Positions 1 to 64,000 of a stretch of DNA of 64,000 bases are shown here, in pieces. The stretch comes from Odontocerum albicorne (Eukaryota > Arthropoda > Insecta > Trichoptera > Odontoceridae): assembly GCA_949825065.1 (NCBI GenBank), contig OX463847.1, positions 40,644,831 to 40,708,830 of the forward strand, read 5' to 3'. The translations under genes were made by a program, and so were the position numbers. How positions within the stretch are numbered: the stretch's first letter is position 1; each line of letters opens with the position of its first letter. The notes under the pieces are model-generated. The model did not search any database and was not told the DNA's origin. It saw nothing but the letters and a program-made list of their open reading frames with translations.

Positions 1-534
1 ATAAAAAAATTAATACAATGATCAAACACTTAATCGGTGTAACATTCAACGCTATATTATATATTTTTATTACATTAAAAAAAATTAAAAGACGATAAAT
101 GTTACAAATTTGTCCATTTTTTTTACTTATTACAATATAATTTAATACTATGCCAAAATATGTATTAAGAAACATAAAAAAGTAATTGATAAAATATATT
201 AAAGATCAGACTTTGAAAATATGTTGGAAAGCTCTGCCCTTAAGGGTGGCAACATTCATTGCTAACCCCCGTCTCTTAAAACAGTTAAAAAAAAACTCTT
301 TTTCATAAAACAAAATGCCTCTTCTTTACAATTATTACTTTTATATCTCAAATGAATTTACGCCCTTCAGTCCCAAAGGGATTCCTTCAATGGAGTACCC
401 ATAAAGGTCGCATTTGAACCTTTTTTTACTTCATCAAATTAAAAAAATTAAACGAGTTCTGGTACTTTTTTTTCTGATTAAGTATATAAATGTCAATATT
501 GTTTACATGTGTAATTTTTTGTTTATTTTTTTAA
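1..534. other. AT-rich stretch, no gene seen
   Basis: Nothing with coding character. The segment near 230-420 has slightly higher GC and may be an old retroelement piece, but I could not place it in a family. Confidence 0.5.
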
Positions 535-615
535 TGTGTACATACATTATTTATTTATTTTTTATTTATTTTACACGTGACAAGAAATATACATCTATTA
601 ATATACAAATATACG
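535..615 (-). mobile_element. R1-family retroelement 3' tail fragment
   Basis: Read on the minus strand this is TTTCTTGTCACGTGT followed by a TAAA-rich tail. The same end is found complete at 8335-8690 and 22625-23090. Only the terminal part survives here. Confidence 0.5.
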
Positions 616-656
616 TTCCGGGGCTGTGTATTCAATACACATCAATACACATGTAA

Positions 657-1166
657 AAATGAGCGATTTAAAATCGGAAAAATAAGAATATTCATAGCCA
701 ATCGCTTAAATTAATTAAATTTGAAGTCAAAAATGATAATAATTGAAATTTAATTGCTGAAAACATAAAACGACCACCTCGAACGAAAGCTCGCGATCTA
801 TGAAGAGAAAGAATCGAGCAAACTGAGATTCTATTTCTTGCGTTCACATATACCGAAGTAGAGTGAGAGTGAGACGTGAATAGCGTCGCTTCCTCACCGA
901 TAGCGGTGTTTTAGAATTAATATACCTACGTCACACACTGGCACACGTTTGATTGTATTAGTGAATTTATTCCCGATTTTCACAAAATATCTCTGATATG
1001 GCCGATAAGTGCTAATTATTATTAATATTATTTTTTTTCATTCAATGCGTAAATGTATTACGGAGGAATACCTAAAATCTGAACCCAGTATTTATTATAT
1101 TTATAGAGATATTAACGTTTTTAGAAACAATGTGTACTAGTTACACATAACAGGACAGGAAGGGTT
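657..1166 (-). mobile_element. TTAA-type MITE, partial copy
   Basis: The reverse complement matches the element at 56120-56746 along most of its length: the segment containing gatttaaaatcgg, the AATACCTAG-like block, the TATTTATAGAGATATT block and the end next to TTAA at about 1167. The outer end near 657 seems truncated. The TTAA flank and CCYTYCCT-type end suggest a piggyBac-like non-autonomous element. Confidence 0.5.
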
Positions 1167-1182
1167 AATAAAGTTATGTGAT

Positions 1183-1205
1183 CCCCCCCCCTCCCCCCCC
1201 CCCCC
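1183..1205. repeat. poly-C tract
   Basis: A run of 22 C interrupted by one T, striking in so AT-rich a region. It lies just outside the TTAA-flanked element end at about 1166. Confidence 0.9.
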
Positions 1206-2394
1206 GTTTGGACTCCCTACGTAGATGTGTTATACTGATCGTTGAATCTACTGAGGTACCAATTAAAAAAATATTCGATAAAATACTATTTGTTTGAAAG
1301 TTCCAATAATAAAAATTAGTTTAGGTTCGATATTTGTTGCATAATTGTATTAACTAGGAAGGACAACGACAGATGTCACCCGAAGGTCTCCGTCTGCCAG
1401 GCAGACTGGCGAGAAACTGAGAGGAAATTTGATTATTATCAGAAAATATCGAATATTTTCCCTCAACTCTTCGTGTTTCTATGGCGATAAATTGGTTCCC
1501 TGATTAAATAACGGAGAAGAATAATAAATAATGAGGTCTGAAACTATTATATTACTAATCACGTTCATATCTTTTTGTACAACATTGACTATTTCAAAAT
1601 GTTTTCATGGTAAAAACTAACCGAAGTAAATTGAGTATTCTTTTCAGAATGCTTTTCGAATCGTCCTCAATAGACACCTTTAGAATGATTCAGAAATTGA
1701 AGAATACTTGTCCATCCTTCACTATTTTTCTAATTTTTGCTTTTCTCTGTATATTGTCTTCTAGTTTATCTCTCTGTTATGTTAAAATTAGAATTCTGGA
1801 GCTATATATTTATATGTGAGTTCCCCTAAACGAGAACTCCTACCAAGAGGAGGACGATTCCAGCCGCGAGTACGTCAGATATTTTTCAGCCCACACCAAA
1901 TATGTTAAACTGTTGATACTCGTATAATTATAAATACAGTAAATATGTACAAAATTTCAAAAATGTAGCACACACGTTATGAAAGCATGCCAGACTATTT
2001 GACAGTTTGTTACTCAGAGCTATTTTCTTGTCTATTGTCTCAATCAGCGGCGGCTGGTCCCGAGGTACGCTGGTGCGCTGAGCACCAGACCAGCTGCCGC
2101 TGGTCTCAATATGTATATGTAACTTCAGGATATATATTTACATAGCGTATTACGATCAATAAACCTTTTATTTATTTATTTGGCAGGAACAAAAGTATCT
2201 TCCTTGGTGGTAGCTTTACTGTCGTGCGGCTTAACTCTTCAGACACGGAAAAGCAATAACCAACCAACGTCAAGTGCATTCTACGGAGGACTTGTACAGT
2301 ATGAACATGTTACCGGTTTAATAATAACATCGCTTCAATTTAATAATACTTGATGGAGATTTCAACATGCATTTTGAGTGTTGCACAGGGGCGT
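1206..2394. other. AT-rich stretch, no gene seen
   Basis: Short open frames only, such as one of 70 codons at 1607-1819 with no coding bias. The only structure noted is the GC-rich block at 2045-2102. Confidence 0.5.
2045..2102. repeat. GC-rich interrupted palindrome
   Basis: The outer arms CAGCGGCGGCTGGT and ACCAGCTGCCGCTG are near-complementary around a GC-rich centre with GGTGCGCTGAGC. A related block with the same centre is at 60757-60803, so this is a dispersed motif. Confidence 0.6.
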
Positions 2395-2545
2395 AATTTT
2401 ATCTGCTATAGACAGGTGAATCTCGACAGGTGAAATAGGTGATTGGACTGGCATAAGGGGCGTTGGAGATCTTTTTCAGGCTGCCGGAGGACAAAGATGT
2501 CTACTCTCAAGTGATATTCAACGTTTGGGGGACCTGACATGACTC
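2395..2545 (+). mobile_element. LINE reverse-transcriptase 3' fragment
   Basis: One frame reads GDWTGIRGVGDLFQAAG and then GGPDMT-like sequence in a neighbouring frame. It matches the end of the LINE fragment at 16745-17415 (RDWTGIRSVEDFFQAAG). It is short and frame-broken. Confidence 0.65.
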
Positions 2546-2599
2546 CAAGTGTCGCAAAAGCGTTAAAATTATAAGATTTTTAATCCCTAGGTGACTTTT

Positions 2600-2775
2600 G
2601 AAATATTTATTTATTTAACGGAGGGCTTATTGCCAGGTGGCAATCTCTTCCAACCAACCAGACAAAAGTAAATGAAGCAAGTTACGTGGTCGCATAAATC
2701 ATTCAAATGACTATCCATCCCCACGAAATCCATAAACATATACGCGAGAACATGCCCACGAACCCCACAAATACT
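2600..2775 (-). mobile_element. LINE 3' UTR/tail, CR1/Jockey-like family
   Basis: On the minus strand it runs GGGGTTCGTGGGCATG, then GGTTGGAAGAGATTGCC, then a GGCAATAAGCCC hairpin segment and a TAAATAAATAA tail. It matches the 3' end of the better-preserved LINE at 49875-50480. Confidence 0.75.
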
Positions 2776-3479
2776 CTGTATTTGTATTCTAAACCACATA
2801 TTTAAGACATCTGGAAACTATTTTATTTATATTATTCTTTCAAACCAACCAAAAGGCTTTTTAATAAACCCTCAGAGATTCCAGACTGGAACCTTTTTAA
2901 ATAAAATATGATACCAACGATAATCGAATCCGCCACCCCTTTTGACTGGATAACAGGCGTCTTATCAACTAAGTCTCGCATGTCGGTTTTACTAAGCCTC
3001 TTATTTTTAATGAGATCATTATATAAGGGCAGATATGGAAATACAAACCTAGATATTTGGATTCCATTATATGTTCAATATATTGGTCATCAATCATGAG
3101 TTAGCCTCTCACTGGATTGTTTTGAATATTAAGGTATTTCGTTTTTTTCTTCAGATATGGCCAAAGGATCATTTATTTAAAAAATAAAACAATAATTTAA
3201 TAAATTAAAATGTCCAGAAACACCACTGCGCGTTTTAAAATACAGGATTCTTGGTACTTCTTTCTAGAATAACCAGAAATGTGAGATCTTCCCATGACCA
3301 TGAATGTGAAACTCCTTAAAAAGCTCAGAAATCTGAAATTACGAGTTCTCCTACATGAATTAGAGTTAAATAATACTTGCCCTCACTATCCTTGTAAGGA
3401 AAAAAGAACAAGTTACGCTTAACCAGTTTCATCAAAAACCTGGTTACTATCAATAAATACTAATACATAATTCGTGAAA

Positions 3480-3800
3480 AAACAACAGGTAATTTAATTT
3501 AGACACACAATTTTAATGGATCGGGGTTTGTTGCCTTTCATTTGTCGTGTCCCTAGTAAACTAGGCTTTTGCCTGTATTTCACTGAGGACATATAGCATG
3601 AAAAAATAAATCGATACTTCTTTCCGATTTTTTATTATTGTACATAAAACCCCGTTACACATTCTCACCAGCCTGACAAACAGTGACACTCAATTACACA
3701 TGTATACATCACGCGAAATCAAACTCCTCACACTTCATCACTCCAGATAGACCTAAAACATTCACCCCACAATGTACCGCACATAATCATTAAAATAAAA
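3480..3800 (-). mobile_element. R1-family retroelement fragment
   Basis: It contains the R1 landmarks GGGTTTGTTGCCTTTCATT, AGTAAACTAGGCTTTTGCCTG and AATAAATCGATACTTC. Homologous copies are at 8335, 22625 and (opposite strand) 53280. No protein is recognisable. Confidence 0.7.
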
Positions 3801-4148
3801 AAACGAAAATATAAATGTAAATCAATAAAAAACGCCACATTTAAGAGCTCACACAAACATTTTCCACGAGTTATTCCTCTTGCTAGCACAATTACTCAAA
3901 TGGTTATTGGGTGGTTGCAGATTACTATTTTATGATAAACAACGCTTTAACATAGCTCCTACTCTACATATTTAAGGAAATCATGTTATCTCCTTATATT
4001 TTTTTAGTTTAAAAAATGACATTCGACAAAAATGGAAATGGAAGGAATGAAACGCTTTTTCAATATTTTTTTTAAATTTATTTTTTTATTTAAGAAAATA
4101 ATACATAATACAAACATTTTCCAAAGACTATACCTAACATATATAAAT
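3801..4148. other. AT-rich stretch, nothing seen
   Basis: Very AT-rich with no coding bias and no repeat that I could assign. Confidence 0.5.
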
Positions 4149-4347
4149 ATTGTAATTTATTTTTATCAAACACTGTTTATTCCACTTTTTCGTGACGGTA
4201 TAACCCTACCGGTTTCAAGGCTTTCACCTCATCTTCAGGGGAGCGCAAACAAGACCCCTGAAGATGAGGTGAAAGCCTTGAAACCGGTAGGGTTATACCG
4301 TCACAAAAAAGTGGAATAAACAGTGTTTGATAAAAATAAATTACAAT
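4149..4347. mobile_element. short foldback element (near-perfect inverted repeat)
   Basis: Two arms of about 93 bp (4149-4241 and 4255-4347) are almost perfectly complementary around a 13-nt spacer. The ends (ATTGTAATTT outward) and the CCTACCGGTTTCAAGG block recur in the larger foldback at 61414-61970, so both belong to one dispersed non-autonomous family. Each arm carries the hammerhead-like core listed separately. Confidence 0.8.
4258..4302 (+). other. hammerhead-ribozyme-like core in foldback arm
   Basis: The order is CTGAAGA (4258-4264, fitting CUGANGA), a GAGG/CCTT stem, GAAAC (4280-4284), a CGGTA/TACCG stem and GTC (4300-4302). That is the order of core elements in a hammerhead. Stem I is weak and one base is bulged in each of stems II and III, so activity is doubtful. 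The same core lies antisense in the left arm. Confidence 0.3.
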
Positions 4348-4564
4348 GTCTTTAAACCTCCACAACGTTAATGCCTTAACTATAAACAACATATATAAAC
4401 ATTTATGATATACGAGTATCTATGGAACCAATCCTATTTAAATAGTTTAACTGTGAACTACTTTAATTTTAATTTCTCACATGTAATTGTTATTTTTAAT
4501 AACGTTATTATTTAATTCCTTATATCTTCATACTAATTTAAAATTATTCTTGCAATTAATTATT

Positions 4565-4935
4565 TTAATCCTTATTATTTAACACGTACGAGTATCCACT
4601 CGTTCCGGTTACTTGCGTTTTATTACATTCATTCGGACCTTGGTCCTCCCTGCTAATACTATCTATAGGTGGACAAGGCAACATATGAGGCTTAGGAAGA
4701 TAAGTCGGACTTACTTTCGTAAAACCCCAGAGCAGGGATTATGGTTTTTGTAGAACTTCACGATTCAAGAAGGATGTGGTGTTCGAAGGTGTTTTCATGA
4801 TGTTCGACGTGAATTCGGTTGTCTGGGATGAGTGTTGAAAGGGATCCCGAATACCTTGTTCTTCACTCGTTGAAATTTCAGGTGATTCGTGTTGCCCACA
4901 CTACCCCAAACGGGTTCAGCATAGGACAAGATGGG
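4565..4935 (-). mobile_element. Jockey-like LINE RT C-terminal fragment
   Basis: The minus strand encodes RPILSYAEPVWGSVGNTNH, the conserved stretch after the palm domain of Jockey/R1-type reverse transcriptases (consensus like RPILTYACPVW). It is then frame-broken. Confidence 0.75.
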
Positions 4936-5299
4936 ACGAATAATTTTTCAATGATCATTTGCTTCAATTATTTGCTATTTCTTTGAGACCTAAAAGCAAA
5001 ACAAATTATTTTTAATTAGTGTTTTATACTACAGAATTCCATTTTAAATTAATATTGAATACACAAGTTATGTTCCACATTAAAATAAACGTTTTCCATA
5101 ACAATACAAACACATAAAATCATGTCCTGAAAATGGCAAAGCACTGCATAAATAAATACTACAATTTAAATAGACACAGAATCCAGTTAGCACGTTTGGA
5201 ATTAGGCATAAAATTAGCAAGAATTAATTAGTTTGATAGAAATCAAATAAACAAAAACATCGTTTTGAATCAGAAAATGTTCATCATTAATCATTTTTA

Positions 5300-6591
5300 T
5301 TGGGTCCTTACATGTGAAATTGGCGTTTTGTTTGGGAGGAACATAAAGTTGATTTTTTTTTAATATAATATTATATATTTATTTAATCAAAGTATGTACC
5401 ATTGCTATCTATGCACTTTTGCCATCTCATAGGTAGTTCATCGATCCCTTTACTAAAAAAACCATTCGGACGGGAATCAATAAAATCTTTGAAGTCGGTT
5501 TGGACTGCCCCATCGGAGTTGATTTTTTTCCCTTGCAAGAAGTTATCCAAATTTCGAAAAAAATAGTAATCTGTTGGGGCAAGGTCCGGAGAGTACGGAG
5601 GATGTCTTAGACATTCCAATTGAAGCTATTCTAATTTGGTAGCCGTCTGTTGTGCAGTGTGTGGTCTAGCGTTATCATGAAGCAGCAGTGGCCTAGAGCG
5701 ATTAACCAGCCTCGGTTGTTTAGCAGCTAGCTTTTCCATCATGGTTTGCAGTTGCTGACAACAGACATCTGCCGTAATCGTCTGGCCAGATTTAAGAAAG
5801 CTGTAGTGAACGACACCAGCACTAGTCCACCAAACGCTCACAAGTAACTTTTTTGGAGTCAATTTTCGCTTGGGGCATGGTTTGGCTGGTTCGGCAGGGT
5901 TCAGCCATTGCGATGAGCGCTTCCGATTATCATACAGGATCCACTTTTCATCACAGGTAATGATTCGATTCAAAATCCCTTCATTATTGTGCCGGTTGAG
6001 TAATGCAACGCAGCAGTCAACGCGCGTTTGTTGATTTGCTTCACTCAATTCGTGAGGTACCCACCTGTCAAGCTTTTTCACCTTCCCAATTTGCTTCAAG
6101 TGGATTAAAACAGTTTTATCACTAACACCGCAGCCTGCAGCTAACTCGGACGTGGTTTGCGATGGATCCGCTTCCACAATAGCCTTCAATTCTTCATTAT
6201 CAACTTTGGTCTCCGGCCGTTCACGGGGCTTGTTCTGCAGGTCGAAATTTCCAGAACGAAAACGTTGGAACCAAAAACGCACTGTGTTTTCTTTTGCGGC
6301 ACCGTCGCCATACACATCATTAATTCTTCGAGCCGTTTCTGCAGCACTGGTGCCACGGTGGAACTCGTACTCGTAAATAACGCGATATTTCAAGTTTTCC
6401 ATTTTGTAAACTGAGTGACGCAAAGAAAAAAAACAATTGAGGAAAAAACAAATGAATTATAATTTTCGAAACAAAAATACTTGAGTAAATAGCTGTATAA
6501 ATTTGAATTTGTAATTCCTAACCAAAGAGAAGATATTTGAGATCAAAGTTGCCAGTACGGCAAAACGCCGGTTTCGTATGTGGGGACCTAA
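5300..6591 (-). mobile_element. mariner transposon, nearly full-length (1292 bp)
   Basis: The terminal inverted repeats are TTGGGTCCTTACATGTGAAA at 5300 and, on the other strand from 6591, TTAGGTCCCCACATACGAAA; both continue into GGCGTTTTG. TA dinucleotides flank the element at 5298-5299 and 6592-6593, the usual mariner target-site duplication. Length and layout match a complete Tc1/mariner element. Its transposase is resembling the cecropia subfamily (the group of human Hsmar1/SETMAR) and is broken by a single stop codon. Confidence 0.93.
5383..6423 (-). pseudogene. mariner transposase with one in-frame stop
   Basis: The reading frame runs 346 codons from 6423 to 5383 in a single frame, interrupted only by a TAG at codon 266 (5626-5628). 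An N-terminal helix-turn-helix region is followed by the mariner signature WVPHEL (residues 121-126). The catalytic triad is present: D158 in TCDEKW, D250 in HDNARPH and D285 in PDLAPTDYYFF, with 34 residues between the last two, the DD34D spacing. An internal ATG (codon 8, MENLKYR) is the more usual mariner start. Known function is cut-and-paste transposition at TA. The stop falls between the second and third catalytic aspartates, so the product would be inactive. One substitution in an otherwise open frame suggests a fairly young insertion. Confidence 0.92.
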
Positions 6592-6730
6592 TATTTATTG
6601 AGAACATGGCAAAGTTTTGAAATATATCATAAACAATTTTATCAAATTATGAATGTGTAAAAATTTATTGATATTTTTTTTATTGTTTCAAGACTGAAAA
6701 AAAAGTGAAGCAAATAAAGACTCGGTTATA

Positions 6731-6780
6731 ACAAACCACATCTTTTCGGTTTCGGTAGAAACCTAAAAGATGTGGTTTGT
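6731..6780. repeat. perfect hairpin beside the mariner
   Basis: ACAAACCACATCTTTT (6731-6746) and its exact complement (6765-6780) enclose a second small stem GGTTT/AAACC. It lies about 140 bp beyond the mariner end and has no known relation to it. Confidence 0.8.
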
Positions 6781-7229
6781 AACAACAATTACATGAAGTA
6801 AGTTCAAAATAGGCAAAGCAGGTTTGATACTAATCATGACTTACTGAATTAAGTCTAGAACAGATGCAACAAAAAATAAAAATTTCCCTCTAAACAAGGA
6901 AATTAAAAACCCTCAGCGCCATTGCAGGCAACACACTTAGATATTTGTGTATCTTAACCCTACAATGCATGACATCATGGATTTTGATTAAATTTAAACT
7001 CAGCATAGGAAAAGTGATGTATACAACGGGAAAAATAATGATAAGTTTTTAAATGAAAATATTGTGTAAATAAATAAAACATACTTGAATTGTTATTTGC
7101 AAACAGTCAACAAGAGAGATAGTTGTACCATATGATTTTAGTGTATTTTATTCCTAAAAGATGGTCTTGCATTTATCATATTTTTTAATTATCATGACTT
7201 AAATTTGCATCCAATGGGTTTCAAATTTG

Positions 7230-7395
7230 CATCCAGTAGGGTTAACAACCACAGAATACACTGGTTAGGCCATGTGGAATTGATCGATAGTTAAAGAGTT
7301 CCCTACATGCCAATGCATGGAATACCCGCTTATAGTGGTCCCCCAAAAAGACATCCAAAAAGATGGAAAAATAGCTGAACACTCCTAACGATAGG
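7230..7395 (+). mobile_element. LINE RT tail fragment
   Basis: It encodes NHRIHWLGHVELIDS, a stop, then RVPYMPMHGIPAYSGPPKR, the pattern of the C-terminal end of endonuclease-RT LINEs (RWLGHVERM...GRPKRRW). The fragment at 11400-11530 is the same family on the other strand. Confidence 0.75.
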
Positions 7396-7491
7396 AAACC
7401 AAGGTTCTAATATAAAAGAAAGAAGTATATGAAGAATGTTTCTTGTTTTGTATTATTTAAAAAAATTTAAACTAGTTTGGTTTTAAAACAG

Positions 7492-7681
7492 TGTTTTGTA
7501 AATAACACTTTTAGTTCAAATGAATATATTTTTCAAAAAATATTTAATGATCATTTTATACCAAACTAGGATAGTTGCGCAAAAGTCTAGTTGTGAATAA
7601 CACGTTTAGTTTAGTATATTTTTCAAAAAATCTTTGATGATCATTTTATACCAAACTAGGATAGTTAGGCAAAGGTCTAGA
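7492..7681. repeat. two-copy direct repeat, about 95 bp
   Basis: Two adjacent copies share AATAACACNTTTAGTT, ATATTTTTCAAAAAAT and the long identical block GATCATTTTATACCAAACTA; the second copy is slightly shorter. No transposon end is visible. Confidence 0.8.
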
Positions 7682-8334
7682 ATTGTAGACTTACGTCCAC
7701 AGAAATGAACAATGTGTGGAAATGCGAAATTGAAATGTTACTTTGTGAATGAATACGTTCCTTTAGAGCACAAGTACAGTTGATCCAAAATATTTATGAT
7801 TGTACAGTTGATGTATTATAAATTATAGTATATTACAATTAAGTGGTATATACTACAGCCTTATGAGAAGAAAGACGTTTGAAGGCTTATCGGAAAAAAT
7901 ACGAGGACCATGTTTTAGAAATCATCATAAATCGAACCCAAATTTTTAATGGAAGACAAGCGTTTATAGTTACATCATGTGTGAAAGTATTTATTTAGAC
8001 TTTTTATTGTCAAGTATACAAATAGTGGGTTTATAGCCACACTGTATTTTTTTCTAAACAATCAGACAAGAGTTACACATATTCGGAGACAAAATAACAA
8101 GATAATAGTTATGGAGAAGCTTCACCAGAAGTTTTATTTGTAATCATATTATATCAATCTTGATGGACGCCGTTACGAATATAGGTGACATCCGCTTTCA
8201 TCCCTTAACAGGGATGACCCCTCACGCGATTATTCGAGCCTACCTTGATGTCAACTTGGCAACATCTTGATCATCTTCCTCCGTGGGAAGAAATACATTC
8301 AATTTGTTTCCATGTAAATAAATAAATAAATACA
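7682..8334. other. AT-rich stretch, no gene seen
   Basis: No coding bias. The segment at 8160-8300 has higher GC but no recognisable protein in any frame. Confidence 0.5.
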
Positions 8335-8690
8335 TAATAGGTTTATTGATTTATTTATTTATTTATTTATTTATTTATTTTTTACACATGACAAGAAATA
8401 TACACAATTTGAGAAAAAACAACAGGTAATTTGATTTGGACATATAATTTTAATGGATCTGGGTTTGTTGCCTTTCATTTGTCGTATCCCCAGTAAACTA
8501 GGCTTTTGCCTGTATCTCACTGAGGATATTTAGCATGAAAAAATAAATCGATACTTCTTTCCGATCTTTGATAACACAAAAAGCCCCGTTGCACGCTCTC
8601 ATCAACCTGACAAACAGTGACACTCAACTACAACTGGAAACACCCTGCGAAACTCAACTCCTCACACATTATTGATAGCAGCATAGTATG
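8335..8690 (-). mobile_element. R1-family retroelement 3' end with TAAA tail
   Basis: On the minus strand it runs through the R1 landmarks and ends TTTCTTGTCATGTGTAAAAA followed by (TAAA)n, at 8347-8381 on the plus strand. The A-rich simple tail suggests a LINE or LINE-dependent element. It is among the best-preserved copies. Confidence 0.75.
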
Positions 8691-8765
8691 TACAGATTAT
8701 ATTTAAATAACACTTCTAAAACACATAAATTGCAGATAATACATTAAATACAGAAGCTATCAAAT

Positions 8766-9066
8766 GGTCTGGGCTCATCTAATAACATCCCCTCAGCCAA
8801 GATACACCCCACCAATATAGGGTGAACCCAGCCACGGGGACATCAGATGTTTTTCAGCCCACGCCCTTGAACACGTAGAACAAGAATATATAAAAAAAAT
8901 AAACATAGAAAATAAATAGATGACAAAAAAAAATACATTCAAGAGAGAAGACACTAAAAGGTCCGGGCTCATCCCACAAACATTCCCCCGGCTGAGATAC
9001 ACCCCACCAATGTAGGGCGAGCCCGACCGCAAGGGCATCAGGGGGCTTCCATCCCACACCCCCGCA
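8766..9066 (-). repeat. two diverged direct copies of a GC-rich segment
   Basis: Copies at about 8766-8880 and 8962-9066 share GATACACCCCACCAAT, TAGGGYGARCCC and CATCAGRKG, separated by an A-rich spacer. On the minus strand each gives a short frame with GSPYIGGVYL. Part of it (ATNTTTTTCAGCCCACRCC) recurs near 1880. Probably retroelement-derived; family not recognised. Confidence 0.6.
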
Positions 9067-9329
9067 TATCTAGATTAAATCACTAGCTTGCACAGGATGG
9101 ACTATAAGTGTGGACAATTGATCAATTTCAAGTTGCCTTGAATCCATATAAACTAACTTCAAAGGTGATTTATCTAGACTTAAGCATTTTCAATAACTTT
9201 TTAATGTTTTTGTCGAAGTGTTAATTTTTATAAAGGTATTTGTTAATCTTTGTTATTTTCTTTTAAGGTTTCAACTAAATATCTATTAGCTGTTTATTTG
9301 AATAAAATAAGTAAATAAAAATAAAAATT

Positions 9330-9545
9330 TACTTCATGGCGTATTAAGTAAGACGCCTACATTCTAATCCGGGGGTTGCGGGTTCGACTCCCGTTGCAGC
9401 CCAGATATTTCCAAAAGGGAGTCTAGTCTAGTTGTCACTTAAGGTTATATATTTATCATGTATATATTTCTGATTGGTTAGAAGAGAATGCCACATGGCA
9501 AGAAGCCTTCCCAGTTTGTGTACAACAAAAGTGTAATTCTATGCA
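9330..9545 (+). mobile_element. tRNA-derived SINE
   Basis: The head keeps a pol III B box (GGGTTCGACTCCCG, about 9380-9393) and a decayed A-box side. The body runs to GATTGGTTAGAAGAGAATGCCACATGGCAAGAAGCC and an ACAAAAGTGTAAT tail. That 3' end resembles the LINE tail at 50395-50475. Confidence 0.75.
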
Positions 9546-9649
9546 AAAATATGAGTATATGTTAACACGTAGATAAATGTATAATTGTATTTTAACCAAC
9601 ATATCTGAGGGACTCTTAAAAATATTCTGGTTGGCTAGAAAATACTTCT

Positions 9650-9955
9650 TTTTCTTCCTCTTGGTTTAGGTCAAACGACCTGTTTGTGACGGTGGGATGT
9701 CCTGGGATGACGACGTCCAGCTGTCCTTCAACCTTTTCGGCAGCCTTCCTGGTAATCTCCTGCTGTTAAGATTTTCAGTCTTAGCGATTCTTGCCAGTCT
9801 TATATCCTCCATGCGGTCCACTTGATTCCTCCAGAAGCGCCATCTGCTTCTTTCCTACCTCACTATGTTTTCAACACCACAGACAGACCTTATCGTCTCA
9901 TTTCTGATCCGATCTCTAAGAGTTCTGCCTGCGATGGAGCGTAGGGTTTTCATTA
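9650..9955 (-). mobile_element. LINE RT C-terminal fragment, well preserved
   Basis: The minus strand encodes MKTLRSIAGRTLRDRIRNET and then a nearly open frame with WRNQVDRMEDIRLARIAK and RRLPGRLPKRLKDSW. This is the characteristic C-terminal end of insect endonuclease/reverse-transcriptase LINEs. One stop interrupts it. Confidence 0.85.
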
Positions 9956-10015
9956 ATAAAAGCCCACCAGGTTGTATTATGTATAGTACAAGTGTAGTAC
10001 AATACAAAAATTACG
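9956..10015 (+). mobile_element. SINE 3' tail remnant
   Basis: AATAAAAGCCCACCAGGTTG and the following AGTACAATACAA match the 3' ends of the SINEs at 35275 and 40095. The head is missing. Confidence 0.55.
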
Positions 10016-11399
10016 CGTCTCTGTAAAAATAAGTAGAGAAATATATTATTTTATTTTAGCAAATACATTTACACGAAACCTTTTTAACAGAACAAGATTA
10101 TAATTTCGAAATTCATTTTATACGTAAATTTACTTCATCACCATTGATTTCAAGTTAGGTTACTTGAGATGTGATAACTTTGACCAGATGTAGACCTTGG
10201 ACGCGTTCAGCATTTTCAAAACGCGTTTAAAAGTATATTCTAAAGCAAGTTCATCGCAAGTTCACCCGTCCCGACCTACTTGACCAACCATTCAGAGCGC
10301 TAAGTGGCTATTTTCCATTTCATTTTTATATTAAATTGTAATTATAAATAAAGTTATTTTTAAATTTCTAAGTCAATGGTATTTGCTTTCTTTCTTTAAA
10401 ATTCTTATTGTTGGTACCGTGGCTCAATAGTTGACATGCATTCAGGTGTCTTGGATTCAGGTTCCGTTGGTTTTCATATTATATTATTGTAGTATTATAA
10501 GCATTTTTTGTTGTGCTAGAACTTTGAAGTTGACTTAAGTCAATACTTGTAATTTTCTAAAAAATAATAGATTTTACGAAATATTATTAAATAAATTAAT
10601 CGATCTATTTTCAAGATCAAAAAAGAATTTTTTTTAAATTTCAACCTTGGTTCAGCATAAAAAATATGTATATATTTTTCCCTAAATGCATTTAATTTAA
10701 CTTATATTCAACCTTAGTTATAATATACACAAAAAGTTGCTATTCGAAATCAGATCTTATCATTTATAAATTCATTAAAAAAATTAAACATATAAAAGAA
10801 TATGTACACCGTTCATATACTCAGCGATTGGCGAAATTCGGTAGAAAACTTTTTCCTTATATAGGGCGATATTTAGCATAAACTTGTCATCTCGTTACTG
10901 GAGATTGAGTTTTGTGGTAATAAAATTGAGTTCAAACGTAACTGTGATTTATTTAGTTATTTTAAAAGTGAAAAGTTCTCATTTTCTCGTAAAACCCTTA
11001 TTTTGAAACACTCGACAAAATAATTTTCTTTTCTCTAATGAAGAGATTTATTACGAATACTTGGAAATCGTATAACTGAAAATTTTTTGAAAGATTTTAA
11101 ATTTCATATTTTCATTAATTTATATCAGTAAATAAAATATGGTATATTCAATACGACAAGGCATTTCGAAAATATACAAACTTTATTTTAATAAATATTT
11201 ATATATGTGTAGGTGTATACAATGCGCATGTGTATTGAATTTCTTAATTTCGCCTTGAGCTTCTCTCAAAAGGTAAATAAAAGCACATTACCCCTGAGTT
11301 ACTCCACTACCAATTCAATATCACTTTCTTATTTCTCCGAAGTAAGACCTGTGATCTTTTATCATCAGATTGCCTTTCTTCAGATGTTTTCTCCCAGCT
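10016..11399. other. AT-rich stretch, no gene seen
   Basis: No coding bias. A weak tRNA-like patch (ACCGTGGCTCAATAGTTG and GATTCAGGTTCC, about 10425-10475) may be a decayed SINE head. Confidence 0.45.
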
Positions 11400-11530
11400 A
11401 TCTATTCATCCTTTAAGAGATCTTCCTGGGGACGACTATCTGCGGGTATTCCAAGCATTGCCATGTAGGGAACCCTTATGTTATCTATACTTTCCATTTA
11501 GCCTTGCTCACAAGTGTTTTCCGTAGTTTC
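11400..11530 (-). mobile_element. LINE RT tail fragment
   Basis: The minus strand reads RVPYMAMLGIPADSRPQEDL, the same family as 7230-7395. More decayed RT-like sequence may continue to about 11720. Confidence 0.65.
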
Positions 11531-11759
11531 TACCGCATATTATAATATCTTTTATTTCAAATATTTCTTGAATACATGAATTTCTAGCCCTGCTTGCAGA
11601 GTTTTCACATTATTAGTACTGAGCATAATTTTTATTATTCTGTAATCTGCTCTAGACTCTATTCCATAAATTATGATTGGCCTCACACATGATTGACCTT
11701 ACGGTCTATCTTCAAGTATTTATTATACCAGATCACATATTTTTATGTATCCTCGGACA

Positions 11760-14330
11760 GCAATGACTTTTTTTTTATTAGGACTCGAATTTATTTTTGG
11801 AGATCACTGTAACTGAGTGAATTATTGACCGCTGGATATTTGAATTCCATTACTTGTTCATCAATCAAAAGTTGGCATCTCGCAGCATTTTTTAAGAATA
11901 TTATAATATATACGTAGTGTTTTCTGCAGATATGACCATATTAAATAGTTGTAATAAAAAAACAGCTTTCGAAGTGTGTCTTTTCAGATTTCGCAACAAT
12001 TTTTGCATAATATGTGTGGCAAATGGTACTCATTAAGTTATTTCGCTTTATAAAGCCCAGCATAAGTGATAAATAAATCCTCAATGGTCATTTCCAATAT
12101 TAAAATGAAGATGGATGGATTCAAACTGTCTTCCTGTGTTTTCTTTGTAACGATAGCAAATAAACAAGCAAATATTCAAATATTTTGCTTTTAAAATTTA
12201 ATAATTATCTCTTACAGCTACTTTTCAATCTAAATTAGCATGCTACTCTAACAACTAACTGAAAAGTATTAACAACGTTACTTTAGAGATAATCTTAGCA
12301 GAATATGGACTGCTTGTACATCGATAATAAGTACTGTGAATACCGATCCAAATATTTCACGAATTTTTTTTTCTTAAAATATTTCATTTGTTTCGAGTAG
12401 TTTTAAAAAAATGCTGTTATTTTTTATAGAAATAAACTTTTGCTAGAAAGGGAAACTAGTTATATCATTTCTATTTGCTTTCGATAAATTGAAAAAGTTT
12501 TATTTTTCCTATTCAAGTCTTATTTTTTTTACTTTCCGCGTTATATATTGTTATTTTCATGCATCATATTTTGAAAGATATATATCATACACGTATATCC
12601 TGAATTGCTTTTTTATTAAGATGTTGATACATTATATTTATTTTAGTGATTAATTATGTGTAATATAAAAGACAATTAACATAAATGTTTATTTGACAAT
12701 AAAAATTAAAAAAAAACAACAAAGTCAAAATTTCCACCGCGTAAGAAAATCTGCATTTCGCGAAAAAGTATATCTCGAAACTTCTAAATATTTACTAAAT
12801 TCTACCCTTTTAAAACTTTTTCAATACGGCTGGGCTTCCTCGTGGAGGATGAATTAAGCAGTACTTTGTACGTGGGTTGCTTAACAATGAAAATAAAAAG
12901 ATGGTCCGACATTCTTTCCGAATTGAAAATTCCACAGTAAAGAAAGAAATTCCAAAATTATTACTATTCACGTTTGCCAAGTGCGGCTAGAAATGTGTAC
13001 CATATAGGGAAATAGACTATTGCAAAAATGTAGAATGAACCATTCAATTTTATTATTGAAACAACTTCCTTACGTGATTTCTATAATTACGTTACTTCTT
13101 CGAATAACTGGCTTTAGCATTTTTAAAGAGTTGTTTCGAAGAAACTATTTTCCTGACTCTCAAATTAAACATGGTCGACGCCATTTTCTCACCAAAATGG
13201 GTAGAGAAGACTAGATTGTCTATTGCTTAACACTATTTGAGCGATCACAATTAGTCTATTCTCTAAACGGCGCTCTATACCATAAATTATTTCGCTTCCT
13301 CTGCATGAATTATCTATCTCATACATAACCTTCAAATTCACTGAAGGTTTAAATGTTCGTATATAAAAACACTGTCACTTTATCCAAGAATTATTTCAAG
13401 ATATATTTTACATTTCTGATGCTGTTTTGTTATACTCGTAAATATCACTTTAATTAAATAAATCCCACTTATGTTTACGAGTACTCGTTTAAATATTAGT
13501 TTTAGGTTTTTTAGTAAAGTTATTATGTCAATCTATCTTTACTCTTTCTATATATTCGAAAATCTTAGAGTTTTCTTATTCAACGACATCTTAAATTATA
13601 TTCAAGTCCCTCTCGAATTTTGGGGTCACAAATATCTTTGATTTGTTTACCCTTTTTACAAGCAAACTATCTTTGATGAAACACATGTTTTATGAAAAAA
13701 AATCTTTTTTAAGTGTATTTCAAGACGTAAAACATAAACGACTGTACATATAACCTTCATGGCTCAGTTGTTCAAAATTCGACTTCCAGTCCTGTGGTTT
13801 CGGATTTTCTAAACGATGGAGCTCAAAAACAATTATTTGACCGATCAGGTCTTTAAAACTGTTGATGGGGAAAATATTTTTATGTAGACTTGTGGAAATT
13901 ATTTATCATTGAACATATTAGGAGAAAGTTCTGAAATTTCTTTCCATACTAAAGAATGGAACTAGAACAACAAGTTTCTTTATATAGCGAATGAAAAGTT
14001 ATTATTAAAATATATCATCGTAGATATATTTCTAGTGTAGTAATCTCTTTTTTTAAAGCATTTAAACTTGAGTTTATTCTAACGTAGAAAACTTGATAAA
14101 AACACTCAACCTTTGATATCATCCTCGATGGTGTATTTGGGAAACTCCGTCATTCAGCGTGAATGTATCAAATACTTTCGCTTTATTACGTCCTTTTAAA
14201 CCTTGAATACGGACATTTTGTCCCTCACAAAAGCGAAATTCTGTGTAATTATTTTAACTACGTGCTTTATTCAGTAATTCTCAAACCGGACGTGGTCCGA
14301 ATAGCGATTTATATGGCGTATATTTTCCCT
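11760..14330. other. AT-rich stretch, no gene seen
   Basis: About 2.6 kb without recognisable coding sequence or repeat. The patch near 13760-13810 (CATGGCTCAGTTGTTCAAAA, TTTCGGATT) could be a degraded SINE head. An open frame at 13020-13214 has no coding features. Confidence 0.5.
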
Positions 14331-14334
14331 TAAA

Positions 14335-14640
14335 AACTGAAACAGGTTGATGAGAACAGAATGTTTACATGTGATAAATAAGTTGAAAGGGACATGGAAC
14401 AAAGTAAACGGAACACTAAATATTATAAACAACCACCGCGTAATACCAACAGTAGTCAAAATGGCCATACATTATGGTGTGTTGGTGCCCACCTTGATGT
14501 ACGGAAAGGGAAAATTGAACTTTCCTGAAAAACACTAAGAAAAAGATTGATGCTGTGGAGATGTGTACACTAAGTAAAATTTGTAGTATCAACGTATGAA
14601 AAAGACGGAATGAAGACATTAGAAATTAATGCATGAATAA
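14335..14640 (+). mobile_element. LINE RT fragment
   Basis: It encodes PTVVKMAIHYGVLVPTLMYG and, after frame breaks, KKIDAVEMCTLSKICSINV. These match the IPTLLYGSESW and NAVEMRSLRRICGV stretches of endonuclease-RT LINEs. Confidence 0.8.
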
Positions 14641-15469
14641 AATGTTTTAAATAAAACGAAACATTTTAAATAAAGTATGCCAGTCTTGAAAAATAGTTCG
14701 TCTGATAACAGTTATCATACGCGCTAGATGTATGCGAGTGTTTTGCCTCTTTGCGTGTAAAGTAGTATTATTAACACATGCGATGATGAACCGTGAATTA
14801 TGTGTCTACTGCAGTGGCTTCAAACCCGTAGACAATCTATGAAGCCGTAGAAAATGTTATCTAACCACATTTTTTAATTTGCTCGATTTGCCCGTTTAAA
14901 TATGTTAAAGTGGCCCAAACGAATGAAAAAATGTGTTAAAAAATTATAATATTCGCAACTCAACTATTTTAATTTTAAGTTTGAGACCACTGAAGCATTT
15001 TCGCAAAAAGTCCGCTGACCCACGTCGCAAATTTCCTCACCCACGTGTTTGCAATATCTTCAGGATATAATCCCTTGTCCTTTAAAGCCATCTCGCCTCT
15101 GGCTGTGGAGCAAGGATCAAAGTAGGTTAGTCACAAAAACTGAATTGGATATAAAATATCAGCTTTTTGTACCCGAGTGTCAATACGCCCCATTCAACCT
15201 TAATCAAAAAAGACTTCCTGAGTTCTTCAACTAAGAATCTGATCTAAAAATGTATCTATTTGTCGTATTTCATCACCATCATTTACTCTGGTATAATTCT
15301 TCTAAAAAGTAATTATTTCGAATACGTCACCAGAAGAAATTAAGACAGTCTGGAGGAGCTAATCCTAATCGGACTTGTTGAAGATTGGCTAACAAGAAGA
15401 CGGTTTCCAGCATGATAGATAGATCAAATCAAAGAGATGACTTAGGCAATTATTGCTGCACAAATTTAT
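14641..15469. other. no gene seen
   Basis: A 61-codon frame at 15049-15234 has balanced composition but no recognisable motif, start context or splice support; I do not call it a gene. Confidence 0.45.
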
Positions 15470-16015
15470 TTATTTTATTGATAAACGTTTAAATGCATCT
15501 TATAACAATGATACAAAACCAGAAGTGAATTATTTATAGATTAAAAATTAAACAGATACTAGACATAATATATGTCACCAACTGCAATACAGGGCTGTTC
15601 TAAAACGAACTGCCCACACTGCACCAGACCAGGCATCACTTTTGATTGCAATTTGAAAGGTGAATACAGCTGCATACACCAAATTTAAAACAAAGTACAA
15701 AGGACGGAATCACACAACTGTAATTTCAAAAACCTTCTTCAGCACGTGAAAAAAATACAAAAATAGGTTTAAAAAAATATAATATTCAAAGAATGAGTGG
15801 TTCAAAAAGTTCTTGAAAAGTTCTCGAGAGCCACGCGGAATTATATCTCAAGGCTAAGACATTCTGAATTGCATTTTCAAAAACTCCTTATATCGTGGCT
15901 TGGAACCGGGGAGAATGATCATGAATCATCCTCTCAGTTTCAGATCATCAGGGAACTGCGATACTCAACCATGAATAACACAACTAAGAAGAAATGCTCT
16001 CTAGCTTGAACCACT
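15470..16015 (-). mobile_element. R2-type LINE 3' end, diverged
   Basis: It shares ordered blocks with 42155-42660: GGACGGAATCACACA, CTTCTTCAGCACG and GGTTCAAAAAGTTC. Both copies begin on the plus strand with TTATTTATTTT, which is a TAAA-type tail on the minus strand. Probably a retroelement 3' UTR; no protein seen. Confidence 0.5.
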
Positions 16016-16392
16016 CTTGAATTGGCTCTTCTATTCGTCACAAGTTCACTCCATGGAATAACGATTAAGGTTTATTACTCCCTCGTCCTGCCATTCCACC
16101 ATCAAAGTATCAGTCTTCAATCAAAATCTCGTGGATTCTGATGTTTGTACACTCTCTTCGTTGTCCTTTTGCTATTCGTTTGGCCTTAGTACCATCTCAA
16201 CCTACTTGATTTAATCAGACTTGCCAAATCCAGGCAACCGCTTAAGTTCTCTACCAGTTCTTTTTTTGTGTCCTCGATTCCTCGGTGTTGAAATAAAATA
16301 CAGCTTAAAGATTTTTGTTCTCGAAAGTAGTAGTTGTTTTATTTCAATTTTATTTTAACGTAAAACTTAAATGCGCACGTTACGGCAGGCTA

Positions 16393-16465
16393 ACGATCTC
16401 CACGGTCTAGTTGGTAAGACGCTTAAAATCTTTCCCGGAGTTTCAAATTCGATCCCAAATTATTA
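16393..16465 (+). mobile_element. SINE head (tRNA-like) fragment
   Basis: A box GGTCTAGTTGG, then AAGACGCTTAAAATCTTTCC, and B box AAATTCGATCCCA. It aligns with the intact head at 40095 and is truncated after the B box. Confidence 0.65.
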
Positions 16466-16744
16466 AAAAAAGCTAACAATGCTCGCATTCGCTATATTAT
16501 GCGATTATTGTTGTAACTTCACGTACAACAGTATCATCAAAAAACGTGCGATGAAAAATTGCAAATTCAATGTGTTCTCGTGCGGTTCCAAAAAATTCGA
16601 AGATTTGATTCATTGTGTCAATACAATTTCGTCTCCCAGCCACGCTCCACAATAGACACGTATAGCCCATTCGGATGCATTATGAATGAGAAAAACCACA
16701 GCAGGTATTTTATAATTTATAACGTAAAACAATAATTATAAAAT

Positions 16745-17415
16745 CTTCTTCTTCCCAGTGTCATGTCAGGTCCCCCAACGTTGACTATCGCCTGAGAGTA
16801 GGCATCTTTGTAACCGGCAGCCTGAAAAAAATCCTCGACGCTCCTTATACCAGTCCAATCACGTATATTGCGGAGCCAGGAAATTTGCCTCATGCCAACA
16901 CCTCTTCGACCCTCTATTTTGCCTTGGATGATCAGGTGTAGACATTTTTATTTTTGTCCTTTAAGTACATGACCCAAATAGGACACCTTTTGGATTTTAA
17001 TATTAGTCAGCAGCTCTCTATCAACGTTGGCTCTTTGAAGAACTCTTGTGTTGCTGACCATATCCTTCCAGGGTATCCGTAGCATTCTCCGGTGTATCCA
17101 CATTTCGAATGCTTCCAGTCGGTTCATATTACTAACTTTGAGGGTCCATGATTCCATTCCATGTAATAACACTGACCAAACATAGCATTTGACTAACCGT
17201 TGTCGAAGTTTCAAGTTTCAATTATCATCGCAGAATACGATTCTCATTTTCTCATTTTATTAAAAGCCGCACGAGATGATTCAATTCTGCACTTGACTTC
17301 GGTTTCTGGGTCGAGGTCTTCCACTAGGATACTTCCAAGGTATTTAAATGTTTTCATTATCTCTACATCAGCACCGTTCAATGTAAGACGTGCTCCTGCC
17401 GGCCAAACACCATGA
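16745..17415 (-). mobile_element. LINE RT C-terminal half, 3'-truncated remnant
   Basis: The minus strand reads, with frame breaks, LNGADVEIMKTFKYLGSILV, CRIESSRAAFNKMR, KCYVWSVLLHGMESWTLK, NRLEAFEMWIHRRMLRIPW and RDWTGIRSVEDFFQAAGYKD. These are the ordered motifs from the RT thumb to the C-terminus of an endonuclease-RT LINE. No catalytic domain remains. Confidence 0.9.
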
Positions 17416-18354
17416 ACTTAGTTATAAAAAAAAGGAAAATATACAATATATTTGTTGCATCTATAGATATTACATTTCAATCAAATTTAACTATGGTATC
17501 AACAGTACACGAATCGAGAGATTAGAAAAGGATTATTGAAAACAAGAAAAACGACGCTACGTAACGGAAGGGAGATGTTATATATAAATTAGTAGTTTGA
17601 ACCACGATGATACCAGTACTATATTAGTTGGAAGCTGGTTCTAAGTTCTTATAGTATTTACATAAAATGATGATAAAAAATAAAGAATAAACAACAATAA
17701 AAGTTAAAAGACAATATCTGATCAAGTATAACTTAACACTTAGATAAGAGTCACTAAATGTTTTTACAAGATATTTATGGCAGTAACGAAACAGTCAAGG
17801 GCGTTATATACAAGTTATCCGAATAATTTTAGTCATGAAATGACGCTAAAATAATAAATAAATGATAATGTAACATAAAAATAACACTTGACTATTTCGG
17901 CAAGTTGCACACATTTTTCTAAGTAATAATGTACGTGCATGTGATCTGACTTGAATACTTTTGAGAATCGAAAGGTGGTCCAAATAACTAGAAGAAAAAA
18001 CATTATTAAGGCTGTTTTAATTAAAAGCCTTCATAAAAAGACCTCTGTATTTACGGATGCTGAAAACATTTGATAAAAGCTGTTTTTCATACAATCCTTC
18101 GTAACACACAACACTCGTAATTACAAGGATTTGAATAATCTTTAACATCGTTTCATTGTTTTTATAACAAAAGATTTAGCTCTTTGTATAATTTTAAAAA
18201 TTAAAATGTCCTTCAAAGAAATTCTCTTATTTACTTAGTTATTTTCATAAATAAGTTAAAATCATATAAACCTAAAACACTTGTACAATTTCTAATAACA
18301 TGAATCTAGAAGACAAATAACAAAATCACAAGCAGAAGGAAAAACCTCCATATG
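17416..18354. other. AT-rich stretch, no gene seen
   Basis: No coding bias and no repeat assigned. Confidence 0.5.
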
Positions 18355-18425
18355 CTTCGGAAACCTAGTGGATTAGACGTTTGTCTTCCAGCTTGCGGGT
18401 TAAATTTCTGTTGCTACCAATATTT
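18355..18425 (+). mobile_element. SINE head fragment
   Basis: CCTAGTGGATTAGACGTTTG, TCTTCCAGCTTGCGGGTTAA and GTTGCTACCAAT parallel the tRNA-like SINE head at 40095. The B box has decayed. Confidence 0.55.
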
Positions 18426-18479
18426 AAAAAATGGTTTTAGCTTAGTTTCTGTAATGAAACTGATTTTTATTTTCATGTG

Positions 18480-19545
18480 AAATTTATGAAATACTATAAA
18501 TTTGAACATATTTCGAAATAAAAAATCTCTAAAGTTCGGTGTTGGTTTAAACGAATCTATTGACTGAATTGTATACATAAACATTGAGTCTAAAATTCAG
18601 TGTCATAACAAACGAAAGAAAGCAATTAAATTCAACGTTGAGATTTTATGGGAATCATTAATAAACGTCCAGAAACTATGAGTTTATCATATCCTCAAAG
18701 TTGTTATGCATACTGACATACTATTGTTAGCGGAGAATGTAAGCAATAATTATCTTCGGTCTACATAGTTGAGCCTTCTATGTAGTTTAGAACCACTGGA
18801 GAAAACACATAACTCGTGACTCGTCATTACAAGTGTTGATAAGTCACTACTGCAGGGACAACACTCACGCACGTGCTCGGCGCTTAAAGTATCGTTAACC
18901 GACAAAATCGTTTAACAGACTGGTACACTTTTTTTAATTTTATTTTTTTGGTTCACCCGAGACTCGAACTCGAAACCATGGATGGAATGCAAGTGTCTCA
19001 ACGGAAATCGACAAATTTATGAAATACTATAAATTTGAACATATTTCGAAATAAAAAATCTCTAAAGTTCGGTGTTGGTTTAAACGAATCTATTGACTGA
19101 ATTGTATACATAAACATTGAGTCTAAAATTCAGTGTCATAACAAACGAAAGAAAGCAATTAAATTCAACGTTGAGATTTTATGGGAATCATTAATAAACG
19201 TCCAGAAACTATGAGTTTATCATATCCTCAAAGTTGTTATGCATACTGACATACTATTGTTAGCGGAGAATGTAAGCAATAATTATCTTCGGTCTACATA
19301 GTTGAGCCTTCTATGTAGTTTAGAACCACTGGAGAAAACACATAACTCGTGACTCGTCATTACAAGTGTTGATAAGTCACTACTGCAGGGACAACACTCA
19401 CGCACGTGCTCGGCGCTTAAAGTATCGTTAACCGACAAAATCGTTTAACAGACTGGTACACTTTTTTTAATTTTATTTTTTTGGTTCACCCGAGACTCGA
19501 ACTCGAAACCATGGATGGAATGCAAGTGTCTCAACGGAAATCGAT
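18480..19545. repeat. 533-bp tandem duplication upstream of gene A
   Basis: Unit 18480-19012 is repeated at 19013-19545, apparently without differences apart from the final base. The junction lies in a minus-strand tRNA-like patch (GAGACACTTGCATTCC and GAGTTCGAGTCTCGGG), a SINE head. Near-identity implies a recent event or an assembly artefact. It ends 334 bp before the gene A start codon. Confidence 0.95.
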
Positions 19546-19836
19546 AAACACGTCTTTCATTTCGTTTAAATCTTTAAAACGTTTTCTTTACTACTTTCCT
19601 TCATTTAATTTATCCGTTAAAAACGGTATCATCAAATTCATATCTAAAACGAACTTTTATATTTTATCCAGCTTAATATGCAGATATAAAAATTCTCGTA
19701 TTAATTTGCATAACCATTTAATATTTACATTAAATTATAATCAACTTTAATATATTAAATCCAATCTCTGGATCTCTTTTATGCGTGATGTAGGAAAATT
19801 ATAATATTTTTAATATTTCCATCAGTTCCAGCTTAA

Positions 19837-19842
19837 TATAAA
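19837..19842 (+). promoter_or_regulatory. putative TATA box of gene A
   Basis: TATAAA lies 42 bp upstream of the ATG. Gene B has TATAAAA at an equivalent distance, which raises confidence. If used at normal spacing, the 5' leader would be only about 10-15 nt. Confidence 0.5.
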
Positions 19843-19878
19843 ATTTTAATCTTGGTATAATTACCATTTTCCATCACT

Positions 19879-19933
19879 ATGAAGATATTAAGTGTCTTAA
19901 TCTCGATTTTGACTCTCGCTCTGGCTGAAACTT
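19879..19933 (+). CDS. gene A exon 1 (signal peptide)
   Basis: Encodes residues 1-18 plus one base; donor TT|gtaagta. Lys at position 2, a Leu/Ile/Val-rich core and LALAET form a standard secretion signal with likely cleavage near Ala16. Length (55 nt) and phase equal those of gene B exon 1. Confidence 0.85.
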
Positions 19934-22900
19934 GTAAGTATATTTTGTTCCTTCATTTCACATTTATATTAAGATTTGAATTCATTTACAAATTCATATT
20001 TCAACATCTCAAATAAAATGGTTTCTCTACTTATGAATAAAAACTATCTCAAAATTGTATGGTCCTAATTTTCTGTCTATATTTACTTATTTTCAGTTTT
20101 CAGCAAATATCCATATTTCATAGTAAATTGAATGTTAAATATTCGAATAAATATGTGTTGACTCAGAGAAACTGAAGCAGGTTGATGTGGTATTTATCTG
20201 GGTAATATTTTTACATGTAATTGGTTAGTTAAAAGGGATACTGGAAAGGGTAACGATGGGGAACTAGGTAAATGGGGCACTTACTGTAATCTAACACATA
20301 ATACAACAACTGCTGCGCTATATCGAAAAATGTTAAAATGATAGTAAATAATATTATGTGAGTACCCTCCTTGGCATATGGATGTGATACTCGGAGTTAG
20401 CCAAAAAAGGATAAAAATATGATCAATGCTCTGGACATGCGTGCATTAAGGAAAATGTGTAGTGTCAATGTATGAAAGAAAGCGAAATAAATGCATGGAT
20501 AAAATGAACGTTTTATGTTAAGTAAGATGACGTATTGAGCTTTTATATGTTTTGGACATGTGGAGAAAAGGAATGACATAATAATGACTGTGCAAGGTGT
20601 GCATGAAAGGGGTTGACCGAGAAAGACATAGTTTGGTTTAACGGACCAGATTTTGAAAGAAAGTAAAATGACAATTAAGAATAATAGAAGATAGTGCATG
20701 ACGAGATGTATTAATGTTGGAGGAGGCGAAAGTTGCGTGATTGGATAGGAAAGTTCGAAAATATGTGATATTTGCCTACCCTGCAAGGGACACATCGAGA
20801 TTCTATACGTATTTGAATACATATTTTTTAAAAAGAAAGCTTTTTGACTGAGAGTTCTTGGTGGAACTCCGTGCATTGCAAAATAAAACAATAAAATTTT
20901 ATAATGGTCAACCATTGTAAGAATAAATGAGTAAAATAAAACAATAACATTTTATAATGGTCAACCATTGTAAGAATAAATGAGTGTAAAAATTATGAAA
21001 TGTTTTTTTGAAATAGTTGATTAAATAAACTCTTTGTTTTACATTATATTTTAATGAGAACCAAGTGAATAAATAAGGGAAAAAGTAAATTAATTTTAGC
21101 TGAGTGTTATAGTATTTAGGAAAAATGTGTAAAATTTGTGATTCTAGAATAAGACCTTTTTGTCTTTTGAATCGGTTATCTAAATCTACAAAATGAAGGT
21201 ATTTAAAATTGCTATTTTATCAAAACGAAGTAAATTATAAATTATGTGTTGTAGGTAATAAAATATGTAGATAAAGTGGTGAAATCTGTAATATGTATTT
21301 ATTTTTTATTTTTTTTATTTATTTATTTTAAAAAGTAATTTTAACTTATACATCCGAGAACTTACATTTATATTGTTTTCACTTTAACAATATTCCCCGA
21401 AAACCCCGAGAAAGTATGATATGAACAAAGGAAGAAATTTTGAAATAAGAAGGAATAAAAACAGAACGATCTGTACTCTAAGATGTTTAGATGTGGAGAA
21501 AGCGAAGAAAATTTGGTTTCTGACCTCTCTTTCTACCCAAACAGGTGCTGGTATGTATGTTAAAATAAACAGTGAATTGATTTTGCACTTCGTTATATAA
21601 AAATGTTGTGTGCTTATGGCAAGTGGCAATCTGTTATAATCAATCAAAAATAAATAATAGGTTAGAAATTATATGATCGAAAAAAAGATTTCAATCATTA
21701 TTAATTTGTAAAAAAAAATCATGAGCATAAATACATAGTATAAATTTAAATGAGATATCGTCAATCAAAGTTAAAAGAAATATTGGAAATTATTACATAA
21801 CGAATGAGGCTAACTTTTTTTTTTGTTAATGATCCCTTTACCCCAGAAATGAAAGTATGTTTTTAAAACTCCAGGGGGTCTCGGCTACTATGTACTCATT
21901 TCTGGGTCACACATCTAGACTTCACGTTCTAATTAACCTTTATAGACGTTATTTATTTTTTTGTGGAAGGCGATTCAATTATATTCGTAGTAAAGTTATT
22001 AGTTAATACACCCATTTAGAATTATTTAGTTCATTATTTTATGTCAATGTTGTCACAAGTCATACCAATTATAAAATCAAAAATCCCATTACAATTTGAA
22101 CTAATAATCACAAAGTTTATGATTGAAATATAATTAAAATAATGAACCATGATTCTCTGTCAATGTTTTCTTATATCCCAATTCTGTATCCATCGAAAAT
22201 ATCGATTTTTGAAAATTCATTTCAAATATTCATATCGTTTGCGAGTTCACTTGATGTTTGTTTAAATACTTATTAATTGAAAGAGATTTTCATGTGCCAA
22301 TAAACCCACCCGATTGTGTTATGTACAATAAAAATTTAATACAATACAAGAAAAACTATTTCAACTAAATCACATAGAACCACCGGGAAACAAACTTAAC
22401 CATAGAGACACGAAGTAAGCCACCGGGATACGAACTTTCGTTGTAGCTGACTTAACCGCTTGTGAAAACATTCCTTTGTGGTATCAAAATGCTATAAATA
22501 TAGAAACTTTTGAGATGTAGCTTGATTTGACGCTTTTTTGAAAATTTCACTTTAATTGGAGTGCCTTCAGTAGCTTAACAGAAATACAAAGAAAAATATT
22601 TGAATTGAATTGAATTCATGCAACAATTATATAATATATTTATTTATTATTACACATGACAAGAAATATACACAATTTGAGAAAAACAACAGATAATTTG
22701 ATTTGGACATACAATTTTAATGGATCTGGGTTTGTTGCCTTTCATTTGTCGTATCCCCAGTAAACTAGGGTTTTGCCTGTATCTCACTGAGGATATTTAG
22801 CATGAAAAAATAAATCGATACTTCTTTCCGATTTTTGATTACACAGAAACAAAACCCCGCTGCACGCTCTCATCAACCTGACAGTGACACTCAACTACAA

Positions 22901-25900
22901 CTGGAAACATCTTGCGAAATTCAACCCCTCACACATTATCACTCCAGAAAGACCAAAAATATTCATTCCACACTACACCGCACACAATCACAAATCTCAC
23001 ATAAATCCCTTCCACTCGTCATTCATCCTGAAAGCCCAAGTACTCAAAATCCTGTCGCAATAACAACCACGCTCCGATCGACTGTCTAAATGGTTTTCCT
23101 ACCTTTACTTTTATTGAAGTCGGCACGCCATTGTATGTAATGGGAGCCAAATAAGCATATTGCCTTTGGGCAAAAGAGGTTTTAACTCTTCATATACATA
23201 TGTAAATTACGTGGTAATGCATAGAATGATCTAAATCGGCGATGCTTAACCAGTGGTACGCATACCACTCGTGATGCGTGAATAATTTGTACAATATACC
23301 ATTTAAAATTTTACTATTCAAAAGAAGTGCTTATTTTCAATGTAAGCTTGAGGGATTGCTTCAACTCTGAGTCACTAGTATGGAACAAGAAATCACATAC
23401 ATGTGTGAGTGACAAAGCACGATATTCCTTTGAAAATTGTAATTATGATGTTCGGACTTGAACAGGAAAGAAAAGCGGTGTTGTTACTACAAAACAGAAA
23501 GTCACTCGTGAAGCTATGCTTACTCATTTTAATGTTCATAGTAAAGCTTTGGCAGTAAAAGTAATCCCTGAAGAACTAAAAGCTGTTCTAGATCAAATGG
23601 TTACTAGTCTAATTTACTAATACGAGTATGTACACATTTTTTTGCTAGAAACAAATTAAAAATTTGTAGTAATAACTTAAAAACATATGAACTCGGACTA
23701 GACAGCATCAAAATCTGCTAAGATGATAGTCCACAAGAGTATTTGAGTACCATTTATGATGTTTGAAAAGTAAGATGGAAAAAAATCGTAAAAGCTATAT
23801 GAGAAAGTTGTGTGGATGTGGAAGAAGTAAAATGTGTATGTCGAGATAGTAAGTTTGGGAATCTGTCCTTTCTGTCTACGCCGACAGGGAGATGGCGTGA
23901 TGGTATGTGTGTATGTATAACGTATGAAAGTGTATAGTCTTGACTTTCTATATGTATACAAGACATATGTTATTTTTGTTAGTAGTAATGAAATTTTCGA
24001 TTTTTGGTGGTACGCATTTATGAAAAGCTTGAGAGCAGCTGATCAATCCATTTAAATTTAATTAATGTTGTTCACCTCATTTAAACTGGTTTAAATGTGT
24101 GTGAACATACCATATCAAGTTTACCAATAGCTCTCAATCTTTTGTATTCGTTTTGATTGATCTCAATTACTTTAGAATATGTTGCTGTTTTCTTAGTTGG
24201 AAATATTTTTTTCATCCTAAAAAATATATTACAATTAAATTTTCTCTCAAAATAACTGCAAATATTTTTTCTGTAAATCTATTAGGATAAAAATCTTTTA
24301 ATATTTTCTACGTGTAATTTTAAATACTTGGAAATATGAAAAAGTAAAAAAAATATATAGAAACATCACACTGATTCACTTCTAGGATAGTCAAAGAGGA
24401 CAGAGCGCCAGATATTCTTATCTCGATAAAGATATTTCGACTCTTCCACATCCATACACCTACTCTTACAACTTCTACGATTTATTTTACTTCTCTCAAT
24501 CCTATTTTCCTTGGTCTCCCTCTACCAAGCCTTCCACTTTCATTTATACTGTACACGTTTTTGTAAGTATTTCGTCTTTCATTCATTCCACATGCCCAGA
24601 CCATCTCACAGTGCTCTTATTCTTCTTTCTCAACTTATCAGCATTCAATTCACATTCATCTTTGATCAATTCATTCTGTATTCTGTCATATATAGTCACC
24701 AATTGTATCCTTCTAAGTATACATATTTCTACAGCATTTATGCGACTCTTTTCGTTTTTTTTCCACGTCCACGTTTTACTCCAACATATCAAAGTTTGTA
24801 CTAAAATACTGTAGAGGACTATCTCCTTAGCAGATCTTTATTTTTTCCGGTTCGATTATCAAAGTTATTGTGCCCCCATTAACAAAAGCAAAAATATAAT
24901 AAGGCGAATCGAATGTCTTAATAATGCGAAAATATTTCGTTTATATATATAATAAAAAAATGTATAAAATTTGTTATATGTGTAGCTTGATTTGATTTTC
25001 TTAGCTTAGTGGTATAAACCGGTTTTTTTTAAATTAAATTTACTATAGTAAAAAACAAAATTCAAATCCAATCATATTTGTTTGAACAAGATTGACAATA
25101 TAAACCCTTTACAACATAAACTTATTTGTTTGAACAAGTTTGACAATATAAACCCACTAAATCGTATAGTATACAATATTTAAGTAATACTGAGCGGTAG
25201 CTGAGCGTTATTGGTCACAATAGTTGAGAATCAATGCTTTAATTTTACTTTCGCGCTGGCACAGTACCAACAAGAAAGACATTTCGCATAAAAAATATTT
25301 GCTTAAAATAAATACGAACTATTTTTAAATAACATTTAACCATATTTATTTAAGTTAATTTAATGGAATTAAATAAAAGACAAATAAAAAATAAATAAAA
25401 AACATGGTTCCGGCCGGGATCGAACCGGCGACCTTCTGCGTGTAAAGCAGACGTGATAACCGCTACACTACGGAACCGATACGAGAGCGAATCAAATATT
25501 TTAATATAAATGGCTCATAAATTTGTACAAATTGTGTACTTGTAGGTATATTGATTTTTCCTAAATTTTATATTTATATCGTGATAAATTTTTCAAGTTA
25601 TATTTATTTTACGTATTTATTTGTAATGATAATTTATTTTGTTAAATAAATTACAAATTTTCGTAACTTAATTATAACATACATTCATTCACCATCACGC
25701 CATTTCCCTGCTAGAGTAGACAGCAAGGGCAGAGCGCGAGTCTTTCATATCTTGACACATATTTAACCGTTTCCACAGCCATACACCTCCAAAGATTTCT
25801 CTTACTTCTTATTTTGCCTTATCAAAACATAATTCCCTTGATACAACCACACTTGGTCTTCTCGTTATTTCTATACACACATTTGCACTGTATTTGTTCC

Positions 25901-28900
25901 TTTTCCACGAACGACAGTATTGCCTACATATACCATACGACGACAAACTCTAAGTAATGAACCATCTCAGTGGTACAAAGCTGATCACCTCATTTCCTAT
26001 TAAAAAATTCCAAAATTCCTCCGTAAAGTTTCATAGACCCAATCACCACACAATGGACACAACAATCGATCGATTGATAAGTGTAGATAAAATTAGTAAC
26101 CTCTGCGTTATCTAAGCTGGGAGTGTAAATGGTAGAAACAATATTTTATATTTTACTACCTTAAATTCCTTACCAAATTAAAGTTAAATAACTTAATACA
26201 ACATTTATATACTAAATATAGCATGACTTTTACTGCAATATAATTTGATGGCAATATCATTTAAATTGGGCAATTAACCACTAAATTTATAGTTCAAGTT
26301 CACAACTCGCACATATATTACAAGCACTATATAAACTATCATAACATCATCAGATATTAAACTATTTTACGCTCCACAATTTCACATAATTATTAAAGAT
26401 ATTCCCATTAAATAATGAAATATGCAATATTGTGTATTCAAATTTAGTTTATCATTCTGATATTAACCGGTACATGAAACACTATACCATACCTTATGAA
26501 AAAAGTATAGAAAACTTTTGTTATATTTTTAAATGTATTTAAATGATAAATATATAATACATATGGTAATATGTTTACATAATTTTAGAAAGAAAAAAAA
26601 CAAGACAGACAAAAACAAGCAATTTTAGTTGACAAACTCAAATTACATCTGGGTTTGTTGCCTGTCATATGTTATGACTCTAGTAAACTAGGGTTTTGCA
26701 TCTTACTGAAGATATAGGAAGAAGAGAAAATGGAATGGTACTTTTTATCGGTTGATAATTCTCAGTAACTTGATAAGCTAAGAAATGAACAGCCCATTAC
26801 ATTATCTCCTCCATGCATATATCAAAAATATATTTAAGATATCCGAACAGCTAAGAAAAGCATATTTAAAATATCCGACAACCTGAGAAAATACCTCGTG
26901 TGGAAGCCTCCGGGGAAAATTAATAGATTTTTTTTTCTATGTGATCTTGATACATCAAATGGATGAAAACACATTGAAAAATGTTGAAAAAAATCTCAAG
27001 TACTTTGACGTACATTGATAACGCAAATTCTCGAATACTTTGGCAAACATTGCATTTCACCAATGATTTTAAGGCTTCATCATCAAAGTTCGATGGGTTC
27101 TTCTTTAAATGACGTATCTCCATAACGAAATTTCACAAACCAGTTTCGCACTTGCCGGTCAGTTATGGTTTCTTCGCCACACACACTGCATATTTTTTCA
27201 AATGTCTCCATGGCCTTTTCCCCTACTTAAACTCCTAGAACATTGCGTGAGGAATATGCACTTTCGATTCCTTCATTTCACTAACTTTTACTATTTTAAT
27301 ACGATGTGTAAGCTGTCTTTTTGATTGACTTTTACTATTTTAATACGATGTGTAAGCTGTCTTTTTGACTGGTTTTCACTATTTTAATACGTGTAAGTTG
27401 TCTTTTCGACTGACTTTTACTATTTAAATACGATGTGTAAGCTGTCTTTTTGACTGACTTTCACTATTTTAATACGATGTGTAAACTGTCTTTTTGACTG
27501 ACTTACTATTTTAATACGATATGTAAGCTGTCTTTTTGACTGACTTTTACTATTTTAATACGATGTGTAAGCTGTCTTTTTGACTGACTTTTACTATTTT
27601 AATACGATGTATAAGCTGTCTTTTTGACTGACTTTCACTATTTTAATACGATGAAGCTGTCTTTTTGACTGACTTTTACTATTTTAATACGATGTATAAG
27701 CTGTCTTTTTGACTGACTTTTACTATTTTAATACGATGTATAAGCTGTCTTTTTGACTGACTTTTACTATTTTAATACGATGTATAGGCTGTCTTTTTGG
27801 CTGACTTTACTATTTTAATACGATGTATAGGCTGTCTTTTTGGCTGACTTTAACTATTTTAATACGATGTATAAGCTGTCTTTTTGACTGACTTTCACTA
27901 TTTTAATACGATATGTAAACTGTCTTTTTGACTGACTTTTACTATTTTAATACTATGTAAGCTGTCTTTTCGACTGACTTTCACTATTTTAATACGATGT
28001 GTAAGCTGCCTTTTTGACTAAATTTTACTATTTTAATACGACATGTAAGCTGTCTTTTTGACTGACTTTTACTATTTTAATACGATGTGTAAGCTGTCTT
28101 TTTGACTGACTTTTACTATTTTAATACGATGTGTAAGCTGTCTTTTTGACTGACTCATTATTTTAATACGATGTGTAAGCTGTCTTTTTGACTGACTTTT
28201 ACTATTTTAACACGATGTGTAAGCCGCAATTTACTATTTTAATACAGTATGTAAGCTGTCACTGTCGTTTTTAGGCTAAGGGATACTTGTTTACTTCGAA
28301 CAGGTAAAACTTGTCAACTATGATGAGACATTCGGATCGCTAATGAATCATTACAATTTGTTCTCTGTAGCAGAACTTATGACTCAGTACAATATTGTTA
28401 ACTAATAACTAGAAAACAGTTATTTATGACTCAGTACAATATTGTTAACTTATAACTAGAAAAAATACTTGAAACGAGAAAGTTTAATATTTCAAAATTG
28501 TGTTTATTCAAAATCAATAAAATGTAATAAAACAATTACAATAATTTGTGATTTAAATAAATAAATATGGTCTATTTGATAATACGCATGTTTCCTAGCC
28601 CGGGGGTTGCGGGTTCGATTAGTTTTAGCCTGATTTTCACTTAAGATCTCTTTGGCATGTTTTTGGTTGGTTAAAAAAGATAAGCATACGAAGACTGTTG
28701 ACAGCAAAAAAAATAGTTTTGTGATTATTTTCCATATGTTCTGGATATTTATTGCCATTGGTTTAATTTGTTTAACATAAAATTAATTTTCCATCGTTTC
28801 ACAAATTAATTTTCAAAGTGTTTCTCCTATAAAATAAATTTATAAGTTTAACGATAGTGGGCTCAGCAATAATACTCGTTAATAATTATTATGAACGAGT

Positions 28901-31900
28901 TTAATTAGGAGTGCTTCAATCTTTGAAGGCAATCTGGCGAAAATTATTCGGCTTACTTGAAATAGTACTCAACTAATAATGTAATGAACACTTTCATATC
29001 TTGTTTACACATTTCAAGTTTACACATTTCAACCTAGTACTCAATTTGATCTGTGTGAATACACGTTTTAGTAAATGAACGAATAATTTACCGAGTGGAT
29101 TATTCAATCCTTGAATTTGTACTCGTTACGTATAAACGATCACTTGACAAATATGTATCACTCGGCAAAGCAGGAGTCCAAATTCTCTGCTAAATTAGTA
29201 TTAAATTAGGTCAGTATTAACATTCGTTCCAGTAAAAAGTGAGGAATCAGCTGAGTAAATAGGTATTTAGTGCTTGGGTAAGCACTCGTTATGTGTAAAC
29301 AATCAATTGGCGAATAAGTTTTACTTGACCAAGCAGAGGAGCTCGAATACTAAACTCGGTTGGCATAAACATTCGTTTTAGTAAAAATCTAGGAATTTGC
29401 CAAGTGACTGGGTGAGTATCGTAATCTGGTGAGCATTCGTCACAATTTAATATTAATTCGGTGAGAAATTGTAATTCAGCCGAGCGGGAAACGGAACGCT
29501 AAACTCGGTATATATAAATACTAGTTTAATAAAAAGCAAGGAATTTGCAGAGTAAATGGGCGAGTATTTAATACTCGGGTAAGTACTCGTAACGTGTGAA
29601 TAATCGTTAGTTGAATATTTTTCACTCAACTGACCAGAAGAATGAGTGCACGATCAAGTTCTCTTCATTTGTATTACGTGACACACGTTTACGGTTGATC
29701 TTAAGCATAGGAAAATTTTGCCTTTTCTTTCATGTTTACTTTCAGCATTGTTTCTACTTTTCTTATTATGTAAAATAAAAAACTCCAGATAGAATTTGAT
29801 TGTGAATTGAAGAAGTTATAGAACAACATAATAAATTATATTCTATCGCTTGTAGCTACCTGGACCGATCTCCGAATCAAATTCCAGTACAGCGGAGGCC
29901 TAGAAAATGTGGACTCGTTCTGGAAGATCGGAAGAACTCTTACGGATGCCCTGGACGATGGATGGGTCACGATCAATAACCGAAATGACCTGGGTCTTAC
30001 TACTGCATGTTTCTCTGGAGAAGATGTCAGGGCTTGCGGCCTTTACGACTCTAATGGATTTATAGCTGGAATGCAGTTAGCTGTAAGAGATATGAATTAT
30101 TATACAAGTTTTAAAAAAACAATTAGATTGCACATTGGTTTAATTTTGACACACGTTGTGAAAAACGTTAGTTGAAGCTTTTGGGTTAATCGAGAACGTG
30201 ACCTCTTTACCCTTTCTCTGTTATTGTGAGTGTGGAATAGATATATCAATAAAGCCCAAATGTTTCCGACGTGAGCATGATAGAAGTGTATGGACAGATG
30301 CCACGCCTACAGCATTATCAGGTAATGTTATGGTTAAAATTTGTCGCGTCCACCGTCAGTAGTAGAACCGTTGAGAACGTGTTATTTCATTATATTCTTA
30401 AATGTTAAAAATGTAACGTCGTATGCAAAAAAAATATTTCTGGTTTTTCCCTTCTTTTGAATGAAACTTGATAATCGCACGATATTCATTTTTTAACATT
30501 TCAGAAAATATGAAACAACACGTCTTATATCGGCTCTAGTTGACATTACTACTGAGGGAAAAGATATCAAATTTTATATGTAACATTACCTCACCATGCC
30601 TGGGCGTAGCCTCCGTGGTATCTCTCAATATTTGATCTACTTGTTTAAGTCCGAAACTTTTCAATCAACCTTAGTGATATAAATTGAAAAATAGTTTCAT
30701 GGGTGTAGTTTTTATAATTAGTGATATGATTTTGGTGTTTTTTGGGTTATTTGTACATAAATTTGGGTTATTTGTACATAAATTTGCCTACTTTTTCATT
30801 TCATTAATTTATAAAATTGCCATCTTTAAATATTATATCAGAGTTTTTTTTTCATTTATTGTTTTAATTATTTATACTGTGATCATACATCAAACATACT
30901 TGTGTATATACTAAAGCCACATCAAAGTAAATTATCAAAAAAGAAATATTTTTCTTCCTTCGTCATCAGCCTGGTTGACTCCAATATTAGATGTATGTTT
31001 CGATTAGGTATATATCATGGGCACATTGCTTCCAGTTGCTCCCAGCCACTTTCTGATGTCACCCGACTATCTTGGTAGGGTGCTTCCAACACTTATTTTC
31101 CCTATCCTTCGTCGTTCTTCCAGCTCTTTCAGAGTCCACCTATCACAGGCACATCTAAAGATATGTCCTGCCCAGTGCAACCTCTGGGTGGAAACCCTCT
31201 CAGTGACATTTACGATTTTGGTTTGCTGGTTTATTCATTCAATCGTTTTCCTGTCCCGTGATGCGTAATTTAACTTAACCCTTTAACGGGCATAAACAGA
31301 AATCGGTCGCATATGCGACCACCCTTATGGTTATACTTATAAGGATTCATTTTCTTTATAAAACGTTTTTAAGTAGCACAAATGTCAAATTGGCAAACGT
31401 TGTGAACGAGCAGAGGTCTTATTTAAGACGGATCGTCGTGAAGTTAGCTGCATGTTCAGTAGCAACGATCTAAACATCCGTTCAATTTATTGTCAAATAT
31501 GTAAATAGGTATTATAAGTAAATCACCATTCATTATATCTCATATAAGAATTGTATTTCCTAATACAACTTAAACTTAGATAGTATTACCTAAACATTCA
31601 TTGGTCACTTGTGCGGCCATTGACATACCCCTTAAATGGGCACAGGTCTCATATGCGACCGCCACATTTCCAAAAAAAAATTTAAAACACTTTTTCTAAG
31701 AAATAAAGTTGATTTGATACACATAATAATGATTTATTCAACAAAAAACTCAATATCTCAAAAATAAAAACTTGCCTTACAAAGGGTCAATACTATTTAA
31801 ACGCTACTTGATAAAAATAATCTTACAGTAAAACGTTGTTTATATCTAACTTACCTTTTAATAACATATATTTACAGTAGACTCTCGATTATTCGGGGGG

Positions 31901-34900
31901 GTAGGAAAAAACTACCTGGATTAAAAACCCTCATCAAGAAAAAAATATACTTAAAATTATAGCACACAGATATGTGACCCGGAAATAAAAAAAGGAGTCC
32001 ATATAAACAATTAAAAAATCGATATTAAATAATAATTTAACTGCCAAGAACGCTTTATTTAAATCTACAATTTGGCATAATGTGTCAACTCACTTGCATC
32101 AAAAGATACCGCGAAATCTAAATGCGCCTTAATAATAATTTGCGAATTGCGGTATATGGCGTGTTCGCAATTTCGCCATATTTATTTTGTGTTACTTGTT
32201 ATTAATTTCTCCAGTTTTATTTTCTGGTATAAATTATGTTGTGGAATGAAAAGGTAAGGTATTTGTAACATATATATTTTTTTAATTGAAAAAATCAGAT
32301 ATTTTACTGCCCCAGTTAATGTAACCCCAGCTGGTCAAGAGTGTACTGTATCAAACTTTGTAGAAAGAAATAGCGTATTTTTTGTTATAAAAAAACATCA
32401 AATAAAAATTCTAAATAAAACAATCATAGATACCCCGATCAGACGTCGAAGGACGAGGAGTACCATACAGCTTCCGCAATTTCCCCGTTTATGAGATGAA
32501 GATGTTGAACGGAGACGAATACTGGACCTCCATGTTCCTCACGGTCAGTCCAACCACCCTGGCTGCCGGAGGAAGAACTATCTTCGACAGGTTGGGAGAA
32601 GGACTGTGGCTGAAAAATGGATCTTCCTACACTGAAGTACCGACTCAAGAACGGGATATCATCAGATCGACTCCTTACACAAAGCAGAATTGCATACCAA
32701 ACATGGGTCAGTTTTAACCGTATTTTCCTATATAATATTAAAAGTTAACAAAACAGTAATTGGTTATGGTTAATTTTTACATAGTTTTCACATTAACATC
32801 AACATTTTAACCAGTTATTCGTAACTAAAACTGTATTTTTTTAGAATTAAGGTTTAAATTTTGAAGATGACGTCAATTATTTGGTTAAGTAAAACTGTTT
32901 ACTGTCAACAAATAGAAAATATGGTTGGATCGAATTATTGATATTTTGAAAGAAAGAAACGTAATAAGTCAGTGAAGTCACGGGAGTTGTATGAAATGTA
33001 TATGGGTGTAGAAGGAGTGATTCTACACCCATATACATTTCATACAACTTCCTATCTCAACACACGTCCTTCATGTGTTGAGATAGGAAAGTTTACCACT
33101 CTATACAGCAGGGAAATGGCTTGAAAGTTTGAATTGTATAAAGCACATCTGATCGAGCCAGGAAGATCATTTCAAAGTGAAATTAATGTTGGCATGATCC
33201 AAAGTCAAACAGTATGAACTGCATAAGAGGATGTAGAGAAAGACTTAAATATAAAGCCATAAAGATTATTAGACATAAGATATACATTAAAAAACAAAAA
33301 TTCTTTATTGGAAAATTAAAAACAAAAGTCTAATTAAAAAAACAACGAAACATTAGGTCAATCAAAATAAAATAAAATATTTATTGAATCCCCTTTTAAA
33401 TGGAGACATTAAAATTTATCATAACTCACTCGTTAGGTTAAACTTTCATTACTCATTTTTTTTACCAAATCTAAATCAATTGAGATCAAATTTTTGCCTC
33501 TGTTTGAAAACAGTTTTTTTTTTAGATTTAACTAAATCAAGAAACAAATTGATCTTGCTCTTGACGCTCCATATCTTTCAGATCGAAATTACCGTCTTTG
33601 AAACGCAAAAACCACCAACGAGCTGTCCTTTCATTCGTAGCATCTTCACCGTACACTTCGTAAAAGCAAATTCGCGACGGAACACATGTATGAATGATAG
33701 AGACGACGCTTTACAAAGCCGATTATGGCCGACAATCTCTTTCTTAAGCCCGAGGTGTATTACTTACCGCCAGGTACTTATATATACATATTATCACATC
33801 GTGTCCTTAGCGGACCAGGCAGAGTGAACATATCTCCAAACTGTTCTACCCAAGCGTACAATTTTCGCTTCCCCCACATTCAAACATCTCGTTATGCAGA
33901 ATCTTCTATAATGCATACTTTTCGCCCTATCTTCTATCTAAATTTAATAAATTTTATTACAGTCTGCTTCTTCAGGTAACATCTTCTGTCGGGGTTAGCC
34001 ACCACCATGGCAATTCTTACCTTATTTACTGCAACCCTGAACAACTCAGTAAAACTGCACCCAAACCATAGCCGCACCCAAACCACTTCCGCAAGTTTCA
34101 AACCAAAAATGCGGCGTCTTCCTTTACATTATATTCTATTATTTTTCTCTAGATGATCAGTTATGTTATTGTACATGATCAGTTATCTTGTAGATGTAGA
34201 TGATCAGTTATCTTGTTCCTCTCATTATGCGACCGAGATGCTGCAATATGCGATCCTTCATAGTTATAGTTCTCTGTCACACACGAGGAAGTATTTCCAC
34301 ATTCATAATATTATACAATTTGTACGGTAACTCTTGAGGATAAGTTAAGTACAGTACAATCGTAACCCATCAAAATAGCTCAAAACAGAATAAATCTACC
34401 AAAACAGCCCCAACAAAGCATACGGCATACACAATAACCCCAGTAAATTGATTAAATGGTATAGATTTGCTTTGTTTTGTAATGTGTTTGCCTTATACTA
34501 GGTTTTTCCATTATATAATACTTTTTATGTCTTAAATTTTCTTTATGGTTATTTTTTCATCTTTTGTATCAAAAGTTCATTTGATCGTGAAAATAAAAAA
34601 AAATGTATTATAGATTGCTAACGAATATTTTTCAAATGTATCATCTAATATAGTCCAAAACATCTGTTGAAGGGTGATTTTGCACTATTGTTAGTAAGTC
34701 TTAAGTGTATAGATAACTGTGAGCAGTTTTTTAAGGCTGTTTTAACTGTGTTTATTATGTGTGTTATGTGGTCTGCTTTGTCGGGGTTGTTGAAGTTATT
34801 TTGTCTTGGACCATTTTATTACATTGCAAAATATTATAATTATTAATCGTTGATTCAACACAAAATTCCATAAAACTGATACGTGACTAGATGAGAGCTC

Positions 34901-37900
34901 ATAATATTCCCATGAATTGGATTATTTTACGTGTTGAATGATTTACACAGCACTTCGAAAGTCATTTATTTTAACAGATACCGCTTGAAACTTACCATTC
35001 GATGGTTTTAAACAAGGATTACACTAGGTTAAATGCCGCCTATGGACGAAAATTTTATAGACTTAAACCTTTAAAGGGTCTTTTAAACCTAGCTAATGGT
35101 TTTTGAAATGTTCCGCAAACTTATCTTCTAATTGCTTAGTTGCGTTTCATTTAAAACTTATAAAAGCTACAGTAAATCACAATAGGGGAAAAACCGATTT
35201 CCATAAAAACAAATTTCCATGAAAATTTGTTAAGTACTAACTATGAAAAAAATATTTTCACACAAAACAATCTCCGTGCCCCAGTTGCCACAAATATCTT
35301 TCATCCAGGAAATTATTGGTTCGATTCTCATTAGTACTCAAATAAAAAAAAAATCCAGTCTAGTTTTCACTTAAGACTTAAGCACCTTTCTGGTTAATTG
35401 AAGAGATTGCCACATGGCTACAAGCCCGTAAGGCTATGTTGAATGCAATGAAATTATAATACAATACAAAATCATTATCAACGTAAAATCACATTTTTTT
35501 ATTTGTATCTGTATAAAATTAGTAAATATATACAAATATGTTTGCGAGTAAAATAAACTTCAAAAATATATATTAATTTATCCACTAAAGTATGAAAAAA
35601 AAATCAACTTGCAGTAGTACCCCGTTATCCGCAGGATCTGTACCCGCGGTTTCACTTAACTGCGGTTGACCTCTTGTGATTTTTTTATCGCACCCCGAAT
35701 CAGTGCTACCAACGATGAAGGCACGCATATCAAATATGTATCTCAAGTCCACTTGATCAGTCACGATCCATCTCTGGTTGTGATCCCATCGTTACCGGTA
35801 TCTCAGTATTTGTGTCCAAACAGCCTTTATTTACCGTAACAATGTTTCCGAAATGCAAGAGTCGTGCGGCTCACTCAGAGACCTCCTAAAGTGCTTGCAA
35901 TAAGGGAAAAGCTAAAAATTCATGACTTATCAATGAAAAGAAAAAAACTATCACTATCGTTGCTAAAATGATGGAAAGAACGAATCTTCTATTCGTGAAT
36001 TGCTCAAAATAGAAAAAGAAATTGATGCTACTTTCGCTGTTGCACCCCAAACCGCAAATGTTACTAAGGAAACGGGGACGAGAGCGTTCAATGTATTTGC
36101 AGAAAACTGCTGTCGAATATAGGTGTACTTAAACGGTAATTTATAAAGGGGTTGCTTTAATAAAAAGTACCTTTGAATACAAGAACATTACAATGCTAAA
36201 AATTCCCCGTTTTTTGGAATTAGAGAATCGCTTTACTTAATGGGCTTAAGACGAAGTGGTATCATTCCTTAATCACAAATTTCATATATTTTTCCTTAAT
36301 ATTAAAACACTCAGCTTAGCATTCACATCCTTACACATACTTTAATCCCAAGCTATCACCAGAACACATAATTCCAACCGCACCATAATCTCAACAACAG
36401 CTCTTGTCATACACTCTACATTTATATCAGTCATTCTTTCACAACCTACCAAAGTTTCGCACTTCAAACTCGACCTTGGTTAAAGATCCACTTTGTTATA
36501 TTTTTTCAAATTTAAAATCGTGATGATTATGGAAAGCTCTACTATTCATCAGGTATATGTTCCCTCAGGAATTTTGGTGTTAGGAAATGTATGGGGTTCG
36601 TGGGTATATGCTCACGTATGTGTTTATGGATTTCGTGGGGTTGGATAGTCATTTGAAAGATTTATGCGACCACGTAACTTGCTTCATTTACTTTTGTCTC
36701 GTTGGTTGGAAGAGATTACCGCTTGGCAATAAGCCCTCCAGATTGTATTTGCAATAAAAGTGTTAAATATAAATAATATTAATAACTCTCCTCAAATTAC
36801 GCATTCAATATACATTTTATGAATCACTATTACCCGTGACGAGTTTAATAGAAGACATAATACAATGTGGTTGATCAGGGTATTTGACGTTGGTGCAACC
36901 GGAGATAACTATGTAAGCTTATTTGAGATATGTGTATATCCTCTTGCATGTAGAGCAAAAAGTTTCAGTAATTGGAACTTTTCTGCGTCATATTTTCTCT
37001 TTTGGGTCTCTGATAACTAGAAATAATTCTACGCTTTATGGCTCTACCTGCTGAAATTTACTTTCACTTGGGCTACTTTTTACATCACTTTTTAAAATGA
37101 CTTAAATACGTCCGTTGAATCAGTCACCCCGGTGCATTACACATATTGTACATATAAATCTGCTGTACCTGCTACAATATTTTTTTACGATTTTCTATAA
37201 TTCAAGGCAATCAAACGAGATGGCGCAATTTTTATTGCTTCGTGCATGGCGGTCGTTAAAGATTGATTTGACAAGGCCCCAATTTTCGAATCACTTTTTT
37301 GAAACATTCCATAAAACTTCCCTTATATTTTATGGTTGTATATCGAATAAGGTTCAGCTCCCGAAGAATTTCATAGGTCCTTCATATTTATTATTGTGAT
37401 AAGTTTCAAACAGGCACTTAAGTTTCATTTTTTTGCCGTTTTATTTGTTCAAGGTTTCAGTTTTTTATAGTAAACAGTTAAATCTCCATTAAGTCGATTG
37501 AACTGTTTTTAAATTGTTATTATTCGTGTTCATTAATTGGCGAATACAACATACTATCCACAAACAAACAGGTCTATTACAATTAATATTTATTGAATTG
37601 TATTAACAAAGAAAAAAGTCATAGAAATCGTAGAGATTGTATGAGAAGGTGTATGGATGTGCAAAAGGCTAAGAATGTGTGTCGAGCTAGAAATGTATGG
37701 TGATATGTCCTCTCTGCCTATGTACGTATGTATATATATTAACAAATAATATTTTCTATTGAGTATAAAATGAGTTTATTATTACAACCTACATTACCTA
37801 GTTTGTAACACGCCTATCTTTCAACCTCGGGGTTGTGGGTTCTATTCCCGGTGATGCTCGGTATTTTTTAAAAGAGTTCCAATCTAGTAATTAAAGATCT

Positions 37901-39563
37901 CTTTTTGACATTTACGCTTGGTTAAAAATTGTCACATGGCTATAATCCCACTAAATTTTAATATATACATCGAACATATAACACGATACATTATGTAATG
38001 CCCTTTTTTTGGCTTACTTCAAAACGGGAAACGATTCTACACAAAATATAATTTGAGTAATAAACCTGTTTTACTTTGCTGAAGCATATTCAAACTGCGT
38101 TTAATGATTAATTTTATAAACCGATATACTAATTGTAAATTATTGTGTACATATAATAGTAAATATACTTAGTTTAACACACATAACTACTGATTGTCAA
38201 ATATTCTAATATATAAGCTTCCTTATGATCATATGACAGTTAAATATGATATACTCGTAGATAAAAAGCTATATGATACCTGCCTATAATTTTAATAATA
38301 TGAGTAAAAAAAACTAAGTATTAAGCACGGTTTAAAAATGCTTTAGCTAAGCGAAACCGGTTGGCCACTTACTCAAATTGCATTGTACGTGTTATTGTTT
38401 CTCAATTGTTGAAATCATTTCGATTGAAATGGTGTATTAAGTACTCGTAGAATAACAAAGAAATAGTCGTGTATATTTTTGAATATTCTAATGTGGAATC
38501 ACACAAATTGAAACACAAACCTTTAATTAATTACAGTATACCAGATCCCATGATTTTCACAGATGCACTATGAACGATTTTATTGTGCAGATAATAGAAT
38601 GCATCCAAGACTTGGGTATTAAATTAAACAATAGATTCTCATTAAGTCCTCAAGTGGAGGAACTGTGCGAGTCTGATTATAAAATATTGGTTTTGTGATG
38701 CGAGTATCTATGTCATTTATTAGATGAGAGGTTGTCAGATCCCTCTACAGTGCGTTGATCTACGTGGCAAGTTAGATTATGGAGCACTGTTGTGGAGCTC
38801 GCAGGGCTTTGTTACACTCAAGTGGTAAAGAAAGTTTAAAAAAAATCTTAAATTACATTCTATCCACATGTCCAAACCATCTTAAAGCTCCTTTCTTCAT
38901 CTTACTTAAAACATTAATTTTATCCACGCATTAATTTCTGATGTCTTCAATCCGCATTATTTCATTAATTAACACTTCACATATCTGTTTATTATTTCAT
39001 ACATTGACACGCTGGTATATTGTACAACTTTCCTATTTCTTAGAGTCATTCATCTGATTGTCAAGTTTTTTTTTTTAAATCGTAATTCTTAATAATCTTC
39101 CACCTTATTTGTTATTTTATATTTCTTTTTCTTTTACTTAAACATTATAGGAACACATTTCTTCTTCGCAACTGATCGAAACTCAAACTGCGAAGACTCC
39201 CAACCATTCTTCCTCCTGGTATCCGAAGGCATCATCAATGGTATCGGATGGCAAATATTCGGGAGAACGACCCCAGTCGACAGAGACTGGTACGACGATG
39301 TGGGAAGAAGAGGTCTTGATCTTGCTGTTCCCATGGCTCCCAAATGTCTTGGAGACTGGACTGAAGAATATGGAATGATTTCGGTCCATATGTACTTCGT
39401 GGATGAACCTTGGACAATCAGATGTGATCAGACAAAGGACAGTGTGGCACCAATTCTTGGATTTAAGAAGTTTTTGCTTGATTGGTTGTATACAAGTAAT
39501 AATATCTTAACTGCTGTCAGAAGAAAGATACGTTTCTTTATCCAAGCTCTTCCGATTCCCTAG
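19879..39563 (+). CDS. gene A: secreted six-cysteine protein, unknown family (4 exons, 323 aa)
   Basis: Join 19879-19933, 29856-30082, 32430-32706, 39151-39563 (972 nt). Every junction is GT-AG (gtaagt, gtaaga, gtcagt donors) and the phases are 1, 0, 1. Exon 1 encodes a signal peptide (MKILSVLISILTLALAET), so the protein is predicted to be secreted. The mature part has blocks SFWKIGRTLTDALDDGW (residues 39-54), FRNFPVYEMKM (110-119), YWTS (125-128), TPYTKQNCIPNM (175-186), CEDSQPFFLL (200-209), IGWQIFGRT and YGMISVHMYFVDEPWTIRCD. Six cysteines (70, 79, 182, 200, 252, 278) match gene B, consistent with three disulphides. NGS at 157 is a possible N-glycosylation site. The C-terminus is 32 residues longer than in gene B and uses AT-rich codons. 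I do not recognise the family; no catalytic motif is evident. The exon model is inferred from the sequence and the paralogue. Confidence 0.85.
20165..20840 (+). mobile_element. LINE RT C-terminal fragment in gene A intron 1
   Basis: Frame-broken but ordered: VPSLAYGCD, NMINALDMRALRKMCSVNV, AFICFGHVEKRND and then HDEMY-like sequence with KLRDWIGKFENM. This is the endonuclease-RT family seen at 14335 and 38860. A long minus-strand open frame over it (20397-20915) is an antisense shadow. Confidence 0.8.
20881..20986. repeat. 53-bp direct repeat, two copies
   Basis: Two adjacent copies of AAATAAAACAATAA...TAATGGTCAACCATTG...AATAAATGAGT with one difference (aaattt/acattt). Inside each is the short palindrome AATGGTCAACCATT. 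Confidence 0.9.
20987..22294. other. intron 1 of gene A, AT-rich, little seen
   Basis: A short patch at 21470-21570 resembles the LINE 3' tail at 23765 (GATGTGGAGAAAGCGAAGAA, then TGACCTCTCTTTCTAC). Otherwise no coding bias. Confidence 0.5.
22295..22355 (+). mobile_element. SINE 3' tail remnant
   Basis: CCAATAAACCCACCCGATTG followed by TACAATAAAAATTTAATACA matches the SINE/LINE-tail pattern. The head is absent. Confidence 0.5.
22625..23090 (-). mobile_element. R1-family retroelement, longest simple copy
   Basis: It begins on the plus strand with ATTTATTATTACACATGACA (the TAAA tail read backwards) and extends through all R1 landmarks to CGCTCCGATCGACTG. That end matches the start of the plus-strand copy at 53283, so these two may reach the usual 5' truncation point of the family. 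Confidence 0.75.
23236..24040 (+). mobile_element. hAT-type DNA transposon relic
   Basis: One frame at about 23470-23620 gives KKSGVVTTKQKVTREAMLTH, NVHSKALAVKVIPEELKAVL and DQMVTSLIY, resembling the transposase segment HxEALASKxLPxxLxxVLxxVV of ZBED/Charlie-like hAT elements. Ends at 23242 (GATGCTTAACCAGTGGTACG) and 24040 (minus-strand CAGCTGCTCTCAAGC and later GCGTACCACC) look like hAT termini. A LINE tail is nested at 23765-23960. Heavily deleted. Confidence 0.6.
23765..23960 (+). mobile_element. LINE 3' tail nested in the hAT relic
   Basis: It reads MRKLCGCGRSKMCMSR and then VLSVYADREMA; relatives are at 37615-37740 (MRRCMDVQKAKNVCRARNVW) and, inverted, at 25690. These are the terminal codons and 3' end of the endonuclease-RT LINE family. 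Confidence 0.65.
24395..24830 (-). mobile_element. LINE RT C-terminal fragment in gene A intron 1
   Basis: Minus strand: KNEKSRINAVEICILRRIQL, TIYDRIQNELIKDECELNAD and KSTVRWSGHVE, followed in another frame by GRLGRGRPRKIG. Motif order is that of endonuclease-RT LINEs. Confidence 0.85.
25057..25160. repeat. short direct repeat, two copies
   Basis: TTTGTTTGAACAAGATTGAC and TTTGTTTGAACAAGTTTGAC, each followed by AATATAAACCC, about 52 bp apart. Confidence 0.75.
25406..25477 (-). tRNA. tRNA-Val (anticodon UAC)
   Basis: The minus strand gives a complete 72-nt cloverleaf: acceptor GGTTCCG/CGGAACC, a D arm with the A box (TAGTGTAGCGGTTATC), anticodon stem TCTGC/GCAGA with loop TTTACAC (anticodon TAC, reading GTA), and a T arm GCCGG TTCGATC CCGGC with an intact B box. 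No intron. A T-run follows the 3' end on the transcribed strand, as for pol III. All stems match the animal tRNA-Val pattern, so this is a real or very recently active gene, not a SINE head. It sits antisense in intron 1 of gene A. Confidence 0.95.
25690..25960 (-). mobile_element. LINE 3' tail in gene A intron 1
   Basis: Minus strand with frame breaks: EITRRPSVVVSRELCF, REIFGGVWLWKRLNM and ALAVYSSREMA. Same terminal region as 23765-23960. Confidence 0.65.
25961..26579. other. AT-rich intronic stretch, nothing seen
   Basis: No coding bias or assigned repeat. Confidence 0.5.
26580..26725 (-). mobile_element. R1-family fragment, degenerate
   Basis: CATCTGGGTTTGTTGCCTG and CTAGTAAACTAGGGTTTTGC are R1 landmarks; the intervening sequence is deleted compared with 8335-8690. 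Confidence 0.6.
26985..27215 (-). mobile_element. mariner transposase N-terminal remnant
   Basis: Minus strand: SVCGEETITDRQVRNWFVKF, RYGDTSFKEEPSNFDDEALK and SLVKCNVCQSIREFA. This is the helix-turn-helix plus linker of a mariner transposase (pattern WFxKFRxGD...DDEALxxLVExxPxQSxRELA). No catalytic part remains. The tandem array at 27288 starts just beyond its 5' side. Confidence 0.8.
27288..28258. repeat. minisatellite, about 44-bp unit, about 22 copies
   Basis: Tandem copies of ACTATTTTAATACGATGTGT plus AAGCTGTCTTTTTGACTGAC plus TTTT. Copies differ by small substitutions (gtgt/gtat, ttgact/ttggct) and indels. It lies in intron 1 of gene A. There are no unique spacers, so it is not a CRISPR array. 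Confidence 0.97.
28377..28464. repeat. 47-bp direct repeat, two copies
   Basis: TTATGACTCAGTACAATATT plus GTTAACTNATAACTAGAAAA occurs twice in tandem. Confidence 0.9.
28590..28700 (+). mobile_element. SINE fragment
   Basis: CCCGGGGGTTGCGGGTTCGA is the B-box region as at 9375. It is followed by TTTTCACTTAAGATCTCTTT and GGTTGGTTAAAAAAGAT. The 3' terminal hairpin is lost. Confidence 0.65.
29041..29640. repeat. diverged satellite-like array, about 150-160 bp x 4
   Basis: Four copies start near 29041, 29202, 29353 and 29502. Shared blocks are TAAACTCGGT-like starts, TAAACATTCGTTTTAGTAAA, GGAATTTGCNGAGTAAATGG and GGGTAAGTACTCGTAACGTG. Divergence is high, so the array is old. It ends about 215 bp before gene A exon 2. 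Confidence 0.7.
29856..30082 (+). CDS. gene A exon 2
   Basis: Acceptor gcttgtag|CTACC, donor GCT|gtaagag. Encodes residues 19-94 with the SFW..I..TLTDAL.DGW block and cysteines 70 and 79. GC content is visibly higher than in the flanking introns. Confidence 0.88.
30083..31009. other. 5' part of gene A intron 2
   Basis: AT-rich. A small direct repeat TTTGGGTTATTTGTACATAA occurs twice at about 30740-30786. Nothing else assigned. Confidence 0.5.
31010..31265 (-). mobile_element. LINE RT tail in gene A intron 2
   Basis: Minus strand: VTERVSTQRLHWAGHIFRCA, DRWTLKELEERRRIGKISVG and SGDIRKWLGATGSNVPM. This matches LINE C-termini of the type RWAGHVxRMxDxRW...GRPPxRWxDDIRxVAGxNW. Confidence 0.85.
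31279..31324 (+). mobile_element. possible piggyBac-like terminus
   Basis: TTAA (31275-31278) is followed by CCCTTTAACGGGCATAAACA and the palindrome GGTCGCATATGCGACC. A related end (CCCCTTAAATGGGCACAG, CATATGCGACC) lies at 31627-31665 in direct orientation, so this may be two fragments and not one element. Confidence 0.35.
31666..32429. other. 3' part of gene A intron 2
   Basis: AT-rich; no coding bias or assigned repeat. It ends at the exon 3 acceptor. Confidence 0.5.
32430..32706 (+). CDS. gene A exon 3
   Basis: Acceptor catag|ATACCCC, donor ATGG|gtcagt. Encodes residues 95-186: IPRSDVEGRGVPYSFRNFPV, LGEGLWLKNGSSYTEVPT and the QNCIPNM end. About 65% similar to gene B exon 3 by eye. Confidence 0.9.
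32985..33087. repeat. two adjacent hairpins in gene A intron 3
   Basis: Hairpin 1: 29-bp perfectly complementary arms (32985-33013, 33021-33049) with a 7-nt loop. Hairpin 2: arms CCTATCTCAACACA (33051-33064) and its complement (33074-33087). They sit head to tail just downstream of exon 3, next to LINE-tail-like sequence at 33090-33150. Confidence 0.9.
33555..33700 (-). mobile_element. mariner transposase N-terminal remnant
   Basis: Minus strand reads VYGEDATNERTARWWFLRFK then DGNFDLKDMERQE, the mariner helix-turn-helix block (NExTxRWWFxRFxxGDFDLxD). Catalytic region absent. The larger plus-strand frame here (33384-33827) is a shadow. Confidence 0.8.
33810..33910 (-). mobile_element. LINE tail fragment
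   Basis: CATCTCGTTATGCAGAATC and CTGTTCTACCCAAGCGTACA pair with the block at 63920-63985 and, inverted, with 20695-20770 (GCATGACGAGATG...). Terminal LINE codons, decayed. Confidence 0.5.
33911..35274. other. gene A intron 3, no gene seen
   Basis: AT-rich. GATGATCAGTTAT recurs three times at 34153-34215. No coding bias otherwise. Confidence 0.5.
35275..35470 (+). mobile_element. SINE, full 3' end
   Basis: Decayed tRNA-like head with ATTGGTTCGATTCTCATT (B box), body TCCAGTCTAGTTTTCACTTA, and 3' end GAAGAGATTGCCACATGGCT then ATAATACAATACAAA. The small GCC-ACAT-GGC hairpin is intact. Confidence 0.75.
35612..36120 (+). mobile_element. Tigger/pogo transposon, deletion derivative
   Basis: It starts CAGTAGTACCCCGTTATCCG and continues with CCCGCGGTTTCACTTAACTG, the Tigger-type TIR. 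Downstream, frames with breaks give KCKSRAAHSETS and SSIRELLKIEKEIDATFAVA then PQTANVTKE, the N-terminal part of Tigger transposases. The catalytic DDE region and the 3' TIR are not found. Confidence 0.75.
36590..36775 (+). mobile_element. LINE 3' tail, CR1/Jockey-like family
   Basis: GGGGTTCGTGGGTATATGCT, CGACCACGTAACTTGCTTCA, GGTTGGAAGAGATTACCGCT, GGCAATAAGCCC and a TAAATATAAAT tail match the 3' end of the LINE at 49875-50480. Confidence 0.8.
37615..37740 (+). mobile_element. LINE 3' tail fragment
   Basis: Reads MRRCMDVQKAKNVCRARNVW then VLSAYV; same end as 23765-23960. Confidence 0.65.
37800..37990 (+). mobile_element. SINE
   Basis: B-box region GGGGTTGTGGGTTCTATTCC, body AGAGTTCCAATCTAGTAATT and 3' GTCACATGGCTATAATCCCA. 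Intronic, sense to gene A. Confidence 0.7.
37991..38859. other. gene A intron 3, AT-rich, nothing seen
   Basis: No coding bias and no assigned repeat. Confidence 0.5.
38860..39060 (-). mobile_element. LINE RT fragment beside gene A exon 4
   Basis: The minus strand contains LEINAWIKLMF-like codons, VLSKMKKGALRWFGHVDRM and the SVNV side of the motif. It is the family whose VLSKMK..ALRWFG segment is amplified at 55031-55495. Confidence 0.75.
39151..39563 (+). CDS. gene A exon 4 and stop
   Basis: Acceptor cattatag|GAACAC; TAG stop at 39561-39563. Encodes residues 187-323. The first 105 codons align with gene B exon 4; the last 32 (after DSVAPIL) have no counterpart there. Confidence 0.9.
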
Positions 39564-39585
39564 ATTATCTTTAATTTTTTTTTGT

Positions 39586-39591
39586 AATAAA
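39586..39591 (+). terminator. poly(A) signal of gene A
   Basis: AATAAA lies 23 nt after the stop codon, so the 3' UTR would be short. Confidence 0.65.
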
Positions 39592-39679
39592 ATATAACTT
39601 CAAGATTCTAGGATTAGTTTAATAAAATTATTAATGTTTACATATATATCTTCGCTATATATCGTTATAAATGACCTTT

Positions 39680-39860
39680 ATCTTACACCACATTCAGAGT
39701 ACTTAATCTACCTGAAGGCTGTAGGACATTAGCTCTGTCTATTTTCGCGAGTTTTGTTTTGATTCTATTTATTTTCAGCCCATATTTATGATTCGCCACA
39801 CTTTTGATCAGCTATTTCCAAATTATCTTGTGCAAGAAGTGCATTTTCATCTGCAAATTA
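39680..39860 (-). mobile_element. LINE RT catalytic-motif remnant
   Basis: The minus strand reads FADENALLAQDNLEIADQKC, which fits the RT motif F/YADDxxLLA with the second catalytic Asp changed to Glu. Surrounding codons are broken. It is one of the few fragments here reaching the palm domain. Confidence 0.65.
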
Positions 39861-40094
39861 GAGACTTATGAACAGATACCCACTAATTGTTTTTCTTTAA
39901 AAGCCAAAACAAAATGTAACAATATTTTTTTTTGTTTTAAAAAAAAATTCCCCCTAAAATGTGCTAACTAAATATTATGGAAAAAGTAATATTCATTTAC
40001 AAAATTTAGTACCATTCAGTGACCTAAATCATAAAATGACCTCCACAGTGTACTTCGGATTCAATTCCAAATGATGATCGAAAATTATAATGTC

Positions 40095-40310
40095 GACCTC
40101 CGTGATCTAGTTGGCAAGACACTTGTCTTCCGACTCGGAGATGATGGATTCGATTCCCGTTGGTACCCATTTTTTTAATTCATGAGTCTGATATTCACTT
40201 CAATCCTCCGAATTGGTTGTAAAAAATTACCACATGACAATAAATCTCTCTGGATGTACTGTATACAACTAAAGCTTAATATAATATAATGCAATATGAA
40301 TATGACAATG
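40095..40310 (+). mobile_element. SINE with best-preserved tRNA-like head
   Basis: A box TGATCTAGTTGG (about 40104-40115), then AAGACACTTGTCTTCCGACT, then B box GGATTCGATTCC, both close to pol III consensus. The 3' end is AATTGGTTGTAAAAAATTAC, CACATGACAATAAATC and TAATATAATATAATGC. It lies downstream of gene A. Confidence 0.85.
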
Positions 40311-40534
40311 AACACGCCAGACTATCATAATATATTGTATGCATTGACTATTAAAGATGCCTTGTTGCGAATTATTAAAGAAGGTAAAAGAGAGAATTAC
40401 TTTTAGTAAAACTGTATAAATTCGCAAAATCTATAAAATAGGTGAAAACAAAATGAAAATTTATATTAAACAGATAAAATAATGCTGTCTTAAATCATCG
40501 CTCCACTTATCACCACTTACTGATTGGTCAACTT

Positions 40535-40730
40535 AAAAAAAACTGGAGTGGAGGCATTACATTCTCGGACCTAAAAAAAACTGGAGTGGAGGCATTACAT
40601 TCTCGGACCTAAAAAAACTGGAGTTGAGGCAGTACATTCTCGGACCGAAAAAAAACTGGAGTGGAGGCAGTACTTTCTCGGACCTAAAAAAAAACTGGAG
40701 TGGAGGCAGTACATTCTCGGACCTAAAAAA
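40535..40730. repeat. minisatellite, about 38-bp unit, 5 copies
   Basis: Unit: A-run, then AACTGGAGTGGAGGCAKTAC, then ATTCTCGGACC. Small variations (gagtt, accgaa) between copies. Confidence 0.95.
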
Positions 40731-41527
40731 ACATTGCAATATCTTTTTTCATTTGAAGTAAATAAATCAGTTTAATGTAGTAGAAGCTTGTTAAATTAAA
40801 TAACCATCTTCTTTTTTAATACCTACTTAATTTTAAATCATCATGAAATGTCCCCACTCAACACAACAAATAAAAATATTACTTGTTTTTGTTTTATGTA
40901 AATTTAAAATTTTTGTATATATTTTTTTAATAAAATTATTTTCATAATTTTGATTTACTTTTTACTAGTCTTATTTATTTTATTTTCATTATTTTGTGTA
41001 CATGATTAATCATTGTGTATCTGGCGGGTTTTTTTGCTGTACAGCTATTTCTTACAACCAACCAGCTCATCTTGACTGCATTTAACTGTTTTAATCCAAG
41101 ATAAATTTTACAATAAAAAATATTAATACAAATGTAAGTAAAAAAATTACTTAACTAAAGGAAAGGAATTGGTTTAAGAATACGAAAGGGAAAGAAGGAA
41201 AATTTGAATAAAAGGATATTCTGAGAAATTATACATTTTTTTCAATTCTCGCTTAAACCAAAATAAGGATGGCTTTCATCTGATAAATCTTAAAAGTTCG
41301 TTCATTGTCACATCAAACGAACCGCAAGTGAAGGTGTGTAAAATTGTTGTGTGATATTTTGGTAAACAAAGGAATCTCTCATCGCCTGATCGAAGAGAAC
41401 TTTCATGTTCTAAAAGAAATAGGTTTTTTTAAGAGAATGGAGATTGTTAAGAACACAAAACAATGTTGACAAAATGTTAAGGTTCCTACGCTAACTGATT
41501 TTAAGCCATTGAAGTATTTTCTGAAAC
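40731..41527. other. intergenic AT-rich stretch
   Basis: No coding bias. The segment at 41280-41470 may be a decayed retroelement but gives no readable motif. Confidence 0.45.
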
Positions 41528-42030
41528 GTTGACACGTGGTCATGCTCCCTCAGGCTAAATATGAATCGGGTGCAGCCGTTGACACGTGGTCATGCTTCCT
41601 CAGGCTAAATATGAATCGGGGGTAAACGTTGACACGTGGTCATGCTTCCTCAGACTAAATATGAATCGGGTGCAAACGTTGACACGTGATCATGCTTCCT
41701 CAGGCTAAATATGAATCGGGTGCAAACGTTGACACGTGGTCATGCTTCCTCAGGCTAACTATAAATCGGGTGCAAACGTTGACACGTGGTCATGCTTCCT
41801 CAGGCTAAATATGAATCGGGTGCAAACGTTGACACGTGGTCATGCTTCCTCAGACTAAATATGAATCGGGTGCAAACGTTGACACGTGGTCATGCTTCAT
41901 CAAGCTAAATATGAATCGAGTGCAAACGTTGACACGTGATCATGCTTCCTCAGGCTAAATATGAATCGGGTGCAAACGTTGACACGTGTTCATGCTTCAT
42001 CAGGCTAAATATGAATCGGGTGCAAACGTT
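41528..42030. repeat. minisatellite, 50-bp unit, 10 copies, each with an E-box
   Basis: Unit GTTGACACGTGGTCATGCTT plus CCTCAGGCTAAATATGAATC plus GGGTGCAAAC. All ten copies keep CACGTG although neighbouring bases vary (GTGGT, GTGAT, GTGTT). Copies are 90% or more alike. It lies between the 3' ends of genes A and B. Confidence 0.97.
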
Positions 42031-42154
42031 GTAAATTCTCTCCAACTTATGCAACATCTCCTCGTTCGAATCCACATAACATACGTCCCCATAGTCAAAT
42101 AATGGAAGCATTAGACATTGGGATAGTAATATTCGACTTAAAACAGGTAGAAAA

Positions 42155-42660
42155 TTATTTATTTATTTTTTATAAATAATATAAATGGTTCAATGTACCG
42201 TATAAAAAAAATAATACATTAATTAAAAAAGCTTGTTGTGAGTGCTCAACACGTTAAATAGGACATAACTTTATTTAAAAAAATCAATTCTAAAGAGTTC
42301 ACAACAAAAACAATCAGAAAGAATCAGGTATCAAACTATACAAAATCACATGTTATCAACACAACAAGGGGGTGTACACAGGCGCACAACCCGCACTGCA
42401 CAAAAAATACCAACACAAAAGATAAATCATTGAAAACAAATTGGAAACAAAATATAAAAGTCGGAATCAGACAGGTGTAACTTCACGAATCTCCTTCAGC
42501 ACGGAGGAAAATTCCAATTAAAGACTTTTTTTTTAAATTACAATAGTGACTTTAAAAACGGTTCAAAAAAATTCTACAGAACTCCTTGAAACACAAGTTG
42601 GATTTCATTTAAAGGTTCAGATATTTGGAATTGCCCTTTCAGGGGCATCTTATAGGTCAA
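42155..42660 (-). mobile_element. R2-type LINE 3' end, diverged
   Basis: Shares AAGTCGGAATCAGACAG, CTCCTTCAGCACG, GGTTCAAAAAAATTC and GGAATTGCCNTTTC blocks in order with 15470-16015, and has the inverted TAAA tail at its start. Confidence 0.5.
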
Positions 42661-43044
42661 CAAACTTACTTTAAAAACGTCCAAGAATGTACCGTCTCAT
42701 TTCCGATTCTATGCAGTCTAGGTATGGGAGAATTTGCAAAATAATTTGTTCTATAATTTTTACACAGAAATATGTCGTGCACCTGGTATTTTTTTGTCGG
42801 AACTCGAATACTAGTAAATTCCTAAAGTTTAAGACAATCGATCATTCTATTCACGACTTTGAAAAGTACAATCAATGTCGCTATTATTCATCGTATTGAG
42901 AAACTTTTAAAATTAAAGTGAAATAACAACAAATTATAATTTATGTCATTCATATTCAGACCAATTTAAAAATGGAAGTGGCGCACCTATGTTGAACGAA
43001 ATTACGTATCTTATAAAGAAGAAAAATTCTTTATCTAAATTATG

Positions 43045-43106
43045 CCAACAAAGAACCTACACTATATTAAATTATACCAACAAAGAACCTACACTATATT
43101 AAATTT
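43045..43106. repeat. 32-bp direct repeat, two copies
   Basis: CCAACAAAGAACCTACACTA plus TATTAAATT twice in tandem, just left of the mariner at 43145. Confidence 0.9.
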
Positions 43107-43144
43107 TCACCATGCTTATCAAAGCAAATGCATTTTTTGATATA

Positions 43145-44089
43145 CGAGGCATATCCAGAAAATAAGTGTACTGAATTTTTGTAGGTTACATTTTAAACAA
43201 AAAAATTACGTGGTTGCCGTATTACATATGTAAGCTATTTTTCGACATAGTCGCCATTCCTCTCAATGCAGGTGGTGAAGCGGGGTATCAACTTTTTGAT
43301 GCCTTCCTCGAAGTAGTTTCCCGCCAACCCCTCCGTCCACTTCTCCACCTCCTCCTTTACCTCCTCGTCGGTTGAAAACCTTTTTCCACCCATATGCAGC
43401 TTCAGGGAGGTAAAGAGATAGTAATCTCAAGGTACTAGGTCAGGGAATGCGCGGGATGGTTCAGGACATCCCATTTAAACGAGGCGAGCAGTTCCTTCGT
43501 GGCGTTGACCGTGTGTGGTCTGGCATTGTCGTGCAGCAGGCAGACTCCCTTTGTCAGCATGCCTCTCCTCTTGTTCTGAATCACCCTCCGCAATTTTATT
43601 AGGGTCTCACAGTATCTTGCAGAGTTGATGGTCTCCCCTTGAGGCATATATTCAATTAAAATTTTGCCTTGACAGTCCTAAAACACGGATGCCATGATTT
43701 TCTTGGCTGAAATTGTGGTTTTGTTCTTTTTGGCGGAGGGTGAAGAGGTGTGACGCCACTGTTGAGACTGCCTTTTGGTTTCAGGCGTGTAGTGTGCAAC
43801 CCAAGTTTCATCTCCAGTAACGATGGAGCGGAGAAATTCATCTCCATGGAGTTTGCAGCGCCTCAAAAACTCTTGCCCGGCATTATTTATTTCGCACTTG
43901 GCGGGAGATTGGATTGGCATATTTCACAAAACGTGTTGTCGCGTCAACACTTCTCAACGTACTGACCTCGAACCGGTCTCGTTGCGGAGGGGAAGGGTCA
44001 GGCTACACGGAAGTGTAGCCAACATGTCGAAAAATAAAATCCATCCGGTCGTGAGAGCCTCAGTACACTTACTTTCTGGATACGCCTCG
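43145..44089 (-). mobile_element. internally deleted mariner (945 bp)
   Basis: TIRs CGAGGCATATCCAGAAAATA and, from the other end, CGAGGCGTATCCAGAAAGTA, flanked by TA at 43143-43144 and 44090-44091. On the minus strand the transposase starts MPIQSPAKCEI, then jumps to the middle of the protein (LHGDEFLRSIVTGDETW with the first catalytic Asp, then QNKRRG...CLLHDNARPHT with the second). The third-Asp region is frameshifted (HPAHSLT then stop). Non-autonomous. Same family as 62550-63491 but with a different internal deletion. Confidence 0.9.
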
Positions 44090-44129
44090 TATCTTGAGCA
44101 GCGTTCATTCAACAAAGTAAATGTATAAA

Positions 44130-44330
44130 CATGTTATAATTAAGTGTTTTCTAACGCCCCCAATCTTGAAGAAAATGTTCTTTTGTTTTTGGTACTGTGA
44201 TATGAAATTCGTCCGTTCAGTCCGTTCAGTCCCGTTCAAAAAAGTTAAGACCCTTCCAACAGGCGTATCAGCTAGAAGACCCGTTATTGCGTATGTGATT
44301 GAGAACAGTTCTTGCCGGCGCAGTCTAGTG
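44130..44330. repeat. duplicated segment right of the mariner (copy 1)
   Basis: Matches 63575-63750 in order: GTGTTTTCTAACGC, CTGTGATATGAAAT, CAGTCCCGTTCAAAA, CCTTCCAACAGGC and TGAGAACAGTT. Both copies lie a few tens of bases beyond related mariner ends. Confidence 0.75.
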
Positions 44331-44339
44331 TAATTGTTA

Positions 44340-44765
44340 GGAATATTTAACGCTTATCTTTGTAGTAATGCTGGACAGCTCACAATTCCTCGAACGAGTT
44401 TGACAACGTATACCAGGAGTCGCAGATCTCTTCTTACGCTCAAGGAGTTATACCCGAGCATGCCGAGTAGAAACTGAGTAGGATAAAGTCATGGATAGAC
44501 ACCAAACTCACTCATATAGAGATATCGTAGATATTTTTTTAGTACCTTCTCCACCATGAGTGAGTTATGCGCCCCCAACGGGCTCCAGTACAATCATTGC
44601 TTTCTAGTTTACAACGGATCAATGAATTAAATAGCGTTTTGAGCACCATTTGGTTTTCAAACGACTTTGAGATTCTCATCACAAATCCTCGAGTTTTATA
44701 AGCTGAATTTCATATTAGTTATATTTGAGGACGAAACGCGAGATTGCTGTGAAACAAGACATCCA
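44340..44765 (-). mobile_element. CR1/Jockey-like LINE RT C-terminal fragment
   Basis: Minus strand: DNIKDLDVLFHSNLAFRPQI, AYKTRGFVMRISKSFENQMV and LKTLFNSLIRCKLESNDC, followed by frame-shifted continuation. Ordered motifs of the RT C-terminal region. Confidence 0.85.
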
Positions 44766-44945
44766 GATCTTTAATATTATCTGTACAAGGAATAAGACAC
44801 CCATTTCTTTAATATTGTCTGTACAAGGAAAAAGACACCCATATCTTTAATATTGTCTGTACAAGGAACAATACACCCAGATCTTGAATATTGTCGGTAG
44901 AAGGAACAAGACACCCAGATCTTTAATATTATCTGTACGGGGTAA
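44766..44945 (-). repeat. minisatellite of about 44 bp x 4, derived from LINE RT codons
   Basis: The unit read on the minus strand encodes TDNIKDLGVLF and continues CTTGTACAGACAATATTAAA. This is the DxIKDLGVLF motif at the edge of the adjoining LINE fragment. Copies differ by a few bases. Confidence 0.85.
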
Positions 44946-44953
44946 AGGTACTA

Positions 44954-46204
44954 GGTTAGTCAAAAAGTTTTGATAGCGGAAATGAAAATACATTTTTTTT
45001 GGGGGGAAATCACTTTTATTGCTCAGTATAGTCTTCCATAAGATCCATACCCTTGGTCCAACGATCTTCAAACTTTGTTGTCCCATCACGGAAGTGACTT
45101 TCTAGAAGGCCTGCAAAATACTCCTCTACGACGGCTATAACCTTTTCGTTTGATGAAAAATGCTTTCCACGAAGGAATTTTTTGAGGTGTGAGAACAGCC
45201 AGAAGTCAGAGGGAGCTAAATCCTGCGAATAGGGTGGATGCTGCAACAATTCGTATTGGTTTTTTTGTGCATTGTCTTGATGAAAAATGGTTTTTTTCTT
45301 CTGCAAACCGGGTCTTTTTTCACAAATGTTTTCATCCAACTGGTCCACAAGGTCACAATAATAATCAGAGTTGATTGTCTTACCAGTTTGGAGATAATCT
45401 ATTAATAAAATTTCTTTTGCATCCCAAAAAACTGACGCTAACACCTTCTTGGCCGATTTATGGACACGAACTCGCTTCGGAGCCAAAGTGCCTGGTTCAC
45501 ACCACTTCTTAGCCTCTTGTTTTGATTCAGGATCATGGTGGTAGACCCAAGTCTCATCCATAGTGATGAATCGACGCCGAAAATCCTTTTTATCCTTTCG
45601 AAATTGCTCCAAATGTTGCTCAGAAAGTCGCATTCGAACGTGTTTTTGTTGCATTGTTAGCAAATGCGGCACGCATTGTGCACACAGTTTGTTGAAACCC
45701 AAAACTTCAGCCAAAATATGCCATGTTGTTCCATGTGAGATGCCTATGGTGTCAGCTATCACATCCACAGTCGATCGATGATCTTCCAAAATTATATCCT
45801 GTATTTTCGCTATGATTTCTGGTGTTGATGCACTTTTTGGACGTCCTGAGCGTGGATCGTCTTCAACGCTTGTACGGCCACGCTTAAACTCCAAAACCCA
45901 TCGGTGAACGGTTGGAAATGAAGGAGAAGACTCCTTTAATACTTTCACCATCTTTGCATGGATCTCAGTAGCCGATAAACCTTCCAAAACAAAGAATTTA
46001 ATCACTGCACGATATTCGGATTTTGCCATTGTTAAAAAATACACTGACACGTCAACTTCAAATGGCTTGTAAACAAAGAATGAATTGACAGATCGAAATG
46101 AAATTTTGAGGACGTTCTTATGAAAGATGAAATATTAAAATGGCGTAGAAATTTTGGTTTTCTACTGCTCCATAGATGTCGCTTTCAAAACTTTTTGACT
46201 AACC
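44954..46204 (-). mobile_element. mariner transposon (1251 bp)
   Basis: TIRs GGTTAGTCAAAAAGTTTTGA at both ends, flanked by TA at 44952-44953 and 46205-46206. Full-length layout with one open transposase frame. Inserted at the edge of the LINE-derived minisatellite. Confidence 0.93.
45016..46050 (-). CDS. mariner transposase, open frame lacking residues between D2 and D3
   Basis: 344 codons with no stop; MAKSEYR (codon 8) is a plausible alternative start. An N-terminal helix-turn-helix domain includes HRWVLEFKRGRTSVEDDPRS and GRP. Catalytic residues: D165 (TMDETW), D259 (HQDNA) and D282 (DLAPSDFWLF). Mariner enzymes need 34 residues between the second and third Asp; here there are 22, with the usual PxH after HQDNA missing. 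I infer an in-frame loss of about 12 codons in an active-site segment. The WVPHEL signature is also degraded (CVPHLL). The protein is therefore probably inactive although the frame is open. It belongs to a different mariner subfamily from 5383-6423. Confidence 0.88.
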   Translation of the reverse strand: MSVYFLTMAKSEYRAVIKFFVLEGLSATEIHAKMVKVLKESSPSFPTVHRWVLEFKRGRTSVEDDPRSGRPKSASTPEIIAKIQDIILEDHRSTVDVIADTIGISHGTTWHILAEVLGFNKLCAQCVPHLLTMQQKHVRMRLSEQHLEQFRKDKKDFRRRFITMDETWVYHHDPESKQEAKKWCEPGTLAPKRVRVHKSAKKVLASVFWDAKEILLIDYLQTGKTINSDYYCDLVDQLDENICEKRPGLQKKKTIFHQDNAQKNQYELLQHPPYSQDLAPSDFWLFSHLKKFLRGKHFSSNEKVIAVVEEYFAGLLESHFRDGTTKFEDRWTKGMDLMEDYTEQ

Positions 46205-46344
46205 TATTATAGATTCTAGAGTAAATCGTTTTATTTTTAACCCTTGTGAGTTGCTGTTTGAATTTTGTATTTTGTATTTCTTGAAATAATATTTTTTTAC
46301 TATTTATTTATTAATTTAAAATTTCATTGTAAACCAATGTGGTG

Positions 46345-46830
46345 AACTTATTGCCAGGTGGCAATATTTTCCAGCCTACCAGACAAAAGGTAGTTGCATG
46401 GTCGCTACGATTATTCAAATCAGTATTCACCTACGTAATTCATGAACAAATAACAAAGTAAAAATAAAAGTTAAATTTCATCAATCCAAGGAAAGAGGAA
46501 GGGATGATGAAGAGGAAAGGAAAATTAGGGGATGAAACTAATTACGTCACGGACTTGAAATTAAGAGTTTTTTTTCTTTCAAAACATGCCAGTGACGGAG
46601 TGAATATAAAATTAGCTGGTAACTGGTTCCAGAGTTTCATTGCATGGACAGAAAATAATAAATTTAAAAAAAGCGGTGAACTGGGAAGCCAAAGAAAATA
46701 TCTGCTTGAGCGTAGCGCAAGAGCGAAAGACGCTGAATATTCTCGACGAGATAAAAAAAGGCGGTGGGACAGTTAAGGTCTATGTAGATTTGGATTCTGT
46801 CCTTTGTAATAGATGTATTGTTAAAAATTG
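46345..46830 (-). mobile_element. CR1/Jockey-like LINE, 3' portion, downstream of gene B
   Basis: Minus strand: LALRSSRYFLWLPSSPLF and FSVHAMKLWNQLPANFIFTP then LACFERKKT, matching the C-terminus of the LINE at 49875-50168. The 3' UTR follows, with the A/G-rich stretch, GCCACCTGGCAATAA hairpin region and tail. It starts about 35 bp beyond the poly(A) signal of gene B. Confidence 0.8.
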
Positions 46831-46862
46831 AAACAGTGTTTTTTTTAGAAAACTAACAATAA

Positions 46863-46868
46863 TTTATT
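46863..46868 (-). terminator. poly(A) signal of gene B
   Basis: AATAAA on the minus strand about 97 nt after the stop codon. Confidence 0.5.
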
Positions 46869-46964
46869 TCAGTAAATAGTCAACACCCCACTTGATACAA
46901 ATTGAGGCGTTCGTTTTCTTTGTCATTTTTTTTATAAACTTAATAAACGTAAAATCAAATGTGT

Positions 46965-47281
46965 CTACGGTGTTGGCAGTGGTACAACGCTTTCAGTAGA
47001 CTGATCACAGGGAATGGTCCATGGTTTCTCCACAAAGTAGGTGTGGATTGAAATTACTCCATACTCGTCAGCTCCATCTGAGAGGCATGGAGGACCCAGT
47101 GGGACAGTGGCCATAACGGCCTGTTTGTTGATGGCATCATAGTAGTTCCTCAAGACAGGCTTGGTCCTTCCGTTGAACTGCCAGCCAAGGCCGATCATGT
47201 TGCCTTCCTTGATCAGGAGGAAGTAGGGTTGAGCATCTTCGCAACGCATCGCAGTGGTCATATTGTAGTAATAATGGATTC
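46965..47281 (-). CDS. gene B exon 4 and stop
   Basis: Acceptor ttttttcag|GAATCC; stop at 46967-46965. Residues 187-291. Confidence 0.92.
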
Positions 47282-50200
47282 CTGAAAAAAATACATGTTT
47301 TTATTCGTCTTATTATCTATCTTCCTCATATGGTCATACAACTCATGCAGAGTTTTAGCTTTCTGAATGATTTTTTTCCAAACCGATTGGTCACTCGCCG
47401 TCTCCTTCCAGTTTCCGTCTACTAAATATCTTCAAAAAACCTTTTCTGTCACGGTCTACTAAGTGGTCATCTTCTCTGGTGCAGGGGTTGGATCTTTGTT
47501 GGCTTTCACAATTGAGATATGTTTGCATTTTTTATCCATGCCAACCTTTGTGTCCGTATATCGCTGGTAATATATTAAGTAGGTATCTCATTAAATTTCG
47601 AATTTCTTTAGGTAGACAAATTTATTGAGTTTTTCAAAGCCTCCAAGAAAAGTGCGTTCAGTTAGATTATTTAATTGGTCGACAATAAGTGTTTTCATCT
47701 TGCATATGTTTATTTCAAGACCTAATTATAGGTTACCAAATAAATATTTTATTACAAAAAATCTTTTAAGTTCTATTTGGTTGGCTTAGAAGAAGCTCAG
47801 ATTCCACCCTTAAAACAGTATGTATAAAAGCAAATATACGAGTATGTTAATGAGTGAAATATTAAGTTCTTATTACGTGGGTCGTCCAGAAAGTAAATAA
47901 CGTTTTGGAATAACTAAATAAAAACCAAAGATATCAACACAAAACTTTATTAACAAAGTCACAGTACCTTATTCTATTTTTCAATTTAGTCGCCATAGCT
48001 GTCAAGGCACTTATTATAACGTGGAACCAATTTTTCAATTTCGATGTTATACTCTTCAACCGCCAAAGATTTGAGCCAGGATGTCACTTCTTGTTTGAGG
48101 TCTTCATCGTTTGCGAACTGTTTTCCACCCAAAAATTCCTTTAGTTTCGGGAATAAGTGAAAACCACTTAGTGCCAAGTCAGGGCTGTAAGGAGGATGTC
48201 CAAAAATTTCCCACTTAAGACGTTGAAGTTCTCGCTGTGTTCGTGCTGATGTAAGAGGCTGCGCATTGTCATGAATCAAAACCATCTTTCCCGACAACAT
48301 TCCACGTCTCTTGTTTTGGATGGCGCGTCTAAGTCGTCACAATAGGCCTCTGAGTTTATTGTGTGTCCTCTTAGCATGAACTTCACGTAGATCAAACCCT
48401 TTCGGTCCTAAAAAACTGTTGCCATCACTTTTCTGGTGTTGACATTCAATTTTTCTTTTCCGAACACACATTTTTTTGTAGCCAAGGTGCTCTGTCACTA
48501 TTTCATGTAGGAGCGATCGTGAAATTTGTGGGAAAGATTCAAGTACTGTGCTTAAAGTTGCCTATAAATTTCGATAGACAACATTTTGTGCATTCAGAAA
48601 ACGAATGACACTACGCACTTCACATTTGGCGGGATTTTCGATAGGCGCAGTCATTTTGAAAGGCTACAGAACAGAGATGCAAGACCGTTCAGCAACAAAA
48701 CTCGGCTCGCACAGAAGCGGGAAAGGAGCTGACTGGCACGGATACGATCGCGGTGGTAGGGGATCGTCGCAGGGCGTGGTGCGCAATCGTTCTTTACTTT
48801 CTGGACGTACCTAGTATTTCAGCAGATTTAAAAATAAATAAATCAATCTAGTTAAAAAAAATTGAAAAACATATAGGAATCACCTACCCATATTTGGTAT
48901 GCAGTTCTGCCAAGTGTATGGAGTACTGCTCTGGATTGTTGGCAGATCTGTTGGCACTTTTGTAAAGCTATTTCCACTCTTGAGCCAGATACCTTCTCCG
49001 ATCTTCTGAATATTGTTGGGTCTTCCGTCACCTTCGACCACCGCGGGGTCCACCAGATAGTAGGTTGAGGTCCAGTAGTCAACGTTATTGATCATCTTCT
49101 TCTCATAGACTGGGAAATTTTTGAAGTCATATGGAATACCATGGCCTTCTACGTCACTAGGTGGAATCTGAAAATCATGATATAATTTCATCAACCTAGT
49201 TTTATCAATGAATGAAGGTTGATTGTAACTAAATCGTCTTAAGATATCTAAACAAAAAAGTTTCCATTAAATAATAAACACTACTATTATACAGGTACTT
49301 TGAAAACCCTTTGTCTAATGGTGTTCTAATATTCTCTTTGAAATAACCATGTTTTTTTGCAGTGTCTGAAGTTGGAGCGTAAAGTTTCCACGTTGACAAA
49401 ATCCAGAGAAAAAATATTTGTTCGAAAATCCTTTTTATTTTATTTCTTACCATAATCATCTTGGTTGTTCCCTCTTTTCTGATTATCATCATCATAAGGG
49501 TCGTCAATCATCTTTCTCCAGCACAAATTATATTTTGCCATATGAAGCGTCTCTTGAAATGAGTATCCCAATACTTTTCCAAGTGGTTCCTCCATTTGGT
49601 ACTTTCCCCTCGCTTTGTATCCAAAGGCTTGTAAGATTCTTCCCACACTCAGCACAGCGAGACAAGTCACAGTGGGATATCTTCTTATTCAGGATATCGC
49701 CATCTTTTATTTGGAATATATTTATACTCCTTAATGATTGACCTAATACCCTTGATCTCATTTTCATTTGTTTTAACTGCTCCAAGTTATTAGTGCTTAA
49801 AAAAAATCCAAACAATTTCGTAATATGTCCAATCGTAAGTAATCTTAGACTACATTTATCTATCAACGCCAACGGTGACCTTATACTTATTGGTAAGAAT
49901 GTCTCTATTGTATAATATCATTAACTGTTCCACCACCCCCTCTTATCTTGCCGAAAATTTTCAGCGTCTTTCCAATCATGGATTAGCGCTACGCTCAACC
50001 AGAGATTGTTTAGTGGTCTTTTCAGTTCACCGCTCCTCTTTCTTTACGTCGTCATTTACTGTCCATGCAGTGAGACTCTGGAATCAGTTACAAACCAATA
50101 TAAGACTCGCTCTGTCCTTGGCATGCTTTAAGAAGCGACTGAAAAAACTCTTAATTTCTAGTCAGTAAAATAACGTGTTTCATTCCTGATTTTTTCTTTT

Positions 50201-53200
50201 CCTTTCCTCTCCACCATCCTTTCCTTTCCTTTTGATTGATGATATCTCACTTTATATGCAAAATAATGTTCGGGTGATTGTCCGCTTTGTGGGGTTCGTG
50301 GGCATGTGCTCACGTATATGTTTATGGATTTCGTGGAGATGGATAGTCATTTGAATGATTTATGCGACCACGTAACTTGCTTCATTTACTTTTGTCTAGT
50401 TGGTTGGAAGAGATTGCCGCCTGGCAATAAGCCCACCAAATTGTATTGCAATAAAAGTGTTAAATAAATAAAAATAAGAATATTAAGGTGTCTTATTTAT
50501 TTCATCATAAGTAGCCATTTTGCATTCAGTGTTTGGTGTATTTTAAGTTTCGCTATTGAGTCTCTTTTAACTAGACAAAATGAAAAGGAGTAAGGAGAGC
50601 TCAGTTAGATTCCACTAATCCGCACTCTGTTAATTATGGGGGACAAAATAAGTCTCTGTCAACGTAATCAACACTTAACGATTGGAGTCTTCCTTTTTTT
50701 TATTATGAACGCGAGTTCACTTAGTGATGAAAAAAGAACTGCCCAAATGGAGCCCTCAGACTGTGACATCTGAGTGTAAAAATAATGGTAGCTACAGCAA
50801 ACTTAAAGAGAGAAGTAAAATTACTTTGAGCAATATAAAGGTATGTACTTATAAAGCTACTTAAAGCCAAGAACTTCCCAGCAAGTAGCCAGTACTTTCA
50901 TATAAAACGTCATAGGCAACAACATTTTAATTGACCCTTTAGGAACGGCTGTTGCTTAATGGAGAGATGAGGATGATCGTTGGTTTAATAAAACTCGTTT
51001 GAAATCGGAATATGCAAAGAGGTATTAACGTCGGTATTTATAATATTTGAAAGGTGCGCGAGACGGCGCAAGAGATATGTCGCCATTTCGTCTCCGCCTC
51101 ACAATATATTTATTGTCATCACGTAGGGTATTCATTGTTTTGTAGGACAGCGCGGAAGATATGTCACTGTCCCGTTCTCCGCTAATAGTGAGTTCAATGG
51201 CCGAGCAGGCGACCTTCGCCCAGTGCTTGCCTCGCATTCCTTACAATGCGAGTTCAATGACCGAGCGGCCAAGGGTCGCCTCAATGGGTTCAGTGACCGC
51301 ACGCATGGTCGCTACAACCCCATTAGATTGGAGCTGCCTATCGAGTACGGTAAGGGCAAAAGCCGGGTTTAGTTTCTTCTAAGCGTGTTCTTTTAAATCT
51401 TTCAACGACAATGAAATGACAATAAACCTAAACGCTACACTTCAGTTCAAGCTCTCTGTACCTCAACTCACATTGACAAAAAAGACGATAAGTTACCTTT
51501 ATCGAATGACATTAACACTAAATAATCCACATGTTGTAGATATGGAGAACAACAATGATTGATTTAAACAAAATGTGAAGTTAAGAAAAATAATTAGCTA
51601 TTTAACGTACCATAACTAAGAACGTTAATGTAACATGGATAACTAAGACGCACCCTAATACAGAAAAAAGTTAAATCTTCAACCTGAGAAGACCCTCATC
51701 ATTGTTGCTAATATCGATAGTCCTGTTCATTACTCAGACAACTCCAAATAACCTGTTTTGAGATAATGAGTAAAACAATATTATAATCGTCACCATAAAT
51801 CAAATACTAATAATTTTTGCACGATTTTTATATATTTTATCAATAGATTTTATCAACATCTATTGATAAAATATATAAAACTCGGGCAAAAATGATTAGT
51901 ATTTGATTTATGGTGACGATTATAATATTGCTTTTCTCATTATCTCAAAACAGGTTATTTGGAGTTATCTGAGTAATGAACTGGACGATCGATATGATAA
52001 CTAGTCAAATTGTCAGACTTCAAAATCAGATCACTTACAGCCAAAAGAAGTCCAGCAATAGTCCCTTTCTTGTCGTACAGGGGGCAGACACGGTGGTCGG
52101 TCATGTAGCAGAGAGTGGTGGCTCCAAGGGAGTTTGTGGTGGTAACGGGATTCCAGCCATCCAGCAGAGCATCAGTTAAGGTTTTGGGGATCAGCCAGAA
52201 GGAATTCACGCCTGCACCTGCTGCGGAGTTTGAATACTTCACTCGAAACTCGAGCCATTTTGCTGAAAACAAATTGTTTATTTTATTTCAAATTAAACTC
52301 ATTCTTTTTATGGTGTTAACGGCACTAAATTATTTCCACTCATAATTCTGCCACCTGGGCAGCACTGAGCGTTCCATAAATCAAGTTCTCTGCAGTCCAA
52401 GATATTGGACATATCGGGTACTGCAGCAAGAGTCGCATGAACTGCTTCTCAAAGCAGATACATAGTAGATCCATAACACAACATTCCCCATTTTGACATG
52501 TTGTCCCCGGTTCTCCCAATTCCTGTTCGGAGCATGTTAAGAGATTCCATGTGCTCAAGGAAAGTTCGTAGCTTAAATTAGACTGAAAAAAATATTTTTT
52601 AATAGAATAAATAAACTTGAATGATCGGAAGAGTTGGCCGCCAAGCAATAAGCCCGCCAGATTGTATTTACAATAAAAGTGTTAAATATATGAATAAAAT
52701 ACTTATTTTTAATTTCATATTCACCACTGTTTTATTTGAGCTTACTACTTGTTTCAAAGACCCCCGTTTTCCTTGTCAGGTGAAGTTGAACTAAATTAAG
52801 TCTAAAATACATTTTTTCTCATTTTAATAGGTACATGAGAAGGGGAGGGCAGAAATGGCTAATAATGGGAGGGAAGTAGGTAAGCGTCAAAAGGATGGCT
52901 TTTGAACGGGAAACATATTTAATAATAATAGTTCAATAATGAAATTGACTTGATTGTTTATAATGTTGAGACTTAATTTAAATTTTTTTTTAATCTCCAG
53001 ATTTTTTTAAGTTTCCAGCTACAATTCCCCTCGGCTCATGTTCAAAGAAGTGAACTCAAATAAAACAGTCGTGAATACGAAATAAAAAATAAGTGTTTTA
53101 TTTATTTTATTAAAAATTAATAAACATGACACCACAAAGTGAAACAAACATTTTTTCTAAGATTCTAGAAATGAGAAAGATATATTAGCCTTTTCTTCAA

Positions 53201-56200
53201 TGTATTACTTCGTCAAAAAAGTATAATATTTAACAATAGGTATCGAACTAGACAAAGTATACTCGTATCATCATTTAGGCAGTCGATTGGAGCGTGGTTG
53301 TTATTGCGACAGGAGTTGGAATACTTAGGTTTGCAAGAGGAATGGCTTGTGGAAAAAGTTTGTGTGAACTCTTGAATGTGGTGTTTTTTGTCGTTTTATA
53401 TTTATATTTTTGTTTTTACTTTTATGATTATGTGCGTTATATTGTGGGATGAATGTTTTTGGCCTGTCTGGAGTGATGCAGTGTGAGAACTTTGATTTCG
53501 CGTAATGTACACATATGTAATTAAGTGTCATTGCTTATCAGGTTGATGAGAATGTGCAACGAGGTTTTATATAATAAAAAATCGGAAAGAAGTATCGATT
53601 TATTTTTTCATGATATATGTCCTCAGTGAAATACAGGAAAAAGCCTAGTTTACTGGGGACACGATAAATGAAAGGCAACAAACCCAGAACAAAAAAAAAC
53701 CTCAGACATCTATGGTACAGAACAAAGAGCGATTACCCAAAATATGCTCACCTTGTCGAACTTTTCACGATGTGTAACTATAGAAGCCTCGATACAAGAA
53801 GGCAAAGGTACTTAAGGTTTTCCAAGGCGGCTTTAACTGTCCCGCGATTCTACAAGCACTAAGTTTATAACAGGAGTTGGAATACTTAGGTTTGCAAGAG
53901 GAATGGCTTGTGGAAAAAGTTTGTGTGAACTCTTGAATGTGGTGTTTTTGTCGTTTTATATTTATATTTTTGTTTTTACTTTTATGATTATGTGCGTTAT
54001 ATTGTGGGATGAATGTTTTTGGCCTGTCTGGAGTGATGCAGTGTGAGAACTTTGATTTCGCGTAATGTACACATATGTAATTAAGTGTCATTGCTTATCA
54101 GGTTGATGAGAATGTGCAACGAGGTTTTATATAATAAAAAATCGGAAAGAAGTATCGATTTATTTTTTCATGATATATGTCCTCAGTGAAATACAGGAAA
54201 AAGCCTAGTTTACTGGGGACACGATAAATGAAAGGCAACAAACCCAGAACAAAAAAAAACCTCAGACATCTATGGTACAGAACAAAGAGCGATTACCCAA
54301 AATATGCTCACCTTGTCGAACTTTTCACGATGTGTAACTATAGAAGCCTTGATACAAGAAGGCAAAGGTACTTAAGGTTTTCCAAGGCGGCTTTAACTGT
54401 CCCGCGATTCTACAAGCACTAAGTTTATACGAGTATGTATCTAATAAATATAGCCTTGCAAGGAATCACCCTCTGCTCTATATACATACCAACTTACAGT
54501 ACGAATATCATGGCTAAACACTCAGTCACGCGTGGTACAAAGATATTGAACCAACTGAATGGATATATTCTCGGCACCGCCTAGCAGTATGAGAATAATC
54601 CTGGAAGATATTCTTCCTAACGAATAAGCTAACGCTAGAAGCAGACCCTTTTTGTGTAACAAGAGAAATACGTGCAAAGTGGATAAAAAAAACATCCATT
54701 GTGTATGTCCAAATTAAATTACCAGTTGTTTTTTTCGCAAATTATGTACATATATTTCTTGTCATGTGTGAAATAAATAAAATAAAATCATGTCATGTTC
54801 CTTGTGAGGTAGTCCAAAATAACAGATCTCTATATTTTTATATCCAAGCATACGATTTTCCCGTTTTCCACATTTTTACATATTACTTTACAGTTCATAC
54901 TTCTCACTTTATCTTCTTTTAAAATCCAGTCCATTTAATCCAGCTATATTTTCATCAATCTTCCTTTTCCTCACACACCTATCACTTCAGTCTTGTATAC
55001 TTAGTCATTGTTTCAGAATTAATTTTCTCCATATATCCAAATCATCTTAACGCTTCATTTAACTTAACACGTCAAAATTCCCCCAAATCATCTTAACGCT
55101 TCATTTTACTTAACAAGTCAAAATTCCTCCAAATCATCTTAACGCTTCATTTTTCATTTTACTTAACAAGTCGAAATTCCTCCAAATCATCTTAACGCTT
55201 CATTTTTCATTTTACTTAACAAGTCAAAATTCCTCCGAATCATCTTAACGCTTCATTTTTCATTTTACTTAACAAGTCAAAATTCCCCCAAATCATCTTA
55301 ACGCTTCATTTTTCATTTTACTTAACACGTCAAAATTCCTCCAAATCATCTTAACGCTTCATTTTTCATTTTATTTAACACCTCAAAATTCCCCCAAATC
55401 ATCTTAACGCTTAATTTTTCATGTAACTTAACACGTCGAAATTCCCCCGAATCATCTTAACGCTTCATTTTTCATTTTACATAAACACTTCAAAATTATA
55501 GCCAAGAAATAAAAACGATTTATTCACTAAATAGATTTATAAAAAAATCGACTCGACGTAACAAGAAAATTTTAATTTTACTTGTTATAACGAAATATAT
55601 CTTATATTAACTCAAATTTGTCTGCTTTTTGAAAAAAATATCACTTTTTAAATTTCAATTCCAAAGAACCTTACTCATTTTAATAAGAAATAACTTGACA
55701 ATCACCTTTAAATTTTCAGCAAAGGAACTTTTGTATTTTATTATGCCATTATAGACTTTGTCGACGAACAAATTGCTTTTAAGTTTTGATTTATTTTGAT
55801 GAAGTGCCCTCATATTTCGTTCATAGTAAAAAACACTTTATAACAATTCACACTTTAGCCAAAACTTCAATTATAACTAGACTACGGATTGTTTTAAAAA
55901 AATCCAGTGACGTATTTATCTTTTTTTTTATTAATATGGTTCTCTAACATTCACGTGTTTTGTTAATTTGGAGAATCATGTGTTAAAATTTAAACGAGTA
56001 TTTTAGTCAAAGTTCCTTTACAATATATATCATGCCTGTATTTTTTTTATATTAACACATACAAATCCCAAAATATTCACGTGTCTTTTATTGAACAAAA
56101 AGACTGAAACATACTTTAACCTTTCCTTCCCGGTGTTGGGTATCTTCTACACGTTGCTTAAAATAACCATCAATATCTCTATAAATATAATAAATACAAG

Positions 56201-59200
56201 GTAAAGATTCTAGGTATTCCTCCATAATATATTTACGCATTGATTTAAAAAATAGTATTAATAATAATCAGAATTTATCGACTACGTCGTAAGTATTTTC
56301 TGAATATCGGACACAAATTCGCATTTAAACGCTGTGAGTGCCTCGATCTTGGGTCTTGACGATAGGTGAAAAGTATGCGGGAAGCGCGACACTATATTCG
56401 CATCTCACTTTTGCTTACGTCACTGAATAGCGAGGAGCGCAATTGTCTCCACCTCGCAAGTGTAAGCGACGCCCGAGTTAGCCCCCAACCCTGCCGCGCT
56501 GCAGTAGCTGTTGAGCTGGCAACGAGACTAGACCTACGCCCGTTCCGTGAGCGGTGCCAGATGGTTTTTTAATGTTTTCAGCAAATAAATCTCAATTATT
56601 ATAATTTTTAACTTCAATTATAATGAATTAAGGAAATTATCTATGAATGTTCTTATTTTTCCGATTTAAAATCGCTAATTTTTGATCGCGTACTCACTTC
56701 CCAACACCGGAACACGCGTTTCATTTTTATCACCGTAAGGGAAGGGTTAAAACGATTGAACATAAACTTAGCATTCTGAAATAAAGCGCATAACAGTGCA
56801 TGGAGTTTTCTTTATTGCAGATAAAATTCAAGGCTTGCCGTACCGAAAATAAATAAAAGCACATTGAATTTATTACCCATGTGAAATTTACTGCCGAGAA
56901 TATTACGGCCAAGTTAATATTTCAAGTCTTCAAAGAACTTAACGGATACTGAAATGGGTATCCTATTTGTCTAAAATACTATATTTTAATGTGATTAACT
57001 TGGAGTACTGTAAATATAACAACTTCAGCGACTGAGTAGTGGTATGCTTGTCTTTAGTTTTGTGATTAAAAGTTATGGATTGATTAATCTAGGGGATGGA
57101 ATCGAGTTTCTTAAACCGAAAATAGTAATTATAATTTTATATCATGACAATACGTAATTTAAATATTTATAACGGAACACCTCTGGCATGATTGCCAGTG
57201 GATAAAGGACTTGTTTAACGTTCATTTGTAAATCTAATTACAGGTCAAATTTAATAATGACGAAATTCAAAGGAACATGAAAATTATTAAATTTCGTTAT
57301 ACTGAATATGGGTGAAAAATTGAGTATTTCCGAATTGAAAGTTGTAAAAACACGTTTATTAAAAAAAATCATACAACGTTATTATTTCAACTATACAATT
57401 TTTATCTTGGCGGACATTTACAATTGAGTAAAGATTGTATGCCGTTCTCAGAGAACAATCAAATAAATCATGATCGAGGGTCTCCTTACCCATTTTATAC
57501 GTACATTTAGGGCTTTGTTTTTTATGGATTTTATAGAGGTAATGCTAATTTCAGACAGTGGCCTATTCTTATCCTGTATATGACATACAACATTCGTTTG
57601 AACAGGTGTATTTATGGAGCCAATGTTTAGCGGGTATTTTACCTGAATATTCCTGTAAGCAGGCCCTTATTGCTACTAGGCAACTCCCAGCCCTTTGACC
57701 AACTGGTAAGTAAACGGTTGGTCAAAGGCCTGGGAGTTGATGTTCTGGTAAGATAGTAAAATATTATGCATAGCTTCAGAAATAATCAAATAGCTGATTA
57801 CAGTTTATATCAAGTTTTCTGTCATTAAATACTTTGTTCTGAATTTAATTTCATTAAAATTATACACAATTTAAATGAAACGGATTATAGTTCGGAAATT
57901 CTAGGATGAGTCCTGTGACAGCTCACAAATTTGCCCCAGTTAAGTTAAACAAATATAATATGTGCACTATTTCAAAGACCCATTATACCTAGCAGATAGA
58001 GAGGCAAGTAACATTATTAACACGCTCAGTGCTAAAAACGCTCATAGGCGTTCATATAAACTTTAACTATAGTTCGGAAATTCTAGGATGAGTCGTGTGA
58101 CAGCTCACAAATTTGCCTCAATACAACCTTATGTAATGTATTTACCTAAATAATTTGCTATTTATTAGAATTGAGGCTTATATTAAAGTTGATAAAATTA
58201 TTAAAATTACTGAACATCGTTACAAGGTTGTATTGGGGCAAATTTGTGAGCTGTCACAGGACTCATCCTACATTTTCTGAACAATAATTCATCATTTTGT
58301 ATGGAATTAACTCAACTTTTATTATTTTCTATAAGGAAAAGTTTTAATTTAAAGTATTGTAGACATATAACATGATCAAAATGATAAGATTACTACAAAA
58401 AGATATGCATACCCTAAAAGGAAGAGACGATCGCGTCAATCACAATGAACAAGATAGACTCTAGAGTATGTTACATATTCAAAAAAATTACTTATGTCAT
58501 TAGTGACGGGTTATAACTGGTCGTTATATTTTTGTAGCTAAATGTGGGTTTACACTGGAAGTTAAGACAATACGATTGAGGTGCATAGCCGCGCGGTAAT
58601 GCATTGGACTTCCGTGCGAAAGGTCGTCGGTTCGAAGCCTGCGCTGTGCTACTCCCCTCGAACGACACTGGCCCTTTTTCCGCCTAGCGTTCGAGGGTAT
58701 AAGGATACATATGACTTCAGTCATACCTTAAAAAAATGACACTATATAAAATATTTTCCCCATTCCTCATACGTAATCAACGATTACTTTCAATTTAATT
58801 TATTTAATCTTTTCTTAAAAAAAATCTTCTCAATCACATTACGATTTGCTTTTCATTAATTACCTTAGGAATTATAGAATTAAGTTAATACTGGAAATTT
58901 TATCGACTTGTTTTTAGTATTTTCAAGTGGGCCTGTATTTTAATCTGTCCTAACCACAAACAATCCGTCATCTCTGATTACTTAACTAATTTAACTTGAG
59001 ACGTTTTATCTTTTATACTTGACAAAATGTAGCATGGTCCATGTGACAGTGCACAAATTTGTCCCAATGCGACTTTGTAACAACGTTCAGTAATTTTAAT
59101 TATTTTATCAACTTTTATTTAAGCCTCGATTCTAATAAACAGCAAGTTATTTAGGTAAATACATTACATAAAACTAACAATTATGACAAATTAATACATC

Positions 59201-62068
59201 TTGTTACAAATTAGCAAAAATGTGGCAGTTTTTTAAAATCAAATAACATTTGGTGACGTTTGTCAAAAGCAACTACGTTAGTCCGAATTGGCTAGGGATG
59301 GGGTATGCGATAATTGGATTTTCGATTTTTTTACACCTAAAATTAAATGTTCGTAATTAGTATTAATTCATAGTGGATCTTGGCCTATTTAAAGATAGAT
59401 ACAAATTATACAATACATTAGAAAGTCAGTATAGGGAAAATTAGGAATTAAAACGTCAGTTTAGAGAAAAACAGTTTTTCGATTTATAAAAAAACTATTC
59501 GATTTGTAAAAACACCGATTTTTTTACCCCATCCTTTTGAGACATGACATTTCAAATGTCACAGGGACCATCATCCTACATTTTTTCAAGTATACAAATA
59601 TTTTTTTTTAAATTTGGTTATCTCTTCAAACCAACAAAAAAACCATTATAGAGGCTTTAAATGAATACCAAACTAAAAATGTTTTTAAAAAAATTGAATA
59701 TCAAACTCAAAACCCCTGAGTTGAAAATCTTACCGTATGGGTCATGGAGGTTGGTGAAATATAACAAAGTCATTTTTAATCAGTTTAATTATGATTTATA
59801 TAATTTTTTATCTTTTCTATTTCACTAAGATTAATTTTGAATTTTCATCTATCGATAACATCTTTTATAACTTATTTTTTCGTTTATTTTCGTGATTATC
59901 TCTAATTTGATTTCTGATTAATCAAACTGTCAGCCTTATGAAATATGTCATTTTTAAAAACAGTAAAATTAAACAGAATGTTGAGAACTTAATTTGAGTG
60001 TTTTAATGAGAATCCAATATAAGAAGCCTTAAAAAGGTTTTTTTTATACCTAACCTAACCTAACCTAACCTTTCATTCTGGTGATTTCAAATGAATAAAT
60101 ATTTCAAATAATCTCGAGAGCATGGTTTACATTATTATGTAAAACATATCCTCTGTAAAAACCGTGATGTCGTAGTAAACAAAACACTAACTGCATATTT
60201 CATTCATTTATTTAATAAATAAATTGTTCAGAATAGATTAAAAAAGGCGGGGTCTGTGACGTGTAATAATGGTATATCTAGACGTGTTAGAGAGACGGGT
60301 GGCTTGTACAGTATTAGAAAGCACTTAATCACAACCCTGGGACGCTGGGACACAAGCTGAGACGACCAAGGTCTGAGTGAATGTGATGGAATACAAGTAG
60401 CCTGAACGAGTGGACTTGTTTTGCTAAATAATTAGTGTAAGAATTGTTATCTAGTTATAAGTAGTATGTAGGTGTTAATTATTTCTAAGATCTCATATAT
60501 TAAGATTGAATAAATAAAATAAAATGATATGTAGGAAAATAAGATTAAGTAAGTGCATAAATTATAACATATAATTAAGATTATTTAAGTAATAAATTTG
60601 TATATAGGTATAGCCTTGACAAATGTTTGTACAATAATTTACTTTGTTTAATAAAAAATAAAAAATCACAACCCTTTTTGAAAAATTTGTAATTGTTTAT
60701 GAACACTACACATACACTATAATCCAGCTAAAGCCAAATGTGTTACTAACACACATCGGCGGCTGATCTCGGGGTGCGTTGGTGCGCTGAGCCGGAGAAA
60801 TAATTCGTAATAACTAAATTATATATTCGCAAACATAACTTCCAAAAATATTTGTATAGATTAAATATGTATAAGAATACTTACAAATAATACGAATATT
60901 TCTATTTAAGTGAAAATTCAAAAAAAATTAAATTTTTTTTTTTTAATATAACTTTCAAATTGACCGGTCAAGTTTGCAAATTCATACTAGAGCTATCTCG
61001 AATATGCACCGGACGGAAACGCAGATTCATATAGGGCAGACAGAGACATACATTGATTCGATTTTTTTTTTGCTTTAAAGCAATAATAATAGGACAATCG
61101 ATATATGTGTTCATTAATATAAAAAATATATACATTTAGTGTAAGGATAGTAAGGGGGAGACTATTTCCATAAGATTAGGTTATTCCCCACATCTGGAAA
61201 CATATTTGGTAAGAAGACCGCAAGAAACTTTCTAATGGAATACGACTTTCAAAAAAACATTTATAGAATTTCCGATATGCCATAGAAACACATTCGGCTT
61301 TTGTTAAATAAATTCGCCAGATATTTTTACATGAAAGAGTTAGTAATAAATAAATACACTTAATATTATATTATTTATAGTCAAAGTATTGATATTGTGG
61401 AGGTTTAAAGACATTGTAATTTGTTTTATCAAACACTTTATTCCACTTTTTGTGACGGTATAACCTTACCGGTTTCAAGGCTTCACCTCATCATCAGAGG
61501 AGCACAAACAAGACTGAATTCTGTTCGAACTGATACCGACATATACGCTTCTAACGGGTAACATTCTGGTTAGGGGTGTGAGTGGAGGGAGAGAGGAGAC
61601 AATATATGTGTTTGCCAGATATTCACCCCGATGCACTGACTTAGAAATTTCTAGGGCATCTAATCTGTCCAATTTATATATCAGTAGTAACTGAAATAAA
61701 TTGGACAGATTAGAAACCCTAGATATTTCTAAGTCGGGAGGAACATCTAACAAACACATATATTCCCACCGCCGAGATTGTCTCCTCCTTCCCTCCACCC
61801 ATAGTCCCCAACCCAATTGTTTACCGTTAGAACCGTGTATGTCGGTACCAGTTCGAAAAGAATTCGGTCTTGTTTGTGCTTCCCTGATGATAAGGTGAAA
61901 GCCTTGAAAATGGTAGGGTTATACCGTTATAAAAAGTGGAATAAACAGAGTTTAATAAAACAAATTACAACACTAAGCATTAGTAAAAAAAATTAAATTA
62001 AAAAACAACTTACAAGTATCGGCGGCAGCGAAACCAACAAAGACCGTAATGATGAGAAGTAGCTTCAT
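46965..62068 (-). CDS. gene B: secreted six-cysteine protein, unknown family (4 exons, 291 aa)
   Basis: Minus-strand join 62068-62014, 52262-52039, 49167-48888, 47281-46965 (876 nt). All introns are GT-AG with phases 1, 0, 1, and exon boundaries fall at the same residues as in gene A. Exon 1 encodes the signal peptide MKLLLIITVFVGFAAADT. The mature protein shares with gene A the SFWLIPKTLTDALLDGW block (39-54), IPPSDVEGHGIPYDFKNFPV (94-113), YWTS, GEGIWLKSGNSFTKVPT, TPYTWQNCIPNM, CEDAQPYFLL, IGLGWQFNGRT and YGVISIHTYFVEKPWTIPCD. Cysteines 70, 78, 182, 200, 252 and 278 correspond to those of gene A. NMT at 193 is a possible N-glycosylation site. Family not recognised. The paralogues face each other, so an inverted duplication is likely. 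The product ends VVPLPTP and lacks the gene A C-terminal extension. Confidence 0.87.
47320..47720 (-). mobile_element. LINE RT fragment in gene B intron 3
   Basis: Minus strand: CKMKTLIVDQLNNLTERTFL, GGFEKLNKFVYLKKFEI and, near the end, TASDQSVWKKIIQKAKTLHE. The last is the terminal DRxxWRxxVxxAKxLHGL pattern of a LINE. Confidence 0.75.
47876..48814 (-). mobile_element. internally deleted mariner (939 bp) in gene B intron 3
   Basis: Imperfect TIRs (CGTGGGTCGTCCAGAAAGTA and CTAGGTACGTCCAGAAAGTA) flanked by TA (47874-47875, 48815-48816). The minus strand keeps MVLIHDNAQPLTSARTQREL with the second catalytic Asp, and HPPYSPDLALSGFHLF, where the third catalytic Asp is replaced by Gly. The N-terminal half is largely missing. 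Non-autonomous. Confidence 0.87.
48888..49167 (-). CDS. gene B exon 3
   Basis: Acceptor atgattttcag|ATTCCACC, donor ATGG|gtaggt. Residues 94-186. Confidence 0.92.
49440..49680 (-). other. unexplained coding-like block in gene B intron 2
   Basis: GC is higher than in the surrounding intron. One frame gives GRILQAFGYKARGKYQMEEP, LGKVLGYSFQETLHMAKYNL and an Asp/Asn-rich end DDPYDDDNQKRGNNQDDYG that runs straight into GTAAGA, a good 5' splice site. An overlapping frame is also open. I recognise no domain. It may be an exon of another gene, an old processed insertion or a retroelement piece. Confidence 0.3.
49875..50480 (+). mobile_element. CR1/Jockey-like LINE 3' end, best copy, in gene B intron 2
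   Basis: Open frame to 50168 with TPSYLAENFQRLSNHGLALR, VHRSSFFTSSFTVHAVRLWN and LACFKKRLKKLLISSQ, the RT C-terminus. The 3' UTR then runs to GGTTGGAAGAGATTGCCGCC, TGGCAATAAGCCCACC and a TAAATAAATAAA tail. The TTGCC-GCCT-GGCAA hairpin is perfect. It reads antisense to gene B. Confidence 0.9.
50481..51710. other. gene B intron 2, partly GC-rich stretch
   Basis: AT-rich except 51040-51370, which has GC-rich blocks with the repeated phrase GTTCAATGRCCGAGC (51193, 51249). A downstream AATAAA (51421) raises the possibility of a solo LTR, but I could not fix paired ends. Confidence 0.3.
51711..51995. repeat. long inverted repeat (285 bp) beside gene B exon 2
   Basis: Arms of about 135 bp, from ATATCGATAGTCCTGTTCAT to the centre near ATAGATTTTATCAACATCTA, and the complementary return ending GATCGATAT. 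Only scattered mismatches. It starts 43 nt inside intron 2 from the exon 2 donor. Confidence 0.9.
52039..52262 (-). CDS. gene B exon 2
   Basis: Acceptor gttttcag|CAAAATGG, donor GCT|gtaagtg. Residues 19-93; WLEFRVKYSNS corresponds to WTDLRIKFQYS of gene A. Confidence 0.9.
52340..52590 (-). pseudogene. possible decayed cysteine-rich (clip-like) exon in gene B intron 1
   Basis: A ttttttcag acceptor-like site at about 52585 precedes a GC-richer block reading LLTCSEQELGEPGTTCQNGE then CC. After an apparent frameshift it reads AAVPDMSNILDCRELDLWNA then QCCPGG. The GEPGT-C pattern and a terminal CCP recall insect clip domains, but spacing is irregular and the reading frame cannot join gene B exon 1. 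Low confidence. Confidence 0.25.
52620..52695 (+). mobile_element. LINE tail, very short copy
   Basis: GGAAGAGTTGGCCGCCAAGC, AATAAGCCCGCCAGATTG and ATAAAAGTGTTAAATATA: the terminal 70 bp of the CR1/Jockey-like family. Confidence 0.7.
52696..53279. other. gene B intron 1, AT-rich, nothing seen
   Basis: No coding bias and no repeat assigned. Confidence 0.5.
53280..54785 (+). mobile_element. R1-family element, interrupted and internally duplicated
   Basis: R1 sequence runs from 53283 (GTCGATTGGAGCGTGG) through CAACAAACCCAGA (53678-53690), resumes at about 54695 (TGTGTATGTCCAAATTAAAT) and ends with TTTCTTGTCATGTGTGAAAT plus TAAA tail. Between the two R1 parts is an inserted stretch of about 440 bp (from 54253) with a short frame RSLDTRRQRYLRFSKAAL, perhaps from another retroelement. 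The first part plus some of the insert is tandemly duplicated. Confidence 0.65.
53310..54429. repeat. 560-bp tandem duplication
   Basis: Copy 1 about 53310-53870, copy 2 about 53871-54429. I see one 1-bp indel (tttttt/ttttt near 53389/53949) and a C/T change (cctcg/ccttg). Both copies contain the same 64-codon frame. A recent event or assembly artefact. Confidence 0.93.
54930..55035 (-). mobile_element. LINE RT fragment adjoining a minisatellite
   Basis: TCATCAATCTTCCTTTTCCT, CACACACCTATCACTTCAGT and ATTAATTTTCTCCATATATC read on the minus strand as decayed LINE codons leading into the VLSKMK..ALRWFG segment. Confidence 0.5.
55036..55495 (-). repeat. minisatellite, 46-54 bp x 9, derived from LINE RT codons
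   Basis: Nine copies of AATCATCTTAACGCTTCATT plus TTTCATTTTACTTAACANGT plus CAAAATTCC. On the minus strand a unit encodes NFDVLSKMKNEALR, a stop in place of W, then FG. That corresponds to VLSKMKKGALRWFG of the LINE fragment at 38860-39060. The earliest copies lack an 8-bp duplication present in later ones. Confidence 0.9.
55500..56115. other. gene B intron 1, AT-rich, nothing seen
   Basis: No coding bias or assigned repeat. Confidence 0.5.
56120..56746 (+). mobile_element. TTAA-flanked MITE (627 bp)
   Basis: It lies exactly between TTAA sites (56116-56119, 56747-56750). Ends CCTTTCCTTCCCGGTGTTGG and, inverted, CCCTTCCCTTACGG, with CCCAACACCGG repeated inverted near the right end. The GC-rich interior (56330-56560) contains a 68-codon frame but no transposase motif. 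TTAA preference and CCY ends suggest piggyBac-like mobilisation. A partial relative is at 657-1166. Confidence 0.75.
56751..57680. other. gene B intron 1, no gene seen
   Basis: AT-rich. The patch at 57025-57110 (GCGACTGAGTAGTGGTATGC) may be a decayed SINE head. Confidence 0.45.
57681..57739. repeat. hairpin, 23-bp arms
   Basis: CAACTCCCAGCCCTTTGACC plus AAC, and its complement with a single mismatch, around a 13-nt loop. Confidence 0.9.
57891..57945 (+). mobile_element. MITE terminus, half copy
   Basis: AGTTCGGAAATTCTAGGATG, AGTCCTGTGACAGCTCACAA and ATTTGCCCCA equal the left end of the element at 58072. No second end nearby in the expected orientation. Confidence 0.75.
58072..58282. mobile_element. 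MITE with about 60-bp TIRs
   Basis: GTTCGGAAATTCTAGGATGA at the left and, inverted, GTTCAGAAAATGTAGGATGA at the right; both continue through GTGACAGCTCACAAATTTGC and CAATACAACCTT. An AT-rich core of about 90 bp codes for nothing. Family of transposase not identified. Confidence 0.85.
58575..58735 (+). mobile_element. tRNA-like SINE of a second type
   Basis: TAGCCGCGCGGTAATGCATT (A-box side) and GTCGGTTCGAAGCCTGCG (B box) are followed by CTCGAACGACACTGGCCC and a short 3' part ATAAGGATACATATGACTTC. The head differs from the main SINE family. Confidence 0.65.
59027..59215 (-). mobile_element. MITE copy, diverged and inverted
   Basis: AATGTAGCATGGTCCATGTG, ACAGTGCACAAATTTGTCCC and AACAACGTTCAGTAATTTTA match the reverse complement of 58120-58282. 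One end is lost. Another isolated terminus lies at about 59550-59590 (TGTCACAGGGACCATCATCC). Confidence 0.7.
59216..60045. other. gene B intron 1, AT-rich
   Basis: No gene seen; only the isolated MITE terminus at 59550-59590. Confidence 0.45.
60049..60070. repeat. short (CCTAA)n, insect telomere-type repeat
   Basis: Four full CCTAA units plus CC. (TTAGG)n is the canonical insect telomere repeat. This tract is far too short to be a telomere. Confidence 0.8.
60071..60756. other. gene B intron 1, possible LINE 3' UTR
   Basis: The stretch at 60270-60660 has mixed composition and ends in ATAAAAAATAAAAAATC, like a retroelement tail, but contains no readable codons. Confidence 0.3.
60757..60803. 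repeat. dispersed GC-rich motif
   Basis: CGGCGGCTGATCTCGGGGTG and TTGGTGCGCTGAGCCGG correspond to the block at 2045-2102. Confidence 0.55.
61454..61497 (-). other. hammerhead-like core, left arm
   Basis: On the minus strand: CTGATGA (61497-61491, canonical), GAGG/CCTT stem, GAAAC, CGGTA/TACCG stem, GTC (61456-61454). More canonical than the 4258 copy. Confidence 0.35.
61884..61930 (+). other. hammerhead-like core, right arm, decayed
   Basis: CTGATGA (61884-61890), AAGG/CCTT stem, GAAA (61906-61909), GGTA/TACC stem and GTT instead of GTC. Less complete than the left arm. Confidence 0.25.
62014..62068 (-). CDS. gene B exon 1 (signal peptide)
   Basis: Starts at the ATG ending at 62068; donor ACTT|gtaagt. 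55 nt, residues 1-18 plus one base. Confidence 0.87.
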
Positions 62069-62102
62069 ATTAGAGTGTGCCTAAACCCGAGAAGTTTACT
62101 CA

Positions 62103-62109
62103 TTTTATA
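62103..62109 (-). promoter_or_regulatory. putative TATA box of gene B
   Basis: TATAAAA on the minus strand, ending 34 nt before the ATG. The position parallels gene A. Confidence 0.55.
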
Positions 62110-62549
62110 TTAATTTCAAGATATAAAGTTAATTATGATAATACAATACAAAAACAACACAATAGAGAAGATAACACAACACAGTGTTACGCTGGTGGCA
62201 GATCACGCAGCGATAAAGACTCATTTGGGGTTTGTTATTGTGGACGAATTTATTATGGAAATATGAAATATTTAAGCAAATTCATATTCTACATGTTGTC
62301 AGGGGTACGAAATTAAAATTGACCCTTTGTCTTTTGATATCTTTGAAAATTAATCAAAATTTTATTTATTTTACAACAAATAATTATTGTTAGAAGGAGC
62401 AAATAGATATCATTATTTTGATTAGTCATATTTTTTATTTATTTATTTATTATTTTCTCAAAACCGGCTTGGCACAATTACTTTGAAAAATACAAGAAAT
62501 GTTAGCATTAAAAATAAAGAAAAATTATAAAGAATAAAAAATATATATA
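62110..62549. other. upstream region of gene B
   Basis: AT-rich; no coding bias. The mariner at 62550 caps it, so the proximal upstream region of gene B is under 450 bp. Confidence 0.5.
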
Positions 62550-63491
62550 CGAGGCATATCCAGAAAGTAAGTGTACTGAATTTTTGTAGGTTACAATTTT
62601 TTTTATTTAAACAAAAAAATTACGTGGTTACCGTAGTACATATGTAAGCTATTTTTCGACATAGTCGCCATTCCTCTCAATGCAGGTGGTGAAGCGGGGT
62701 ATCAACTTTTTGATGCCTTCCTCGAAGTAGTTTCCCGCCAACCCCTCCGTCCACTTCTTCAACTCCTCCTCGTCGGTTGAAAACCTTTTTCCACCCATGT
62801 GCAGCTTCAGGGAGGTAAAGAGATAGTAATCTGAAGTGCTAGGTCAGGGGAATGCGCGGAATGGTTCAGGACATCCTATTTAAACGAGGCGAGCAGTTCC
62901 TTCGTGGCGTTGGCCGTGTGTGGTCTGGCATTGTCGTGCAGCAGGCAGACTCCCAGCATGCCTCTCCTCTTGTTCTGAATCGCCCTCCGCAATTTTTTTA
63001 GGGTCTCACAGTATCTTGCAGAGTTGATGGTCTCCCCTTGAGGCATATATTCAATTAAAATTATGCCTTGACAGTCCCAAAACACGGATGCCATGATTTT
63101 CTTGGCTGAAATTGTGGTTGTGAACTTTTTGGCGGGGGGTGAAGAGGTGTGACGTGACTTTTTTAAACTCGCGACACCACTTGTACACACTCGTACGATT
63201 CATAGCTTTATCACCATATGCAGTTTTCACCTCATTATAAACCTCAACCGGAGGTTTTCCCTTCCAAACGAGATAACGGATGACGCCGCGTATTTCGCAC
63301 TTGGCGGGAGATTGGATTGACATTTTTCACAAAACGTGTTGTCGCGTCGACACTTCTCAACGTACTGACCTCGAACCGGTCTCGTTGCGGAGGGGAAGGG
63401 TCAGGCTACACGGAAGTGTAGCCAACATGTCGAAAATAAAATCCATCCGGTCGTGAGAGCCTCAGTACACTTACTTTCTGGATACGCATAG
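62550..63491 (-). mobile_element. internally deleted mariner (942 bp) upstream of gene B
   Basis: TIRs CGAGGCATATCCAGAAAGTA and, inverted, CTATGCGTATCCAGAAAGTA, flanked by TA (62548-62549, 63492-63493). The transposase starts MSIQSPAKCEIRGVIRYLVW and keeps GKPPVEVYNEVKTAYGDKAM plus VYKWCREFKK (DNA-binding region). It then jumps to the central part (ISAKKIMASVFWDCQGI) and CLLHDNARPHTANATKELL. The first catalytic Asp region is deleted and the third is frameshifted. Same family as 43145-44089. Confidence 0.9.
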
Positions 63492-63574
63492 TACATATAA
63501 AATAAAAAATAATGTATAGGCATACATATGATATATACACACATATATTCAAAGTCACTTAAGTACGTTGATGA

Positions 63575-63750
63575 GTGCTTTCTAACGCACTCAATCTTAG
63601 AAGAAAATTTACTTTTGCTTTTGGTAATGTGATATGAAATATATTATGTCAATATCCGAAGCAGTCCCGTTCAAAAGAGTTAAGGTCCTTCCAACAGGCA
63701 TAGCGGCTGGAAGACCCATTCTTGCATATGTTATTGAGAACAGTTAATAT
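63575..63750. repeat. duplicated segment right of the mariner (copy 2)
   Basis: Counterpart of 44130-44330: GTGCTTTCTAACGCACTCAA, GTGATATGAAAT, GCAGTCCCGTTCAAAA, CCTTCCAACAGGC and TTGAGAACAGTT. Confidence 0.75.
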
Positions 63751-63859
63751 GACCGACCAACCACTCGAGACCATTTTCATGACGCACTTTCTCTAGATTG
63801 TTGAAAGGTTTACTGGCATGGAAACCTTCAACGGATTTCTTAAATTAAGCGACATATGT

Positions 63860-64000
63860 TACATATCATTATGCCGTGTCTATTGTGGGCTGCTTAGAGA
63901 TAACAGACATTCAAACTTTCTTAACCAAGCACACAACTTTTGCCTCCTCCACATGGCTACATCTCGTCATGCATAATCCTCTTTTATTCATTATCAGTTT
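63860..64000 (-). mobile_element. LINE tail fragment, runs off the window
   Basis: The minus strand starts GCATGACGAGATGTAGCC, then GGAGGAGGCAAAAGTTGTGT and AGAAAGTTTGAATGTCTG, parallel to 20695-20770 of the plus-strand LINE. It may continue past 64000. Confidence 0.6.

What the first reader, a model, noticed from the sequence alone, without database searches (positions are those of the whole stretch)
19879..62068. Tail-to-tail pair of secreted paralogues of an unrecognised six-cysteine family
Seen: two four-exon genes with identical intron phases (1,0,1), the same 55-nt signal exon, exon 4 beginning at residue 187 in both, and six matching cysteines. The order is convergent. Inference: an inverted duplication of one ancestral gene. 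I cannot place the fold or function, so this is the best candidate for new biology in the window.
Basis: partly seen in the sequence, partly recalled or inferred. Interest (0 to 1): 0.75.

Follow-up and report, generated by a model that had tools for sequence, protein, structure and literature searches.

The report
Old pair of uncharacterised secreted insect proteins
Two neighbouring caddisfly-type genes, facing each other, encode old sister versions of an unstudied secreted protein that moths and butterflies also carry; the genes look real, but what the protein does is not known.

The parts
19879..19933 (+). Gene A exon 1, 55 nt, signal-like peptide, phase 1 donor
29856..30082 (+). Gene A exon 2, 227 nt, holds Cys 1 and 2, phase 0 donor
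32430..32706 (+). Gene A exon 3, 277 nt, holds Cys 3 and the start of the QNC[IV]PNMGxH motif, phase 1 donor
39151..39563 (+). Gene A exon 4, 413 nt, Cys 4-6, C-terminal amphipathic tail and stop
62014..62068 (-). Gene B exon 1, 55 nt, signal-like peptide, phase 1 donor
52039..52262 (-). Gene B exon 2, 224 nt, Cys 1 and 2, phase 0 donor
48888..49167 (-). Gene B exon 3, 280 nt, Cys 3, phase 1 donor
46965..47281 (-). Gene B exon 4, 317 nt, Cys 4-6 and stop; no C-terminal tail
39564..46964 (.). 7.4-kb spacer between the two 3' ends; holds mariner-type transposase pieces (for example 45019-46134 -) and tandem repeats

Best explanation
Two ancient paralogues of an uncharacterised family of secreted insect proteins, in a caddisfly or close relative. 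Shown by computation: gene structure, homology, six conserved cysteines, constraint on the protein, and the presence of a C-terminal tail in A but not in B or the two Arctopsyche relatives. Inferred: the product is exported, carries three disulfides, is N-glycosylated and works as a soluble extracellular protein. Its working site would be built around the near-fixed QNC[IV]PNMGxH turn and a second invariant histidine (H192 and H269 in P0001 numbering), binding a ligand or acting as an enzyme. The amphipathic tail kept in A would hold the protein to a lipid surface or a partner; B would be the untethered form.
For: Gene models and 50% identity. Cys 1 and 2 in 34/34 and Cys 3 to 6 in 35/35 rows; Q183, N184, C185, P187, N188, M189, G190, H192 and H269 the same in 35/35 (35 rows = 33 of the 35 proteins found plus A and B, with P0004 and P0028 left out). 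dN 0.45 against dS 2.27 over 287 codons by NG86. Tail in 28 of 35 rows including A; in all 28 the helical moment beats at least 95% of shuffles. Tail of the Plutella protein modelled as a helix, 297-320, with 305-318 under pLDDT 50. B with the two Arctopsyche proteins 100/97, 99/95 with 29 rows. Sequon NMT kept in B but not in A; NG[ST] kept in A and Arctopsyche but not in B.
Confidence: 0.45

Rival explanations
1. A minor component of larval silk or silk-gland secretion, with a structural or protective role. Both orders in which named members were found spin silk.
For: Named hits fall in Trichoptera and Lepidoptera only. Caddisfly silk papers list several secreted proteins of unknown function, such as LAN32 and a CG3556-like pair (passages).
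Against: Sequence is not repetitive or of biased composition. None of the passages read names this family, and their sequences could not be compared. LAN32 is given with seven exons against four here. A thrips annotation, if right, breaks the link with silk-spinning orders.
Confidence: 0.2
2. A lipid- or small-molecule carrier with a LolA/ependymin-like sheet around a pocket.
Against: These scores are within noise; unrelated folds score as high or higher in both lists. No sequence match.
Confidence: 0.15
3. A recent local inverted duplication with one redundant or decaying copy.
For: The two genes are neighbours, convergent, with matching exon structure.
Against: dS 2.27, no shared intron DNA other than repeats; A+B as an exclusive pair rejected, p 0.009; both frames intact with six cysteines and GT-AG introns.
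Confidence: 0.03

Closest known systems
Uncharacterized proteins LOC143916318 and LOC143923224 of Arctopsyche grandis (P0001, P0002)
   Same: Same family, 62% and 66% identical to B; no C-terminal tail
   Different: Both lie nearer to B. No close Arctopsyche counterpart of A was among the hits, though A itself was never the query of a protein search. P0002 is short at its N-terminus
Uncharacterized protein LOC101741041 of Bombyx mori and 28 other lepidopteran proteins
   Same: Same six cysteines and QNC[IV]PNMGxH motif; tail like that of A in 25 of the 28 lepidopteran rows tested, P0004 not among them
   Different: 30-38% identical to P0001. Each named species is listed once, but hits are clustered and capped, and the long-branched Phthorimaea protein P0035 may be a paralogue
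Insect odorant-binding proteins
   Same: Secreted, with six conserved cysteines
   Different: No Pfam match; chain about 290-320 aa rather than about 150 (recalled); models strand-rich, not all-helical
Ependymin-related and LolA/LprG-like proteins
   Different: Within noise, and no sequence match

Membership tests
Unnamed family around Arctopsyche LOC143916318 and Bombyx LOC101741041 | Six cysteines at fixed alignment columns | tested here: met
   34/34 and 35/35 rows, A and B included
Unnamed family around Arctopsyche LOC143916318 and Bombyx LOC101741041 | Full-length homology with the QNC[IV]PNMGxH motif | tested here: met
   B finds 7 members at E 3.6e-117 to 8.7e-41; A and B carry the motif
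Unnamed family around Arctopsyche LOC143916318 and Bombyx LOC101741041 | Amphipathic C-terminal tail, usual but not universal (28 of 35 rows) | tested here: inconclusive
   Present in A, absent in B, P0001 and P0002
Insect odorant-binding proteins | Match to the family's Pfam model | tested here: not met
   A: 0 families; B: only NCH2 at E 0.19, 12.3 bits against a cut-off of 27. Of 33 relatives, five unrelated families matched one member each, best E 0.003
Insect odorant-binding proteins | Small all-helical fold (recalled) | tested here: not met
   The P0001 model has 15 strands of three or more residues; the Plutella model is alike
Ependymin-related / LolA-like fold | Same fold by structure comparison | tested here: inconclusive
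Known caddisfly silk proteins such as LAN32 | Sequence identity to the deposited protein | not testable with these tools
   Passages only were read; the sequences are not in them

The most novel reading that the evidence does not exclude
The family has a fold not yet seen in solved structures and a new extracellular catalytic or ligand-binding site built on QNC[IV]PNMGxH and a second histidine; in caddisflies it split into a surface-bound form (A) and a free form (B).
Probability: 0.15. Interest if true: 0.65.

Novelty: new member of a known kind. Interest (0 to 1): 0.4.

Why it matters
A protein with invariant cysteines and a fixed ten-residue motif across caddisflies, moths and butterflies, yet with no curated family entry found here, is a clear gap in insect annotation. 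Bombyx mori has a member, so function can be tested in a laboratory insect. The pair also offers a natural contrast of tailed and tail-less forms. If the thrips annotation is right, the family is wider than two orders and its members respond to infection.

Tried and rejected
Six-cysteine odorant-binding protein: rejected. Curated families: NCBIfam 0 for A and B; 33 relatives gave three unrelated families, one member each, best E 0.0056; PHROGs two families, one member each of 9, best E 0.067. All are single-member and taken as chance. PDB sequences: none at E 10.

Viral or prokaryotic origin: no phage match; 5 pattern matches in viral contigs and 23 in prokaryote contigs, none a relative by tblastn.

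Internal duplication: DSSP of the P0001 model shows strand-helix-four strands in both halves, but profile comparison of the halves gave E 0.36 and 101 of 150 column shuffles scored as high or higher. Not supported. The shuffle control inside read the wrong field and is void.

Family limited to Trichoptera and Lepidoptera: not claimed. The protein searches need shared exact words, one search scored only the 7995 candidates sharing most words, and PMC6286046 names two thrips transcripts after the Amyelois member.

Literature: searches found 0 papers; one found one (PMC6286046); others gave listings with nothing recognisable as this family. Passages only were read of PMC11092239, PMC9432349, PMC11906653, PMC12661448 and PMC6286046. 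Supplements could not be read, and subscription papers are missing.

Full report
The gene pair. Gene A runs on the + strand from 19879 to 39563 and gene B on the - strand from 62068 to 46965, so their 3' ends face each other across 7.4 kb. Each has four exons, GT-AG introns in phases 1,0,1, a 55-nt first exon coding a signal-like peptide, and exon 4 starting in codon 187. A is 323 aa, B 291 aa; they share 145 of 289 residues (E 5e-111) and all six cysteines. tblastn of 28 relatives plus A and B finds these eight exons and no other copy in the window.

The family. Searches with B (7 hits of 903 candidates), with a nine-row alignment (26 hits of 7995 scored) and with P0003 (21 hits of 869, E up to 10) gave 35 different proteins. 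Of these 31 have an organism name: 2 from Arctopsyche grandis (Hydropsychidae) and 29 from species that I recall as Lepidoptera. The names given are uncharacterized, hypothetical or unnamed protein. No Pfam, NCBIfam or PDB sequence match stands. No relative was found among viral, prokaryote or phage sequences. One paper labels transcripts of Thrips palmi and Frankliniella occidentalis with the Amyelois member LOC106129042 and reports both as up-regulated with tospovirus, log2 fold change +2.47 and +2.06 (Table 4 of PMC6286046, passages). So the family may be wider than these searches reached.

Conservation. In 35 aligned rows (33 relatives, A and B) the first two cysteines are present in 34 of 34 that reach that far and the last four in 35 of 35. 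Q183, N184, C185, P187, N188, M189, G190, H192 and H269 do not vary. The tail after the sixth cysteine is present in 28 of 35 rows, A included, and amphipathic in all 28 by shuffling; it is missing in B, P0001, P0002, P0023, P0026, P0034 and P0035. A and B also differ in sequons: NMT only in B, NG[ST] only in A of the pair.

Age of the pair. dN is 0.45 and dS 2.27 over 287 codons (NG86; YN00 failed). Between the two gene regions blastn gives eight rows: two in exon 3 and six in repeats. In the 35-row tree B joins the two Arctopsyche proteins (100/97); holding A and B together as a pair is rejected (AU p 0.009), and so is A with Arctopsyche alone (p 0.006). The trees are unrooted. The duplication thus came before the split from Arctopsyche, and inverted duplication as the mechanism cannot be shown.

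Mechanism. The likeliest reading is a secreted, disulfide-held, glycosylated protein that binds or turns over something outside cells, using the invariant motif and two histidines, with a tail that attaches A but not B to a surface. Every step after the sequence facts is inference. Silk component and lipid carrier are the main rivals.

Noticed in passing
45019-46134 (-): 372-codon open frame of a mariner-type transposase (Transposase_1 E 3.5e-20, HTH_48 E 1.6e-8) in the spacer between the two genes.
   Followed up: partly
5629-6456, 43681-43923, 62879-63199, 63054-63326 (all -): Further mariner-type transposase pieces passing Pfam cut-offs; 47989-48336 (-) has a DDE_3 match under its cut-off.
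   Followed up: partly
18490-19566: Tandem direct duplication with a shift of 533 bases, identical at protein level in the pieces compared, just upstream of gene A.
   Followed up: no
53428-54419: A second direct duplication, shift 560 bases, inside intron 1 of gene B, made of a repeat also present near 3.5-3.8, 8.4-8.7 and 22.6-23.1 kb.
   Followed up: no
25405-25477 (-): tRNA-Val (tac) inside intron 1 of gene A, found by ARAGORN and Rfam (69.7 bits).
   Followed up: partly
27276-28224, 41524-42031, 55054-55497: Tandem arrays of about 44-, 50- and 53-base units.
   Followed up: no
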